DNA of 64,000 nt from positions 1,240,001 through 1,304,000 of the forward strand of contig NZ_CP080575.1 in NCBI RefSeq assembly GCF_019575955.1. The letters run 5' to 3'. Origin of the DNA: Nesterenkonia pannonica (GTDB lineage Bacteria > Actinomycetota > Actinomycetes > Actinomycetales > Micrococcaceae). Position numbers and translations under genes: made by a program. The notes below the pieces were generated by a model. The model ran no database searches. It had not been told where the DNA came from and saw only the letters and a list, made by a program, of their open reading frames with translations. Shown one piece after another: positions 1-64,000 of this stretch (position 1 is the stretch's first letter; each line of letters opens with the position of its first letter).

Positions 1-640
1 CGTCAGTGCGGCCACCGCGCTGGCATGCTCATCGATCACGGGTGCGGAGATTCCCATCGTGCCGGTGTGGATGGCCTCGTTGATGCGTGAGAATCCGCGT
101 CTGCGTGTATCGGCAAGCTCCGAGCGCAGCTGCGGGCGCTCGGAGGCGATGCGGTGCTGCTGCTGCCGGATGACTGACTCGGCGGTCTCTCGGGGGAGTA
201 GGCGAGCAGCACGTGCCCCATGGAGGTCAGGTGGACTGGCATGTGAGTGCCCACTTCCGCGGGGTTGGTGACGGCGCCGGTGCGAGACAGGCGTTCGACG
301 ATCAGCACCTGAGCGTCCTCGAGGACGGCGAGCTGTACGGTCTGCCCGACGAGGCTGTTGAGCTCCTGCATCTGGGGCAGGGCGGCCTGGCGAAGCATGG
401 CTGCCAGGGGGTGTGCTGCGCCATGCCCCAGATCCGCCTGCCCAGGGTCACCTCGCCCCGGGCGTCCCGCTGGAGGAGCCCCCTGCGCGCCAGATCATCG
501 ATCAGACGGTATGCGGTGCTCTTGGGGAGCCCGGTCTGGCGGGCCAGCTGCCCGGCAGGCAGGTGCTGCTCCATCTCCACGATGCTGAGTATGCGCATGA
601 CGCGGTCGAGGACAGCTTCGCCTGAGGCTGAGTTCGCCAT
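1..640 (-). CDS. IclR-family transcriptional regulator (3' end cut by window)
   Basis: DNA-binding repressor or activator with an N-terminal winged helix-turn-helix and a C-terminal IclR effector domain. The N-terminal part reads LDRVMRILSIVE, LPAGQLARQTGLPKSTAYRL and DDLARRGLLQRD, the standard IclR HTH. The effector domain follows after a frame break near 380 (LVGQTVQLAVLEDAQVLIVE, HLTSMGHVLLAYSP) and a second near 200, and the strand then reads INEAIHTGTMGISAPVIDEH, the usual C-terminal motif, running off the window. I chose the internal ATG at 640 because GGAAGGAC lies about 8 bases upstream; the ATG at 673 has no such site. It is divergent from the folate genes at 839, which it may control; that is inference from position only. 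Confidence 0.85.
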
Positions 641-673
641 TTCTTCGTCCTTCCGCTGAGGGGTGCTGGTCAC

Positions 674-838
674 GCTCCCTCATAGTGTGATACGAGTCAC
701 AGACACCGCCAAACTATGCGGCCAAATGGTCGCGTTATCCCGGTGAATGGGAGAAACTCTGACGGAGGCGACGAGTGAGGGCATCATCTGTGTGATGCAG
801 GGCACACAAGTCCCGCTCAAGGGTAGAAGGAGTGTTTG
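674..838. promoter_or_regulatory. Divergent intergenic region between the IclR gene and the one-carbon genes
   Basis: This 165-base gap must hold the promoters of the leftward regulator and of the rightward MTHFR-purU pair. It is more AT-rich than its surroundings. A short imperfect inverted repeat, TGTGATACGAGTCACA, sits at about 685-700 and could be an IclR-type operator. I cannot identify the -10 and -35 boxes with certainty. Confidence 0.35.
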
Positions 839-1696
839 ATGGCACGATCACTGGCGACGAACGAGGACGAGCGGCGCACGCTTCACACCCTGGCGCACAA
901 TCTCAGCTACGAAGTGATGCCGTTCAAGACGGCGGTGGAGAAGGTGCGGGCCCACGTACCCACAGAGGTCCCGCTCACTGTCACCGCCACCGGGGCAAAG
1001 GCCTCGAGCCCACGCTGGACGTCTCCGCGCAGCTGGCCGGAAGCGGCTATTCCGTGGCACCCCACGTGCCGGCGAGGCTGGTCTCCGGACCCGACGAGCT
1101 CAACACCATCGTCGAGCGGCTCGAGGCGGCCGGAATCGATCGCCTCTTCGTCATCGGCGGCGACGCTGAGGAGCCTGCGGGGAGTTCCACGAGGCTCTCG
1201 ACCTGCTCCGAGCGCTCGACGAGAGAGGTCACCACTTCGTCGACATCGGCATCGGCGGCTACCCGAGGGACACGCCTTCTTCGACGATGCGGTGATCGGC
1301 GAAGCCCTGCGCCGAAAGGCCGCGCACTCCCACAGGATCCTGACGCAGATCTGCTTCGACCCCGACGCCTACATCAAGTGGGGCACCCAGCTGCGGCAGG
1401 AGGGCGTGGATCTTCCCGTCTACGCCGGTGTGCCCGGTCCCGTGAGCCGCCAGAAGCTGATGCGCATCTCGGCCAGCCTCGGGCTGGGACCCTCGGCAAA
1501 CTTCCTCAAGAAGCAGCAGAACATGCTCTGGAAGTTCTTCACCCTCCGGATACCGGCCGACGGCGCTTCTGCGGGGCTGGTGCAGAAGCTGCACACCGCG
1601 GACACCCGCATCGCCGGTCTCCACATCTACACGTTCAATGATCTCGAGCGGACCGAGGCGTGGCGGCAGGAGCTGCTCGCACAGGCCCGCGGCTGA
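839..1696 (+). CDS. Methylenetetrahydrofolate reductase-like protein
   Basis: Predicted cytosolic TIM-barrel flavoenzyme of the methylenetetrahydrofolate reductase superfamily, interconverting methylene-THF and methyl-THF. The start is ATG 839 after GAAGGAG. Read across frame breaks near 990, 1180 and 1260, the protein runs NLSYEVMPFKTAVEKV, GKGLEPTLDVSAQLAGSGYS, VAPHVPARLV, DRLFVIGGDAEEP, HHFVDIGIGGYPEGHAFFDD, then ILTQICFDPDAYIKW, PVYAGVPGPVSRQKL and AGLHIYTFN near the C-terminus. The order of an early EVMPFK segment, a central IGGYPEGH segment and a late Q-C-F-D strand matches the MetF fold. About 285 residues is a normal length. It lies 30 bases upstream of purU. In related actinobacteria such pairs serve catabolism of methylated amines such as sarcosine and dimethylglycine, so a degradative role is as likely as methionine synthesis. 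Confidence 0.75.
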   Translation: MARSLATNEDERRTLHTLAHNLSYEVMPFKTAVEKVRAHVPTEVPLTVTATGAKASSPRWTSPRSWPEAAIPWHPTCRRGWSPDPTSSTPSSSGSRRPESIASSSSAATLRSLRGVPRGSRPAPSARRERSPLRRHRHRRLPEGHAFFDDAVIGEALRRKAAHSHRILTQICFDPDAYIKWGTQLRQEGVDLPVYAGVPGPVSRQKLMRISASLGLGPSANFLKKQQNMLWKFFTLRIPADGASAGLVQKLHTADTRIAGLHIYTFNDLERTEAWRQELLAQARG

Positions 1697-1726
1697 TCTC
1701 GGCACCATCGTCAAAGGAATCCTGAT

Positions 1727-2644
1727 ATGACAGAAGCGTCCCCCGTGAGAGTTCGGCACCCTGGCGATGGTCCAGGCGGCCTCAGACCCGTCCCTGCAGG
1801 ACGTCGGCCGCCTCATCGTCCAGGGCACGGACAGCCCTGGGCTCGTCGCAGCGATCAGCGGCACCCTGGCCGAGCACGGAGCCAACATCGCAAGTCTCGA
1901 CCAGCACACCTCGGACCCCAGCGGCGGACGCTTCTTCCAGCGCACCGTCTTCACCCTGGACAGCCTCTCGGCTCATGCTCCGCAGCTGCGGGAGGCACTG
2001 GAGAAGAAGCTGGAGGGCTTCGATGTGCAGCTGCGCCTGACGGAGGCCCGCCGCCTCAAGAGGGTTGCGGTGTTCGCCTCCAAGACCGATCACTGCCTGC
2101 TGGACCTGCTCTGGCGTCAGCGCCGCGGGGACCTCGACGTGAACATCACCATGGTCATCTCCAATCACCCGGATCACAGCGAGGATGTCAGAGCCTTCGG
2201 GATTCCCTACTTCTACATTCCGGTGGACAAGGATCGCAGGGAGGAGGCCGAGGCGCGCCACCTGGAGCTGCTGCGCGACAACGTGGATCTCGTCGTCCTG
2301 GCCCGGTACATGCAGATCCTCAGTGAGCGCTTCATCGAGGAGGTCGGCGTCCCGGTGATCAACATCCACCACTCGTTCCTGCTTGCGTTCATCGGCGCGG
2401 GACCGTACCGCAAGGCCAAGGAGCGGGAGTGAAGCTGATCGGCGCCACGGCCCACTACGTCACCAAAGACTTGGACGAGGGGCCGATCATCTCCCAGGAC
2501 GTGGTCAGCGTGACCCATCGGGAGACGGCCGATGACCTGAGGCGGCGCGGAGCCGATGTCGAGCGGCGCGTGCTCTCCTCAGCGGTGGAGGCGCACTGCC
2601 AGGACCGTGTCCTGCGCGACGGCAACGCCACCATCGTCTTCTGA
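1727..2644 (+). CDS. purU: Formyltetrahydrofolate deformylase
   Basis: Hydrolyses 10-formyl-THF to formate and THF, balancing the one-carbon pool. An N-terminal ACT domain ([40 protein letters not shown]) is followed by a GART-type formyltransferase domain with [48 protein letters not shown] and [21 protein letters not shown] frame break near 2430 separates the last part, [20 protein letters not shown], which carries the second active-site His and the Asp. A further break lies near 1755, just after the ATG at 1727, which is preceded by AAAGGA. Restored length is about 300 residues, typical for PurU. It appears co-transcribed with the MTHFR-like gene upstream. Confidence 0.93.
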
Positions 2645-2771
2645 GCTCGCTGCAGCGTCCCGTCTCGGGTACAGTTATTCGCTGTGCCTTCGGCACGCTG
2701 TACACACATTGAGGCGAGGAGCGGGCAGCTCAGCTGCGACGCTCCGTCATCGACTAAGCATAAGGACTCTC

Positions 2772-3413
2772 ATGGCTGACAAACTCCTCCTGCGCGCAGA
2801 GGTGCGCACCGAATTCGGCAAGGGCGCCGCCCGCCGAGCCCGCCGCGCGAACCAGATCCCCGCAGTCATCTACGGCCACGGCGACGAGCCGCGCCACGTC
2901 CTCCTCGAGGGCCACGCCACGATGCTGGCAGTCCGCAACCCCAACGCTCTGATCACCCTCGACATCGAGGGTGAGGACCAGATGGTGGTTCCGAAGGACA
3001 TCCAGCGTGAGGCGCTTCGCCCCTTCATCGTCCACATGGACCTTCTCGCGGTGCGAAAGGGCGAGAGGATCGTCGTCGATGTCCCCGTCGAGGTCATCGG
3101 TGAGCCCGCACAGGGCCTCGAGCACATGCTCGACCAGGTCACCGTGCCTGTTGAGGCGGATGCCACGGCGCTGCCCGAGTCCGTCAGCATCGACATCACC
3201 GACCGCGACGAGAACGCTCTGCCCGAGCACCTCATCCTGCCTGCTTACTCCGAGCTGCAGCTCGACGACATGGAATCTCCCATCGTCACCATCTACGAGC
3301 CGCAGGAGCAGGACACTGAGTCCGACACCGAGACGACCGGCGATGAGCCCCAGGAGGGTGACGAAACCTCTGAGGGTGACGCCGGCGAGGAAGACGCCGA
3401 CGACTCCGAGTGA
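2772..3413 (+). CDS. rplY: 50S ribosomal protein L25 (general stress protein CTC type)
   Basis: Binds 5S rRNA in the large ribosomal subunit. The frame is intact from ATG 2772, 5 bases after AAGGA. The N-terminal 5S-binding domain holds EVRTEFGKGAARRARRANQI, PAVIYGHG and LITLDIEGEDQMVVPKDIQR. The CTC-type beta domain follows (VDVPVEVIGEPAQGLEHMLD, LPESVSIDITDRDENALPEH) and a very acidic tail of about 40 residues ends in DADDSE. The long acidic tail is common in actinobacterial L25 and also suits a salt-tolerant cell. The segment LPAYSEL near residue 155 contains one of the GCTTAC anomalies and would read LPAGSEL if restored. It forms a pair with pth 20 bases downstream. Confidence 0.95.
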   Translation: MADKLLLRAEVRTEFGKGAARRARRANQIPAVIYGHGDEPRHVLLEGHATMLAVRNPNALITLDIEGEDQMVVPKDIQREALRPFIVHMDLLAVRKGERIVVDVPVEVIGEPAQGLEHMLDQVTVPVEADATALPESVSIDITDRDENALPEHLILPAYSELQLDDMESPIVTIYEPQEQDTESDTETTGDEPQEGDETSEGDAGEEDADDSE

Positions 3414-3433
3414 GTCTTCGGCAGCCTGACTGA

Positions 3434-4007
3434 ATGGCGTCAGAAGCCTGGCTGATAGCGGGCCTCGGGAACCCCGGGGCCCGCTATCAGCGTACCCGGC
3501 ACAATGTCGGGCAGATGGTCCTCGATGAGCTTCTCGACCGGCTCGGCGCGTCCTACAGCCGCACCAAAGTAGGTGCCAAGGCAGTAGGTGCGCAGCTGCC
3601 GGACGGCCCGAAGCTGGTCTTCGCCGTCAGCGAGGGCTACATGAACGAGTCGGGGAAGCCCCTGCGCGGACTGATGGACTATTTCAAAGTGGATCCGCAT
3701 CGGCTGGTCGTCGTGCATGACGAGGTCGACCTGCCCTTCGGCCGCCTGAAGCTCAAGCGCGGCGGCTCCGAGGGCGGTCACAACGGTCTGAAGTCCATCA
3801 CGCAGCATCTGGGCGGAAACAGAGACTACATCCGAGTGCGGGCAGGAGTCGGCCGCCCCCGGGCCAGATGGACACGGCTGCCTACGTTCTGCAGCCCTTC
3901 AGCGCGGACGAGGGGCGAGACCTCCCGAGTTCGTGTCCCGCACGGCAGACTCGGTCGAAGCGATCGTCACCGAGGGCCTCGACCGGGCCATGAACAGCTT
4001 CCACTAG
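3434..4007 (+). CDS. pth: Peptidyl-tRNA hydrolase
   Basis: Releases tRNA from peptidyl-tRNA that drops off the ribosome. The N-terminus has WLIAGLGNPGARYQRTRHNV, containing the GNPG motif, the conserved Tyr, and the Asn and catalytic His of the RHNVG motif. Later come YMNESGKPL, VVHDEVDLPFG and GGSEGGHNGLKSI, all diagnostic for Pth. A frame break near 3860 leads to GQMDTAAYVLQPF and the C-terminal helix, ending at TAG 4005-4007. Length restored is about 190 residues, which is typical. The rplY-pth arrangement is classic in actinobacteria. Confidence 0.95.
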
Positions 4008-4024
4008 GTCAGGCCGCGAGGGCG

Positions 4025-4059
4025 CCCGGCTCTGTCCGCCATGGCGGACGAAAGCCGGG
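4025..4059. terminator. Bidirectional hairpin between pth and the DUF2505 gene
   Basis: Nested inverted repeat with outer arms CCCGGCT (4025-4031) and AGCCGGG (4053-4059) and inner arms GTCCGCC (4034-4040) and GGCGGAC (4043-4049). It sits exactly between the ends of two convergent genes. There is no U-tract, as is common for actinobacterial terminators. Confidence 0.75.
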
Positions 4060-4069
4060 ATCGCGGGCC

Positions 4070-4574
4070 TCAGGGCTGGGATTCGATATACTTGGCGACC
4101 TCTTTTGCCTGAATCTCCACAAACCGGCCCACGTAGGGCTCCGCTGCGGACTTCACCTTCCCGCCGATGAGCGGGATCTTCACGGTCACGTCGCCGCGGA
4201 CCACAGACTTGGTCTCCTGATCGCCACGTGCGTGGAGGGTCTGGGAGGCGTTCCCGGTGACCGGCACACCCGCGATCTCCACAGTGGTGTCCGCCCGCCG
4301 GGACCCTGATTCGTCCGGTGCGCCCCACGTGTCGGTCACGGTGACTTTCACGGTGCCCCGCGCACCACCTTCTTTGCGATCTCCGGGAGCTTGTCGGTGC
4401 TCATCGCCTGCTGCGTGATGACGGTGAACCCTGACTCGGGGATCCCTGCACGTCGAAGGAGGTCAGTTCGGAGCCGAACTTCTTGGAGAGGTGCTCCTGG
4501 AACCCTCGGCTTGCGTACGCGCCGACGATTTCGGAGGCAGAGTGCGGGATGATCTTCTCAGCTTCGATGGCCAT
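4070..4574 (-). CDS. DUF2505 family protein
   Basis: Small conserved actinobacterial protein of about 165 residues, predicted to fold like a START/SRPBCC ligand-binding domain; its ligand is unknown. The start ATG at 4574 opens with MAIEAEKIIPHSASEIVGAY, followed by FQEHLSKKFGSELTSFDVQ. After frame breaks near 4445 and 4355 come FTVITQQAMSTDKLPEIAKK and TVKVTVTDTWGAPD, then ADTTVEIAGVPV and IPLIGGKVKSAAEPYVGRFV, the latter a typical C-terminal helix of the family. It is convergent with pth and is transcribed alone. Confidence 0.8.
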
Positions 4575-4653
4575 GCCCTCATCCTAACCAGCTGGTGCGA
4601 CGGCGCTCTGGCTCATGTATACAACTTTCGTATAGCAACGTAGGATCGGCATA

Positions 4654-5876
4654 GTGACTCTTCTGAACCTCATCTTCCTCGTGGGCGGCTTCGCCCTTCT
4701 CGTTGCGGGAGGCGAAGCCCTGGTCCGCGGTGCCGCGTCGATCGGCAAGAACTTCGGCCTCTCGTCGCTGATCATCGGGCTCACGATCGTCGCCTTCGCC
4801 ACCTCGGCGCCCGAGCTGGCCGTGAGTCTGAGCTCCGCGGCGGCAGGCTCACCCGGGCTGGCCGTAGGGAATGTGGTCGGGAGCAACATTGCCAACATCC
4901 TGTTCGTCATGGGGCTCACCGCTGTCTTCGGCGCTCTCTTCGTGAAGATTCAGCTGATCAAGGCCGATATACCCGTCATGATCGGCTTCTCCGTCCTCGC
5001 CCTGATTCTCGCTCTTGACGGCGGCTTCAGCTTCGTCGACGGCGCCATTCTCTTTGCCGGGCTGCTGGTCTACCTGGTGGCCACCCTCTTCTTCGCGCGT
5101 CGCAGCGGCTCCTCGGCCGACGAGATGGGGTCGACGACGTCTTGGCCGAGGGAAGCGCCGGACGTGTGACAGCGTGGCTGCGCGCCACCAAGCTGCGCGC
5201 CACGACCGTAGATATCCTTCTGATCGCCGTGGGCATCGCGCTGCTCGTCGGGGGCGCCCAGATGCTGGTGGTCGCGGCCACCGGCATCGCGACGGCTTTG
5301 GGCGTCTCAGACCTGATCATCGGTTTGACCATTGTGGCCATCGGCACCTCTCTTCCGGAGCTGGCCACAAGCGTCATCGCCGCAATCCGGGGCGAACGGG
5401 ACATGGCGGTCGGCAACCTGGTCGGCTCGAACATCTTCAACATCGGCGCCGTGCTCGGCCTGACCGCCCTCGCTTCCCCTGCGGGGGTGCAGGTGGATCC
5501 CGCAGCGATCAACTTCGACATACCCGTGATGCTCGCGGTGGCGCTGGTGCTCGTTCCGCTGGCTTTCACCTCAGGCGCCATCCGGCGATGGGAAGGCCTG
5601 CTTCTGTTCATGATGTACGTGGCCTACGTCGTGTACCTCGTCCTGTCTGCAGCCCAGCACGCCGCGCTCGAGCCCTTCAGCGCTACGATGCTGTGGTTCG
5701 TGCTGCCCATCACAGCTCTCTGGGTGCTCTCGCTGGCTGCCTATGAGATGGGGTCCAGCCACAGGGAGAAGTACGACGAGCCTGAGGCGTTTGAGGAGTT
5801 TGAGGATTTCTACACCTCGCCCAAACCCGTGATCCTCTCCTCGGACGCCGACTCCGTGCGCGAGAAGCAGCCCTGA
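4654..5876 (+). CDS. Calcium/sodium antiporter (CaCA family, YrbG-like)
   Basis: Inner-membrane cation exchanger, probably exporting Ca2+ against Na+. It starts at GTG 4654. Two homologous five-helix halves are visible, each with the alpha-repeat signature: [20 protein letters not shown] with [11 protein letters not shown] in the first half, and [20 protein letters not shown] with [11 protein letters not shown] in the second. The acidic residue in each PEL and the GSN motif line the transport path in this family. A frame break near 5130 falls in the hydrophilic loop between the halves. The C-terminus is an acidic cytoplasmic tail ([15 protein letters not shown]). Restored length is about 405 residues, slightly longer than usual because of this tail. 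It is transcribed alone and ends before the hairpin at 5902. Confidence 0.92.
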
Positions 5877-5901
5877 CGAGCACCGTCGACTGCACCGAAT
5901 A

Positions 5902-5942
5902 CGTGTGGGGCCGCCCGGGAACTCCCCGGGCGGCCCCACACG
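5902..5942. terminator. Perfect 18-bp hairpin terminator between the antiporter and metQ
   Basis: Arms 5902-5919 and 5925-5942 are perfect reverse complements (18 bp, mostly G/C) around a 5-base loop. It lies between convergent genes and can serve both strands. Confidence 0.9.
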
Positions 5943-5970
5943 TCGGTCCTCTCACGCGTCAGGCGAGCGA

Positions 5971-6820
5971 TCAGAAGGTAGGCAGCACCTCGCCGTCGGT
6001 CCAGTTCTCCTCGATGTAGTCACGGACCTCATCGGAGGTGAGCAGGTCCTGGAGAGCCTGGACGCTCTCATCGTCCTCGTGCTCGGTGCGCACCGCCAGG
6101 AAGTTCGCGTGGGGTTATCGTCGCCGTCCTCGACCAGCAATCCGTCCTCGGTGGGGAGAGGTCCGCCTCGAGCGCGTTGTTGCCGTTGATCACCGCTGCA
6201 TCCACGTCGTCCAAGGTGCGGGTGAGAGCAGCCGCATCAGCTTCGATGAACTCGAAGCTGCTGGGGTTCTCCGTGATGTCGTTGAGCGTCAGAGCCTGGG
6301 CGTCAACATCCTCATCGATCTCGATGAGACCCGCCTCGGCCAGGAGCACAAGCCCGCGGGCCTGATTCGAGGGGTCGTTGTTCAGTGCAATCGTTGCGCC
6401 TTCGGGCAGATCGGCCGTGTCATCGTGCTGGCTGGAGTACAGCGCGAACGGCTCGATGTGCACGCCGTCGAAGTGAACGATGTCGTAGCCGTTCTCCTCG
6501 ACCTCTGCGTCGAACCAGGGCTCGTGCTGGAAGTAGTTGGCGTCCAGGTCGCCGTTGTCCAACGCCTCATTGGGGAGGTTGTAGTCGTCGAACTCCTGAA
6601 CCTCAATGCTCAGGCTGGCCTCCTCGGCAAGCTCATCGTCGATGAACTGCAGGATGTCGGCATGGGGCACAGGAGAGGCCCTGACTGTCAGCTCGACGGT
6701 GCCGTCCTCGGCCTCCTCGCCGGCGGGCTCGCCGGTCTCGCCCTCGTCGCCGCAGGCGGAGAGCATCAGTGCTGCAGCAGCGGCTGCGGCGACTGAGAGG
6801 TTGAGCGGGGTGTGCTTCAT
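5971..6820 (-). CDS. metQ: Methionine ABC transporter substrate-binding lipoprotein
   Basis: Extracellular methionine-binding lipoprotein of a MetNIQ importer (NlpA family). ATG 6820 follows AAAGGAA. The signal peptide ends at lipobox LSAC, followed by an acidic linker. The mature domain has LTVRASPVPHADILQFI, NLPNEALDNGDLDANYFQHE, VHIEPFALYSSQHDD, GATIALNNDPSNQARGLVLL, LTLNDITENPSSFEFIEADA and DAAVINGNNALEA, which follow the MetQ pattern closely. Frame breaks near 6150 and 6110 precede the last helix, ending DYIEENWTDGEVLPTF at 5971. It is the last gene of the leftward metN-metI-metQ operon. Confidence 0.92.
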
Positions 6821-6902
6821 AGGGGTTCCTTTCGGTGGTGGGCAGCGCACAGCTCAGTGCGCTGCAGGTTCATGGGTGGGCGGGAGCAGCCCTGGGGCGC
6901 GC

Positions 6903-7585
6903 TCAGCGGCGGTCTAGGCGGCGTGCGGCGTAGTTGCCGCTGTACTGCACTGCGGTGACGATGAGCACCAGCAGCAGCACGCACACGAGCATGACGTCGC
7001 CCTGATAGCGCTGATAGCCGTAGTTGATGGCCAGCTGCCCGAGGCCGCCGCCGCCCACGGCTCCGGCCATGGCGGTGAAGCTGATCAGCGTCACGGAGGT
7101 GATCGTCAGCCCCCGATGATCCCGGGCAGGGCTTCGCGCAGAAGCACCTGGATCGCAACCCGCAGATCGGAGGCACCCATCATGCGCACGGCTTCGACCT
7201 TGCCCCAGGAGACCTCGCGCAGAGCGTTCTCCACCATGCGCGCGAAGAAGGGAATGGCTCCGACGGTCAGCGGCACGACGGCCGCCTCCCATCCCACGGC
7301 GGTGCCCACAATCATCCGCGTCACGGGAATCATCCAGACCATCAGCACGATGAACGGCACCGACCGGCCGAAGTCGACGACCAATGACAGCACGCGGTAG
7401 AGCAGCGCCATTGGCCGCAGACCCTTGGGGCCGGAGTTGTGCAGCAGCAGGCCCAGCGGGAGCCCCACCAGGACGGTGACAAGAACCGTGGTCCCCGTCA
7501 TGTAGAGCGTCTCAAGGATGGCGTCCCCGAGCTGGTTCTGAAAGACCGGGTTGTCCAGCCAGCGGGCCTCATCAGCGGCGAGCAT
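6903..7585 (-). CDS. metI: Methionine ABC transporter permease
   Basis: Membrane channel subunit of the methionine importer, with five to six predicted helices. The chosen ATG 7585 gives MLAADEARWLDNPVFQNQLG. Key parts are ILETLYMTGTTVLVTVLVGL, VVDFGRSVPFIVLMVWMIPV, and the cytoplasmic coupling loop EVSWGKVEAVRMMGASDLRV, the EAA-type motif that contacts MetN. After a frame break near 7115 the last helices read LTITSVTLISFTAMAGAVGG and QRYQGDVMLVCVLLLVLI. The start overlaps the end of metN by 14 bases, so translation is probably coupled. Confidence 0.92.
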
Positions 7586-8625
7586 CGGTGGCCTCCTGGT
7601 CAGCGTCGTGGTCCTCGCGCGCAGCGGCGTCCGCGGCCAGCAGCTCGGCAGTCGTGAGCTCGGCGTGCAGTCCGGCGCCGCTGAGGACCTCCACAGCACG
7701 CTGCGCCAGCTCCGTGCTCCCGGGGCGCAGGTGAAGCTACCACCTGACGGCCGCTGATGGTCTCGATGGTTCCGGCCTCGATCCGCGTGGGCAGGCCGTG
7801 CTCGGTCAGGAGGCCGAACAGGTCGCCGAGGCTGCGGATCTGCTCAGTCTCGGCCACGCGCACCTCGACGAGCTGCTCCCGGGGCTGATGCCCGCGGTGG
7901 GCGGAAGTGAGATCAGCTCTTTGGACAGCGGGGAGCTGGCATCCGAGATGACGTCGAGGAGCTGGCCGCTGCGCACGATCCTGCCGTCCTCCAGCAGGGA
8001 GACCCCGTCGCAGATCTCACGGACCACCGACATCTCATGGGTGATGATGACGACGGTGATTCCCAGCCGATCCCGCAGCTCACGGATGAGCTGAAGGATC
8101 TGGCGGGTGGTCGAGGAGTCCAGCGCGGAGGTGGGCTCGTCGCATATGAGGACGCGAGGTTCGGCTGCCAGGGCGCGCGCGATCCCGACCCGCTGCTTCT
8201 GCCCCCGGAGAGCTGCGCGGGATAGTTGCTTAAGCACGATCGGAGAGCCCGACCAGCTCGAGCAGCTCCGCCGTGCGGCGCCTGCGCTGGGCGCGCGGCA
8301 TCCCGGCCACCTCCAAGGGGTGGGCGATGTTCTGCTCAGCAGTGCGGGAGTCCAGCAGATTGACGTGCTGGAAGACCATGCCGATGCTTCGGCGTGCCTG
8401 ACGCAGGCGGCGCCCGCGCGCGCCGCCGATGTCTGTGGAGTCGATGCTGATGGAGCCGCGGGTGATGCGTTCGAGGCCCGTGAGGCACCGGATCAGTGTC
8501 GACTTTCCCGCGCCGGAGCGGCCGACGATCCCGTGGATCTCTCCTGCCCCGATGCGCAGGGACACCTCGTCCAGTGCTGTGACCCTGCCGGGGTAGACCT
8601 TGCTGACGTCAGCCAGGGTGATCAA
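7572..8625 (-). CDS. metN: Methionine ABC transporter ATP-binding protein
   Basis: ATPase subunit powering methionine uptake. I place the start at TTG 8625 (product begins with fMet-ITLADVSKVYPG) because AGGAG lies about 9 bases upstream and the MetN family begins here. Walker A is GRSGAGKST, the Q-loop lies in GMVFQHVNLLDSRT, the signature is LSGGQKQR, Walker B is LICDEPTSALD, and the H-loop His is in VVIITHEMSVVREI. Two defects sit side by side: an 8-base GCTTAAGC at 8228-8235 where the family has Ala-Gly (restores RAGNYPAQ), and a missing base in the signature near 8205. Further breaks near 7885 and 7735 lie in the C-terminal regulatory ACT-like domain, which in E. coli MetN binds methionine and inhibits transport. 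Confidence 0.9.
8228..8235. other. GCTTAAGC anomaly in metN
   Basis: Eight bases replace what should be six. Putting GCCGGC here restores the frame and gives DRAGNYPAQLSGGQ, the expected lead-in to the ABC signature. Confidence 0.7.
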
Positions 8626-8686
8626 TGTGAGGCGTCTCCTCTGATGCTCTTGCCCATCCCAGTCGTCGTTCTTCGGAGAACAGGCC

Positions 8687-8781
8687 GCTTCAGTCCCGGA
8701 ACCACCCGTGAACATGGGGTTGGTGTGCGGCCTATGCCGGGTTTGAGGAGAGTTCGTCTCCTTCTGCCGCACTCGCGAAGC
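8687..8781 (-). ncRNA. Structured leader of the methionine operon, candidate SAM-responsive riboswitch
   Basis: On the minus strand, 60-150 bases upstream of metN, the RNA can form a closed multi-stem junction: an outer stem GCTTC/GAAGC (8777-8781 with 8687-8691), a perfect 7-bp stem GUGCGGC/GCCGCAC (8766-8772 with 8725-8731), an inner hairpin AGGAGA/UCUCCU (8757-8762 with 8746-8751), and a third stem formed by ACCAACCCC with GGGUGGU (about 8700-8725). A CCGGCA segment lies at 8734-8740, as in SAM-I/SAM-IV class junctions. The position before a methionine importer fits. The primary sequence does not match the SAM-I core well, so the class is uncertain. Confidence 0.45.
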
Positions 8782-8809
8782 TCCGACAGCTTACCGGGCG
8801 CAGTGAGGA

Positions 8810-8838
8810 TGACGAAACGTCACATTCACATTTCGTCA
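8810..8838. promoter_or_regulatory. Perfect 8-bp inverted repeat in the divergent promoter region
   Basis: TGACGAAA at 8810-8817 and TTTCGTCA at 8831-8838 form a perfect dyad with a 13-base spacer, in the AT-richer gap between the leftward met leader and the rightward small gene at 8891. The geometry suits a dimeric regulator or a strong promoter region. The regulator is unknown. Confidence 0.45.
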
Positions 8839-8890
8839 CCTGTACCGTGGAGAGACCAGGCGAAACGGCAGACCGAAGGAGGCAGCAGCC

Positions 8891-9100
8891 ATGCTCGCGC
8901 TCATGTGGTGGTTCACGGTGGCCGCCTCCCTGGGCACTCTCACGGTCTACGGGCTGCTGAAGGCCTTCGGCTCTCTGGTGGAGCGTTCCCAGGGTTCGTC
9001 GAACCAGGTTCGGGCGGCGGCCATATGGCTTCCCGCCCTGCTCGTGGTCGCTGTGGTGATGATCCTTGTCGGGATCATCGCACTGTCCGTGCTCAGCTGA
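8891..9100 (+). CDS. Small two-helix membrane protein, hypothetical
   Basis: A 69-residue protein with a very good ribosome binding site (AAGGAGG, 10 bases before ATG 8891). Two hydrophobic helices are seen, about residues 3-25 ([19 protein letters not shown]) and 44-68 ([20 protein letters not shown]), joined by a short polar loop with two charged residues. I do not recognise the family. Its 3' end overlaps the last codons of mfd on the other strand. It may share a divergent control region with the methionine importer, so a link to that system is possible but unproven. Confidence 0.65.
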
Positions 9101-12100
9101 CCGAGGCGGGGCCTGTGCGGGCTTCAGCAGCGCGTCATAGACCTGGTGGAGCCACTCGAGGAGGTCCGCGTCCACCACCTCGCCGCCGCCTATGGCAGCG
9201 GTGGACGGCTTCGGGATCAGCAGGTGCTTCATCGATGCCTTGTGCTGAGCTCCGCGGTGCATACGCTCCATCCGCAGCTGGCGCGATTCCGGAAGCTCCT
9301 CAACCGGGGAGAACCGGATGAACTTGCCCTGCACGCCCACGTCGGTGATTCCTGCGTCCCGCGCCCTGTTGCGGAACCGAGCAACCTCCACCAGGTTCTG
9401 GGCAGGCTCGGGCAGCGGTCCGTAGCGGTCCTGCCACTCCTGGACCACGGCGTCGACCTTCTCGTCGGAATCGGCGGCTGCGAGCCGCCGGTAGCCCTCC
9501 AGCCGCAGCGGCTCCGAGGGCACGAAGCCGTTTGGGAGGTGGGCGTTGATGGGAAGCTCGATCTTGACCTCAGCGGGGTGGGCGTCCTCCTCGCCGCGGT
9601 AGTCGGCCACGGCTTCGCCCACCATTCGCAGGTAGAGGTCGAATCCGACGCCCTCGATGTGTCCGGACTGCTGGCCGCCCAAGAGGTTTCCCGCACCGCG
9701 CAGCTGCAGGTCCTTCTTGGCCAGCTGGAATCCGGCGCCGAGCTCATTGTGCGCGGCAACAGCCTTCAGCCGCTCCAGGGCGTCCTCGCCCAGCGGCTTC
9801 TCCGCGGGATAGAGGAAGTAGGCGTAGGCCCGCTCCCGGGAACGGCCGACCCGTCCGCGCAGCTGGTGCAGCTGGGAGAGTCCGAACGAGGAGGCCTTGT
9901 CCACGATCAGCGTGTTGGCATTGGAGATGTCCAGCCCGGTTTCGATGATCGTGGTGGAGACCAGCACGTCGAAGCGGCGCTCCCAGAAGTCGTTGACGAT
10001 CTGCTCCAGGCGCGCTTCGCCCATCTGGCCGTGGGCCACCTCGACTCGCGCCTCAGGGACGAGCTCACGGACTCTCGCGGCCACCCGATCAATATCGGAG
10101 ACCCGGTTGTGCACATAGAAGACCTGACCCTCGCGCATCAGCTCTCGACGCACGGCCGCGGAGACCTGCTTGTCCGAGTATGCGCCCACGTAGGTCAGGA
10201 CAGGGTGCCGCTCCTCGGGCGGGGTGTTCAGCTCGGAGGTCTCCCGGATGCCTACCAGTGACATCTCGAGGGTACGAGGAATGGGTGTGGCGGTCATCGC
10301 TAGCACATCGACGCTGGTGCGCAGCTTCTTCAGCTGCTCTTTGTGCTCCACCCCGAAGCGCTGCTCCTCGTCGATGACGATCATGCCGAGATCCTTGAAC
10401 TGAACCTCGCCGCCGAGCAGCCGGTGGGTTCCGATGACGATGTCGATGCTGCCGTCCTTCAGCCCGGCCATGACGTCACGGGATTCCTTGGTGCTCTGGA
10501 ACCGCGAGAGAGCGCGCACTGTGACCGGGAATCCGGCGTAGCGCTCCTTGAACGTCTCGTAGTGCTGCGAGACCAGCAGCGTCGTGGGGACGAGCACGGC
10601 GACCTGCTTGCCGTCCTGGACGGCTTTGAAGGCTGCCCGGATGGCCAGTTCGGTCTTGCCGAACCCCACGTCGCCGGATATCAGACGGTCCATCGGGACG
10701 TCCGACTCCATGTCGCGCTTGACCTCTTCCATCGCAGAGAGCTGGTCGGGCGTCTCCACGTAGGGGAAGGCGTCTTCGAGCTCGCTCTGCCAGGGGTGTC
10801 GGGGCTGTACGCGTGTCCGCGCGATGCCATGCGAGCCGCATAGAGCCTGATCAGCTCCGCTGCGATCTCCTTGACCGCCTTCTTCGCCCTGCGCTTGGTG
10901 GAGGCCCAGTCCGAGCCTCCCATCTTGACAGGCTCGGCTGGTCGCCGCCCACGTACTGCGAGACCTGGTCGAGCTGGTCGGTGGGCACCATCAGGCGGTC
11001 CTGGGGCGAGCCGCGCTTGGACGAGGCGTACTCGAGCACCATATACTCGCGCATCCCGGCGGTCCTGGCCCTGACGGCCTGCGGGGAGCCCACCGGCCGC
11101 TGAACCAGCTCCACGAACTGTCCGATGCCGTGCTGCTCGTGGACGACATAGTCGCCCTTGGCCAGAGCCAGGGGGTCAACGGCATTCTTGCGCTTGCGCG
11201 TCCGGGCCCTGCCGTCGCGGCGGCCCTCCTGCCGGATGGAGCGGCCCAGCATCTCGGACTCTGTGAGAAGTGCGAGCTGAAGACTGTCGAGGGCGAAGCC
11301 CTCAGCCACGTTCGCGGTGGTGACGGTGACCCGCCCTGCCGCCGGCGCCTCCCCGAGAGATTCGACGCGCTCGTGGGGCACATGGTGCTCCTCCAGGAGC
11401 TCAGCCACGCGGGCCGCGGAGCCGGAACCGGCTGTGGTGACCACGACGGCCCAGGAGTCCCGCGCCCGCCCGGCGAGAAACTCCATGACCTGCTCGACCG
11501 AGCCCCGGTAGCCGATGGGCTCCTGGAAGCGATGGACAGCATGTCCGCGTCCTGCTCGAGCTCCGCGTCCAGGCCCAATGAGGTGATGCTCCACCAGCCC
11601 CGCCCATGGTCGAGGGCCTGCGCCCGGGTCTCGCTGAGGCTGGCGAAGGCGCTACCGCCAATGCGCTCTCCTCCTCGTCGGTCACAGCCAGCGGGGACGC
11701 AGCCCCATCGGCCGAAGCCTGCCAGGCGGCAGCCAGGAACTCCTCGTTGGTGGCAGCGAGGTCATGGGCTCGGGTGCGCACCTTCTCAGGCTCGATGACG
11801 AGTGTCAGTGAGCCCTCCGGCAGCTCGGCCACCAGCGGAACCATCCTGTGGGCCAGAACGGGAGTCAGAGACTCCATCCCCTCCACGGCGATGCCTTCGG
11901 AGATTCTCTGGAGCATGTCGACAGCGTGAGGCATCTGGGGCAGCAGCGACTTGGCGCGGACCGCGACCTCATCGGTGATCAGCAGCTCGCGGCAGGGAAC
12001 GGCCTCCACCCGCTGCGGCGGATCCCCTCCAGGGAGCGCTGGTCGGCGATGGAGAACGATCGCATCTGCTCCACCTCATCGCCGAAGAACTCCACGCGCA

Positions 12101-12710
12101 CCGGGTGCGCCTCATTGGGCGGAAAGATGTCGAGTATTCCCCGCGCACCGCGAACTCGCCCCGCCGGGTGACCATGTCCACCCGCGAATACGCAGCGGCG
12201 GCGAGGCGGGCCACCGCGTCCTCGAAGGAGCACGTCATCCCGGTCTCAAGCGTTACGGGTGCCAAGTCTCCCAACCCCGCAACGATGGGCTGGATCATCG
12301 CTCGTACGGGCGCGATGACCACATCGAGCTTCCCGCCCTCCTCAGGGTGCGCCAATCTGCGAAGCACACCGAGTCGGCGTCCCACGGTGTCCGAGCGGGG
12401 CGAGAGACGCTCGTGGGGAGGGTCTCCCAGGAAGGAAAGTGTGCGACCTCCGCCTCGGGGCGAACGCGGCCAGAGAGGCGACCAGCTCCTCCGCCTCTCG
12501 GTCGGTGGCCGTCACGGCCAGTACGACACCGTCGCTGTGGGCCTGTCGCAGGCTCGCCGCAGCCTCAGCGATCAGAGCCGGGCGCAGGCCCGAGCTCGCT
12601 GCGATCTGCAGCTCCTCGGGCCGTTCGCCTGCGGGATGCCGAGCAGCAGATGCCACCCGTGAGTAGGACGAGTCCGAGGACAGAGCCGTGCGCAGACCGG
12701 TGAGAGCCAT
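9093..12710 (-). CDS. mfd: Transcription-repair coupling factor
   Basis: ATP-dependent translocase that removes stalled RNA polymerase and recruits UvrA. Start ATG 12710 ([16 protein letters not shown]). Domains in order: UvrB-like N-terminus ([55 protein letters not shown]), the RNA polymerase interaction domain ([20 protein letters not shown]), and a RecG-like helicase core with Walker [14 protein letters not shown] box [41 protein letters not shown] and QLRGRVGRS. The C-terminal TRCF domain follows ([20 protein letters not shown]). Total about 1,200 residues, the normal size. At least six frame breaks (near 12400, 12150, 12020, 11600, 10935, 10790, plus one near 9110 that hides the stop) fall in GC runs, with conserved protein on both sides of each. 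Confidence 0.95.
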
Positions 12711-12729
12711 AGGGGTGAGAGAGCCTCGC

Positions 12730-13835
12730 TTGAGTGGATGTATTCAGCCGCAGGCCAGGATACCGCTTGGCGCGCAGTGTCAGCTCGGTCCGCCTGTCGG
12801 CGGAACCGCCGCAGGGTCGCAGCGGCATCCTGTCGGCGCGCAGCGCCGCCTTTGGCTCCGAAGCCGGTGAGCCAGCGGCTCAGCCGCGTGCGGTTGACCA
12901 GAAGGCCCAACGGCCAGCAGACCGCCAGTGCCACCAAGACTCGGGCCGGGGAAACTCCACGATGCCGCTCATCAGAAACAGGATGTAAGGGTGCAGAAAG
13001 ACGACGAGCGTCCCTGTGGCGACGAGTCCCGAAATGACGGGGCGAGCTCCGGGAAGGAGGCTTAGGCCGCGGTCGGCCCATGTGGAGAAGATCAGCACCA
13101 GGCCCAAGCAGATCATCACCGCCAGCAGGGGGAGATGAGAAAGTCGCCGAACCCCGACCACTTCATGTTCATGGTCCTGAGCCCGGAGTTCACACCGACC
13201 ATTCCGCCTGCGATCAGCACCAGGCCCAAGGCCCCGGCGCCGGGAGAGGCGGCCCAGGGCTGAATGAGCGGAACCGTCAGGAGGCGGCGGACCCAGTAGC
13301 CCGCGAGGATGTAGGCCGCGCACGCCGGGGCCAGGCCGATGCCCAGGGGCGTGTAGGACATCAGTGAATCCGGGGCCTCAGCCAGAGCCAGCCCGCCCGC
13401 AGCGGCCAGCAGATGAGTCCACCAGGGCAGGCGCAGCAGGACGCGCACCAGGAGCACCGCGAAGAAGAGCACCGAGATGAACCAGAACGCCAAGTAGGGC
13501 GAATGCGTCAGTCCGCCTCCGTAGGCGGCGCCTGCGATCAGCGAGCCCGCGCTCTCGGCGTCGAACGGCTTCGGGCTCAGCTCATGAACGAGCACCAGGG
13601 CCGAGAGGATCACGAACCAGGTGGCGTAGGGAACCCCGAGCGTGCGCCACCGCACCGCCGCCTCCTGGCGGAACGTCCGATAGGAGGAGAGGAAATACCC
13701 GGTGAGGAAGAAGAAGAGCGGCATCCGCCATATCTGGAGATACTCCTCACCCGGCATGAACGCCCACGCGTGCCCCAGCACGACGGCCATGACAGAGATG
13801 ACCCGCAGCATGTCGATTCCAATGCTGCGGGTCAT
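12730..13835 (-). CDS. Acyltransferase 3 family membrane protein
   Basis: Integral membrane O-acyltransferase (acyltransferase_3 domain), probably modifying a cell-surface polysaccharide or lipid. The N-terminus MTRSIGIDMLRVISVMAVVL carries the family's conserved opening, in which the Arg of DMLR is typical, followed by LGHAWAF with the expected catalytic His. About ten hydrophobic helices follow, including MPLFFFLTGYFLSSYRTFRQ, YATWFVILSALVLVHEL and YLAFWFISVLFFAVLLVRVL. Frame breaks occur near 13135 and 12950. The true stop is uncertain because the readable frame runs on towards mfd, so the downstream boundary is approximate. It lies directly upstream of mfd on the same strand. Confidence 0.75.
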
Positions 13836-13877
13836 CGTCTGGCTATGAGTCTTTGGTGCGCGGGGCCGAAGTGCCGC

Positions 13878-14208
13878 TCAGTGCTGAGAAGAGGGCTTGC
13901 GCTCGCCGATGGGAGCAGAGGATTCGGCAGCCCGTGAGGCCATGGCGTCCAGCGGCTCGCCATGCTCACCGTGGAGATCCTGGTGCTCGAGGGAGTCCGA
14001 CCGGCCGACGATCTCCTTCCCTACGAAGAATGCGCCGGCTGTACAGTCCCAGGAACAGAAGGCCGGGGATCCACACGTAGTCGAGGTCCCAGAAGTTCAG
14101 CGCGACGGCGGAGCCGAGCAGCATGATGAACACGAAGAGGAACGCGGCGAAATTGCCGAGAAACCGTCCTTGGCCTGAATAGGCCTGAACCTGGCCGTTG
14201 CTGATCAT
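13878..14208 (-). CDS. Small two-helix membrane protein, hypothetical
   Basis: ATG 14208 follows a strong GAAGGAGA. The product starts MISNGQVQAYSGQGRFLGNF and has two hydrophobic helices (AAFLFVFIMLLGSAVALNFW and VWIPGLLFLGLY). A frame break near 14035 leads to a polar C-terminus that reads GKEIVGRSDSLEHQDLHGEH and ends at 13878; without that correction it ends earlier, at 13966. Restored length is about 110 residues. It begins 10 bases after deoC ends, so it may be transcribed with the deoC cluster. No family is recognised. Confidence 0.6.
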
Positions 14209-14218
14209 GTGCTCTCCT

Positions 14219-14919
14219 TCAGTAGGCGTTCTCGGCAGAGTCGTGCGTCTGGGCACCTACGATATCAAGGGAAGCACTGGCGCCGAGCCTGGTGGCGCCC
14301 GCGTCGAGCGCCCGCACCGCATCAGAGTAGGTGCGTATTCCTCCGGAGGCCTTGATGCCGAGGCGTCCCCCACCTCTTCGTGCATCAGGGCGAGGTCCTC
14401 GACGGTGGCGCCGCCGCTTACGAATCCCGTGGAGGTCTTCACGAAGTCTGCGCTTACTGCCTCAGCTGCTCGGCAGACCAGCCGCTTGGCCTCCTCGGAG
14501 AGCAGCGCCGTTTCGAGGATGACCTTGAGAATCGCTCCGCCGTCGTGGGCCGCGCGTGCGACCGCGTCGATCTGGGCCTGCACTTCGGTATGAAGCCCGG
14601 CGTTGGCGTCGGCGATGTCCACGACCATATCGATCTCGGAGGCCCCGTTGAAGACTGCCTCGTCCGTCTCCGCGACCTTCGCGGCTGTGGTGGTGGCCCC
14701 GAGCGGGAAGCCCACCACGGTGCAGGTTCTGACGCCGCTTCCCCTCAGCTCCTCCGTCACGAGGCGGACCCAGCGCGGGTTGATGCATACGGCGGCGAAG
14801 CCGTGCTCGGCTGCCTCCCGAGCGGTGCGCCGGATCGCCTCCTCCGCGGCGTCGGCCTTGAGCAGAGTGTGGTCGATCAGCGCGCCCACGGCGGCAGGAG
14901 AGAGTGCTGCATCTGTCAT
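14219..14919 (-). CDS. deoC: Deoxyribose-phosphate aldolase
   Basis: Class I aldolase splitting 2-deoxyribose-5-phosphate into glyceraldehyde-3-phosphate and acetaldehyde. Visible motifs are [74 protein letters not shown] and DFVKTSTGF, where the last Lys forms the Schiff base and the Lys of LKVILET assists. A frame break near 14365 precedes the C-terminal [20 protein letters not shown], the phosphate-binding part. Two GCTTAC anomalies (14416 and 14452) turn [19 protein letters not shown] into Ala-Val-Ser and Val-Ser. It is 3 bases from the phosphosugar mutase stop, so the genes are an operon for nucleoside sugar salvage. Confidence 0.95.
14416..14457. other. Two GCTTAC anomalies in the deoC active-site loop
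   Basis: At 14416-14421 and 14452-14457 the minus strand reads GTAAGC (Val-Ser). GCCGGC would give Ala-Gly in both, matching the [13 protein letters not shown] pattern of DeoC. Confidence 0.7.
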
Positions 14920-14922
14920 GGT

Positions 14923-16767
14923 TCAGGCTCCCAGCAGTTCGGTCATGGCATGTCGCAGCGCCTCGAGGCGTTCGGCGGCTGCGGTGCGGGCGGTCGACAC
15001 GGCCTCGGGCGCATCGGAGGACGCCTCAGCGACAGTCTCCAGGTAGCACTTCACCTTGGGCCCGTGCCGGAGGGTCTGACGATGACGCGATCGTCGGCCT
15101 GGGTGTAGTAGATCAGCACATCTGAGGCCTTGTGCTCGCTGAACTCCACTCCCGGGAGCGGCTCCCTGGACAGGTCGAGAGTGTGCGTCACCGGTGATCC
15201 GGCGAGTTCGGAGGGCGCTTCGCGTCGCAGGCCTGCGGTGATGCTGCCGAGCTGGCTCAGATCCTCGACCCTGATGGTGACCTGGCCTGTCAGATACAGC
15301 CCCGCCTCGGCGGCGATCTCATCCAGCGCATCCACGGCCGTGGTGCCTCGTGCCTTCAGGTCCGCCACGAGTTCGGAGAAGATGAGGGCCGCTGACACTC
15401 CGTCCTTGTCTCGGACATGGACCGGATCCACGTCGAAGCCGATCGCCTCTTCGTAGCCGAAGATGAGATTCGGGACTCGGCCGAGCCATTTGAAGCCGGT
15501 CAGGGTCTCTTCGTGGGTGCAGCCGCGTCTGGCGGCCAGAGCTCCGAGCTGGCGGGAGGAGACGAGGAGTTGCCGATGGCGGGGGTGCTGTCCGCAGCAT
15601 GGCTCTGCCACCCTTTGCGCAGGGGGCCCCGGTCCAGGATGTGCTTACCGAGCAGAGCGCCCATCTCATCGCCTGAGAGCTGGCGCCAGGCCTCTGCGTA
15701 TCCGTCGTAGACGGCCGCTGAGAGACGGTCTGCGTCGGGGTCGTTGGCCAGCACGAGGTCCGCATCGTGACGGGCGGCGGCCTCCAGTGCCAGATCGAGG
15801 GCGCCTGCCTCCTCCGGATTCGGGAAGGTCGCTGTGGGAAAGTCCGGGTCGGGGGCGAACTGCTCCTCGACGGCGAAGGTCTGCTCGAACCTCCGGCCTT
15901 CAGCAGGTCCATCACCATCTGTCCGCCCACTCCATGCATGGCGGTGTACACGATCTTCAGGTCCCGATGCGGATAGCCCTCAGGGTCCAGCAGCTCCAGG
16001 GCTTCGCGCTGGTAGGACTCCCGGACGTCCTCGCCCAGGATGCTGATCCCATGCGGACGCGGAACCTCCTCGGCAGAGATGACCGCAGGGGCAGCAGAGT
16101 CTTGGGCGAAGTCGCCAGCGACCACGTCGGCGATGGTGGCAGCGATGTCGACGTCCGCGGAGAGACGATCTGCGCTCCGACGCCAAGTCCGTCGGGCTCC
16201 AGGAAGCGGGAGAGCTCACCGCCCAGGTAGACCTTGTAGCCGTTGTCCCTGGGAGGGTTGTGGCTGGCTGTGACCATGACGCCGATCTCCGCGTCACGGA
16301 CGAGGACCTGCCGGGCCAGCAGAGGCGTGGGCCCAGGGGTGTCGAACAGGTGCACCTCCCAGCCGGCTGTCGCGGAAGATCGCAGCCGTGTCATAGGCGA
16401 ATTCGTCCGACTGGTGCCGAGCGTCGTACCCGATCACGATGCGGTGGGCGGTCGGCCCCTCCAGATCATGCGGGTTGTCTGCGGCGGGTCGGGCCTCAGC
16501 GAGCTGGGCCTCGGCATACTTGAGCAGCCCGGCGGCGGTCTGGCGCACCACCAGCCTGTTCAGCCGAAGCGGCCCAGCGCCCAGCTCAGCGCGCAGACCG
16601 GCCGTTCCGAAGGCGAGCCGACCGTCGAACAGCCTCCCCAGTGACGCCTGCGCCTCCGCATCGCCTCCGCGGGCGGAGTCCAGAATGTCCTGAAGCTCGG
16701 CGCGTGTGCGCGGGTCCGGGTCGAGCTCGATCCAGCGGGTCACAGTTCTCAGCAGCTCATCAGACAT
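14923..16767 (-). CDS. Phosphoglucomutase/phosphomannomutase family protein (likely phosphopentomutase role)
   Basis: Alpha-D-phosphohexomutase family enzyme moving a phosphate between C1 and C5/C6 of sugars. Start ATG 16767 (MSDELLRTVTRWIELDPDPR). The segment LAFGTAGLRAELGAGPLRLN starts domain 1. The catalytic phosphoserine loop is MVTASHNPPRDNGYKVYLGG, the metal loop is VLANDPDADRLSAA, and the sugar-binding and C-terminal phosphate loops are NLIFGYEEAIGFDVDP and DDRVIVRPSGTGPK. Several frame breaks occur (near 16365, 16160, 15900, 15580, 15070). At about 610 residues it is longer than bacterial PMM/PGM and matches the PGM2-like subfamily, which also uses deoxyribose and ribose phosphates. 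Its place between purine nucleoside phosphorylase and deoC supports a phosphopentomutase role. Confidence 0.88.
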
Positions 16768-16815
16768 TCAGCGGTGCTCCGTTCGACGTGATGGGTGAGG
16801 AGGATGGGGCAGAGG

Positions 16816-17610
16816 TCAGGAGGAGCGGACTGCTCGGTCGATGATGTCGGCCAGCAGACCTCCGATGCGAGGGGCCGCGGCCTTCCCTGCGTCGATGACT
16901 TCCTGATGGCTGAGCGGCTCGTCCGATATGCCTGCCGCCAGGTTGGTCACCAGGAGATGCCGAAGACCTCCATGCGCGCTGCGCGAGCAGCAATGGCCTC
17001 CAGGGCCGTGGACATGCCGACGAGGTCAGCTCCTATCGTGCGCAGATAGCTGATCTCAGCCGGAGTCTCGTAGTGGGGACCGGGCAGCTGCGCATATACG
17101 CCGTCTGGCAGCGCGGGATCCGCCTCCTGGCGATGTCCCTGAGCCTGGGGAGTACAGATCCGTCATGTCGACGAAGTGCGCGCCTCGCAGCGGCGAGGCG
17201 GATGTGAGGTTGATGTGGTCCCTGATGAGCACCGGCGTGCCGGGAGCCCAGTCCGGATTCAGCCCTCCGCACCCGTTGGTGAGCACCATGGTTCGGGCTC
17301 CGGCTGCGGCGGCCGTTCGCACGCCGTGGGCTACGGCGTCGACGTCACGCCCTTCGTAGAAGTGCGTGCGTGCACCGATCACCAGAACATGCTGGCCGCC
17401 TGCTGTGCGGATGACCCGCAGAGTGCCGCTGTGGCCGGGAACGTCCGAGGAGGCGAACCCGGCCACCTGATCGGCCCGGAGCTCCACGACCAGCTCGCCG
17501 AGCTCTCCGGCCGCGCCGCCCCAGCCTGAGCCCAGAGTGCAGGCCAGATCCACCCTGTCGATGCCTGCGGCGTCGAGGACGGCCGCGGCGGCCTCCTCCG
17601 CCCGCATCAT
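16816..17610 (-). CDS. Purine-nucleoside phosphorylase
   Basis: Trimeric PNP (PunA type) that phosphorolyses purine nucleosides to base plus (deoxy)ribose-1-phosphate. Motifs: [20 protein letters not shown], the phosphate loop [62 protein letters not shown], and in the C-terminal part [20 protein letters not shown] and the late helix [20 protein letters not shown]. Frame breaks lie near 17140 and 16940. The start is uncertain: ATG 17610 or the adjacent ATG is used because no good ribosome site is seen upstream. Together with the mutase and deoC it forms a complete route from purine deoxynucleosides to glycolysis. Confidence 0.9.
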
Positions 17611-17712
17611 GACGGGCGCGGTGGGGTCATTGGTCGGAATCAGCCCCGGGGCGGACTGACCTGTCCGTGGCCCACGGGCGCGATGTCTCTCTCCATAGGT
17701 GAATCCTCGTTC

Positions 17713-19179
17713 TCAGTGGTCAGCCGGGTCGGTGATTTTATAGTGCAGACGGCGGGCAGCCTCTGACAGGGATCCCGTGAGTGAAGGATAGACCGTGAAG
17801 GTCGAGGCGATGTCATCGACGTGGAGCTTGTGCGTCACTGCCAAGGCCAAGGAGTAGATCAGCTCCGACGCGCGCGGTGCGACGATCACGGCGCCGATCA
17901 CGGTGCCGGATCCCTTGCGGGAGAAGATCTTGACGAACCCTCCTTGATGTTCATCATCTTGGCGCGCGGGTTGGTCGCGAGGTCCAGCTTCACGACGTCG
18001 GCCTGGTACGTTCCGGAGTCCACCTGCTCCTGCGTCACCCCGACGGTGGCGATCTCCGGCGAGGTGAAGACATTCGACGCCACAAGGTGCATCTTCAGCG
18101 GCTTCACCGCCCCGCCCTGCATATGGGCCACTGCGATGCGGCCCTGCATCGCAGCCACGGATGCCAGCGGCAGCATGCCGGTGCAGTCGCTTACGGCGTA
18201 CACATTGGTTGCGGTGGTGCGAGAGACGGTGTCCACGCGGATGTGTCCGGACTGTGTCAGTTCGATGCCCGCCTCCTCGAGGCCAATGCCCACGGTGTTG
18301 GGCACCCCGCCGACCGCCATCAGGCAGTGCGAGCCTTCGAGAGTCTCCTCCTGTCAGTGTGACCCTGACGCCGTGCTCGGTGCGCTCCACGGACTCCGCC
18401 CGGGTCCTCGATGCAACCTTCACGCCGACTCTGGCGAAGGAGTTCTCCAGCACAGCGGCCGCGTCGGAATCCTCCCCAGGAAGCACCTGATCGCGCGAGG
18501 AGACAAGGGTGACGGCGGCGCCCAGGCGTCGGTAGGCGGATGCGAACTCGGCGCCCGTGACGCCGGATCCCACCACGATCATGTGCTCGGGCGGCTCCTC
18601 GAGGCTGTAGGCCTGGGTCCAGTTCAGAATGCGTTCGCCGTCGGGCTTCGCCGAGGGGAGCTCGCGCGGCGTCGCACCGGTGGCGACGATGACCGCGTCA
18701 GCCTCCACCTCGGCGGTGCCGCCTGAGGAGCAGCTGACCTCCAGGGTGTGCACCCCGTTCTGCGCCGGTCCCTTGAGCCGCCCGCGGCCTGGGATGATGT
18801 TGACGCCGAACGCCTGAGGGAGGCGTGGATGTCCTCGGACTGAGTCTCGGCCAGCTTCAGCAGGCGCCTGTTGACCTGCGAGAAGTCCGCCCAGGCCTCC
18901 GTCTCGTACTGGTCCCTGCCCCTTCGCCGAAGCGCACGCCGAAGGACGTGGAGGCGTTGACCCGCCGCATTGCGTCAGCGGTGGCGATGAGCGTCTTGAC
19001 GGCACGACGTCGGTCAGGACCGCGGAGCCTCCCAGCCCCTTCTCCTCGATGATGGTGACTTGGGCCCCAGCGTCTGCAGCGACCATGGCCGCCTCGTAGC
19101 CGCCCGGACCTCCTCCGAGGATCGCAACACGGGCAGGGGCAAAGCGCTTACCTAGAGTCTCTGAAGTCACCCGCCCCAT
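17713..19179 (-). CDS. lpdA: NAD(P)H-quinone dehydrogenase / LpdA-type flavoprotein disulfide reductase homologue
   Basis: FAD- and NAD(P)-binding protein of the dihydrolipoamide dehydrogenase superfamily. FAD site RVAILGGGPGGYEAAMVAAD; NAD site MIVVGSGVTGAEFASAYRRL; second FAD motif VYAVSDCTGMLPLASVAAMQ; dimerisation domain VASNVFTSPEIATVGVTQEQ and TFTVYPSLTGSLSEAARRL. The N-terminal helix reads EEKGLGGSAVLTDVVPSK: the two redox-active cysteines of true lipoamide dehydrogenases are absent, as in mycobacterial LpdA (Rv3303c), which reduces quinones. The Val-Ser at AVSDCTG stems from a GCTTAC anomaly (18189) and should be AAGDCTG. Several frame breaks (near 19010, 18830, 18350, 17945) were crossed. 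Confidence 0.85.
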   Translation of the reverse strand: MGRVTSETLGKRFAPARVAILGGGPGGYEAAMVAADAGAQVTIIEEKGLGGSAVLTDVVPSRRSSPPLTQCGGSTPPRPSACASAKGQGPVRDGGLGGLLAGQQAPAEAGRDSVRGHPRLPQAFGVNIIPGRGRLKGPAQNGVHTLEVSCSSGGTAEVEADAVIVATGATPRELPSAKPDGERILNWTQAYSLEEPPEHMIVVGSGVTGAEFASAYRRLGAAVTLVSSRDQVLPGEDSDAAAVLENSFARVGVKVASRTRAESVERTEHGVRVTLTGGDSRRLALPDGGRRGAQHRGHWPRGGGHRTDTVRTHPRGHRLSHHRNQCVRRKRLHRHAAAGIRGCDAGPHRSGPYAGRGGEAAEDAPCGVECLHLAGDRHRRGDAGAGGLRNVPGRRREAGPRDQPARQDDEHQGGFVKIFSRKGSGTVIGAVIVAPRASELIYSLALAVTHKLHVDDIASTFTVYPSLTGSLSEAARRLHYKITDPADH

Positions 19180-19244
19180 TCTGCCTACTTATGTGCCGTG
19201 TGTCATAAGCTCTCGGCGCTGTGTCCGGCGCTAGTCTGAATTGC

Positions 19245-19419
19245 ATGGGACTGATCCAAGGATTCGCCGAGCTGTCGATCCATTCCTCGGCACTGATCGT
19301 CCTGACTGCGGTCCTCTTCGTCGCGGCGCTGCTGATGCGAGCAGCCCGGCTGTCCTCCAGGCCTGAACCTCGGCGGCAAGGTCTGGGTGAGCGCCGCGCT
19401 CGTGCTGCGCGTAGGGTAG
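19245..19419 (+). CDS. Very small membrane protein, hypothetical
   Basis: ATG 19245 opens MGLIQGFAELSIHSSALIVL, followed by TAVLFVAALLMRAARLS, one strong hydrophobic helix. With one frame break near 19365 it reads LNLGGKVWVSAALVLRVG and stops at 19419, giving about 58 residues; without it the frame runs into the next gene. It is divergent from lpdA. No family is recognised and the case for it being real is moderate. Confidence 0.4.
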
Positions 19420-19472
19420 TGCAGCAACGGAGACTACGGCTGCACGAGGCCGCCCATGCACAGAGGAACGAT

Positions 19473-20204
19473 ATGAGCACCACGGACAACACCAGAGCGC
19501 CACGTGCTTGCTGCCGAAGGCCCACAGCACCCGTCCCGCTGCGACCGAGCATGGCGTCGCCTCTGCGAACGGCTTCACGATCCACTGGGGCCGAACCCTG
19601 CTGGCCCTCGGCCTGCTGCTCGGCGTGCTGGGGGCACTGATCACCGCTGCACTTGCTTACTTCGGAGTCCTCGCATGGGCTGTGCTTACCATATTCGCCA
19701 CCGTCGCACTGATCTCCCTGGTCACCCTGCGGGCTGCGGCTGTGGTTCGCCGCCGAGCGAAGCGGCGTGCCCGGGTGCAGCGCGCCTTCGACGCCGCCAT
19801 GGGCCCGCACGGTGAGGACTCCTCGGATCATTCGCGCGCCGTCGTGTCGGCCGCCGAGCCCGATGCCTCTTCTGCCCAGGCCCAAGCACCGTTCGATGTG
19901 CGTGAGGGCGAGCCGCAGCCGCAGCAGCAGCCCGCCCAGCACGCGCCGCTGGCCGAGCGGTTTACGGCTGCTTACTCTTCGTGGCAGCCGCGCGAAGTGC
20001 CCAAGCCCAAGTACGTCGTGGCAGAAAAGGTTGAGCGGGCGGAGCCCGAGCCGCTTGCCAAGCCTCAGGATCCTGTTCCCAGCGCAGACACTGCTGAAGC
20101 CTGCGGCGGGCGGCGGCGCGGTCCCTGAGGCTGCTGAGCCGACGCGAGAGAAGCGTCCTTCGTCGATGGACCTGGACAAGGTGCTGGCACGTCGCCGTGC
20201 CTGA
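19473..20204 (+). CDS. Membrane protein with long polar C-terminus, hypothetical
   Basis: Start ATG 19473 after AGAGGAACG (MSTTDNTRAPR). After a frame break near 19505 it reads ANGFTIHWGRTLLALGLLLG, with two predicted helices (LLALGLLLGVLGALITAALA and LTIFATVALISLVTLRAAAV), then a basic stop-transfer stretch (RRRAKRRARVQRAF) and about 130 polar residues rich in Pro, Gln, Glu and Ala (EPQPQQQPAQHAPL). Another break near 20090 leads to the conserved-looking end SSMDLDKVLARRRA. The topology suggests a membrane-anchored protein with a disordered cytoplasmic tail. Function is unknown. Its stop overlaps the GTG of the next gene, suggesting coupled translation. Confidence 0.65.
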
Positions 20205-21557
20205 CACCGCGCCTCTGGGCGGGCATCGGGAGCCTGCCCTTCCGGACACGCCCGGAGAGGAGGGCTCCGAGACGGAGCGCGTCCGGTCGAGCGGCGAGTC
20301 TGCTCAGCTCGAGTACCTCAGCTCAGCCGATGCGCACCCGCCCATCATTTCCGCGCTTCAGCAGTCCGGAATCTACGCCACGTCGGTGCACCTCGAGAGC
20401 CTCCAGCATCGGCCGGGCGCTGGGGTCACCGGCATCTACCGCATCGTGGTCTCTGATCCGGCCCGGCTCCTCCACACAGAGGAGGGCTGGGATGAGCCGC
20501 GGATATATGCCGCGGAGGGTGACCACATCTATGAGGTCTACGTGGGCGTCAGCACCGAGCGGATCCGTGCCGAGTCCAAGGATGTGGTCAGCGCGCACAG
20601 TCCCGCTGGGCCGCTGGCCATATGGCAGCACCCTGCGACCCGGCGCCTCGGGCCTGCGAGTGGCCACCGATCCGGTCGCAGTAGCCCGGAGGTGGGGCCA
20701 GGGTTCGCGGCTCACCAGCTTGAGACAGTCAGCTACCGGCCCCTGCGCCGCGCTGTCATCGCCGCAGACTTCGCCGACGGCTCCCGCACCTACCTCAAAG
20801 TCCTGCGCCGGGGCCGCGCTGAGGACCTTGCGCGGCGCCATCACATGCTTCTGTCGGCCGGGGTGCCTGCGCCGAGACCGCTGCGAGCCTGTAGAGGACG
20901 TGGTGGCGCTTCGCCAGGGGAGGGCATCTCCTCGCAGAGCATTTCCTCGAGGATGGGGCCGCCAGGGTTCGCCCACAGGATTTCGTGCAGCTGCTTGAGG
21001 CTCTCCCGCTGAGGTGATGGACCTCCCCGCTCGAGAGGCGTGGACTGATCGTCTTCCCTCCTACGCCTCTGCGGCGCAGGCCGCACTGCCCGAGGCGGCG
21101 CCGCGCATCGCAGCGCTGAGAGATCTGATCCTCACTGAGCTCACCGTCACTGATCGCGGACCCGTGGTGCCTGCTCACGGCGACTTCTACGAGGCAAACA
21201 TGCTGATGCAGGGCGGGACCGTGTCGTGCCTTCTCGATGTGGATGCTCTGGGACCCGGTCACCGTGTGGATGATCTCGCGTGCTTCCTCGGCCATCTTGC
21301 GGTGCTGCCAGCCGTCGACCCGCGCTATGTCCACGTGCCATGGCCTTTGATCGGTTCGCTCGCGTCTTCGCGCAGAACGTCGACGAGGGAGCCTGCGGGT
21401 GCGCTCGGCCTCAGTGGCGCTGTCGCTGGTGGCAGGGGCGCGGGACACCCGGCGCAGCGGCTGGAAGGAGCAGGCGGAGCACCGGCTGCGCTGCGCTGAG
21501 GCGATCGTAGGGCTGACCAGCCCGTCGGGGAGCCTGGCGCAGTGGCCCGGCGTCTGA
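20197..21557 (+). CDS. Aminoglycoside-phosphotransferase-like kinase
   Basis: Small-molecule kinase of the APH/choline kinase fold. GTG 20197 overlaps the preceding stop by 8 bases. The N-lobe is readable (VTGIYRIVVSDPARLLHTEE, VIAADFADGSRTYLKVLRRG). The catalytic loop is VVPAHGDFYEANMLM (HGD with the following Asn) and the metal-binding Asp is in VSCLLDVDALGPGH, followed by RVDDLACFLGHL, a very typical APH C-lobe. Frame breaks occur near 20665, 20890-20960, 21355 and 21395. The stop at 21555-21557 follows a homologous tail. About 450 residues is long for APH and recalls the maltokinase-like branch. The substrate is unknown; I see no evidence for antibiotic resistance. Confidence 0.75.
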
Positions 21558-21597
21558 GGCCGGGGCCCGCCTCAGTGCCGCTGGGCTCCGTCGCTCA

Positions 21598-23418
21598 CTA
21601 GCCCTCCTCCGCACGCGAGAGCCGCTCGCGCAGCGCCTCGAGGCTCCGCTCCGCCTCGTGGGCATCGTCGAACCGGGCCATGTCGCGCAGGGCTTCCACT
21701 TGGCCCTCCAGTGCGATCTCCATGAGCTGGTCGCTGAGCGTGCGTTGCGTCATGGTCATGCGGAAGAGCGTCTCGGCTTCGGCCGATTGGCCGATCTGAC
21801 GCAGCACTGCAGCTGCGAAGAGCTCCGCATCTGCGCTTACTCCTCGTCTCCTGCCGAGATGAAGAGGTCGGCGGCCTCAAGGGCTGCGGCAACCGCTTCG
21901 CTGCCTCGCCCCAGCGCGGTCAGGCTGCGGGCACGAGTGTCGACGATGTCCGCCTGCTGCCACTGCGTGCCGTGCTCGGCAGCGATGCGCAGAGCGCGGC
22001 TGAGATGGGTCAGCCTGTCTGCGTCCTCGTGCTTAAGAGAGCAGGTGACCCAGTGAGTGCAGTGCTTGGAGCAGCATCAACGGGTCGGTGTCGGCTCCTG
22101 GTCAGCCAGCTGCAGGCCGCGCTCGTAGTGCTCCTGGGCTGCCTCCACCCGGTCCAGGGATGCCGCGAGCGCGCTTACCGCCAGATGAGCGCGGGCAGCC
22201 TCGTCCGTCTCCTCCGCGGCGAGAAACTGCCCCGCAGCCTCTGCCCAATGGCTCATAGCCTCCAGGGGGCGCTTCTGCTGGGTGACAGCATGGCCCAGAC
22301 CCATCAGTGCGCGTCCTCGTGTGGAGTGGTCCTCCTCGCCGGTCGTCAGGCGCAGGCTCAGGGAGTCGAGGATCAGTTCCGCCTCCTCGTGCTCGTCCAT
22401 CTCCAGAAGCTGCTGACCGAGCGCCAGGGAAAGGATGCGCGAGTCCTCGAATTCGCCCAGCTCGGCCTGCTGGACCGCTGCGCGCCAGGCCAGCACGGCC
22501 AGGCGCGGGCGTCCTATGCCTGATGTGATGCCGGCCAGCAGAGCCGCGGCGGATGCGGCCCCGCGGCGGACGCCGCATGCGGCGTAGAGCTCTGCGGACT
22601 GGATGGCGCGCTCCACTGCTTCCTGACTTCGTCGGCCTGGTGGTGGATGGTGGCGCGCAGCATGGCCATGGCGCCCCGCACCGCTCGGTTGGCGGGAGAG
22701 GAGAGCACCTTCGCCGCCGTCTGCGCGGCAGCCTCAGGGTCTTCGCAGAGCAGCTGCGCATGGGCCAGGAACATGCGTGCTCCGGCCAGCGCCTGGGAGC
22801 GGTGGAGGTCCGATGCATCCTCGGTGAGGGCCTCGAGGATCGCGACCACCTCCTCGACCAATGGAAGCGCCGCCTGAGGCCCTTCGTCCTGGAGGCGACG
22901 AACCGCCAGGGACGACAGGACATCGGCCCGAGCGGTCAGGACCCAGGGAGCCTCGTCCGCAGGCGCCTCCGCCGCTTCGCCCTCCAGCTGCTCAGCGACG
23001 CGGGCGAGGATCTCTCCTTCGACGCGGTCCGGCTCGCGCAGCAGCATCCCGCCGAGCTCGGATTCGATCTGCGCCTGCCGGGTGCGCCCCAGCCTACGCA
23101 TCAGATCGGTGCGTTCGCGCTGGTACGGTTCGCCGCTTTCGGAATCGCCCCGCATCTCGTGGACGCCACGAGCAGCCTCAGCAGGGGAAGCCGATACTCG
23201 GGATCATCGCCGCCGGGAGCGCGCAGGCCGCGCAGGCCCGCTTCCACGGCAGCGGCGTGACGCTCCCCGTAGGCTGCCTCGTACGCGAGGTCGAGCCATC
23301 CGCGTGCGGTCTCCGCCTCCGGCTGCTCCGAGCTCGGCGCCAGGAGCAGAGCCTGCAGGCGAGTCTCCAGCCGCGCGGCCCCGGGAAGCTCCTGCGTCGG
23401 GTGCTCCTCGCTGCTCAT
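21598..23418 (-). CDS. Tetratricopeptide-like helical repeat protein
   Basis: About 600 residues of almost continuous amphipathic helices rich in Ala, Leu and Glu, with repeated patterns such as RALMGLGHAVTQQKRPLEAM, AVEAGLRGLRAPG, LSRALRIAAEHGTQWQQADI and LRQIGQSAEAETLFRMTMTQ, spaced 34-40 residues apart as in TPR proteins. No catalytic domain, signal peptide or membrane helix is seen. The start ATG 23418 has GGGAGGA almost touching it, so a slightly later start is possible. Frame breaks lie near 23160, 22630, 22080, 22030 and 21830; the one near 22030 coincides with GCTTAAGA, a relative of the GCCGGC anomaly. Likely a scaffold or regulator; the partner is unknown. Confidence 0.65.
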
Positions 23419-23467
23419 TCCTCCCAGGGTAGCGTGCCTCCCTGGGCGCATCAGTACACTGGTGCGC

Positions 23468-24440
23468 ATGCATTCTCGGCCATGGGTGGGGTCACGGCTG
23501 TGCGCCCTCGCAGCCTCAGCTGCTCTTCTTCTGACAGCCTGCGCCGAGCCGCCCGCCGCTGAGGAGCCCACAGGTGACGAGCTGGACCGTGCGTGGCGCA
23601 TTGCCGTCGGCAGCGATCCGCTGGATCGCACGATCGCTCGGATCTACTCGTTGGCGATGAATTCTCGGGATCAGCCCACGGTGGTGATCGACGCCGAGCG
23701 TCCTGCCCATGAAGCTGCGGCGGCCTCGCCGAGGGGTCTGAGTCTCGTGACGGCGAGGGCGTCGCCGAAAGCTCTGCGGAGGCTGACTACGATCTGGTCC
23801 TCTCAAGGACTCTGCCGCTGGCTGAGGCGCTGGATCCTGATGCCTACGCGCGGCTGAGCAGGTCCGAGGATGAGGAGTGGACGGGCGCAGCCCTCCGCGC
23901 AGGATCTCACCGAGCTGATCTCTGATGCTCTCCAGAGCGGCGGCGATGCGTCCGCGGCGCTGCTGCAGCCGGGGGCCGCGGTGCTTTCGACGTCTGCTCT
24001 GACGACGGCTGCCTCGGCTTCTGCCGCCGAGCTCGATGAGGAGGAGAGTCCGGGCCTCGCCGGTCTGGAGGAGCAGTGTGAGGATCTCAGATTCGACACC
24101 GGGAGGGGCTCCCTGCTCTCTCGGAGGCTCTTGAGGATGCCTACGGCTGTGAGCCCGCCGCGCTCGAGGCAGGGAGGAGGACGAGCTCATAGACCAGCTC
24201 ATCAGGGCGGAGACTGATGTGGTCCTGCTGACCTCATCCCACCCCGGGGCGGAGGAGCACGCGTTGGTGGAGCTGTCGGACACGGACCGCGCCTTCCCGC
24301 AGGACCAGTACGCCCCTCTCATCGCGGCGGACTTGGAGGAGCAGGCGCCGGAGGTGCTGGAGGAGATCTCCGAGGCCTTGGACGATGAGGCGATCACCGT
24401 GCTGCGCCGTCTGCTGCACGGGGAGGACGCTCAGGACTTC
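23468..24440 (+). CDS. Lipoprotein, possibly an ABC substrate-binding protein (OpuAC-like)
   Basis: ATG 23468 gives a clear lipoprotein signal: basic start, hydrophobic core LCALAASAALLLTAC with lipobox LTAC, then an acidic linker. The mature part begins RAWRIAVGSDPLDRTIARIY and has PTVVIDAERPAHEAAAA, YDLVLSRTLPLAEALDPDAY, TDVVLLTSSHPGAEEHALVE, FPQDQYAPLIAADLEEQAPE and VLEEISEALDDEAITVLRRL. The last segments resemble the C-terminus of glycine-betaine-type binding proteins. Frame breaks are near 23735, 23870 and 24140. The stop cannot be found: the frame runs straight into the aminotransferase at 24441, either through an indel or a real deletion. No permease or ATPase gene is adjacent. Function is tentative. 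Confidence 0.5.
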
Positions 24441-25674
24441 GTGCAGGCGAACAAGCTGCGCAGCGTGCGGTATGACGTCAGAGGCCCGATCGCCGAAGAG
24501 GCTGCCCGCCTGAGCGGGCCGGGCATCGCATCACGAAGCTGAATATCGGCAACTTGGCGCCGTTCGGGTTCAGCGCCCCGGAGTCCATCATGCAGGACAT
24601 GATCCGCCACCTGCCCGCCTCCCAGGGCTACTCCGAGTCAGCCGGAATCTACTCGGCGCGCACCGCGGTGGCCCAGTACTACCAGGACCGCGGGATGCGG
24701 GACGCTGTGCCCGAGGACATCTACCTGGGCAATGGGGTGGCGGAGCTTATCACGATCACTCTCCAGGCGCTGATCAACCCCTGGACGAGATCCTCATCCC
24801 TGCTCCGGACTACCCGCTGTGGACCGGCCTGACCGCCCTGTACCAGGGAGTTCCGGTCCACTACATCTGCGATGAGAGCAATCACTGGTGGCCGGATCCG
24901 GAGGAGGTGGAGTCGAAGGTGACGGACCGGACCAAGGCTCTGGTCGTCATCAACCTGAACAACCCCACCGGCGCTGTCTACCCCAAGGAGATCCTCGAGG
25001 CTCTGGTGGACATCGCCCGGCGGCACAACCTGATCCTGATGGCCGACGAGATCTACGAGAAGATCACCTACGACGGCGCCGAGGCCATCAATATGTGCAC
25101 CCTCGCCGACGATGTCTTCACCATCACCTACTCGGGCCTGTCGAAGACGTGGCGGGCCGCGGGCTTCCGCTCCGGCTGGTGCTACATCTCCGGTCCTCAG
25201 TATCGCGCGAAGAGCTATCTGGAGGGGCTGCAGCTGATGTCGAATCTGCGGATGTGCCCCAATGTGCCCGGGCAGCACGCCATACAGACGGCCCTGGGCG
25301 GCTACCAGTCGATCGATGACCTGATCGCCCCGGGCGGCTTACTGCATGAGCAGCGGCAGGTGGCCTACGACCGGCTCCGCGAGATCGAGGGCGTCCAGGT
25401 GGAGCAGATGGACGGGGCCATGTACCTGTTTCCGCGCCTGGACCCGGAGATCTATCCGATCGAGTCCGATGAGGCATTCGTCATTGAGCTGCTGCGTCAG
25501 CAGAAGATTCTGGTCTCACACGGCAGAGCGTTCAACTGGATCGATGATCAGCATTTCCGCCTGGTCACTCTTCCTGCTGTGGCTGAGCTGGAGAGCGCCA
25601 TCGAGGGAATCTCCGACTTCCTCGCCGGGTACCGGACGCCTTCAGCGCCGCACGGGTGCTCTGAGGCAGGATAG
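24441..25674 (+). CDS. AlaA-type pyridoxal-phosphate aminotransferase, copy 1
   Basis: Fold-type I aminotransferase close to E. coli AlaA (glutamate-pyruvate transaminase). Likely GTG start at 24441 (VQANKLRSVRYDVRGPIAEE). Motifs: ITKLNIGNLAPFGF, QGYSESAGIYSARTAVAQYY, DIYLGNGVAELI, LIPAPDYPLWTG, NNPTGAVYPKEIL, LILMADEIYEKITYDGAEAI (PLP Asp-Glu-Ile-Tyr), YSGLSKTWRAAGFRSGW (Schiff-base Lys) and FNWIDDQHFRLVTLP. Frame breaks lie near 24525 and 24780. NLNNPTG replaces the NPNNPTG of its twin. At 25337 GCTTAC turns GGRLHEQR into GGLLHEQR. The end is 5 bases from the start of copy 2. Confidence 0.9.
25337..25342. other. GCTTAC anomaly in aminotransferase copy 1
   Basis: The neighbouring paralogue reads Pro-Gly-Gly-Arg-Leu at the same place, as does E. 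coli AlaA. GCCGGC instead of GCTTAC restores the Arg, giving an internal control for the anomaly. Confidence 0.75.
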
Positions 25675-25678
25675 GCGG

Positions 25679-26918
25679 GTGAGAGAATTCCAGGAGTTCA
25701 CCCAATCGCCCAAGCTCGCCGAGGTGCGCTACGACGTCCGCGGGCCGATCGCGGCCGAGGCGTCGCGGCTGGAGCGGGCAGGCCATCGGATCACGCGTCT
25801 GAATATCGGGAATCCGGCCCCCTTCGGCTTTGAGGCCCCGGACGCGATCCTGCAGCACATGATCGCCGAGCTGCCCACCGCTCAGGGCTATTCGGACTCA
25901 CGGGGATCTACTCCGGCCGGCAGGCGGTGGCGCAGTACTACCAGGCGCGCGGCATTGAGAACGCGGACCCGGATGACATCTACTTGGGCAACGGCGTCTC
26001 GGAGCTGATCACGATGGTTCTGCAGGCGCTTCTGGGTCCGGGCGATGAGGTCCTGATCCCCGCTCCGGACTACCCGCTGTGGACAGGGGCCACCAAGCTG
26101 TGCGGCGGCACGCCGGTGCACTACATCTGCGATGAGGAGAATCGCTGGTGGCCGGACCCGGAGGAGATCGAGGCTAAGGTCACCGAGAACACCAAGGCCC
26201 TGGTGCTGATCAACCCGAACAATCCGACGGGCGCGGTGTATCCGCGGCACATTCTGGAGAAGCTGGTCGACATCGCTCGTCGGCACCACCTGATGCTTCT
26301 GGCGGACGAGATCTACGAGAACATCACCTTCGACGACGTGGAGATGGTCAACGCGGCATCTCTCTCCGACGACGTGGTGACCATCACCTTCTCCGGCCTG
26401 TCGAAGACGTGGCGGGTGGCTGGGTTCCGCTCGGGTTGGATCTACGTGTCAGGGCCGAAGCAGCGTGCCGCCAGCTATCTGGAGGGCCTGGAGCTGCTGA
26501 TGAATATGCGCATGTGCGCCAACGTTCCGGCCCAGCACGCTCTGCAGGCCGCACTGGGCGGCTACCAGTCGATCGGGGAGCTCATCGCACCCGGCGGTCG
26601 GCTGTATGAGCAGCGGACGACGGCTCATCGGCTGCTCAACGAGATCCCAGGGGTGGACGCGCATCGTGCTGACGGTGCGCTGTACCTCTTCCTCGCCTGG
26701 ATGCAGAGATGTACCCCATCGAAAATGATGAGACCTTCGTCATCGAGCTGCTGCGTGCCAAGAAGATTTTGGTCTCGCACGGGCGCGCGTTCAACTGGAC
26801 GGACTCCCAGCACTTCAGGCTGGTGGCGCTGCCCAGTGTCGAGGACCTGGAGGAGGCCATTGCGGGGATCGCTGACTTCCTCAGCGACTATCGCTCGGGA
26901 GCGATCCCGCGCGTCTGA
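25679..26918 (+). CDS. AlaA-type pyridoxal-phosphate aminotransferase, copy 2
   Basis: Tandem paralogue of the gene just upstream, about 70-75% similar by eye. GTG 25679 gives REFQEFTQSPKLAEVRYDVR. Shared motifs are ITRLNIGNPAPFGF, DIYLGNGVSELITMVLQALL, NPNNPTGAVYPRHILEKLVD, LMLLADEIYENITFDDVEMV, FSGLSKTWRVAGFRSGW with the Schiff-base Lys, NVPAQHALQAALGGYQSIGE and FNWTDSQHFRLVALP. Frame breaks lie near 25910 and 26700. It probably makes alanine from pyruvate and glutamate; two copies may allow different regulation or substrate range. Copy 2 keeps the consensus residues better than copy 1. Confidence 0.92.
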
Positions 26919-26958
26919 GGCAGCGTGTGCACAGGCTCCCGGACGGGGGCAGGCGGCC

Positions 26959-27226
26959 TCAGCCGTCCTGCTCCAGCTCCTGACGGACCTGCTCGAGGCG
27001 CTCCTGGGCGCCGGAGAGCCACCGCTCGCACCGGTCCGCCAGGGCTTCGCCGCGCTGCCACAGCGCCAATGACTCCTCGAGAGGGGCACCGCCGGTCTCC
27101 AATTTGGTGACCACAGCGACGAGCCTCGTCGCGGGCCTGTTCGTAGGACATGGTTTCGATGTCCTCGGTCCTTGCGGTGCTGAAGGATTCCTCAGCCACT
27201 GGGGCGGCAGGGCTCTCGTTGCTCAT
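26959..27226 (-). CDS. xseB: Exodeoxyribonuclease VII small subunit
   Basis: Small coiled-coil subunit of ExoVII. ATG 27226 overlaps the xseA stop by 4 bases (ATGA). The product has a polar N-terminal extension (MSNESPAAPVAEESFSTART), then MSYEQARDE, and after a frame break near 27120 VVTKLETGGAPLEESLALWQ and RGEALADRCERWLSGAQERL, the two-helix hairpin typical of XseB. About 88 residues restored. It is convergent with aminotransferase copy 2. Confidence 0.92.
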
Positions 27227-28508
27227 GCGTCTCCGATCCTATGGGTCTGTACGTTCTTCACTTCTGCCTGGAACTCCCCGTCGGCGACCATGACCTGAAC
27301 GTCTTGGCCGGGGAGAGGAGGGCCGCGTCGCGGACGATGCCCCCGATGTCTGCACCACCGCATATCCGCGGTCCAGGGTCGACTGCGGGGAGAGCGAGGT
27401 GACGCGGGCGCGCGTGCTGTCCACCCAGTCCCGCGCCCGAGAGGCTCTCGCCTCCATGGAGAACAGGGCGCGCCGCCGCAGGCCGGTCAGGTCATCACGG
27501 CGCACATCGATCATGCTCTGCGGGTGCGCCATCGCAGGCCGTGAACGGATCGCACGTATCCACTCGCCCTCCCGCTGCAGCATCCTCTGGACCCCGCTGG
27601 ACATCCGGGTCCGTGCCTGAGCCAGGTTCTCGCGCTCCACGCTCTCCTCAGGAACCAGCATCTTGGCTGATCCGGTGGGGGTGGAGGCCCTGACGTCGGC
27701 GGCCTCGTCGAGCAGCGGCCGGTCCGCCTCATGTCCGATCGCTGACACGACGGGGTGTGCGCCGCAGCCACGGCCCGGATCAGCCGCTCGTCGGAGAACG
27801 GCAGGATCACTTCCTCGAGGAGCCGCCGCCGCGCGCGATCACGATGACATCCACGCGAGGGTCCGCGTCGAGGTCGCCCAACGCGGCTGCGACCTCCATA
27901 GCGGCCATGGGCCCCTGGGTCGACACCTCGCGAATCTCAAACTGGGCAGCAGCCCACCGCAGGCCCACGTGACGGAGGATGTCCTTCTTCGCGTCCGATT
28001 CGCGGCCTGTGATCAGACCGATCCGGGCAGGGAGCACCGGCAGCGGCTTCTTCCGCCCAGCATCGAACAGGCCTTCGGAGGCCAATGACTTGCGCAGCTG
28101 CTCAATGCGGGCGAGCAGGTCGCCCAGCCCCACCGGCTGCATCCGATGGGTCACCAGGCTCAGCCGTCCCGACTTCTCATACAGGCTCGGCTTCACCAGA
28201 GCCACCACCCGCGAGCCTGGGCTGACCACACCGTCGAGCGTTCCGGCGACGTTCCGCCACGCGACAGCGTTGAAGGACACCTCCTGCTCCAGGTCCCGCA
28301 GGGTCATCCATGCGGTTCCGTTGCGCATGTTGAACTCGACCAGCTGGCCTTCGACCCAGGTGGGCGAGACCTTGTCGATGTGCGCCCGCAGCTTGCCCGA
28401 GAAATGGCTGAGCGGCCAGGGGCTCTCCGCACTGGTGTCAGCGGAATGCGCAGGCATCGCAGTCAGGGGGCGCTTATCCTGCGCAGCGAGCTTCTCGAAT
28501 GAGGACAA
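27223..28508 (-). CDS. xseA: Exodeoxyribonuclease VII large subunit
   Basis: Catalytic subunit of ExoVII, degrading single-stranded DNA to oligonucleotides. An N-terminal OB fold (LSHFSGKLRAHIDKVSPTWV, VEGQLVEFNMRNGTAWMTLR) is followed by the catalytic domain: LPARIGLITGRESDAKKDIL, VDVIVIARGGGSSR, FSDERLIRAVAAAHTPVVSA and IGHEADRPLLDEAADVRAST (the GHE-D motif), PTGSAKMLVPEESVE and a coiled-coil region, with TLDRGYAVVQ near the end. Frame breaks lie near 27810, 27730 and 27340. Start is either TTG 28508 (MSSFEKLAAQ) or ATG 28457; I chose the TTG because a purine-rich AGAAGAAGAGAG stretch precedes it. Confidence 0.93.
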
Positions 28509-28628
28509 TGGACTCTCTTCTTCTCTGCGGGCCTGATCCGACCCCGTTGTGCACCAAGTACCCTGTGGGCTGTATTCATTCCGGTCCGAACCAGGGTAGC
28601 CGTTCGGCATGACATTGAGGAGAGCCCC

Positions 28629-29567
28629 GTGCGCCAGCTTCTGAGCATCCTGAGCCTCATTCTTGCTTACCTCTCACAGCGGCGGCGCTCGCCGCTACCA
28701 GGCCGATCAGCTGCTGCGCGACGAGGAGCCCATCCGCGAGATCGCCGGCGAGCTGCCTGAGCAGCCGGAGTTCTCCGAAGCGGTGGCCTCGACCATGGTG
28801 AGCGAACTGTCCGAGCAGATTCCGGACCAGGCGCGCCAGCTTCTCGGAACCGGCATTGAGGAGCAGGCAGAGGCGATGGTCTCTGACATCGTGGCGTCGC
28901 TTCTGGAGAACGACAGGACCAGGGCCGCCTGGGACGAGACCCTCCAATCCACGCGGACCGACTGGACGGCGCAGATGGAGGAGCTCTTCGACGCTTACGC
29001 TCCACAGGGAGCGCGGAGGAGCTCAATGTGGAGGTGGATCTCTCCCGTGGCATCGGCGATGACGGAGCCGCTGCGGGAGGGCCTGGACAGCTATCTGGGG
29101 TGGATCCTGGGCCTGACTCCGCCGACTTCGACGTGTTGGCTCCCGAGATCGTCGTGGATGTGGACGCGGCGGCAGGACAGGAGGCGCAGACGGATCCCTA
29201 CGCTGTCGCAACCGTCGTCGCCGGCAGCGAGCACTGGCTCTGGTTCGCCGTGGGATCGGGGCTGCTGCTGGTGCTGGGCCTGGTCATCGGAGTCGGAAAG
29301 TCTCGCTGGGCAGGCCTGGCCGCCGGGGGCTGGTCGCGGGTGTGCTCGGACTGTGGCTGGCCCTCTCCGGGGCAGCGCCCAGCTTCGACATCCCCGGATG
29401 CTGATCCGGCCATGGCCGCAGTGCTGCAGCACGTGGAGGAGAGCTTCACCGCGTGGGCCCAGCCGTCATGGTGGATCTTCATTGCAGGTGCGGCGCTCCT
29501 GCTGATCATCGGAGTGCTCGGGTCGCTCGTGGCGCCCGGCGCGCGCCGGGTTGAAGCCCGCGCGTAG
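28629..29567 (+). CDS. Membrane protein with extracytoplasmic helical domain, hypothetical
   Basis: GTG 28629 after GAGGAGAG gives RQLLSILSLILAYLS, an N-terminal membrane anchor; GCTTAC at 28665 makes Ala-Tyr where Ala-Gly is expected. A soluble helical region follows (YQADQLLRDEEPIREIAGEL, STMVSELSEQIPDQARQLLG, MVSDIVASLLENDRTRAAWD), then after breaks near 28680, 29010 and 29110 LREGLDSYLGWILG and DVLAPEIVVDVDAAAG. Three C-terminal helices come last (HWLWFAVGSGLLLVLGLVIG, GLVAGVLGLWLALSG and PSWWIFIAGAALLLIIGVLG). The architecture recalls a family of actinobacterial integral membrane proteins of unknown role. It ends 11 bases before ispH and may be co-transcribed. Confidence 0.7.
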
Positions 29568-29578
29568 AATAGGACGCG

Positions 29579-30694
29579 ATGACCATCGCACCTCAAGCGC
29601 CCGACCGCCGCAGCCATATCTCCGTCCCCATGCCGCAGGTGCCGCGCCAGCGCCGCAGCCCTGAGGAGATCGCCGCTGAGAGCACCTTCGAAGGCGATCG
29701 ACGCCTTCTCCTCGCGGCCCCTCGCGGATACTGCGCCGGCGTCGACCGCGCTGTGGTGGCCGTGGAGAAGGCGCTGGAGCAGCACGGGGCTCCCGTCTAC
29801 GTGCGCAAGGAGATCGTCCACAACCGTCATGTGGTGGACACCCTCACTGAGAAGGGCGTGATCTTCGTGGAGGAGGCCGATGAGGTTCCCGCCGGAGAGC
29901 TGCTCGTCTTCTCAGCCCATGGGGTCTCTCCCGCGGTCAAGCAGACCGCATCGGACAGAGGCCTCGAGACCATCGATGCCACCTGCCCCTTGGTGACGAA
30001 GGTGCATCGTGAAGCGGTGCGCTTCACCACTAGGGACAACTTCCACATCCTTCTCATCGGCCACGACGGCCACGAAGAGGTGGAGGGCACCTACGGCCAC
30101 GCGCCCGAGCAGACCACGATCGTCAACAGCCCGGAGGAGGTCGACCAGATCGAGGTGCCGGACCCCGACAACCTCATCTGGCTCAGCCAGACCACCCTCT
30201 CCGTGGACGAAACCATGGAGACGGTGAACAGGCTCCGCGAGCGCTTCCCGAATCTGCAGGACCCGCCCAGCGACGACATCTGCTACGCCACCTCCAACCG
30301 GCAGGCCGCGATCAAGAAGGTCGCGCCCGAATCCGATCTCGTCATCGTGGTGGGCTCCGCGAACTCCTCCAACTCCGTGCGGCTCAAGGAAGTGGCCCTG
30401 GAGTACGGCGCCAAGCGCGCTGAACGGGTCGACTTCGCCAATCAGATTGACGAGTCCTGGTTCGCTGACGCGCAGACCGTGGGCGTCACATCAGGCGCCT
30501 CCGTGCCCGAGGTGCTGGTTCAGGACGTCCTGCGTGTGCTCGACGAGTACGGCTACGGGGAGCCGGAGGAGATCGTCACCGCTGAGGAGGACATCGTCTT
30601 CTCCCTGCCGAAGGAGATCCGCAAGGCCCTCTCCGACGCCGGTCACGAAGATGTCGGCCGGGGCGGGCGCAAGCGCACCGCCTGCAGCGACTGA
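29579..30694 (+). CDS. ispH: 4-hydroxy-3-methylbut-2-enyl diphosphate reductase
   Basis: Last enzyme of the MEP isoprenoid route, a [4Fe-4S] protein making IPP and DMAPP from HMBPP. The frame is intact over 371 residues. The three cluster-ligand cysteines are Cys52 ([10 protein letters not shown]), Cys136 ([11 protein letters not shown]) and Cys235 ([11 protein letters not shown]). Other active-site segments are [35 protein letters not shown] and [15 protein letters not shown]. An N-terminal extension of about 38 polar residues precedes the catalytic core, and the C-terminus has a 40-residue tail common in actinobacteria. Its intact frame makes it a good reference gene for codon use in this window. 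Confidence 0.98.
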
Positions 30695-30742
30695 CCACGC
30701 AGTGCGTCTGCGCAGGGGGCAGCTCCTGCATAGGATGACCGC

Positions 30743-31509
30743 ATGATTGAAACGGGTGCGGTGGGCATCATCGCAGCCGCGGTCCTCATCGGCACTGTCC
30801 TGCAGCGAATGTCAGGAACCGGAGTGGGCCTGGTCGTCGCGCCGGTGCTCTCGATCCTGCTGGGGCCCAGCTTCGGAGTCCTGGTCACCAACCTCACGAC
30901 GACCGTCTCAGGCTTTCTGATCATGCTGTCGGTGTGGAGCCTGGTGCACTGGCGACGCTTCTTCCTCATGCTGGGACCCATCATCGTGGGGCCGTGCCCG
31001 GGGCCTGGCTGGTGGGTCAGCTTTCGGCCGGGTGGCTGTCCATCATTCTCGGCAGCATTGTGGTGGCCGCCCTGGTCGTGACGTTCACACTCAGATCGCT
31101 GCCCGAGTGGACGGGGCGCGTGCCCGTCATGCTCGCTGGAGGCATCGGTGGCTTCTTCAACACCACCTCCGGCGTCGCCGCGCCCGTGATGGTGATCCAC
31201 TCCCGCTTGGCGCGATGGGACCACCGTTCGTTCGCTGCAACGCTGCAGCCGATCTTCATGACCATGGGTGCTGTTTCCGCACTGTCCAAGCTGCTCATGG
31301 GATCGGTGGAGGCGACCCCCATGGAGGGGCTGCCCGAGCTTCCCTACCTGTTCCTCGGCATTGTCTGCTTCGTCGTGGTCGGCATATACATCGGCACCCG
31401 TCTGGCGCGATTCGTGCCTGTCCGGTGGGCCCGCGCTGCCGCTATGGTGCTTGCCGCTCTCGGCGGTGCGGGCGCCATCGTGAGAGGCGTCTTCGACGTG
31501 CTCGCCTAG
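30743..31509 (+). CDS. TauE/SafE family anion exporter
   Basis: Predicted eight-helix membrane permease of the TSUP family, which moves sulfite, sulfoacetate or other organic anions. Start ATG 30743. The helices include GIIAAAVLIGTVLQRMSGTG, VAPVLSILLGPSFGVLVTNL, and after a frame break near 30990 WLSIILGSIVVAALVVTFTL. The second half holds GGIGGFFNTTSGVAAPVMVI, the Gly-rich signature of the second repeat, and ATLQPIFMTMGAVSALSKLL. About 255 residues is normal. It is followed 37 bases later by an MFS gene; a joint efflux role is possible but unproven. Confidence 0.88.
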
Positions 31510-31546
31510 ACGCTGCTCACCGATCCCGGATGTACCCTGGGCGACT

Positions 31547-32741
31547 GTGACCGACGCCGTCTCACGGGGGCACGCTCCGGGCTCCCCTGCCTACCGTCGG
31601 CTTCTGGCTGCCCTGTTCTTCATCGGAGTGGCCACCTTCGCCCAGCTCTACTCGCCGCAGGGCCTGCTGCCGCTGATCGCTGCGGAGCAGGGTGTCACTG
31701 CAGACCAGGCGGCACTGATGGTCTCCGCTGCCACACTCGGCCTCGCACTGGGAGTGATCCCCTGGTCCTACGTGGGCGACCGGGTGGGCCGCAGGCCCGC
31801 CATGGGGTGGGCGATCAGCCTTGCCTGCATCTTCGCCGTTGTGGTGGTGCTCGTGCCGGGGTTCTGGCCCGTTCTGATCGTGCGCTTCTTCGAGGGGCTC
31901 ATGCTGGGCGGGGTGCCCGCCCTGGCCATCGCGTATCTCAACGAGGAGGTGAGCCGCACCGCAGCAGCCGCCGCTGCTTAAGCACCTATATCTCCGGCAC
32001 CACGCTGGGAGGCCTCGCCGGGCGCATCGTCGCCGCCCCTATCGGGGAGCAGTGGGGGTGGAAGCCGGGAATGCTCACTGTGGCCGCCTTGGCTGCGGCC
32101 TGTGTGGCCGTGTTCCTCTGGCTTGCACCGAGAGCCCGAGAGTTCACACCACGTCGCACAGCCCTGCGCCAGGCGCTCGGAGCCCTCACAGGCAATCTGC
32201 GATCGGGAGTGCTCTGGGTGCTCTATCTCCAGGGGTTCCTCACCATGGGCGGCTTCGTCGCCATGTACAACTACGTGACCTTCCACCTGGCCTCTGAGCC
32301 CTTCAGCCTGCCGCTGTGGCTCATTTCGTTCATCTTTCTGGCGTACCTGGCCGGAACCATTTCATCCCCGCAGGCGGGACGTCTGGCGTCGGCCTGGGGC
32401 CGAAGGCCTGTGCTGCTGGGCGGCAACGTGATCATGATGGTCGGGGTCGGTCTGACCCTTGTGCCTGCGCTTCCCGCCATTCTGCTGGGCATGGTCCTGC
32501 TGACTGGCGGCTTCTTCGCCTCGCATGCAGTGGCCGCAGGCTGGGTGGGCTCCGCCGCAGTCGCGGGACGCTCGCAGTCCGCCTCGCTGTACAACCTGGG
32601 CTATTACGCGGGCTCATCGGTGCTGGGGTTCGCGGCGGGAGCTTCCTTCAGATCGCGGGGTGGCCGGGCACTGTGGGCATGGTGCTCGCCCTGGTGCTGG
32701 CAGCCACGACGTTGGCCCTCTGGGTGCTGCCGCGCGAATGA
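31547..32741 (+). CDS. Major facilitator superfamily transporter (DHA1/YnfM-like)
   Basis: Twelve-helix secondary carrier of the drug-H+ antiporter type. GTG 31547. N-terminal half: LLAALFFIGVATFAQLYSPQ, LPLIAAEQGVTADQAALMV, and motif A in YVGDRVGRRPAMGW, then FFEGLMLGGVPALAIAYLNE. After the anomaly at 31976 comes TYISGTTLGGLAGRIVAAPI, strongly like the helix-5 motif of YnfM-type carriers. The C-half repeats motif A (AGRLASAWGRRPVLLGGNVI) and ends LALWVLPRE. A second frame break lies near 32655. The substrate is unknown; YnfM-like carriers are often arabinose or drug exporters. Confidence 0.88.
31976..31983. other. GCTTAAGC anomaly in the MFS gene
   Basis: Eight bases create an in-frame TAA and a shift. 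With GCCGGC the protein continues AAAGTYISGTTLGG, the expected helix. Confidence 0.7.
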
Positions 32742-32879
32742 CCGCAGAGGGATGAGTCGAATCGTGTAAAATCCACAGACGCTGGCCATATGACCTCCGT
32801 CACGTGACAATGACGTCGCGTGCCGGATCGGCGGATGCTGCACTACTTCGATCTCGAGCACAGGAGCACCTCCTCCATC

Positions 32880-34554
32880 ATGACGCCCTCCCGTTCTCGC
32901 GTCACCGGCGCGCACCTGAAGAACTTCGATCCGCGTGAGCAGTCCATCGCCGAGGCGCATGAGCTCTCGGCCGGGCACCGTTCCGGAGGGCTGGAGCGGC
33001 CCACCATTCTGCGGCGCATCATCGGCCTCGTCGCCGGTGTGCTGGCCGCGCTGCTGATCTACTTCATCATGCCGGCGGATCTGGAGGTCTGGCCGCGGCT
33101 GACTGCGGCCACGGCCGTGCTGATGGGCATCTGGTGGATGACGGAGGCCATCCCGATTCCTGCCACGGCGCTGCTGCCGCTCATCATCTTCCCGGTGCTG
33201 GTGCCGGAGGACGACTTCGGCTCGGCGGATGAGGCAGCGGGCGGCATCGGAGTCGATGACATCGGGGCCTCCTACGGCAACAACATCATCTTCATCTTCA
33301 TGGGCGGCTTCATGCTGGCACTGGCGATGCAGCGATGGAACCTCCATCGACGCATCGCTCTGCTGACGCTGAACCTGATGGGCTCCAAGCCGATCTACCT
33401 GATCGCCGGGTTCATGATCGCCACCGGCTTCCTCTCCATGTGGGTCTCCAACACGGCGACGGCTGTGATGATGCTGCCCATCGGCATCTCCATCCTGATG
33501 CTGGTGCAGCGCACGATGGATCCGGAGGCGGCCGATGCCGCTGAGGCGGATGAGGAGGAGGCGAAGGCTCAGGTCATCAAGTCCAACTTCGGCACGGCTC
33601 TCATGCTGGGCATCGCCTACGCCGCCTCGATCGGGTCCTTGGGCACCATCATCGGAACGCCTCCCAACACGCTCCTGGCCGGGCACATGAGCGAGAACCA
33701 TGACATGACGATCGGCTTCGGCCAGTGGATGATGGTCGGGGTTCCGATCTCCATCGTGATGCTGATCATCACGTGGTTCCTTATTACTCGAGTCATCTTC
33801 AAGCCGGAGATCGACGAGATCCCGGGCGGTCACGACCTCATCAAGAGCGAGCTGCAGAAGCTGGGGCCGATGAAGGCTGCTGAGATCCGGGTCTCGCTGA
33901 TCTTCGTGCTGGCCGCCTGCTCCTGGGTCTTCATCCCTATCGGCACTGATCTGCTGGTTACTGGGGCGTGCTGGAGGCTGAGGCTGAGCCGTTCATCTCC
34001 GACGCCGGAATCGCCATGTCCATTGCGATTCTGCTCTTCCTGCTTCCGGCCAAGGCAGAGCCGGGGTTCGGCTGCTGGACTGGGAGTACGCGGCGAAGCT
34101 GCCATGGGGTGTGCTGCTGCTCTTCGGCGGCGGGCTGGCGCTCTCGGGCCAGTTCGGCCAGTCCGGCCTCTCCGAGTGGCTGGGAGGTCAGATGGAGGGG
34201 CTCGCTGGGGTCCCTGTGTGGGTCCTGGTGCTGATCGCCGCCGCGGGTGTGCTGGTTCTCACCGAGATGACCTCCAACACGGCAACAGCGGCGACGTTCC
34301 TGCCGGTGGCCTCGGGCGTGGCCATGGGGACGGGAGTCGATCCGCTGGTCCTCGCGGCGCCGGTCGCCTTGGCTGCCACATGTGCCTTCATGCTTCCGGT
34401 GGCGACCCCGCCGAACGCTATCGCCTACGGCTCCGGCTACGTGACTATCGGGCAGATGATCAAGGGAGGGGTGGTGCTGAACGTCATCGGCGTCATCATC
34501 ATCACCATCGTCTCGATGACCCTGCTGCTGATGGTCTTCGACCTCTCCGTCTGA
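32880..34554 (+). CDS. DASS family (SLC13) sodium/anion symporter
   Basis: Predicted Na+-coupled dicarboxylate, tricarboxylate or sulfate importer. I use ATG 32880 (MTPSRSRVTGAHLKNF); GTG 32820 is the alternative. The hallmark sodium-binding repeats are both present: FLSMWVSNTATAVMMLPI in the first half and LVLTEMTSNTATAATFLPVA in the second, with the matching ASIGSLGTIIGTPPNTLLAG and FMLPVATPPNAIAYGSGYV hairpins. A cytoplasmic insertion rich in Asp, Glu and Ala (EAADAAEADEEEAKAQ) sits between helices. Frame breaks lie near 33960 and 34070. About 555 residues restored, somewhat long for the family because of an N-terminal cytoplasmic stretch of about 40 residues. No sensor kinase or regulator is nearby. 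Confidence 0.93.
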
Positions 34555-34571
34555 TCCGATGAGCTGAGGCA

Positions 34572-35733
34572 CTAGTAGGCGGGGGCCTCCAGGCGTGGTC
34601 CGGGCTGCCTGACGTCGGCAGTCAGCGGCGACGGGCTCAGCGCGCCGGGAGCTGCTCCTCGGTTCCCTCAAGTTACCTATGGCCTCCACCTGGGGCATGA
34701 CGCGACGCTCGATGTTGCCGATGAGGGAGTTGTAGGCCTCCACCGCCTGCCGAAGCCGACTTCCCGTGGTGCTGAGATGCTCACCCATGGTCTCCAGGCG
34801 TCGGTACAGCTCGCGCGAATGATCGATGACTTCAGTGATGTTCGCGGCCAGGCGCTCCTGCCGCCAGGCGGCCTCGACCGCCTTCAGCGCAGCGAGCAGG
34901 GAGGCGGGTGAGACCAGTGTGACGCCTCGTGAGACTGCATGCTCCAGGAGCGACGGATCATGCTCCAAGGCTGAGGACAGGAGTGACTCCGCTTAAGCAC
35001 GAAGCAGAAGACCACCTCAGGCGAGAGCTCCACGGCTTCCCAGTACTTCTTGGAGGCGAGTTCGTCGACTCGGGCACGCAGCGCCTTCGCCTGAGTCTTC
35101 GCCTCCGCACCGCCCAGAGGAGCCTTAGCGTCGATGACAAGAGTGCGCTCACCAGGCAGACGGACCATCAGGTCCGGCCGGAGGACCTCACCGCTGCTGC
35201 TGATGCCCTGATGCTGTTCGGCAAAGTCGACGTGCGGGAGCATTCCGGCTGCCTCCACGACGCGACGAAGCTGCACCTCACCCCAGTGTCCGCGTGCGGT
35301 CGTCGAACGCAGGGACCCCAGAAGCGCCTGTGTGGACTCCAGAAGGCGGGCATCGCTCTGCGCCGCCGAAGCGAGCTGCTCCGAGAGCTGCGCGTGCTGA
35401 GCTGCCCGCTCGCGCTCCAGCTCACTGACCTTGCGCTGCACTTCGGTCACACCCTGCCGCACCGGATGGAGCATCTCCAGCATCGACTCCCGTTCGCGGG
35501 CCGCGTCGGCTTCGGCGGCCCGATGCCGCTCAGCCTCCTCGAGCTACCTGGGTCCCTGCGGCGCGACGCTCCGCTTCGGCCTGGGCGGCCTGCGCAAGTG
35601 CTCTCTCCTCGGACAGCGCGGCGGTGCGCGCGTCGTGCCTGCTTCTGAGCAGCACGAACACCCCCGCAGCAGCAGCCGCGGCGCCGCAGAGCAGGCCGGT
35701 GAAGAGTCCGGTCAGCAGTGCAATCCAGTCCAT
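34572..35733 (-). CDS. rmuC: DNA recombination protein RmuC homologue
   Basis: RmuC family protein: a membrane-anchored coiled coil followed by a restriction-nuclease-like fold, thought to limit inversions at short inverted repeats. ATG 35733 starts MDWIALLTGLFTGLLCGAAA, a single anchor helix. A coiled coil follows (VRQGVTEVQRKVSELERERA), then the nuclease-like core RGHWGEVQLRRVVEAAGMLP, RPDLMVRLPGERTLVIDAKA, LASKKYWEAVELSPEVVFCF and SRGVTLVSPASLLAALKAVE. The core contains the PD-(D/E)xK-like DLMV...VIDAK. GCTTAAGC at 34991 breaks the conserved FVPAES motif. Other breaks lie near 35540 and 34670. The restored C-terminus ends at 34572, just after the DASS gene ends on the other strand. Confidence 0.92.
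34991..34998. other. GCTTAAGC anomaly in rmuC
   Basis: On the minus strand the read is FCFVLKRSHS. Replacing the 8 bases by GCCGGC gives FCFVPAESLLSSALE, the RmuC signature, and restores the frame. Confidence 0.8.
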
Positions 35734-35826
35734 GTCGCCCACGGTGCCACGACGGTATGACATCTGTGCTGACCGGCTCGCGTAGGGTTAATGCGGCATT
35801 TGTTGAACGCAGCAGCGAGGAGCTCC

Positions 35827-36581
35827 ATGATCAGGATCCTGCTGGTCCGCCACGGGCAGACCGACTGGAACAACGACGGACGGATGCAGGGCAGCACTGA
35901 CATCCCCTGAACGAGCAGGGGCGCGCCCAGGCGCGCATGATCGGAGGCTTCGTTCGCCAGCAGAATCCTGCTCAGGCATACGTCTCCACGCTGCAGCGCA
36001 CCCAGCAGACCTACGACGAGTTCGGCATAGACCTTCTCGCCGCCGCTCGTGCAGATCTGGTTGAACGGAACCTCGGGGTGTGGGAGGGCCAGCGCGGCAA
36101 GGACGTCCGCGCGGAGGCGCCTGAGCAGTTCGCCGCGTGGCGGCGGGGCGAGTTCACCCCGGAGAACGGCGAGAGTCATCAGGAGCTGACGGACCGGATC
36201 ACCGGCGCCTTCTTCGACATCGTTCGCAGGACGGCGGACGCCGAGGTCACCGAGTCGGTTGATCTGAGCTTTCCCGTCAGGACAGCGGTGATCGTGTCCC
36301 ACGGCGCTTCCCTGAGGGTGCTCATGCAGGGACTGGGCCTGGTCCAGAGCGCGCAGACGTCTCCGCTGACCAACGGTGCCGTCTCTTTGCTCGACATCCC
36401 TGCACGCCTACCCCGTCTCATCGACCCTTCCTCATGGCGGGTTCGGAGACGATGCCGAGACCGCGGAGGTCATCCGGGGCTGTCCGACTCTCAGATTGTG
36501 GAGCAGTCACTGCTGCGCGTGTTCAACCTCTCACCGGAACTGCTGAACCCGGCTGCAGTGGAGGATCCCGCCATCTGGTGA
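35827..36581 (+). CDS. Histidine phosphatase (phosphoglycerate mutase-like) family protein
   Basis: Cytosolic phosphatase with the RHG catalytic motif at the N-terminus: MIRILLVRHGQTDWNNDGRM, from ATG 35827 preceded by GAGGAGCTCC. After a frame break near 35905 comes QNPAQAYVSTLQRTQQTYDE (substrate Arg), then LVERNLGVWEGQ (acid residue) and AVIVSHGASLRVLMQGLGL (second His). These four active-site blocks support function. The C-terminal third has a frame break near 36415. About 250 residues. Substrate unknown; relatives act on sugar phosphates or cofactors. Confidence 0.88.
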
Positions 36582-36602
36582 ATCCGCCCGGCCGATGAGA
36601 GC

Positions 36603-36638
36603 CGAAGGGGCGCGACCAGTGATGGTCGCGCCCCTTCG
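36603..36638. terminator. Perfect 16-bp hairpin terminator
   Basis: Arms 36603-36618 and 36623-36638 are perfect reverse complements with a GTGA loop, placed between the end of the histidine phosphatase gene and the end of the convergent betA gene. Confidence 0.88.
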
Positions 36639-36663
36639 TGCGTCCTTCAGCGATGCTGTCAGA

Positions 36664-38232
36664 TCAGGCGAGGCCCTTGATGAGGTCGGCGCACCGTTCG
36701 CCGATCATCATGGTCGTGATGTTGGGGTTCACCGTGGTCAGCTCAGGCATCACCGAGGCGTCCGCCACGCGCAGCCCCTGGACGCCCTTGACCTTCAGGT
36801 CTGAGGTGAGGGAGACATGTCGTCCTCGGCGGGACCCATTCGGACGGTGCCTGCGGGGTGATAGACCGTGTTGTGGGTGCGGTGGATGTAGTCGGCGAGG
36901 TCCTCGTCGCTCTGGGTGTCCTTGCCCGGGTAGAGCTCCTCACCGGCCCATTCGGCCAGTGCAGGCTGGGCGGCGATCTGCGCGCGAGGCGGATGCCGGC
37001 GATGGCGACGCGCATGTCGTGGCCCTCTGCGTCGCTGAAGTAGCGCGGATCCACCATCGGCTTGTCGCGGTGATCCTTGAGCGCAGCTTCACGGTGCCCC
37101 GCGACTTGGAGTGAGTGACGTTCGGCGTCAGGACGAACGCGTTCTCGGAGGTGGGGTACCCCTGGCGAAGGGTGTGCATGTCGAAGGGCACCGCGCCGTA
37201 GTGCATCATCAGGTCAGGGCGGCCGGGCTTGTCCGCCTCGCCGGAACCTTCCTGGGTGTCGGCGAAGATGCCGATCTCCCAGAACTGGTAGCCCTCTTCG
37301 ATCATGGGCTTCTTGGCATCCCAGCCGATGACGACTTCGGGGTGATCCTGGAAGTTGGCGCCGACGCCGGGGAGTGCACCCGGGCTTCGATCCCGTGCTC
37401 GGCCAGGTGCTCCCGGTCTCCGATGCCCGAGAGCATGAGGAGCTTCGGGAGTCGATGGCTCCGGCGGAGAGCACGACTTCGCGGGAGGCGAGGATCTGCT
37501 GCGTCTTCCCGAACGAGCTTAAGAACTGCCTTCACGCCCGTGGCTCGGTCGCCTTCGAAAGTGATCTCTTTGACCCAGGTATCGGTCAGGAGGTGGAAGT
37601 TCTCCCGGTCGAGGATCGGATGCAGGTAGGAGACCGAGGACGATGAGCGGGTGCCGTCCTGCCTCCGGTTGATCTGAAAGAAGCTGGCGCCATTGACGAC
37701 CGTTTCACCGCTGTTGAACTCAACGCGCGGAATGCCGACCTGCTCGCAGGCATCCAGCACGGCCACGCCGCACGGGTCGTGGGGAGGAATGTTCATCAGA
37801 TGGACGGGGCCTTCCTTCCCGTGATGCTCCCCGTCGTTCTCGTTGGTCTCGAGGCGCTTCAGAAGCGGCCAGGTGCTCTGTGCGTTCCAGCCCTCTGCGC
37901 CCATCTGCTCCCAGTCGTCCATGTCCTCGCGCGGGGGCCAGAAGGCGATGCAGGAGTTGTGGCTGGAGCATCCGCCCAGCACTTTGGCGCGCGTGGCGCA
38001 TGAAGCTGTTCCCGGTGGACTGCTCCTCGATCGGGTAGTCCCAGTCATAGCCGGACTCGAGGAGCTCCATCCAGCGGTTGAGCTGCAGCACCACGTCTTT
38101 GTCCTGGTCGGTGGGTCCCGCCTCCAGGAGAGCGACCTGCACAGCGGGGTCCTCGGAGAGTCGGGCAGCTACTGCCGCACCGGCGGAGCCGCCGCCCACG
38201 ACCACGTAGTCGAATGTTTTTTCTTCAGCCAT
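36664..38232 (-). CDS. betA: Choline dehydrogenase (GMC oxidoreductase)
   Basis: FAD enzyme oxidising choline to betaine aldehyde. The second of two adjacent ATGs (38232) has the better spacing from AAGGAGA. The FAD-binding N-terminus is [20 protein letters not shown]. The GMC signatures follow in the order [72 protein letters not shown], then [20 protein letters not shown]. The C-terminal substrate domain with the conserved His-Pro/Asn pair lies after several frame breaks (near 37990, 37500, 37370, 37090, 36990, 36820). The last helix, [14 protein letters not shown], is the BetA ending. GCTTAAGA at about 37515 may be a GCCGG-type misread. Last gene of the operon. Confidence 0.93.
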
Positions 38233-38249
38233 CATGTTCTCCTTCAGAT

Positions 38250-39727
38250 TCACTGACCCGGCATCCGGAACCAGCCGCTGACGGCCGGTGCGGTGTTTTC
38301 GTAGATGTGCTTGGCCTCGCGGTACTCGTCGAACCCGGCGATGCCGAGCTCGCGGCCCACGCCGGACTGCTTGAAGCCGCCCCACTCGGCCTGCGGCAGG
38401 TAGGGGTGGTAGTCGTTGATCCAGATGGTGCCGTGCCGCAGGCGTGAGGATACGCGGTGGGCCGTGCCCGAGTCGGAGGTCCAGACGGCTCCGGCCAGCC
38501 CGTAGACCGTGTCGTTCGCCGTGGCGATGGCCTCCTCCTCTGTAGTGAAGGTCTCGACGGTGATGACGGGGCCGAAGGACTCCTCGGTGACCACGTGCAT
38601 GCCGCGTTCGACGTTGTCCAGCACGGTGGGGGCGTAGAAGCAGCCGTCCTTGTGCTCCTCGCCGCCGAAGTGGCCGCCGGTGCGAAGCACGCAGCCCTCT
38701 TCGACGCCCTTCTCCACATAGGCGTGCACCTTCTCCCGGTGCTCGGCGCTGATCAGCGGACCTGTTTCGGCGTTCTCGTCGAAGGGACCGCCCATCTGGA
38801 TGCTCTCCGCGCGCCGGACGAGCTCGTCCACGAACTCCTCCTTGATGGACTCCTCGACGATCAGCCGCACTCCGGCGGAGCAGACCTGACCCGAGTCGAC
38901 GAATCCGGCGTTGAGCGCATTGTCCACCGCGGCTTCGAAGTCCGCGTCGGCGAAGACCACGTTGGGGTTCTTGCCGCCGAGCTCCAGGGCGATCTTCTTC
39001 ACCGTCTCAGCGGCGGAGGACATGATCTTCCGACCGGTGACGAGGCCACCGGTGAAGGAGATGAGGTCGACGTCGGGGTGGGTCGACAGCGGCGCGCAAG
39101 CTGGTTGCTCCCGGGCCGGTGAGCAGGTTCGCCACACCGGCCGGGAGGCCGAGCTTCTCGAAGACGTCCATGATCAGGATGCCGGTGTGCGGGGTCAGCT
39201 CTGCGGGCTTGAGGATGAGGCTGTTTCCGGCCGCGAGGGCGGGTGCCAGCTTCCACGCGGACTGCAGGAGAGGGAAGTTCCAGGGGTGATCATCCCGCAG
39301 ACGCCGACCGGCTCGTACACCACTTTGGAGATGACGGACGCGTCGTTAGCGTCGACGATGCGCCCGGCGTCCTGGTCGGCGAGCTTCGCGAAGTGCTTGA
39401 AGCAGCCGATGATGTCGTCCATGTCGATCTGAGCCTCGACGAAGCGCTTGCCGGTGTCGAGGGCCTCAGCGCGGGCGAACTCGTCCTTGCGCTCGATGAG
39501 CTGCTGCGCGACCTGCAGCAGAAACTCACCGCGCTCCGCAGCCGGAGTGTCGGCCCAGACGCGGAGTCGAATGTCTTCTTGGCTGCCGCGATGGCGGCCT
39601 CGGCGTCCTGGGCTCCGGCTTCAGAGACGATGCCGACCTCGGAGCCGTCGGCGGGGCAGATGATGGTGCGGGTCTCGCCAGAGGCGGCGGAGACCCACTC
39701 TCCGTCGATGAACAGAGTGGCGGTCAT
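38250..39727 (-). CDS. betB: Betaine-aldehyde dehydrogenase
   Basis: NAD(P)-dependent aldehyde dehydrogenase completing glycine betaine synthesis. ATG 39727 after AGGAGC gives MTATLFIDGEWVSAASGETR. Catalytic features: IALELGGKNPNVVFADADFE (general base Glu), DSGQVCSAGVRLIVEE (nucleophile Cys), and EESFGPVITVETFTTEEEAI. Coenzyme region LISFTGGLVTGRKIMSSAAE. The C-terminus KQSGVGRELGIAGFDEYREA fits BetB. Frame breaks lie near 39565, 39290 and 39100. It starts 128 bases after betT ends and ends 18 bases before betA begins. Confidence 0.94.
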
Positions 39728-39855
39728 TGGAATGCTCCTGGGGTCGGATCTGGTGGGCGGTGGCGGATTCGCGGTCATCTCACGCGCCTCCGACGTCGTG
39801 CTCCACTCTAACCAGCGAAGAACGACGCCGGAACGGCACGAGAGGGTCGGTCGGC

Positions 39856-41995
39856 CTACTCTGACTGGTTGACTCGGGAGGAGTCCCAGTCCGTCGGGAT
39901 GGTTCCGGTGTCCAACGTCACAGAGGGGCCGGGAGCCTCGTCGCTCATGGTGAGGACCGTCAAGTGACGCTCGTATGAGTCGAGCACGTCCGTGATGAGC
40001 TGCTCCTTGGTGTACCCGAAGATGTCATGGCCGGAGGAGCCGGTCGCGGAGAAGACCTCCACGCGGTGGTACGTATCTCCGGCATTGCGGAAGTTCAGCG
40101 CGAAGCTCGGCACCGCGTACTCCACCGGGTAGGCCTGGTACTTGAACACTGCCTCGTCGCCGAAGTCGACCTTGAGGTCGATCTGCTGCATTCCAGACTC
40201 GGTCGCAGTGCCTCGTTCGCAGGTGACGCGGGCGCCGCGGCGGTCATCGCCTCGGCCACCTCTTCGATGGCTAAGCATCGCCGTATTGGTCATGTACTCC
40301 TCCACCTCAGTGGGCGTCGGGTAGTGCATGTGGCGACGCAGGCGGCGCTTCCAGCGGCCCTGGCCTGGATCAGTGGCCACTGCGATCCGCTCCGACAGGG
40401 CGGAGGGAAGCTGGGCCTCTCTCGAATCCTGGGCGTAGGTCTCCATGCGCAGGGTCCTCCACACGCTGAGCATCAGGACGTAGAGCACCAGGGAGAGGGG
40501 CAGTCCCAGAATGACCGCTGCCATCTGGAGGGTGTAGATGCCGTCGAGGGTCAGCATGACCAGGGTCAGGGCGCCGATGACGGCGGACCACACCACACGG
40601 AGCCAGCGAGGGCCGTCCCCAGTGCCTGCGCTGATCTTCGAGGTGAAGTTGGCCAGCACGAGGGATCCGGAGTCGGCGGAGGTGACGTAGAACAGCAGGC
40701 CGACCACGACAGAGACTCCGATGGCGAATGTGGCGCCTGGGTACTGGGAGATCAGCTCGAAGTAGCCGGAGCCCTCAGCGTCGAGAGCGGCCTCGGCGAA
40801 GGCCGCGTCACCGCTTACGATCCTGGAGACGGTGGCGTTTCCGAAGATGGAGATCCACAGCGCGTTGAAGGCGAACGGGACCAGCAGCACACCGATGATG
40901 AACTGGCGCAGCGTGCGTCCGCGGGAGATGCGTGCGAGGAACAGGCCGACGAAGAGTGCCCAAGCCATCCACCAGGTCCAGAAGAAGATCGTCCACCATT
41001 CGAGCCATTCCCAGGACAGCCATTCCTCGGAGGTGTCAAAAGCGAAGGTCTGCGTGAGCATGCCCGGGAACATGGCGAAGAAGTCGCCGATGTTCTGCAC
41101 GAGCATGTTGAGAAGGTCCATGGTCTCGCTTACGATGAGCACGTAGAGCATCAGGGCGATGGCAGCCAGCACGTTCAACTCGGCCAAGCGCCGAATGCCC
41201 TTTTCAACGCCGGAGTACGTGGAGAAGGTCACGACAATGGCTGCCAGCACGATCAGCGAGGCCTGCACGGCGAACGTCGTCTCGATGCCGAACATCATGC
41301 CCAGCCCGAAGGACAGGAAGACGACGCCGATGCCGAGGCTGGTGGCGATGCCGAAGATGGTGCCCAGCACTGCGGCGATTTCGACCGTGTCTCCGGCGAC
41401 GCCCTGCGCGCGCTTGCCGATGATGGGGTACAGAGCGCTGCGGATCGCGAGCGGGAGGTGGTATCGGTAGGCGAAGAGTCCGAAGGCCATGCCTGTCAGG
41501 GCATACATGGCCCAGCCGGGGATGCCGTAGTGGAACATGGTCCACAGGGCTGCTTCCTCAGCGGCCTGCACCGTCTCCGGCTCAGCTCCTCCGGGACCCG
41601 CGAGGTAGTTCGTAGCCGGGCCGACCACGGAGAAGAACATCAGGTCGACGCCGATGCCCGCGGCGAAGAGCATCGAGGCCCAGGTGAAGAGGCTGAACTT
41701 GGGTTTGAGTGGTCGGGGCCCAAGCGAGTCTTGCCGACTCGGGTGAAGGCCACTATCAGCACGAAGACGACGATGATCGCTGCGGTCAGGATGAAGTACC
41801 AGCCGAGGTACTGGGAGAGCCAGACGAAGGCGTTCTCCATAGCCGCATAGATGGGGTCGGGCCAGATGGCGGCAGCAGCGGTGAAGACGACGATCAGGGC
41901 CGCCGAGATGATGAACACCGGCCAGTTCACGGGGGTCGAGGCGATGCGTGGGGCTTCGCCTCGGGCGAATCAGTATCTGCAGGCGCGGACGCCAT
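39856..41995 (-). CDS. betT: BCCT family choline/glycine betaine transporter
   Basis: Twelve-helix secondary importer for osmoprotectants. ATG 41995, after AAAGGAAA, starts MASAPADTDSPEAKPHASPR; a frame break near 41935 then gives MNWPVFIISAALIVVFTAAA. The hallmark aromatic box is in WTIFFWTWWMAWALFVGLFL. Other conserved segments are MFFSVVGPATNYLAGPG, TMFHYGIPGWAMYALTGMA, GLFLARISRGRTLRQFIIGV and LLFYVTSADSGSLVLANFTS. Further breaks are near 41700 and 40230. About 710 residues: the C-terminal cytoplasmic tail of about 150 residues, with VDFGDEAVFKYQAYPVEYAV, marks the BetT/OpuD long-tail type, in which the tail senses osmotic state. First gene of a betT-betB-betA operon. Confidence 0.94.
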
Positions 41996-42241
41996 GACGT
42001 GTTTCCTTTCGGTGGTATACCTCATCGGTGTGCGCAGGGGCCGTGGAGGGCGGGGCCTGCGCAGTTCCAGTGAGCTGTGTAGTCGAAGCGCACATCAGAG
42101 TAGATCAAGTGTGGATCTGTTCTCAGTCCGTTACAAGACTTTTTGTAGTTCGCGGCCAGGAATGGCTCCTGCAGGCGTCACTGTGGTATTCAGGGCGGGC
42201 CGGACCGACAGCGTGCCCGGGACGCGGTAGGTTAGATCTCT
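41996..42241. promoter_or_regulatory. Divergent promoter region of betT and ychF
   Basis: A 246-base gap without genes. It must carry the leftward bet promoter and the rightward ychF promoter. An imperfect dyad TTACAA (42132-42137) and TTGTAG (42144-42149) lies in its AT-rich centre and is the best operator candidate. No BetI-type repressor gene is adjacent. Confidence 0.4.
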
Positions 42242-43321
42242 GTGGCACTGACTATCGGAATCGTGGGACTGCCCAATGTGGGCAAGTCGACTCTCTTCAA
42301 CGCACTGACCAAGCAGACGATCCTCGCGGCGAACTATCCGTTCGCCACGATCGAGCCGAACGTCGGCATCGTGGATCTTCCTGATGAGCGGCTGACTCGG
42401 CTTGCTGAGATCTTCGGCAGCCAGAAGATCATTCCGGCCGCAGTCTCGTTCGTCGACATCGCCGGCATCGTCAAAGGCGCCTCCGAAGGGGAGGGGCTGG
42501 GGAACCAGTTCCTCGCCAATATTCGTGAGGCTCATGCCATCGCGCAGGTGGTCCGCGTCTTCGAGGATGAGAACGTCACCCACGTGGACGGCAAGGTGGA
42601 TCCCACATCGGACATGGAGACCATCAACACCGAGCTGATTCTGGCCGACATGCAGACGCTTGAGAACGCGATCCCGAAGCTGGAGAAGCAGGTCTCGGGG
42701 AAGAAGGCCGACAAGTCCACCCTCGATGCCTACGTGGCAGCCAAAGAGGTGCTCGACGACGGCCGGACGATCTTCTCCGCTTCGGCCTCGTTGGACATGG
42801 ATGAGCTCAAGCAGATCAGCCTGCTGACGGCCAAGCCCCAGATCTATGTGTTCAACGCCGATGAGTCGGTTCTCGGCTCGGAGGAGAAGCAGGCGGAGCT
42901 GCGCGAGTCCGTCGCGCCTGCTCAGGCAGTATTCCTTGACGCGAAGTTCGAGTCCGATCTGGTGGACATGTCCGCTGAAGAGGCAGCGGAGATGCTGGAG
43001 CTCAACGGCCAGGAGGAGTCCGGCCTGGACCAGCTGGCCCGCGTGGGCTTCGAGACACTGGGTCTTCAGACCTACCTGACGGCCGGTCCAAAGGAATCAC
43101 GGGCGTGGACGATCAGCCAGGGTGACACGGCGCCGGAGGCGGCAGGTGTGATTCACACTGACTTCCAGAAGGGCTTCATCAAAGCGGAGATCGTCAGCTT
43201 TGAAGATCTTGTAGCAGCCGGTTCGATGAATGACGCGAAGTCCGCCGGTAAGGTCCGGCTCGAAGGCAAGGAATACGTGATGCGCGACGGCGACGTCGTC
43301 GACTTCAAGTTCAACGTCTAG
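42242..43321 (+). CDS. ychF: Redox-regulated ATPase YchF (Obg family)
   Basis: P-loop ATPase that binds ribosomes and affects oxidative stress and translation fidelity. GTG 42242; intact frame of 359 residues. G1 is [17 protein letters not shown], switch region [21 protein letters not shown]3 [20 protein letters not shown], and the altered G4 motif with NADE in [11 protein letters not shown], which gives ATP preference in this family. The helical coiled-coil insertion (residues about 130-200) and the C-terminal TGS domain ([40 protein letters not shown]) are complete. Confidence 0.98.
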
Positions 43322-43397
43322 CGGCTACCAGCATCGTCAAGAGGTGCAGGAAACCTCAAGAGACCCCGTCGAGGCATAGTTCGCACAGAGAGTTCAC

Positions 43398-44641
43398 TCA
43401 CGGCACAGAGCTGGCGAGGGACGTGACTTCGTAGGTATGGCCTGCCTCGCGCAGCCGCTCAACGAGAATGTTGCCGAGGGCGGTCGCCGGGGTCAGCGAA
43501 CCTGTGGCAGACGGCAGACGGTCGCCGTCGAGGGCAAGTGAGAGGGCTGTCTCTCCGGCCATCACGGCGGTGGCGGCGTATCCCGGATCGCCGGGCCCAG
43601 CTGCGATGGCACGATAGCGCTGGCCGCTCACCGTGGAAGCAGTCACCTGGGAATGGAACCAGCCTGAGCGCCGCGCGGCCTCACTCGGGCCCGCACCGGG
43701 CGACGGAAGGACACGGTCCAGCAATATCCTCGTGATGGGCAGAGCCAGTGCGGCTCCGAACAGCCGCAGGCCAAGCGCCGTGGTCCCGGCGGTCACGGCG
43801 CCCACAGGCCCTCGCCCCATACCCATCACTTCGTCGTACTGCAGGGACCTGCCGTAGGCCCAACCCTGCAGGGCGTTGCTGCGACGCACGATCCGCGTAT
43901 TCGCTGACGCCATGATGAAGGGCGCGGCCCACGGGCCCTCATCCGTACGGCTGACCCACCCCAGATCTGGAGGCTGCCGGGTCGCGGGCTCCGCAGTCCG
44001 GTCTGGACTGAGGGAGTAGGGGTCGCCCGCAAGGGACCGCAGCGCAGGGTCTGTCCGGATACCGTCGAGCTGCCCACGCATGGACTCGATGGTGCCGCCG
44101 CTGAAACCGCCCTTCGCCCTGGCAACGAGCTGCACTTCGGTCAGTCTGCCCTCGCCGTCAGCCTGCGCGGCCTGGTGCAGGAGGAGCACCGCGAGGTCCG
44201 ACGGGACGGAGTCGTAGCCGCACGCATGGACGATCCGTGCACCTGTAGTGTTCGCAAGGGCACCCCAACGGTCGATAGCTTCACGGACGAAGGACACCTC
44301 TCCCGTCAGGTCCCCGTAGTGGGTGCCGGCGCGGGCACACGCCTCGACAACCGGCAGCCCGTATTTCGCGTAGGGACCCACCGTGGTGAAGAGAACTCTG
44401 GTGCCCGTGGCCATGGCCGCGAGCGAGTCAGGGTCCCCGTATCGGCCTCAATGATGGCCCAGTCATGGGCGGCGACGGGCAGTCTGGACCGTACGGCTTC
44501 GAGCTTTGCCCTCGACCTCCCCGCGAGTCCCACTCGCAGGTCCGGTGGAGCGTGGTGCGCAAGGTATCCAGCGATTAATTCGCCGACAAAGCCGGTCGCA
44601 CCAAAGAGGACGAGGTCGTGGTTGCGCGTTGGAGCAGCCAT
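43398..44641 (-). CDS. Saccharopine-dehydrogenase-like / trans-acting enoyl reductase family protein
   Basis: Rossmann-fold oxidoreductase related to mycobacterial Rv2449c and Rv2953. ATG 44641 gives MAAPTRNHDLVLFGATGFVG (NAD(P) loop GATGFVG), then LRVGLAGRSRAKLEAV. After a frame break near 44440 it continues VLFTTVGPYAKYGLPVVEAC, GTHYGDLTGEVSFVREAID, ARIVHACGYDSVPSDLAVLL and GGFSGGTIESMRGQLDGI, all strongly conserved in the family. A membrane-like helix (TTALGLRLFGAALALPITRI) lies near the C-terminus. About 415 residues. The physiological substrate is unknown; lipid modification is suspected for relatives. Confidence 0.85.
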
Positions 44642-44712
44642 GCCAGCAGTCTTCCACAGCAGAGACCGGGCCGGGGCTGGGCCGACCGCCGCAGCTGATC
44701 TACGCTTCACCC

Positions 44713-45364
44713 ATGACGAATCTTGAGGGTGCGGTCGTTCTGGTGGTCGGTGCCTCAGGCGGGCTCGGCTTGCGGATCGCCGATCGGCTGGAGAGCAGCG
44801 GTGCTGTCGTTGCCCGGTCCTCGAAGTCCGCAGGGCACGACCTGCGTGAACCCACTGTGATCCGGGGGTGCTGGAATCCACGCATGCGGAGCATGGACGC
44901 CTCGACGGCCTTGTCATCGCGTCCGGGGTCGTCGCATTCGGCCCCGCTTCAGGACTTGAGCCCGCCACGGTTGATGAACTCTTCGCGGTGAACACGACCA
45001 GTGCGATCGAACTCATCACTCAGAGCCACCCCTACCTCGCGGCCTCGGCAGATGACGGCCGGAAGCCCTTCGTGGTCACGCTGAGCGGGTCGTCGCTGAG
45101 ACACCCGTCGCCGGAGTGGCAGCGTATTCCGCGTCCAAGGCGGGGCTCGCGGCTTTCGCTGTTGCAGCGGCTCGCGAGTACCGTCGCGATGGCATCCGAA
45201 TCATGGACGCCCGCCCCGGGCACACCGGCACCTCGCTGTCCGAGCACCTGATCGCCGGGTCTGCGCCGTCATTCCCAGAGCCGCTGGACCCGGACCGCGT
45301 GGCAGAGCGGATCGTCACTGCGATCGTGGACGGCGAGAAGGACCTGCCCAGCACCGCGTTCTGA
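44713..45364 (+). CDS. Short-chain dehydrogenase/reductase
   Basis: Classical SDR. ATG 44713 gives MTNLEGAVVLVVGASGGLGL with the cofactor loop GASGGLG. After a frame break near 44865 come GRLDGLVIASGVVAFGP (the NAG region), DELFAVNTTSAIELI (conserved Asn) and, past another break near 45085, AYSASKAGLAAFAVAAAREY with the catalytic Tyr-x-x-x-Lys. The C-terminus has RIMDARPGHTGTSLSEHLI. About 215 residues, at the short end of the family. Substrate unknown. It is divergent from the saccharopine-dehydrogenase-like gene 71 bases away. Confidence 0.88.
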
Positions 45365-45382
45365 AAGCGGTGAGAAGCCGAG

Positions 45383-45404
45383 ATGGACTCCGGATGGGGT
45401 CCAT
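45383..45404. terminator. Hairpin between SDR and permease genes
   Basis: ATGGACTCC (45383-45391), loop GGAT, GGGGTCCAT (45396-45404): a 9-bp stem with one wobble pair, between the ends of two convergent genes. It is shorter than the other hairpins here. Confidence 0.5.
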
Positions 45405-45437
45405 TGCTGATGCTCGGGGCATCGCTCGAGCGGTCGG

Positions 45438-47583
45438 CTATGCGGTCTGGGCAGTGGAGCGCTTCAGCAGCCAGAGGAGGTAGGGCGGTCCGAGCACGGC
45501 CACTACCAGTCCGGCGGGCAGCTGATCCGGTGCAATGACAGTCCGCCCGAACGTGTCCGACAGGGACACAAGAGCGGCACCCAGCAGGGCTGACATGGGC
45601 AGGAACCAACGGTGCTCGCGGCCCATCAGCATGCGCGCCATATGGGGCGCGGCGAGTCCCACAAAGCTGATCACGCCGATGCCGATCACCGCGACCGCCG
45701 AGAGCAGCACGGCGATGATCAGCGCAGCAGCGCGTACCCAGCCCAAGCGCACTCCGAGTATCCGTGGGGTGAGTTCATCGATGCTGATGATGTCCAGTTC
45801 CCGCTGCAGCAGGATCAGGACCGGAACGGACAGCACCAGCAGCAGAAGGATCGGGGTGAGATCGCCCCACGTGGTCCCGAACGTGGAGCCGCCCAGGAAG
45901 GAGATCGCCATTGCTTGGTTGTACGGGTTGGTGGTGGATATCAGCAGTTGGGTGATGGCCTGCGCTGCCGTCATCACGCCGATGCCGACCAGCACCACCT
46001 TTTCCGGGAACCGCCGCGCGGACTGGCCAGAAGGAACACGATCAGCCCGGCCAGCGCCGCGCGGCTGGCAGCACCGGCGGACATAGTCCACGCGGAGGAG
46101 GTGAAAAGGATCATGGCGATGACGGCGTCGGCCGCCGGAGGCGGCGACGCCGAGGATTCCTGGGTCGGCCAGCGGATTCCGGGTCACGCTCTGCACCAGG
46201 GCACCGGCGATGGCGAGCACGGCACCTCCCAGGACGGCGGCGGCGACGCGTGGGCTGCGGAAGTTCAGGGTGATCTCGATGGCGCTGGCGGCCTCACCGC
46301 TGAGCCACAGCTGGATGTCCCCGACGCGCAGCCACCAGTCACCCAGCAGCAGCCCTGCGCCCATGAGGATCAGCAGAAGCAGCGCTGCGGCTGCGCTGAG
46401 GCTGACCCGACGGCTGAGCGTGATGCGGTGCGGCAGCGGCAGTGCGGAAACCTCCTGATGGCTGGCTGCGCTGCGCAGCCGGACAGCCAGCACCACGAGG
46501 AAGACCGCCCCCACCAGGGAGGTCACCACGCCGGTGGGAATGGCGACCGCGAGATTGGGTCCGGCGACGGCGAATGCCAAGGCGCGCACCGCAACGTCGG
46601 ACCCGATGACGATCAGCGCACCCACCAGGGCAGAGCCTGTGAGTGCCCAGGCGGATCGGCCGAAGCGTATGACCTTGGCAGAGGCCAGCCGCACGATGGC
46701 GGGTGCGCACAGGCCGACGAAGCCCAGTGGTCCGACCATCGTCACCGCGGCGGCGGAGAGGGCCACGGCGCAGATCAGCAGCGCGCCTCTCAGGAATGCG
46801 ACGTTGACGCCCATGGACCGTGCGGCATCTGTTCCCAGAGAGAGCACATCGGTGCTTCGGGTCAGCATGACCAGGCCGAGGGCTGCCCCCACCACCACGG
46901 GAAGCAGGGGCAGCAGTCCGGAGAGCCCGGAGAGGTTGAGCGTCCCAGCGCCCCAGAGGAACAGCCCTGCGTGGACTGAGCGAAGATCATCAGCAGGGCT
47001 GCGGTGACCGAGGCCAGGCCCATGGCAACGACAGTTCCCGCCAGAACGAGCCGAATCGGCGCATGCTCGGAGAGCCCAGCGAGGGCGAGCACCACTCCTG
47101 CTGCGATCCCGCCTCCGAGGAACGCGAGCCCGGCCGAGCTCAGCGCCGGCAGGGAGACGCCGAACGCTGCTGCGGCGGTGAGTGCCAGGTGGGCCCCGGC
47201 ATTGACCGCCAGCGTGTCCGGTGAGGCCAGCGGATTGCGCGTCATGGCCTGCAGAGCACAGCTTACTGCCCTGAGGGCGGCGCCGACGACGAGTCCCCGA
47301 CCAGCCGCGGCAGGCGCGAGTCCAGCGCCAGTGCCCGCAGATCAGCAGCGGCCTCGGTGTCGCCGGGAGTCAGGACGGCCGTCAGCAGCTCCCACGGTGA
47401 TGCTGCCGAGGTCCCCTGAGTCAGGTGCACCGCTGAGAGCAGCACCAGGGCGGCCGTGCCGAGCACCAGAGCCGCAGTCGCCGCCACACGTGCAGCGGCG
47501 GCGGCGTGCGTCACCTGTGGTCCTGCGGTGGGCGCTTCTGCTGCCAGGTGCTCCGGCTCAGCCCTGGTCCTCAGTGAGTTCAC
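45438..47583 (-). CDS. Fused FecCD-type iron-siderophore ABC permease (FhuB-like)
   Basis: Two complete FecCD permease domains in one chain of about 710 residues, giving some 20 helices, like E. coli FhuB. GTG 47583 overlaps the stop of the binding protein by 4 bases. Half 1: AALVLGTAALVLLSAVHLTQ, then the motif that reads ALRAVSCALQAMTRNPLASP. Half 2 repeats it as VLAIAGALVQSVTRNPLADP. Both contain the TRNPLA motif typical of this permease family. GCTTAC at 47261 explains Val-Ser where half 2 has Ala-Gly. Each half also has the coupling segment (LSLGTDAARSMGVN; ITPRILGVRLGWVRAAALII). Frame breaks lie near 47290, 46970 and 46050-46140. Confidence 0.9.
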
Positions 47584-48588
47584 TGGTCTCCGGCAGTCTC
47601 GACCGCTGTCTCGCTGAGGTATTCGATCCACTGCGTCGCCGAAGCGGGGCCGCCGTAGATCCAGATGCCGTCCACGGGGTGCATGGCATCGTTCTCCACG
47701 AATCCCAGGGAGTTCCATACGGAGTTGCTCTCGAGGGGCCTCGAAGGGATCATCGGGGTCAGACTCCGAGGTCCACCAGTACAGGATGGCGTCCTCGTCC
47801 AGAGCGGTCAGTCCCTCGACGTCTGCCTGGCTGATGTCATACGCCTCGTCGCCTTCGTCCTGCCACGCGGATTCGAGTCCGATCTCCGTTCCGAGGGTCT
47901 GAGCCAACGCGCCGGGACCATGCATGCGGAATGTGGCGGTGTTGCCTTCCACCGTGGGGTAGACCAGGACGAAGGGTGTTCCTTCAGCGCCCGCGTCGGC
48001 TATGGCGTCGGCCGCGGTGTCCCGGGCATCCTCGAATTCCATCCAGGCCTCATCGGCTCGGTCCTGCGCACCGAGAAGCTCAGCGGTCATGAAGAAGTTG
48101 TCCTGCATGTTGCCGAGGGGGTCAGACGCCTCGGCGCCGGGCTGCAGCACGACGGGCGCGATCTCTTCGATATCCTCCAGAAGGCCGTCCGGGACGGAGC
48201 TGTCAGCGCCGAGAATCAGGTCAGGGTCGGCCTGGCCGATGGCCTCCAGACTGGGTTCGGTGCGCAGCCCCACATCGGTGGCGTCGTCATCCACTGAAAC
48301 TGCTGTGGCCCACGCTTCGTAGCCCTCGAGGTCTGCGACTCCGACGTGAGTGCCGCCGAGCGCCTCCACGTTCTCAGTCTGCGCCCATTCGAGGGTGACC
48401 ACGCGCTGGGCGGGGGCGTCCAGCGTGATCTCCTCGCCTCGGTAGTCCGTCACGGTGACCGGCGCGGACTCTGCGGGCTCGGAGTTACTTTCCGCCTCGT
48501 CGACTTCGGTGGTGCCGCAGGCAGTCAGACCGAAGACGGCGACGGCTGAGGCCGCGGCCGCGCCTCGCAGGCGCTGTGGAAGGTTCAT
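47580..48588 (-). CDS. Iron-siderophore ABC transporter substrate-binding lipoprotein
   Basis: Class III periplasmic-binding-type lipoprotein. ATG 48588 after GAAAGGA. Signal peptide with lipobox LTAC. The N-lobe has VTVTDYRGEEITLDAPAQRV, VTLEWAQTENVEALG and PSLEAIGQADPDLILGADSS. The C-lobe has APVVLQPGAEASDPLGNMQ and VDGLTALDEDAILYWW-like segments. A break near 47730 precedes the ending WIYGGPASATQWIEYLSETA. The pattern NIxGL/PDLI fits FhuD/FepB-type ferric hydroxamate or catecholate binding. Second gene of the operon after the ATPase. Confidence 0.9.
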
Positions 48589-48653
48589 GGTGGGCAGGGG
48601 TCCTTTCGGTCACGGGTATGGCTTGGGGGTGAAGGTGCGGTCGGCGGTGAGGC

Positions 48654-49498
48654 TCAGGCGGACAGCAGAACCGGCTCTGCTGCGCCGTGCTGCTGATGCG
48701 GGTGCCGCGCCCGGCGCGACGGGCGCGGACAGCGAGCCCGCCCTGAGGCATGGGCAGCACATCGATGCGCACGCCGAAGATCTCAGTGAGCCTGTCGCCC
48801 GTCATGACTTCTGCTGGAGCGCCAGAGGCAACAATGCGTCCTCGGAGACGAGGATGACGCGGTCCGCGATGTCGGCGGCCTGCTCCAAGTCATGCAGGAC
48901 CACCCCTATGGTCAGACCGTGCTGATCGGCCAAGTCGCGAATCAGGTCCAGCAGGCTCATCTGGTGCTTGAGGTCCAGGAACGTGGTGGGCTCGTCCAGC
49001 AGGAGGACGTCCGTCTCCTGGGCCAGGCAGGCGGCCAGCCACACGCGCTGCAGCTGCCCCCGGAGAGCTGGGTGACCGGGCGGTCACGCAGCGCCTCAAG
49101 TCCGGTCAGCCGAATGGCGCGCTCCACGGCCCGCTGGCTCTGGGCGTCTGCACGGCTGAACTGCTTCCGGTGCGGGTGCCTGCCGAGCTCAACAATGTCG
49201 GAGACGGTCAGGCCGCCGGGGTGGGGCGCTGCTGGGCGAGGATCGTGAGACGTTTGGCAAAGGCCCGCGGGGAGAGTGCAGAGGTGTCGTCCCCGTTGAG
49301 TGTGACGGTCCCAGTGGTGTCGGCCAGCCTGCAGATGCCGCGCAGCAGCGTGGACTTGCCGCTGCCATTGGGTCCGATGAGCGCCGTGACGGTGCCGGGG
49401 GTCAGTTCGACGTTCGCGTCCACGACTACGGACGCGGCCCCATAGGACACCGACACTGACTCTGTCCGAAGCGCAGGAGGAGCGTGATGATTTTGCAC
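48654..49498 (-). CDS. Iron-siderophore ABC transporter ATP-binding protein
   Basis: FecE/FepC-type ATPase, first gene of the operon. GTG 49498 gives QNHHAPPALRTESVSVSYGA. Walker A is LIGPNGSGKSTLLRGI, the Q-loop is RLTILAQQ, the signature LSGG lies in DRPVTQLSGGQLQRVW after a frame break near 49060, Walker B is VLLLDEPTTFLDLKHQ and the H-loop is IGVVLHDLEQAADIADRVIL. Breaks near 49220 and 48825 were crossed. The C-terminus EVMTGDRLTEIFGVRIDVLP is family-typical and the likely stop is at 48654. No clear ribosome site is seen, so translation may be leaderless. Expression is probably iron-repressed through the box at 49522. Confidence 0.9.
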
Positions 49499-49521
49499 AT
49501 CTGAATGTTAACAAAAGGAAA

Positions 49522-49540
49522 GAAGGCTTGCCTCACCTAA
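49522..49540 (-). promoter_or_regulatory. IdeR/DtxR-type iron box
   Basis: On the minus strand the 19 bases TTAGGTGAGGCAAGCCTTC match the DtxR/IdeR consensus TTAGGTTAGGCTAACCTAA at 14 of 19 positions. The site lies 24-42 bases upstream of the ATPase start codon, where it would block transcription when iron is plentiful. Confidence 0.8.
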
Positions 49541-49632
49541 TTCGCTGACATGGGTGGGTCTCCGGGAGTCAGCGCCCCATGCGTCGCCTCGCGTCAGGCC
49601 AAAGGACTGGGCGCCGAGGCTCCTGCGCTCCT

Positions 49633-50397
49633 TCAGAACAGCGGCCAGGGAACCGCGGGCATCCCTGCGGGGAGCTGGGAACCGTGCTTCTGAGCGAAGC
49701 GCCGCGCAGCGCTCAGCGAGCGACGCGATCTCTTCGTCAGTCAGCAGCTCCGCGAGGTCGCGGCCCAGCTCGCCCTGGAGCCCTTCGCTCACGCAGTCAA
49801 TACCCTCAAGTTCCTCGGCGGTCAGAGCCTCTCCCAACCACCCCCAGAGGACCGTGCGCAGCTTGTGCTCGCGGTGGAAGGTGAGCCCGTGGTCCACGCC
49901 GTACCTGTGGCCGTCCGCCATGGCGAGTATGTGGTCGCCCTTGCGGTCAGCGTTGTTGACGATCAGGTCGAACACCGCCATGCGCCTCAGCGCTGACGAG
50001 TCCTCATGCACCAGGGTGACCATGCGTCCTTTGTCATCCTGGCCCTGCAGAACATGCTTCCAGCCCGTCTCCGGCGCATGCTCCTCCTCGACCAGGTCGA
50101 CGGCGCTCTGCTCAGGGTCCTGGTCCTGCCACAGCTGCACCATTCCTCACCCAAAGGGCCGTCGCGCAGCCAGGTGTGCGGAACCACGCCCCAGCCGAGA
50201 GCCTCTGAGACGCGGAAAGCGGCCACCTCCCGCTGCGCCAGGCAGCCGTCGGGGAAGTCCCACAGGGGAGTCTCACCGTCTATCGGCTTATAGACAACGA
50301 GCGCGTCACCGATGCTGCCCAAAAATGTTGCGTTGGAAGCCGTCCTGATACGACCTGTGAGCGTCAGCTCGCTGGCCATGAGGTCCGTGGCTGACAT
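49633..50397 (-). CDS. SCO1664 family protein (PI3/PI4-kinase-like fold)
   Basis: Conserved actinobacterial protein with a lipid-kinase-like domain; function unknown. ATG 50397 overlaps the DUF3090 stop (TGATG). It reads MASELTLTGRIRTASNATFL, ALVVYKPIDGETPLWDFPDG (kinase-type Lys), EVAAFRVSEALGWGVVPHTW, then after a break near 50140 MVTLVHEDSSALRRMAVFDL, IVNNADRKGDHILAMADGHR and YGVDHGLTFHREHKLRTVLW, where the NNADRK and GVDHG segments are the catalytic and metal motifs of this fold. A second break near 49675 leads to the ending PAVPWPLF with stop at 49633, the usual family end; the uncorrected frame runs on to 49508. Confidence 0.88.
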
Positions 50398-50947
50398 CAG
50401 CCCTCAGGAACGATGCAGGTATGCCCGTCGGCGTCGATCGGGTAGCCGCAGAGCGGGCACGCCGGGCGTCCGGCGCCGACAATCTCATGGGTGCGCTTTG
50501 CGAACGCGCGGGCAGTGCCCACCGGCATTCGCACCACCAGCATTTCGCTGTCGGGCGAGCTGTCCTCATCGGGGCTTCACCGCCCTCATCGCCGTCGGCG
50601 TCCGTGATGGGGTAGGCCTCGATGACGACCTGGGCGGTGGTGGGGTCCCATCCCAGGCTCATAGTGCCGGTGCGGAAGCGCTCCTCGACGGCCTCAAGCT
50701 GGTCATTGTCGACAAGCTCCGGGAGTGCTGGTGGGCACGCTGAACCGGTTGCCCTCCACGCTGATGAGCTGGTCCAAGATCTCATCGATCTTCTCCGCGA
50801 GCAGAGCCGACTGCTGCTTCTCGAGGGCGACGCTCACCATCTGGGTCCCTGCGCGCACCTGCAGATAGAACGTGCGCGCCCCGGAAGGCCGATGGTGCCG
50901 ACGACGGCCCGGTCAGGCCAATCAAAATCGTGAACACGAGCAGGCAT
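50397..50947 (-). CDS. DUF3090 family protein
   Basis: Conserved actinobacterial protein with a C-terminal zinc-ribbon-like end. The start is ATG 50947, because the frame then reads MPARVHDFDWPDRAVVGTIG, the family's opening; after a break near 50885 it continues ARTFYLQVRAGTQMVSVALE and KQQSALLAEKIDEILDQLIS. Further breaks near 50730 and 50565 lead to MLVVRMPVGTARAFAKRTHE and the cysteine pair in RPACPLCGYPIDADGHTCIV, ending PEG. It always travels with the SCO1664 and histidine phosphatase genes in this phylum, often near mycothiol ligase mshC. Biochemical role unknown. Confidence 0.9.
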
Positions 50948-50970
50948 AGCACCATTCTAGGCCTTGCGGG

Positions 50971-51663
50971 TCAATGTGGCTTGTTTCCTGCGCCCCGCCT
51001 ACCGGCGCATCGCCCGACTGGATGCCCTTCGACAGCCACGACAGATCGCCCCCGTCGGTGTTCGTCGCGTGGACGCTCGGCTTACCAGTGCCGTAGCGCA
51101 CAATCGATACGGATGCAGGGCCCACACTGATGCGCTGGAACAGGTCCAGGTGCATGCCCAGGGCGTCGGCCAGAATGGATTTGATGATGTCGCCGTGGCT
51201 GACCGCCGCCCACACGGCCTCGGGTCCGTGCTCGGCTTCGACGGCTGCATCGTGACGGCGGATCGCGGCCACCGACCGAGCCTGCATTGCGGCCATCGAC
51301 TCACCGCCGGGAAAAACGACTGCGGACGGCTGGGACTGCACCAGCGACCACAGGTCCTCGCCCGCGAGATCGGTCAGACTGCGACCCTGCCAGTCGCCGT
51401 AGTCGCACTCGATGAGGTCAGACTCGACCGGTGCGGACGGTGCGCCCGCCTGGCGATCGAGGATGTGCCGGGCGGTCTGCTGACAGCGCTCAAGGGGGCT
51501 GGAGACCACCGCCGCCAGCGGAACGGCCGCGAGCCGCTCGGCGGTGAGAACTGCTTGATCGCGTCCCACCTCGTCCAAGCTGACGCCGCATGGCCCTGCC
51601 TGCCAGCAGCCCCGTGGCATTTGCTGTGGTGCGGCCATGCCGCACGAGAATTGCTGTCGCCAT
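50971..51663 (-). CDS. Histidine phosphatase of the MSMEG_4193 type
   Basis: Phosphomutase-like phosphatase: ATG 51663 gives MATAILVRHGRTTANATG with the RHG motif. After a break near 51600 come LLAGRACGVSLDEVGRDQAV, LAAVVSSPLERCQQTARHIL, LIECDYGDWQGRSLTDLAG and VWAAVSHGDIIKSILADALG, the four active-site blocks of this superfamily. A break near 51005 leads to a stop at 50971. At 51080 GCTTAC changes GTGRPS to GTGKPS. First gene of the three-gene operon with DUF3090 and SCO1664. The substrate is unknown. Confidence 0.9.
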
Positions 51664-51780
51664 CTTGCAAGCTTATCCACGCGGGCGAACAGCGCGTCAC
51701 ACGGTCGGCGTCGCCTCCCTGACGACACGCATAGAGTGGCTCGACAGAGTCCTCATCGCCAGCATGGAGGTCACGACACC

Positions 51781-52495
51781 GTGAGCGCACCGCCGACGTC
51801 CGAACCGACCGAGCAGCCCGGGCGGGTTGAGACGGCCGAGAATCTCGCCGCCAGGCTTGACCGCCCCATGGGAGTCCTCGGGGTGCTGTTCCTGTTCGTG
51901 TTGCTCGGGCAGCTGCTCGTGACAGAGCCCACCTGGAGCCGCGCCCTGACCATCACAGGGTGGATGTTCTGGATCGTCTTCGTCGCCGAATTCATCCTGC
52001 GTGCTTACATCGCGCGCTTCCAAGCAGCGTTCTGGCGGCGTAACTGGTGGCAGGTGATCTTCCTCCTCGTACCCTTCCTGCGATTCGTCAGAGCGCTGCA
52101 GGCTGTGAGGCTGCTGCGCGTCGCACGAGTGGCGCGTGTCGGAAGCATCGTCTCCGCCGGAGTGCGCGGCTCGCGCTCGGCGGGCAGACTGCTGTCGAGC
52201 CGCATCGGATGGCTGGCAGCCGTGACGGGGTGGTCATTCTGGCCTCAAGCCAGCTGCTCTACGCCTTCGAATCGCAGACGAACTACGGCACCGCCCTCTA
52301 CGAAGCTGCGCTGGCCACCGTCACCGGAACGGGCATCACCACTGAGGACCCGCTCTCCAAAGCTGTCCAGCTGGTGCTGGCGGTGTACTCCGTAGGCGTT
52401 TTCGCCACACTCGCTTACTCGCTGGGGCGTTCTACCTTCGCGGCGAACAGTCATCGGACGTCGCCGCGCCGCTTGGTGAATCGGGTGCTGAGTAA
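51781..52495 (+). CDS. Voltage-sensor ion channel-like membrane protein
   Basis: Six-helix ion-channel-like protein of about 238 residues from GTG 51781. S1-S3: LGVLFLFVLLGQLLVTEPTW, WMFWIVFVAEFILRAYIARF. S4 has regularly spaced Arg residues (RFVRALQAVRLLRVARVARV), as in voltage sensors. After a frame break near 52230 the pore half reads VVILASSQLLYAFESQTNYG, ALYEAALATVTGTGITTEDP and LSKAVQLVLAVYSVGVFATL. The place of the K+ filter TVGYG is taken by TVTGTGI. A break near 52425 gives the ending AGSLGAFYLRGEQSSDVAAP and stop at 52495. Selectivity cannot be predicted. Confidence 0.75.
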
Positions 52496-52546
52496 AGTCG
52501 TAACCATCCCTGCTTCCTTGTGCGGGGCCCGAGAGGAGGCGCAGCT

Positions 52547-53783
52547 GTGGAACAAGAGCTTGAGATCGTCATTGAAGGATCCGAGATCGCGGTTATCGGC
52601 GACCCCGTTGACGTGGAGGAGTTCCTCCACGCACAAGGGCTGGACTCTGCCCCATCTCTAGAACTCGACATGCGACGTCTGGGACCTTTGCTGGGCGCGG
52701 GAGGCATGGTCGCGAGACTGGGCTCTGACGTCGCCGAGAACTCGGGACGATGGGTCAAGCTCACCAATGAATCCGCGAAGGCCATGAAAGCGAACGGTCT
52801 CATGCCCACTGGGCAGCATGGTGTCAGCCACGCCATGGTCGGCAAGTCAGGCGAGATCAAGCAATGGCTCCAGGTCGTCAACAAAGCACCAGCGCTCGTG
52901 GGCGGTCCCATGGCGTTGGCGGCCGTAGCGGCGATGATGCAGCAGCGAGCAATGCAGCAGCAGATGGACGAAATCGTCGGCTACCTCCAGCAGATCGACG
53001 CGAAAGTGGAAGAGGTGCTCAATGCGCAGAAGGACACCGTGCTCGCCGACATGACCTCGGTCGAGTCGGTTCTCCGGAAAGCTTTCAACGTGCGTGAGGG
53101 GTCGGGGCAGGTTTCGACATCACGTGGTCGAAGCTGCAGGGTACTGAGCAGGCCATCGACCGCACCCGGGATTACGCAGTACGTCAGTTAAATCGCGTTG
53201 CCGACAAGCTTGCCGATAAGAGTGGGGACTTCGGAAGGACAGCCAAGGCCACCCGCCGAGCTGAGTCTGAGGTCCGTGAATGGTTGGCGGTACTTGCACA
53301 TAGCTGGCGTCTGCAGGAGGCGCTTCATGTTCTTGAACTGGATCGCGTTTTTGAGTCTTCCCGGAGCATCTGGAGGGGCACCGCCAAGGGCTCAAGGCTT
53401 CGCGTGAGCAAGACCTCGAAACGCTCACCCACAGCACCGACAAGCTGCTCAGCCAAATGATGCAGACCATCGAGGCGGCCAACTCCAAAGTACTGCTTCA
53501 CCCTCGAAATTCTCCCGCAGCCGTTCGGTCGAGCAGTCAGCCAGCCCAGGCCCTCCACGAATTTCGTGGCCTGCTCGGGCTAGATCCCGAGATCGACGCC
53601 GAACAGCTCGAAGTGAGGCGGTGGTTCGACGCAGCCGGGGAACGCGCCGAGAGAGCCGTGGATGGAGGGGTCGCAGTAGCCGGTAGGGCGAAGCAGCTTG
53701 GTGCACAGACCGCGGGACGGGCATCCGACGTGGCCAGTAATCTGAGCTCACATATTGCGCGCAGAGGTGACCGCCGGAATTAG
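52547..53783 (+). CDS. Coiled, membrane-touching protein of unknown family
   Basis: About 412 residues from GTG 52547 behind GAGAGGAGG. I do not recognise it. The N-terminal 40 residues (EQELEIVIEGSEIAVIGDPV) look like a small beta domain. A hydrophobic segment follows (APALVGGPMALAAVAAMMQQ), continuing directly into a helix with heptad character (RAMQQQMDEIVGYLQQIDAK, VEEVLNAQKDTVLADMTSVE). After breaks near 53105 and 53370 a second long helical part reads ESEVREWLAVLAHSWRLQEA and HSTDKLLSQMMQTIEAANSK, and the tail is Ala/Gly-rich (AGRAKQLGAQTAGRASDVAS). The architecture recalls membrane-active effectors or stress proteins, but that is only a resemblance. It stands 51 bases after the channel-like gene. 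Confidence 0.65.
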
Positions 53784-53853
53784 AACGCACTCTCGCAGAT
53801 GAGAGTAGGAACGCATATAGACGGTCAGCAGCGCTGAGGGACACACTGAGCGC

Positions 53854-54387
53854 ATGTGGTTCGACTCCTGGTCCGACATTCTGCGCACCCTGCTGGTCGG
53901 CACTGCCGCCTACGTCACGCTGATCGCCGTCCTGCGGCTCACCGGCAAACGCACGCTCGCCCAGCTGAACGCCTTCGACTTCGTCGTGACGGTGGCGCTC
54001 GGCTCCACCCTGGCGACCATCCTGCTCAACGCCGACGTGTCCTGGCTCGAAGGCGCCACCGCCCTCGCACTCCTCGCCGGGCTGCAGTACGCGATGGCGC
54101 TGATGTCCCGTCGTCGCCCGATCGTCAAAAAGGTGATCACCGCCGACCCCGACGTTCTCCTGCTCCACGGGCGCGTGGACCATGAGGCCCTTCGACGGCA
54201 CCGCATGACCGAAAGCGAAATTCGCCACGCGGCCCGACAGGCAGGCACAGGCGACCTCAGCAGAATCGCTGCGATCGTCCTTGAAACCAACGGTGCCTTA
54301 AGCGTCATCAGCGAACAGGAGTGGGGCGACGCCTCAGCCTTGAAAGGCACGAACCTCAGCCCGCGCGCGACGAGCGGACCTGAGTGA
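53854..54387 (+). CDS. DUF421 (YetF-like) membrane protein
   Basis: Intact 177-residue protein. Three N-terminal helices (ILRTLLVGTAAYVTLIAVLR, FDFVVTVALGSTLATILLNA, ATALALLAGLQYAMALMSRR) are followed by the cytoplasmic YetF domain with KKVITADPDVLLLHGRVDHE, and the signature MTESEIRHAARQAGTGDLSR and AAIVLETNGALSVISEQE. ATG 53854. Members are linked to stress or spore physiology in Bacillus, but the molecular function is unknown. CCTTAAGC at about 54296 may be a further GCCGGC misread that does not alter the frame. Confidence 0.93.
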   Translation: MWFDSWSDILRTLLVGTAAYVTLIAVLRLTGKRTLAQLNAFDFVVTVALGSTLATILLNADVSWLEGATALALLAGLQYAMALMSRRRPIVKKVITADPDVLLLHGRVDHEALRRHRMTESEIRHAARQAGTGDLSRIAAIVLETNGALSVISEQEWGDASALKGTNLSPRATSGPE

Positions 54388-54424
54388 GCGCCGCGTTCGG
54401 CCGCCTCCGTTCCGGACGCGCCGA

Positions 54425-55165
54425 CTACAGGGCAGTCTGCGGCGCAGCGAAGACAGTCCTCACCGCAGGCGCATAGAGCACCGATTCCGGCTTCCGGTCC
54501 GCGACGCCCGCGAAGCCTGCGGCCTCCAGGAGGCCATCGTCCAGCCGCAGCAGCTCCGCACGCTGCAGAGGCCACGGCTCATGGTGATTCCGGCAATAGA
54601 TGGTGCGCCCTCTGCGGCGCTCATGGAAGCCCCACCTGGCTGTCAGGAACGTCGACAGCGGATCTCCTGACATCTCGCCCTCGCGGGCACCCTCAGGCGT
54701 GGGTCGGATCGCGAACTCTGAGGCAGCGCTCCTGCGGCCGTGCCGAACCGTTCGGTACGCCACCTCGTCGTCTGTGCGCTCGCGCTTCATCGACGCCCAC
54801 TGGTACCGCAGTCCGAAGGCCGCCCGGGCCACCATCACCGGCACCAGGTGGGATGCCTCCAGGCTCCGGAACACGACGCCGCGCTTACTCTGCGCATCGA
54901 CCGAGTACAGGCGGACGTTCACCTCTGGGAACGAGCCCAGCCACGGGATGCGGGGACCTCCGAAGAATGAGCTGTCAGACATCTGAAAGCCCACGAGGCC
55001 GACCCACGAATCACCGTCGAACACGTCGGCGGAGCAGCCAGGCGGCATAAAGGGCTCCACCGCCTCAGGATCGACCCGCCAATGGAGGAAGACGACATCG
55101 CTCCACCGCTGCCCCAGAATGGCACGGCTTCCCAGCGGCGGCGGCTGTCGAGGCAGATGGTTCAC
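54425..55165 (-). CDS. DUF2071 (YqjF-like) family protein
   Basis: Intact 246-residue cytosolic protein of unknown function. Diagnostic parts: QRWSDVVFLHWRVDPEAVEP, FMPPGCSADVFDGDSWVGLV, GFQMSDSSFFGGPRIPWLGS, FPEVNVRLYSVDAQSKRGVV and FRSLEASHLVPVMVARAAFG. The Ser-Lys-Arg in AQSKRGVV comes from a GCTTAC site (54893) and would be Ser-Arg-Arg. ATG 55165. It is divergent from the nuclease-like gene 52 bases away and shows no frame break. Confidence 0.93.
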   Translation of the reverse strand: MNHLPRQPPPLGSRAILGQRWSDVVFLHWRVDPEAVEPFMPPGCSADVFDGDSWVGLVGFQMSDSSFFGGPRIPWLGSFPEVNVRLYSVDAQSKRGVVFRSLEASHLVPVMVARAAFGLRYQWASMKRERTDDEVAYRTVRHGRRSAASEFAIRPTPEGAREGEMSGDPLSTFLTARWGFHERRRGRTIYCRNHHEPWPLQRAELLRLDDGLLEAAGFAGVADRKPESVLYAPAVRTVFAAPQTAL

Positions 55166-55217
55166 TGCTCACAGCATAGATCAGCACGGCCGGTACAGTA
55201 CGCCGCGGGAGGCCCAC

Positions 55218-56068
55218 ATGGATCAAGCAGACGAAACGCGCAGCCGAAGCCGGACGAGGGACGCACTCTTCGGCCCAGCATCAGCCCCAACGCTGCACGT
55301 GATGACGTGGAACATTCTGGCGGCGCTCGCATGGGCCTGCACTGCGTGCCGCGGATCGGTGGGACACGAGGGCTCCGCACCTGCGGGACCTTCTGCGCGC
55401 AGAGATGCCCACTGTGCTGGGAGTGCAGGAAGCGCTCCCGGACCAAGCCGAGTGGGTGCACGCAGCCCTGGGAGACAGCTACGGCCGAGTGGGCTATGGA
55501 CGGGCGCGCGACGGCGGCGACGAGGCCGCCCCCATCTTCTACGACGCGCAGAGGCTGGAGCTGCTCGACTGGGGCCAGCACGCGCTCTCCCGTAAGCCAG
55601 GCGAACCCGGCTCCAGGTCATGGGGCAGCATGTTTCCGCGCGTCTTCGTTGCCGCATCCTTCCGCGACCGCGACACCGGCATGCGGTTCCAGATGATCAA
55701 CACCCACCTGGACCACCTCTCGGCCTGGGCGCGGCTGATGAGCGCACGTGCCCTGAGCGCCGCCGTGCAGGCTTGCCCCACCCCTCGTTCATCACCGGCG
55801 ATTTCAATACCGGTCCGGCGGCCGCCCCAATGCGGCATCTCCGCGAAGCCGCGCAGATGCGCGATGCGTGGACGCTGCCGAGAGCCGGCACAGCGAGGAA
55901 TGGGGCACATTCTCGCGATATCGGCCGCCTCGGGCCCCCGGCAGACGCATTGACTGGATCCTCGCCTCACCCTCCGTGCGCGTCACCGCAGCGGGGATCA
56001 GCACCGCACGGAACGCCCAGCGGGGATCGGACCACCTGCCTGTTCAGGCGCAGATAGAGTTGCGCTGA
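55218..56068 (+). CDS. Endonuclease/exonuclease/phosphatase family protein
   Basis: Metal-dependent hydrolase with the DNase I/ExoIII fold. ATG 55218 (MDQADETRSRSRTRDALF). TLHVMTWNI holds the metal Asn. After a break near 55330 come MPTVLGVQEALPDQAEWVHA (catalytic Glu in QEA), FYDAQRLELLDWGQHALS, RFQMINTHLDHLSAWARLMS (catalytic His/Asp in NTHLDH), SFITGDFNTGPAAAPM (GDFN motif) and at the end GSDHLPVQAQIEL (SDH motif). Breaks near 55775 and 55880 were crossed. No signal peptide, so it is likely cytosolic. The substrate may be a phosphodiester or sugar phosphate. It carries the only plus-strand GTAAGC variant of the anomaly (55592). Confidence 0.88.
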
Positions 56069-56666
56069 TGAGCGAATCCCCGCAGCCCACACGCTGGGTG
56101 ACCGAGACCAAAGAGGGTCACTCCCGGTGGTACATCGACCGGTTCCGCACCCTCGCGCAGGAGGGTGAGGACCTCGTGGGCGAGGCCAGGCTCCTCGATG
56201 CCATGGTTCCCGGGGAGCACGAATCCTCGACGCAGGCTGCGGGCCCGGACGCCTCGCCGCAGAGCTCCACCGCAGAGGCCACACCGTCCACGGTGCGGAC
56301 GCTGACCCGGAGCTGATCGCCGCGGCCGAGGAGGACAACCCTGGTCCGGCGTACTCAGTCGCTGACCTCGCGGAGCTCAGCCTGAGCGCCCTTGGAGCAT
56401 CAGCACCGTTCGACGCAGCGCTGATGGCCGGAAACGTGATGGTGTTTCGCCCCGACACCGAGACTCAGGTGCTGAGCAGGCTCCGCGACTGCCTCGTCCC
56501 CGATGGGCCGCTCGTGGTCGGGTTTCACACCGACCGGCACCTGAGCCTCACGGACTTCGACCAGTACGCGGCCGCCGCCGGGTGGCGCCTGGAGCACCGC
56601 TTCGCCACATGGGACCTCAAGGCGTGGCATCAGGATGCTGATTTCGCCGTCTCTGTCCTCCGATGA
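56068..56666 (+). CDS. Class I SAM-dependent methyltransferase
   Basis: ATG 56068 overlaps the preceding stop (TGATGA), so translation is coupled. The N-terminal helix region reads TKEGHSRWYIDRFRTLAQEG, followed, after a break near 56225, by the SAM motif I RILDAGCGPGRLAAELHRRG and acidic loop VHGADADPELIAAAEEDNPG. Motif II region is FDAALMAGNVMVF, then GPLVVGFHTDRHLSLTDFDQ and YAAAAGWRLEHRFATWDLKA near the C-terminus. About 200 residues, small-molecule type. Substrate unknown. Confidence 0.9.
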
Positions 56667-56699
56667 ACGAACGGACATGCCGCAGCCGCGGCAGCGCCC

Positions 56700-57576
56700 T
56701 CACGACGAGCACTCCGGCCCCGGCACAGTGGAGACCACGGCGAGCACCCCGTAGCCCACGGAGACCCGGATTCCGTCCGCTGCCGGAAGCCCGCTGATGG
56801 AGAAGCTCCATGCCGAAGCCGCCTCGCGCAGGCCCCACCTGCCGACGCCCACCGGAACAGACATTCCGGCCAGCGCCACAGCCGCAGAGCTGGGCAGCAC
56901 CGAAGCCGGAACGGTCGGCTCCAGTATTGCCGTCGAGAGCATGAAGATGGACGCGAAGCACAGCCATCCCAGCACGGACAGGGCCACCACCTGGATGACC
57001 TCGACGGCCGACAGCGCCCTCATCCACCGGGCGGCGATGCCCCCGGCGATCAGAGCTGCCACCAGGCATCCCGCGGCGGCAAGGGGCGCGAGCGTCAGCA
57101 GCACCGTCCCGGCAGCGGCAAAGACCACCGCGGTGCCCACCAGCCGTTCGGCGGCCATCGAGGCGAAACCCCGGGCGAAGGCCCGACGTCGGGAATCCGC
57201 CGCAGCGTCGGTGCTGTCGTCGGCAGCGCGCAGCACGTCGCCGCATGATGCCGCCCGGCATCACGCTGTTGAGGAACGCTGCCTGCCAGCACCTGGCCAC
57301 CGCAGCGCCGACCGAGACACGGATGCCCTGGTGCCCAGCGACGATGCGCCACCGGAGTGCCTGCACCACCACCCCGCTTCCGCCGAGCGCCAGCGCAGCG
57401 ATGAAGCTCCACCAGGGCAGCTCCCGGACGGCTGAGAAGAGGTTCTCCGGCCCCCAGAGCGCGGCCAGCGCCCACAGAATGAGCACCGTGACGGTGAGGT
57501 GGGCAGCCCCTGCCAGGACCGTCCGCCGCGTGGGCTGGGCTCCCGAGTCTGCGGCGTGCCGAGCCGATGCGCTCAC
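56700..57576 (-). CDS. Lysylphosphatidylglycerol synthase transmembrane-region (UPF0104) protein
   Basis: Polytopic membrane protein like the flippase half of MprF or AglD-type proteins. GTG 57576 follows the preceding methyltransferase stop by 4 bases. N-terminal helices: GAAHLTVTVLILWALAALWG and LPWWSFIAALALGGSGVVVQ, then the signature ALRWRIVAGHQG and AAFLNSVMPGGI, which is characteristic of this family. After a break near 57240 come FASMAAERLVGTAVVFAAAG, LAAAGCLVAALIAGGIAARW and SVPVGVGRWGLREAASAWSF. The 3' end is uncertain; the main frame stops at 56700. It is the last gene of the five-gene operon, suggesting transport of its lipid product across the membrane. Confidence 0.8.
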
Positions 57577-57580
57577 GGGG

Positions 57581-58446
57581 TCATGCCGTCGGCGCGGACC
57601 CCGGCACACAGGCGATGTCCAGGTGGCCTACGCGCACCGTGAGGTCCCCTGCGCGAAGCTGCCCGGAGCGGCGCCGCAGCCACTCCGCAGCGTCCTCGCG
57701 CATCGAGGGGTCCTGCTCCACCGCCGCCTGCGCGCGGTCGCTGAGATACCGCTCGACGAACTCGGTGTTCGCGGAGTCGAGGTCCCAGTCGGTGGCGATC
57801 ATCTCCACCTGCGCCCCGGCTGCGCGAAGCATTCGTGCGAACGCCTCGGCGCCGTCCGGGCCCAGCAGATCCTCGCGGCGCTGATGCGCGTCGAACGCTG
57901 ACGTGATCGCGGCATCGAAGGGGTCCTGCGGGGCGAGCGAGACCTCCCGGTGACGGTCAGGCTCAGCAGTGCGGCAGCGCCCTTCGACGCGATGGTCTCA
58001 GCGATCAGTGCGGCCTCCTGCTCGGAGAGCAGGTCCAGCAGCGCGGCGCAGGTCACCAGCACCGGTGCTCGCGACCCGATAAGCTCCGGAAGCCGATCCA
58101 CCGTGCCGACCACACGAGTGGTGGGCACCACGTGCTCATCCGGCAGCTCCGTGCTGACGTTCAGGAGCGAGGCGTCATGGTCCACCAAGACCCACTCGTG
58201 GGGCGCTGCGAGTCGAGGGGCCAGCCACGCCTGATTGGACCCGGTGCCCGAGCCGAGGTCGATCACCAGGGCCTACTCGTCGCCGTTCTGCTGGGAAGTC
58301 AGCCATTCGCTGATCCGATCGACGATCGGGGAGGTGCGCTCCCTGGCTCGGTGGTCGGCTGCACGCCTGAGGGTCAGCCAATCCGCAGCTACTGGGCGCG
58401 CTACCAGCCCAGCGCCTTCCTCAGGCTCTTCGCTGTCTCGCTCCAT
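57581..58446 (-). CDS. Class I SAM-dependent methyltransferase
   Basis: ATG 58446 gives MERDSEEPEEGAGLVARPVA, then ADWLTLRRAADHRARE. After a break near 58270 the SAM site reads LVIDLGSGTGSNQAWLAPRL and EWVLVDHDASLLN. Further segments are APVLVTCAALLDLLSEQEAA and, past a break near 57950, DPFDAAITSAFDAHQRREDL, LLGPDGAEAFARMLRAAGAQ and VEMIATDWDLDSANTEFVER. The C-terminal third is helical. It overlaps the glycosyltransferase by 46 bases. In similar actinobacterial clusters such a protein sits with glycosyltransferase and phosphatidyltransferase genes; the acceptor is unknown. Confidence 0.88.
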
Positions 58447-59449
58447 GGGCGGAGTCTATCCCGGCTCTCAAGGGCATTCGCGCGCCACCTGGCTCGAACG
58501 TCCTCGTGCTGAAGCCACCGCTCCAGCAGCGTCGTCCAGGCCCTGGCATCCTCAGGGTCCGCCGCGCTTCCGGGAGGGCTTCGTCCGCGACGGCAGACGG
58601 TTCGCCGAGCCCTGATGCGAGGGCTTCGACCGCACCTGTTCCGGCGCCGACCACCGCGGGGACACCGTGGGCGATCGCCTCGGTCACCACCATGCCATAG
58701 GTCTCCGCCAGGGAGGGGAGCGTGAGCAGATCAGCTGACTCCCAGGCGCTCTCCAGGGCGTGGCCCTGCAGCGGTCCTGTGACGCTGACCCGGCCGGACA
58801 GCCTGCGGGCGGCTGCGCTGAGCGCTTCCGCGTATGACGGATCCGAACCTGCAGGCCCGGTGATCTGCAGCTGCCACTCAAGGTCTGCCAGCGGCTCAAG
58901 TGCCCGCAGAAGCAGAAGGGGGTTCTTGCGCGGAGAGAGGGAGCCCAGAAACAGGATCTTTGGGGGTCGGAGCCCGTCGCGGGCGCACGAGCATCGGCGC
59001 CGGGCGGCACCGCCTCGCACTGCAGCGGACCGTAGCGGGCGATGATGTCCGCAGCCGCCCACCGGCTTGTGCAGATGATCCGGTCTGCACGGTGAAGAGC
59101 CGTCCGTTCCAGTGCCGCCGCATCGCGCTGCTGCTGGGGCTCAGTCCTGTTTCAGCCGGGAGGGGCAGGTGCACCAGAACCGATACTTCGACCCCTCGGC
59201 CTGAGCCTCTGCGAGAGCGTCTGGGGCTGCCGATGCGATGATTCCGTCCACCAGGGCTGAGCGGCACTGCTTCAGGCGGCGGGCCAATTCTCGCTCCGCC
59301 CCATGGTCCGGGGCAGGCCACGAGCCTCCGACCGCTGCCTCCTCGACGTCGGTCCCCAGCTCGCGCCACGCGTCGAGGACGCGCGCGTTGTAGATGGAGC
59401 CTCCGCTGGGGCCCGGCAGGTCTGCTTTACACCACAAAGGCCCGCTCAT
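58401..59449 (-). CDS. Glycosyltransferase family 4 protein
   Basis: GT-B retaining glycosyltransferase. ATG 59449 overlaps the preceding stop (ATGA). The N-terminal acceptor domain starts LWCKADLPGPSGGSIYNARV, with ALERTALHRADRIICTSRWA after a break near 59140. The donor domain reads PPKILFLGSLSPRKNPLLLL, RALEPLADLEWQLQITGPAG, ESADLLTLPSLAETYGMVVT and EAIAHGVPAVVGAGTGAVEA, that is, the GT4 ExxxxxxxE motif. Breaks near 58975 and 58575 were crossed, and the restored C-terminus ends WSETARSLRKALGW-like at 58401. About 350 residues. Probably glycosylates the lipid made by the neighbouring phosphatidyltransferase. Confidence 0.88.
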
Positions 59450-60231
59450 GCTCCGGCGCCGGTGCCATCAGGATGTCCCCTCCGGGTCCCCGCCGTCCGA
59501 GGCTCGCGCCCGTCGCGCTCCAGCAGGAAGATGTCGCGGCCGAAGGAGATGAGCAGCAGCGTCAGCGCCCCGCCGGCAAGTGCAGCGGCCAGCCCGGGCG
59601 GCACCACGGGCCCCAGGCCGATGACGACAGCCGTGGCCTGCAGAGCCGCGGCAGTTCGTCGGAACCCGCTGTAGGGCAGCGTCCGTCGCCAGTGCGGGCG
59701 CAGCCAGGTGCCTACTGCGAAGGCATAGCGCGTCAGACCGATGGCCAGGACCCACCACCCGACGGTGAGGGACAGCAGCCCCGAGAGGACCAGCAGCGCT
59801 GCCGCGTCGGACTCGGCATCCAGGCGGGCTCCTCCTCGCTGCCTCGTCCGAGGCGTCGGGCAGCCCACCCGTCGACGGCGTCGAGCAGGGCTGCCGCAGC
59901 GGCGAGGATCAGGACCGTCCACGTTCGGGCTTAAGCAGCGCCCCGGCTGCCGCAAGGACCAGGGCCGCGGTGAGCACGCCGACGATCGCAACACGAAGCA
60001 GGGTGACCCCGTCAGCCGCGGTGACGGTCCGGGGGCGCCGTCGCATGATGGACCAGGCGGCCACTGCGGGGACCAGCAGCGAGGCCGCCATGCTCCACGC
60101 GCCTCCGCCCAGTCTGAGGCGTGCGCCGCGGCAAGGATTGCCGCACCTGCCCCGGCGAGCAGGACCACGGCGGCAGCGGCAGGACCTCCGCGGCCGTCTT
60201 TGGGCCGCGCCGCGGTGCGGCTCGGGCTCAC
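59446..60231 (-). CDS. CDP-alcohol phosphatidyltransferase family protein
   Basis: Membrane enzyme joining a CDP-activated lipid or polyol to an alcohol acceptor. GTG 60231 overlaps the DUF3817 stop (GTGA). Helices: AAAAVVLLAGAGAAILAAAH and, in the shifted frame, GVTLLRVAIVGVLTAALVLA. The catalytic motif is readable after correcting breaks near 59930 and 59830: LLDAVDGWAARRLGR, then EEGARLDAESDAA, matching DGx2ARx7-8Gx3Dx3D. GCTTAAGC at 59929 lies just before it. Four more helices follow (VLSGLLSLTVGWWVLAIGLT, LQATAVVIGLGPVVPPGLAA). About 260 residues. It is second in the operon. Confidence 0.85.
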   Translation of the reverse strand: MSPSRTAARPKDGRGGPAAAAVVLLAGAGAAILAAAHASDWAEARGAWRPRCWSPQWPPGPSCDGAPGPSPRLTGSPCFVLRSSACSPRPWSLRQPGRCLSPNVDGPDPRRCGSPARRRRRVGCPTPRTRQRGGARLDAESDAAALLVLSGLLSLTVGWWVLAIGLTRYAFAVGTWLRPHWRRTLPYSGFRRTAAALQATAVVIGLGPVVPPGLAAALAGGALTLLLISFGRDIFLLERDGREPRTAGTRRGHPDGTGAGA

Positions 60232-60694
60232 GACTCAGGCAGGTGGTCGAGAGGAGGTCCGATGGCCAGAAGGCTGACGAAGACCACGGCCACTGCGACC
60301 AGCAGGATGACGCAGCTCAGCACAGGGCGTCGGACCACGGTGCGGAACAGTCGATCGTGCCACCGGTGATCACGCGCGTCGTCCGTGGCAGAACGACGCC
60401 ATCCTCCCCGCAGGCGTCCTGTTCGGGTCAGCCAGAGATCAGCGGGAATCGTTGCGTAGGGAATGATCGCGCTGATGATGGCCACAGCTGCCGGGCCTCG
60501 TCCCATCCGCTGGTTCTGGCGACGAGCACAGCCGTCACTGCGTAGGCGAGAAACACGAACCCATGGACTGCTCCGCCGACGGTCACCGCCACGTCAAGAC
60601 CGGCAGCAGCCCGCAGCACCATACCGCCAAGCAGCAGCGTCCATGACACCGCCTCGGCGATGCCCATGACCCGGAAGAGCGAGTGCGGACTCAT
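60228..60694 (-). CDS. DUF3817 membrane protein
   Basis: Small integral membrane protein of the actinobacterial DUF3817 family. ATG 60694 gives MSPHSLFRVMGIAEAVSWTL, then LLGGMVLRAAAGLDVAVTVG and GAVHGFVFLAYAVTAVLVAR with the conserved His in helix 3. After a break near 60495 come AVAIISAIIPYATIPADLWL and a last helix SCVILLVAVAVVFVSLLAIG. About 155 residues, longer than most members because of the C-terminal extra helix. First gene of the leftward lipid operon. Confidence 0.85.
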
Positions 60695-60813
60695 CAGAGG
60701 AACTCCTTCAAGCAGTGCTGGTGACGGCGATCTGCGGATCAGCTGGCAGCGTCCCAGTCTACCGACCCCGGCTCCGCCGTAGACTGACCGTCACGCCGAC
60801 GCAAGGGAGTGAC

Positions 60814-62076
60814 ATGGACGCTGACGTCATCGTGATCGGAGCGGGCCTCGCAGGCCTGCAGTGCGCTCGCCGCCTCGAGAGTCGGGGGCACCGTGCGACG
60901 GTGCTCGAAGCTTACGACGTCGTCGGCGGCCGAGTGCGCACCGACGAGGTCGACGGGTTCCGCTGCGACCGCGGCTTTCAGGTGCTGAACCCTGCCTATC
61001 CCACGCTGCGCAGGTGGACTGACCTTCCTGCGTTGGGTCTGCAGAGCTTCGGGTCGGCGCGCGCGTGACCACCCAGAGCGACGCCTCCGTCCTCGCGCAC
61101 CCCTGCGCCACCCGGAGCTTCTGCTCTCCACCGTGCGCAGCGAGCATCTGCAGGTCTCTGACGTGCTGGCGCTCGTGCGCTGGATCGGTCCCGCGCTGCT
61201 GAGCGAAGCAGCCGCCTCGCGTCCGAGCCGTGACAGAGCCCTGCGGGCCTCCTTCGACGCGGCAGGATTCACCGGCCCCTGAGACGGAACCTGATGGACA
61301 CCTTCCTGGTTAGCGTCATGGCGGACAGCTCCGGGGAGAAGTCCGCCGACTACGCCCGCATGCTCGTGCGGTGGTTCGCGCTCGGAGCGCCGGGCCTGCC
61401 GGAGAAGGGGATGCAGGCGCTGCCCGAACAGATGGCGTCCAACCTGGCTGAGCTTGTGCGGCTGCGCTCTCCTGCCCGTGAGCTCCACGAGACGGCCGAC
61501 GGCGTCACGGTCACCACGGATGGGGCAGCGCTGCGGGCGCGACTGGCTGTGGTCGCGGTGGGCCCCGAGCATGTCGCAGACCTGACCGCCCTGCCTGCGC
61601 CGGTGACTCACGGGCTCACGACCTGGTGGTTCCGCGCCCTGAGCCGCCGGGAGGCGGGACGTTCCTCACTGTGGATGCGTCCGCCGGGCGGCGGGCCTGC
61701 AGGCCCCGTATGGAACACGGCCGTGGTCTCGGAGGCAGCGCCTTCCTACGCGCCCCGCGGTGAGCACCTGGTGCAGGCCACAACCCTGCTGGATCAGCCG
61801 ACCGGCCTCGCCGACGAGGCCGCCGTGCGCAGGGATCTCGAGAGGATCTACAGGACCTCAGCTCGACGCTGGGAGCTGCTGACCCACCATGTGGTGCCGC
61901 ATACCCTGCCGGGACAGCCGCCGCCGCTGAGGCGCCATCGTGAGCAGCGGATCAACGATCGCACCCTGATCGCCGGAGACCACCTCGACCAAGGATCCAT
62001 CGAGGGCGCAATGGCCTCCGGGGATCGCGCCGCGCGTACGGCTTCCAGCCTTCTCGCGGGAGTGCGGAGAGGGTGA
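60814..62076 (+). CDS. FAD-dependent amine-oxidase-like oxidoreductase
   Basis: Flavoprotein of the amine oxidase/phytoene desaturase superfamily. ATG 60814 opens MDADVIVIGAGLAGLQCARR (dinucleotide-binding motif) and RATVLEAYDVVGGRVRTDEV (second FAD motif; Ala-Tyr here is a GCTTAC site at 60910 and should be Ala-Gly). Then CDRGFQVLNPAYPTLRRW. Breaks near 61065 and 61280 were crossed. The middle has RNLMDTFLVSVMADSSGEKS and YARMLVRWFALGAPGLPEKG, and the C-terminal FAD motif is RTLIAGDHLDQGSIEGAMAS. About 420 residues. The partner gene is a photolyase homologue whose GTG overlaps this stop. Confidence 0.88.
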
Positions 62077-63666
62077 CCAGCTCCTCCGCGGTCCATCTCG
62101 TCCTTCCCCATCAGCTCTTCGAGGAGCAGCTGCAGGCCCCTTCCGGCATGCGCTTCGTGCTGATTGAGCATGACCTGCTCTTCCGGCAGTACGCGTTCCA
62201 CTCCCACAAGCTCGTCCTGCACCGCGCCTCCATGGACCGCTTCGCGCGCTTACTCCGGGGCAGGGCGCACGGTTGATGTGCTGCGCAGCGATGCGCACCT
62301 CAGCTCCCGCCAACAGCTCGCGGCGCTCCTGGAGCGGCTCTGCCGTCGCGGGTCACGCGGTTCGACGTCGTCGACGACTGGTTGGACCAGGACCTCGACG
62401 CCTCTCTTGCTGACGCCGGCATTGCCGCCGCGGAGCAGGAGGTTCTCGAGACCCCTGGGTTCCTCACCGACCGCAGGCAGATCAGCGACTGGCTCAATGA
62501 TCATCCGCTGCGCATGCAGGACTTCTACATCTGGCAGCGCCGCCGCCTCAGCATCCTCGTGACCGATGACGGCGAGCCCGTCGGCGGAGCCTGGTCATTC
62601 GACGAGGAGAACCGCAAGAAGCTGCCGCGCGGCTACACGCCCGCGCCGGTGCAGCGATTCTCTGACCTGTCCCGAGAGCGCCAGCCTACTCTGGACTTCG
62701 AACAGGAGCCGGAGGGTGCCGCAGCAGATCCGCATCAGGACGTCGAGAGAGCCGTGGAGTGGGCGCTGGCAGAGTTCCCGACGCCCCTGGGGACCCGCGG
62801 CTGTTCGCCTGGCCCACCTCGGCAGATGAGGCCGCGGAGCATCTGCGGGAATTCGCGACGCAGCGGCTCAACGACTTCGGGCCCTACGAGGACGCGATCT
62901 CCGCTGAGTTTCCCTTCATCAACCACGGTCTGCTCACTGCGTCGATGAACATCGGACTCCTGGACCCCGGGATGTGCTGCAGGCCGTGCTGGACGCGGCC
63001 GACAGCTCAACCCCACTGGCTTCGGTGGAAGGCTTCGTGAGACAGGTCATCGGGTGGCGCGAATACATGCGGGCCGCCTACATCACTCATGGACGCTCCT
63101 TCGCACCTCGAACCGCCTGAATCACACGCGGCAGCTCGGCCAGGGATGGTGGACGGCCCGCACCGAGCTCGAGCCCTCGACCTCGTCATCGGCCGGGTCC
63201 TGACCACCGGCTACGCCCACCACATCGAACGGCTGATGATCCTCGGCAGCGCCATGTCCCTTCTGCGTGTGCACCCCGATGCGGTCTACGAGTGGTTCAT
63301 GGAGATGTTCATCGATGCCTACGACTGGGTCATGGTGCCCAACGTGTACGCCATGAGCCAGTTCGCCGCAGGCGAGGGATCACCACAAAGCCCTATGTCT
63401 CGGGCAGCAACTACCTGAAGAAGATGTCTGACCTGCCTGCTGGGGAGTGGGCGCAGGATTGGGATGCGCTCTACTGGGCCTTCGTCCGCGACCACCGCGA
63501 CACCCTGTCGTCGAACCCGCGGGCCCAGATGATGGTTGCGATGCTGGACCGGATGGACTCCGAGAAGCGGGCCTCCCACCATGATCGCGCCGATCGTCTG
63601 CTCGCCGGGCAGTCCAGGACCGGCCTGCTCGCCCGGCCCGAAGCCTCGCACCAGCCCGAGGAATGA
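62073..63666 (+). CDS. Cryptochrome/photolyase-related protein (FeS-BCP branch) without Fe-S cysteines
   Basis: Flavoprotein related to bacterial (6-4) photolyases such as Agrobacterium PhrB. GTG 62073 overlaps the oxidoreductase stop by 4 bases. Antenna domain: AVHLVLPHQLFEEQLQAPSG, RFVLIEHDLLFRQYAFHSHK, HKLVLHRASMDRFARLLR and MQDFYIWQRRRLSILVTDDG. FAD domain: FPFINHGLLTASMNIGLLDP, VEGFVRQVIGWREYMRAAYI, RVLTTGYAHHIERLMILGSA and WFMEMFIDAYDWVMVPNVYA, and KPYVSGSNYLKKMSDLPAGE. The positions after MSD normally hold a cluster of cysteines binding [4Fe-4S]; none is present here. Breaks lie near 62255, 62340, 62800, 62965, 63100 and 63380. About 530 residues. Confidence 0.88.
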
Positions 63667-63812
63667 GCTCCGGCCCGGGTTCTCCGGGGACTGCGAAAAA
63701 AATCTGAATCCGTCCCATCCGATCTCTGCGCGGCACCGAACAGCAGGTACGCAGGCCGCAGACAAGGATGTGAAGGCGGCCTGTCCCCACAGTTCTATAG
63801 GAGATTTCAGCC

Positions 63813-63985
63813 ATGAACACCCACATGCGCACGGCAAGCAAGTTCCTGGGAATCGGCACAATCGCCCTGCTGGGTCTGACGGCCTGCAACGACGGGGCGG
63901 CGAGGATGCGCCCGAGGAGGACCAGGACACCACCCAGACCGATGAGGACATGACCCAGGACGAGCCCATGGATGATGAGGCTTAG
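63813..63985 (+). CDS. Small acidic lipoprotein, hypothetical
   Basis: ATG 63813 after TAGGAGA gives a lipoprotein signal, MNTHMRTASKFLGIGTIALL with lipobox LTAC. A frame break near 63895 then leads to a short, highly acidic tail (EDAPEEDQDTTQTDEDMTQD) ending at TAG 63983-63985. About 57 residues. No folded domain can be recognised. It may be a surface lipoprotein with a negatively charged tether. Lipid anchoring is well supported, function is unknown. Confidence 0.65.
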
Positions 63986-64000
63986 CACCGAGGGGGACAT

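Follow-up and report, generated by a model that had tools for sequence, protein, structure and literature searches.

Probable basecaller misreading of methylated GCCGGC in the genome assembly of Nesterenkonia pannonica

In the assembled genome of Nesterenkonia pannonica, GCTTAC and a few related forms stand where the word GCCGGC is expected. We consider it highly likely that GCCGGC was miswritten because the basecaller misread this word when it was methylated by the C5-methyltransferase (C5-MTase) of a NaeI-type restriction-modification system. The DNA at these places is very probably ordinary and the swap an error of the assembled sequence. The chromosome would truly carry GCCGGC at most of the GCTTAC places, and the C5-MTase of the NaeI-type system in the same genome would methylate it. 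A single-molecule basecaller, most likely a nanopore one, that had not been trained on the modified word would output GCTTAC for the strand being read. The consensus would then retain the miscall of the locally dominant strand (GCTTAC or GTAAGC), and elsewhere would blend the miscalls of both strands into GCTTAGC, GCCTAGC or GCTTAAGC, which would be left uncorrected.

The window, that is, the whole 64-kb stretch of DNA that was analysed, contains 25 copies of GCTTAC, 24 on the + strand and 1 on the - strand, against 6.0 +- 2.4 in shuffled windows, none of which (0/100) held 25. GCCGGC occurs 19 times against 68.8 expected, and by Markov z-score no other of the 4096 hexamers is as strongly depleted. 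The longer form GCTTAAGC occurs 4 times against 0.22 expected. The sites are as follows.

3243-3248, + strand: GCTTAC within the L25 gene, aligned with GCCGGC in the nearest relative (G013)
8228-8235, no strand: GCTTAAGC in an ABC transporter gene (MetN in the sequence-only reading); +2 frameshift, event at 8230
14416-14421, + strand: GCTTAC in a DeoC-family gene; GCCGGC in the nearest relative
14452-14457, + strand: GCTTAC, second site of the DeoC-family gene; DNA of the nearest relative without GCCGGC here
18189-18194, + strand: GCTTAC in a pyridine nucleotide-disulphide oxidoreductase gene on the - strand (earlier named LpdA); GCCGGC in the nearest relative
19146-19151, + strand: GCTTAC, probably native and a counter-example; GCTTGC in the nearest relative
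25337-25342, + strand: GCTTAC in the first gene of an adjacent aminotransferase pair
31976-31983, no strand: GCTTAAGC, +2 frameshift, event at 31981; MFS transporter gene cut in two
34991-34998, no strand: GCTTAAGC, +2 frameshift, event at 34992; RmuC gene cut in two
41128-41133, + strand: GCTTAC in a BCCT transporter gene on the - strand; GCCGGC in the nearest relative
47261-47266, + strand: GCTTAC in a putative FecCD permease gene, so named in the sequence-only reading
55592-55597, - strand: the sole - strand GCTTAC of the window
59929-59936, no strand: GCTTAAGC, +2 frameshift, event at 59930
3243-62253, + strand: span of the 24 + strand GCTTAC copies of the window
8789, 15643, 19655, 19684, 19970, 21835, 22173 and 28665, + strand: starts of further GCTTAC copies
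28993, 40813, 51080, 52003, 52413, 54883, 60910 and 62248, + strand: starts of further GCTTAC copies

The motifs reported from the sequence alone were present at 3243, 8228, 14416, 14452, 18189, 25337, 31976, 34991 and 47261. Most of the gene names attached to them also stood, since Pfam profiles recovered L25, the ABC transporter, DeoC, the aminotransferase, MFS and RmuC; the profile matches of the last two each broke into two parts, at 31976 and 34991 respectively. The gene at 18189 is a disulphide oxidoreductase. The name FecCD at 47261 was not confirmed: no Pfam profile matched the frame 47004-47834, and this stretch had no counterpart in the compared region of the nearest relative. The earlier description of the changes as all identical has to be given up, because the miscall takes several forms, namely GCTTAC, GCTTAGC, GCCTAGC, GCCTAAGC, GCCTAC and GCTTAAGC. 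Of the GCTTAC copies of the window, 17 were aligned with DNA of the relative and just 4 of these lay opposite an exact GCCGGC, a low figure that is expected at 77% identity. Probably about 4-6 of the 25 copies are native, since the shuffles give 6.0 and the relative itself carries 174 GCTTAC in ~2.6 Mb.

Related proteins indicate what these places should encode. When all hexamers were ranked by their fit to the proteins of the nearest relative, without presupposing GCCGGC, this word was the best of 4096 at 34 GCTTAC places, 12 of them in the window (score 331; next 261). GCTTAC itself ranked 322nd (59) at the same places in these well-aligned genes. The claim that GCTTAC sits where conserved proteins demand GCCGGC was thus borne out. 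Compared site by site, with slightly different filters that left 33 sites instead of 34, GCCGGC fitted better than GCTTAC at 30, equally at 1 and worse at 2, and the last two count against our explanation; inside the window it was better at 10 of 11 and equal at 1. Six of seven control hexamers ranked themselves first, and the seventh has one site. In a screen of 1487 hexamer classes, 33 preferred a different hexamer. Eight of them, with large margins (4-10 points per site), were overlapping frames of GCTTAC/GCCGGC, and the margins of the remaining preferring classes were <=0.6. Among the classes tested, clear rewriting is confined to GCTTAC and its overlapping frames. These tests used 334 protein targets, one of which was omitted for length, and 105 of 333 alignments were retained (best, non-overlapping). 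Stretches of the relative were picked with an offset of ~179 kb; among the window and 20 stretches of the source genome, they covered the window, L015, L018-L022 and one target in L016.

The rRNA operons provided an internal control. The two operons of N. pannonica are 99.0% identical over 5.4 kb. The 16S gene shares 93.1% identity with an Arthrobacter sp. record among the plasmid sequences, which places the genome probably within or close to the Micrococcaceae; a contig scan with the oxidoreductase of the window yielded two remote matches. At two conserved sites GCCGGC is present in 9 of 9 operons of relatives, and the two copies of N. pannonica read GCTTAC and GCCTAGC at the first and GCCTAC in both at the second. 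At two other sites, with GCCGGC in 8 of 9 operons, they read GCTTAC and GCCTAGC, and GTTAC and GTAAGC. None of the eight readings equals GCCGGC, and the copies disagree at 3 of the 4 sites, although some ordinary substitutions and repeats outside the motif also distinguish them, so that identity of their true sequences is not a given. Two plasmid records (L095, L096) were excluded from this alignment, their matched span exceeding 7.5 kb, and four more places, with GCCGGC in 6, 1, 1 and 1 of the 9 relatives and never in the nearest one, were not counted. Wrong and mostly different readings in two rRNA copies at conserved GCCGGC indicate a consensus error.

The miscalls are grouped by strand. 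Adjoining sites lay on the same strand in 124 of 163 cases, against 90.6 +- 5.7 and a maximum of 107 in 2000 shuffles. The base 3' of GCTTAC was a pyrimidine in 141 of 184 cases; the retained GCCGGC sites were mostly Y-GCCGGC-R. However, flank preference was rejected as the driver of strand choice: the 3' bases of the + strand GCTTAC copies in the window are mixed, and the regional strand bias is therefore not explained by the flanks. The mixed forms, which may be strand chimeras, were weakly linked to mixed-strand regions (Spearman 0.47, p 0.033; 21/23 stretches), and the weakness of this link counts against our explanation.

A restriction-modification system of the NaeI/NgoMIV type had been predicted to lie outside the window, and the genome search found one. 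Genes for a C5-MTase, a NaeI enzyme and Vsr lie together at 174.7-177.1 kb of the same contig. The MTase gene matches PF00145 (1.6e-53) and TIGR00675 above cut-off in two frame pieces, and the Vsr gene beside it matches TIGR00632. The restriction enzyme gene matches NaeI (PF09126) above cut-off in four frame pieces spanning profile positions 2-267 of 288. These broken frames fit the 2.7 frameshifts per kb of this assembly, and the activity of both enzymes is putative. The specificity of the NaeI family is, we assume, GCCGGC, and a NaeI-family enzyme requires a partner that shields its own site. The MTase would accordingly be expected to act on GCCGGC, presumably producing m5C. The locus resembles the NaeI system (PF09126; PDB 1ev7 and 1iaw, relatives of the gene found here) in its enzyme family and in the adjoining C5-MTase and Vsr genes; unlike that system, its frames are broken and its specificity is deduced from the family and from the artefact. 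The same trio is present on plasmid pROB02 of Rhodococcus opacus B4, with identities of 60% for the MTase (230 aa), 59% for the restriction enzyme (96 aa) and 47% for Vsr (123 aa). On the plasmid the genes are arranged differently in order and strand, and an HNH endonuclease gene separates those of the MTase and the restriction enzyme. G001, a congener with a NaeI match, was dropped as a control because the matching sequence is a truncated remnant that contains undetermined bases; inspection by eye of the 15 open frames listed beside it revealed no MTase.

The modified word might instead owe its state to another enzyme, such as the product of a second C5-MTase gene, which lies at 1.76 Mb in a region resembling a prophage, or carry a bulkier base modification. 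The size of the miscall, with three bases rewritten and up to two added, is more than expected of plain m5C and speaks both for such a modification and against our explanation. We regard this alternative as unlikely, because a C5-MTase adjoins the NaeI gene, whose product should need a protecting partner, and because pROB02 has the same trio. The genome also has an N6 MTase gene at 694 kb, and the profile search found no match to PF01555 (N4/N6-type DNA methylase). DndC (TIGR03183), the phosphorothioation marker, gave no match either, in a search without a positive control since 14 control genomes were also below cut-off. If the NaeI-linked enzyme or a helper gave the cytosine a bulkier or unusual modification, this would account for the three-base loss and the dependence of the error on the 3' neighbor, but it too seems improbable. 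Methylation by the NaeI-linked C5-MTase is the explanation that we retain.

The loss of GCCGGC is genome-wide and specific to this strain. The genome contains 686 GCCGGC, 0.25 times the number of CGGCCG, whereas the same ratio is 0.92-1.46 among 29 congeners; GCTTAC occurs 1238 times, against 30-544. It is very unlikely that the basecaller or polisher failed at GCCGGC even when unmodified, since the loss was seen in 0 of the 29 congeners, which include seven assemblies of 1-3 contigs but may come from other platforms, and other palindromes of the same assembly are not rewritten. What favors such a failure is the abundance of other systematic errors. Relative to the proteins of the nearest relative, 312 frameshift events (2.7 per kb) were counted, figures that rest on one relative and on the chosen alignment penalties, and 238 were single-base deletions. 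Of these, 120 lay <=15 bases from runs of four or more G or C; 140 of all events were near GGGG/CCCC, against 63 expected at random places. GGGGGG was counted twice, against 87 expected. The assembly thus shortens homopolymers, a long-read indel signature. Together with the single-base deletions, this would fit nanopore reads, the most likely platform. The claim that GCTTAAGC shifts the frame was correct, with a +2 shift at 8 of 8 places in aligned genes, but its share is minor beside the single-base deletions, and we rejected it as the chief frameshift source (8/312 events). At GCTTAGC/GCTAAGC the expected +1 shift was found at 3 of 7 places, a -1 shift at 1 and none at 3, a result that counts against our explanation. 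The base-calling artefact proposed earlier agrees with the different misreadings of the rRNA copies, the lack of comparable rewriting of other hexamers and the homopolymer-type indels. The other and mixed forms, the regional strand bias and the far larger load of homopolymer deletions had been overlooked in the sequence-only reading.

Selection against restriction sites could deplete GCCGGC, with GCTTAC arising by chance, and the depletion and the NaeI gene are both present. Moreover, when kept and miscalled sites are added up, the ratio still comes to only about 0.9, at the bottom of the range for the genus, and mild avoidance is possible. As the full cause, however, selection was rejected and is scarcely credible. 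At 176 well-flanked GCCGGC sites of the nearest relative, N. pannonica kept 8 and had TTA/TAA forms at 20, and the sum (16%) equals the ordinary conservation of seven comparator hexamers (12-28% kept, 0-4 TTA/TAA forms). The GCTTAC places favor GCCGGC in the protein test, and the two rRNA copies render the same conserved word differently, once as GCTTAC and once as GCCTAGC. That the strain truly rewrote GCCGGC genome-wide by mutation or editing, for which nothing speaks beyond the assembled sequence itself, is wholly implausible, as it would alter conserved rRNA words, shift the frames of housekeeping genes and turn one source word into forms on both strands and of several lengths.

Consensus errors linked to modification are an artefact of an already known kind. 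Two reports describe nanopore consensus errors that are motif-specific, strand-dependent and largely cured by amplification (PMC11389150, PMC10687267). As in N. pannonica, the errors described there are specific to strain and motif, and homopolymer indels are the other main error. They are tied to the DNA modification of the strain, as is likely in N. pannonica, and forward and reverse reads give different bases, which the regional strand clustering in N. pannonica would fit. They consist of mismatches, for example R/Y ambiguities, in motifs like GCAGC and GCTGG, whereas in N. pannonica a six-base palindrome, GCCGGC, has three bases rewritten and 0, 1 or 2 added. Our literature search found no report joining GCCGGC, GCTTAC and nanopore, and none joining GCCGGC with nanopore, basecalling and methylation.

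The completeness of 62.5% for this assembly probably reflects broken frames rather than an absence of genes. Work that builds on it, whether annotation, pseudogene counting or phylogeny, will be misled. On the other hand, the error would be a legible record of active modification: the assembly alone yields the modified word and then the matching restriction-modification genes. A hexamer/protein screen combined with comparison of rRNA copies could flag such public assemblies and propose methyltransferase specificities without reads.

The word GCTTAC occurs 25 times in the window against 6.0 expected, with 24 of the 25 on the + strand, and GCTTAAGC occurs 4 times against 0.22 expected. GCCGGC is found 19 times against 68.8 expected; by Markov z-score no other hexamer in the window is more strongly depleted, and GCTTAC shows the top strand asymmetry among hexamers with at least 8 copies. 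The matching 70 kb of G013, the nearest relative found (77% DNA identity across a collinear 8.4 kb), contains 155 GCCGGC, no GCTTAC and one GTAAGC.

To compare proteins, G013 sequences were aligned to the N. pannonica genome in a frameshift-tolerant manner, which left 105 non-overlapping genes (116 kb) for analysis. Each of the 4096 hexamers was scored against the G013 residues at 34 GCTTAC places in well-aligned stretches. GCCGGC ranked first (score 331; runner-up TCCGGC, 261) and GCTTAC itself ranked 322nd (59). Per site, GCCGGC fitted better than GCTTAC at 30 of 33, equally at 1 and worse at 2. Six of seven control hexamers ranked themselves first; the remaining one had a single site. The screen was then widened to the 1487 hexamer classes that occur at 10 or more places, and in 33 of them another hexamer was preferred. 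In eight of these the margin is 4-10 points per place, and every one of the eight is the change from GCCGGC to GCTTAC seen in an overlapping frame; no other margin exceeds 0.6 points. Therefore, this is the only systematic substitution visible by the hexamer screen in the compared stretches. Window counts and protein scoring thus agree with the sequence-only reading, according to which GCTTAC or GCTTAAGC stands where conserved proteins want GCCGGC. Most of its gene names were matched by a Pfam search of the window open frames, in which the MFS and RmuC matches are broken at two GCTTAAGC sites; the FecCD identity at 47261 found no confirmation in that search.

Two other regions of the window were observed. 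Positions 43310-55187 (about 12 kb) have no match in the collinear 70 kb of G013, the part of G013 searched for them, and are perhaps a strain-specific insertion or replacement. Positions 24432-26923 carry two adjacent aminotransferase genes (both Aminotran_1_2), a tandem pair whose members match each other's G013 counterparts at 73-74% identity.

The substitution extends over the single contig of 2,699,453 bases (estimated completeness 62.49%), in which the window occupies 1,240,001-1,304,000. GCCGGC occurs 686 times, 0.25 of the CGGCCG count (0.92-1.46 in 29 congeners), and GCTTAC 1238 times (732 on the + strand, 506 on the - strand; 30-544 in congeners).

Words in the sampled set (window plus 20 stretches, 464 kb), with counts expected from G013
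GCTTAC: 184, 22 expected
GCTTAGC: 39, 3 expected
GCTTAAGC: 32, 3 expected
GCCTAAGC: 19, 3 expected
GCCTAGC: 20, 7 expected
GCCTAC: 328, 273 expected
GCCGGC: 123, 849 expected

The contig carries two rRNA operons, 99.0% identical across 5.4 kb, which provide an internal control. They were compared with nine relatives' operons, eight from four congeners and one from an Arthrobacter sp. record. The 16S shares 93.1% identity with an Arthrobacter sp. record.

1,348,809-1,350,333, + strand, 16S of one operon
125,080-126,605, - strand, 16S of the other operon

Conserved GCCGGC sites in the rRNA operons
Site 1: GCCGGC in 9 of 9 relatives' operons; copies here GCTTAC and GCCTAGC
Site 2: 9 of 9; GCCTAC and GCCTAC
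Site 3: 8 of 9; GCTTAC and GCCTAGC
Site 4: 8 of 9; GTTAC and GTAAGC

At a fifth place, where the relatives have no conserved GCCGGC, the two copies show GCTTAC and GCTTAGC. Four places with GCCGGC in 6, 1, 1 and 1 of the 9 relatives, and none in G013, were left out of the count. The copies also disagree in homopolymers and at a small number of ordinary positions. Several readings of one conserved word in two rRNA copies are to be expected from a reading error and hardly from real DNA. Together with the protein scoring, they bear out the base-calling artefact that the sequence-only reading proposed and placed at a methylated motif.

The error depends on context and probably on strand. Of 163 pairs of adjacent GCTTAC words, 124 have both members on the same strand, against 90.6 +- 5.7 in shuffles. 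In the window and the five sampled stretches from 1.2 to 1.7 Mb, 65 of 69 are on the + strand. On the simplest reading, reads of either strand would say GCTTAC and the locally dominant strand would win the consensus. GCTTAAGC and GCTTAGC look like the left-half miscall of one strand fused to the right half of the other; the correlation behind this joined-half reading is weak (Spearman 0.47, p 0.033, 21 of 23 stretches). A pyrimidine (C or T) stands 3' of GCTTAC at 141 of 184 places, where G013 would predict 44%, and Y...R flanks surround 71% of the kept GCCGGC (32% in G013), so the miscall depends on neighbouring bases.

The loss of the site can be explained without selection against it. At 176 G013 GCCGGC sites with good aligned flanks, N. 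pannonica keeps GCCGGC at 8 and has a form containing TTA or TAA at 20. The sum (28/176, 16%) falls inside the 12-28% kept at seven comparator hexamers, where such forms number 0-4; about seven in ten true sites therefore seem to be miscalled. There may be slight avoidance of GCCGGC.

Frame damage in this assembly is widespread, with one or more frameshifts in 95 of the 105 aligned genes. Single-base deletions make up 238 of the 312 frameshifts, 120 of them within 15 bases of a G or C run of at least four, and 140 of all 312 events lie near GGGG/CCCC against 63 expected at random places. Runs of six G or C are nearly missing in the window and sampled stretches (GGGGGG, 2 against 87 expected from G013). 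This pattern points to a poorly polished nanopore-type consensus. GCTTAAGC accompanies 8 of 21 +2 shifts, all eight GCTTAAGC in aligned genes have one, and GCTTAGC/GCTAAGC coincides with a +1 shift at 3 of 7 places. Since all GCTTA-type forms together are near just 26 of 312 events, the low completeness probably results mostly from homopolymer deletions, which corrects the first reading of the frame damage.

Motif-specific consensus errors due to DNA modification have been published for nanopore assemblies (PMC11389150, PMC10687267). In one case the ambiguous base differs between forward and reverse reads and errors are largely resolved by whole-genome amplification (PMC11389150). In another, the errors of low-quality Listeria genomes fall at GCAGC or GCTGG, and an extra methyltransferase-encoding system is carried by one lineage (PMC10687267). 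Unlike the cases described there, the present miscall rewrites three bases and adds up to two. In the literature collection searched, no paper combines GCCGGC, GCTTAC and nanopore.

A NaeI/NgoMIV-like system had been predicted elsewhere in the genome, and such a cluster is present.

174,687-175,564, + strand, C5-cytosine methyltransferase gene (PF00145), two frame pieces
175,748-176,548, - strand, NaeI gene (PF09126), four pieces, profile 2-267 of 288, convergent to the methyltransferase gene
176,640-177,083, + strand, Vsr gene (TIGR00632, above cut-off), after the NaeI gene

NaeI itself cuts GCCGGC, and the gene here has PDB relatives 1ev7 and 1iaw. Plasmid pROB02 of R. opacus B4 likewise carries the trio, with identities over the matched parts of 60% (methyltransferase), 59% (NaeI-family enzyme) and 47% (Vsr). 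A table in PMC8565308 lists m5C at GCCGGC for Aeromonas hydrophila NEB724. Within the genus, NaeI occurs in 2 of 30 genomes, the second as a remnant: in the congener G001, a truncated gene (PF09126) with undetermined bases (L088:7325-8146) lies beside an open frame that is Vsr-like by eye, probably the same system in decayed form.

Beside the N. pannonica cluster, L080:3789-8000 (G000:C1:169789-174000 of the contig) holds a NERD/UvrD-type helicase gene and two open frames without a Pfam match, and is possibly a defence island. A second C5-cytosine methyltransferase lies in a prophage-like region (about 4600-12800 of L081, G000:C1:1752001-1770000), where phage genes, SSB among them, are matched weakly at the DNA level. 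An N6_Mtase gene (PF02384) in two frame pieces at G000:C1:694191-695212 (L090, L091) perhaps belongs to a type I system.

The replacement of GCCGGC by GCTTAC is an explained artefact and not a real genomic feature of N. pannonica, and the NaeI-type system predicted from its genes belongs to a known kind.
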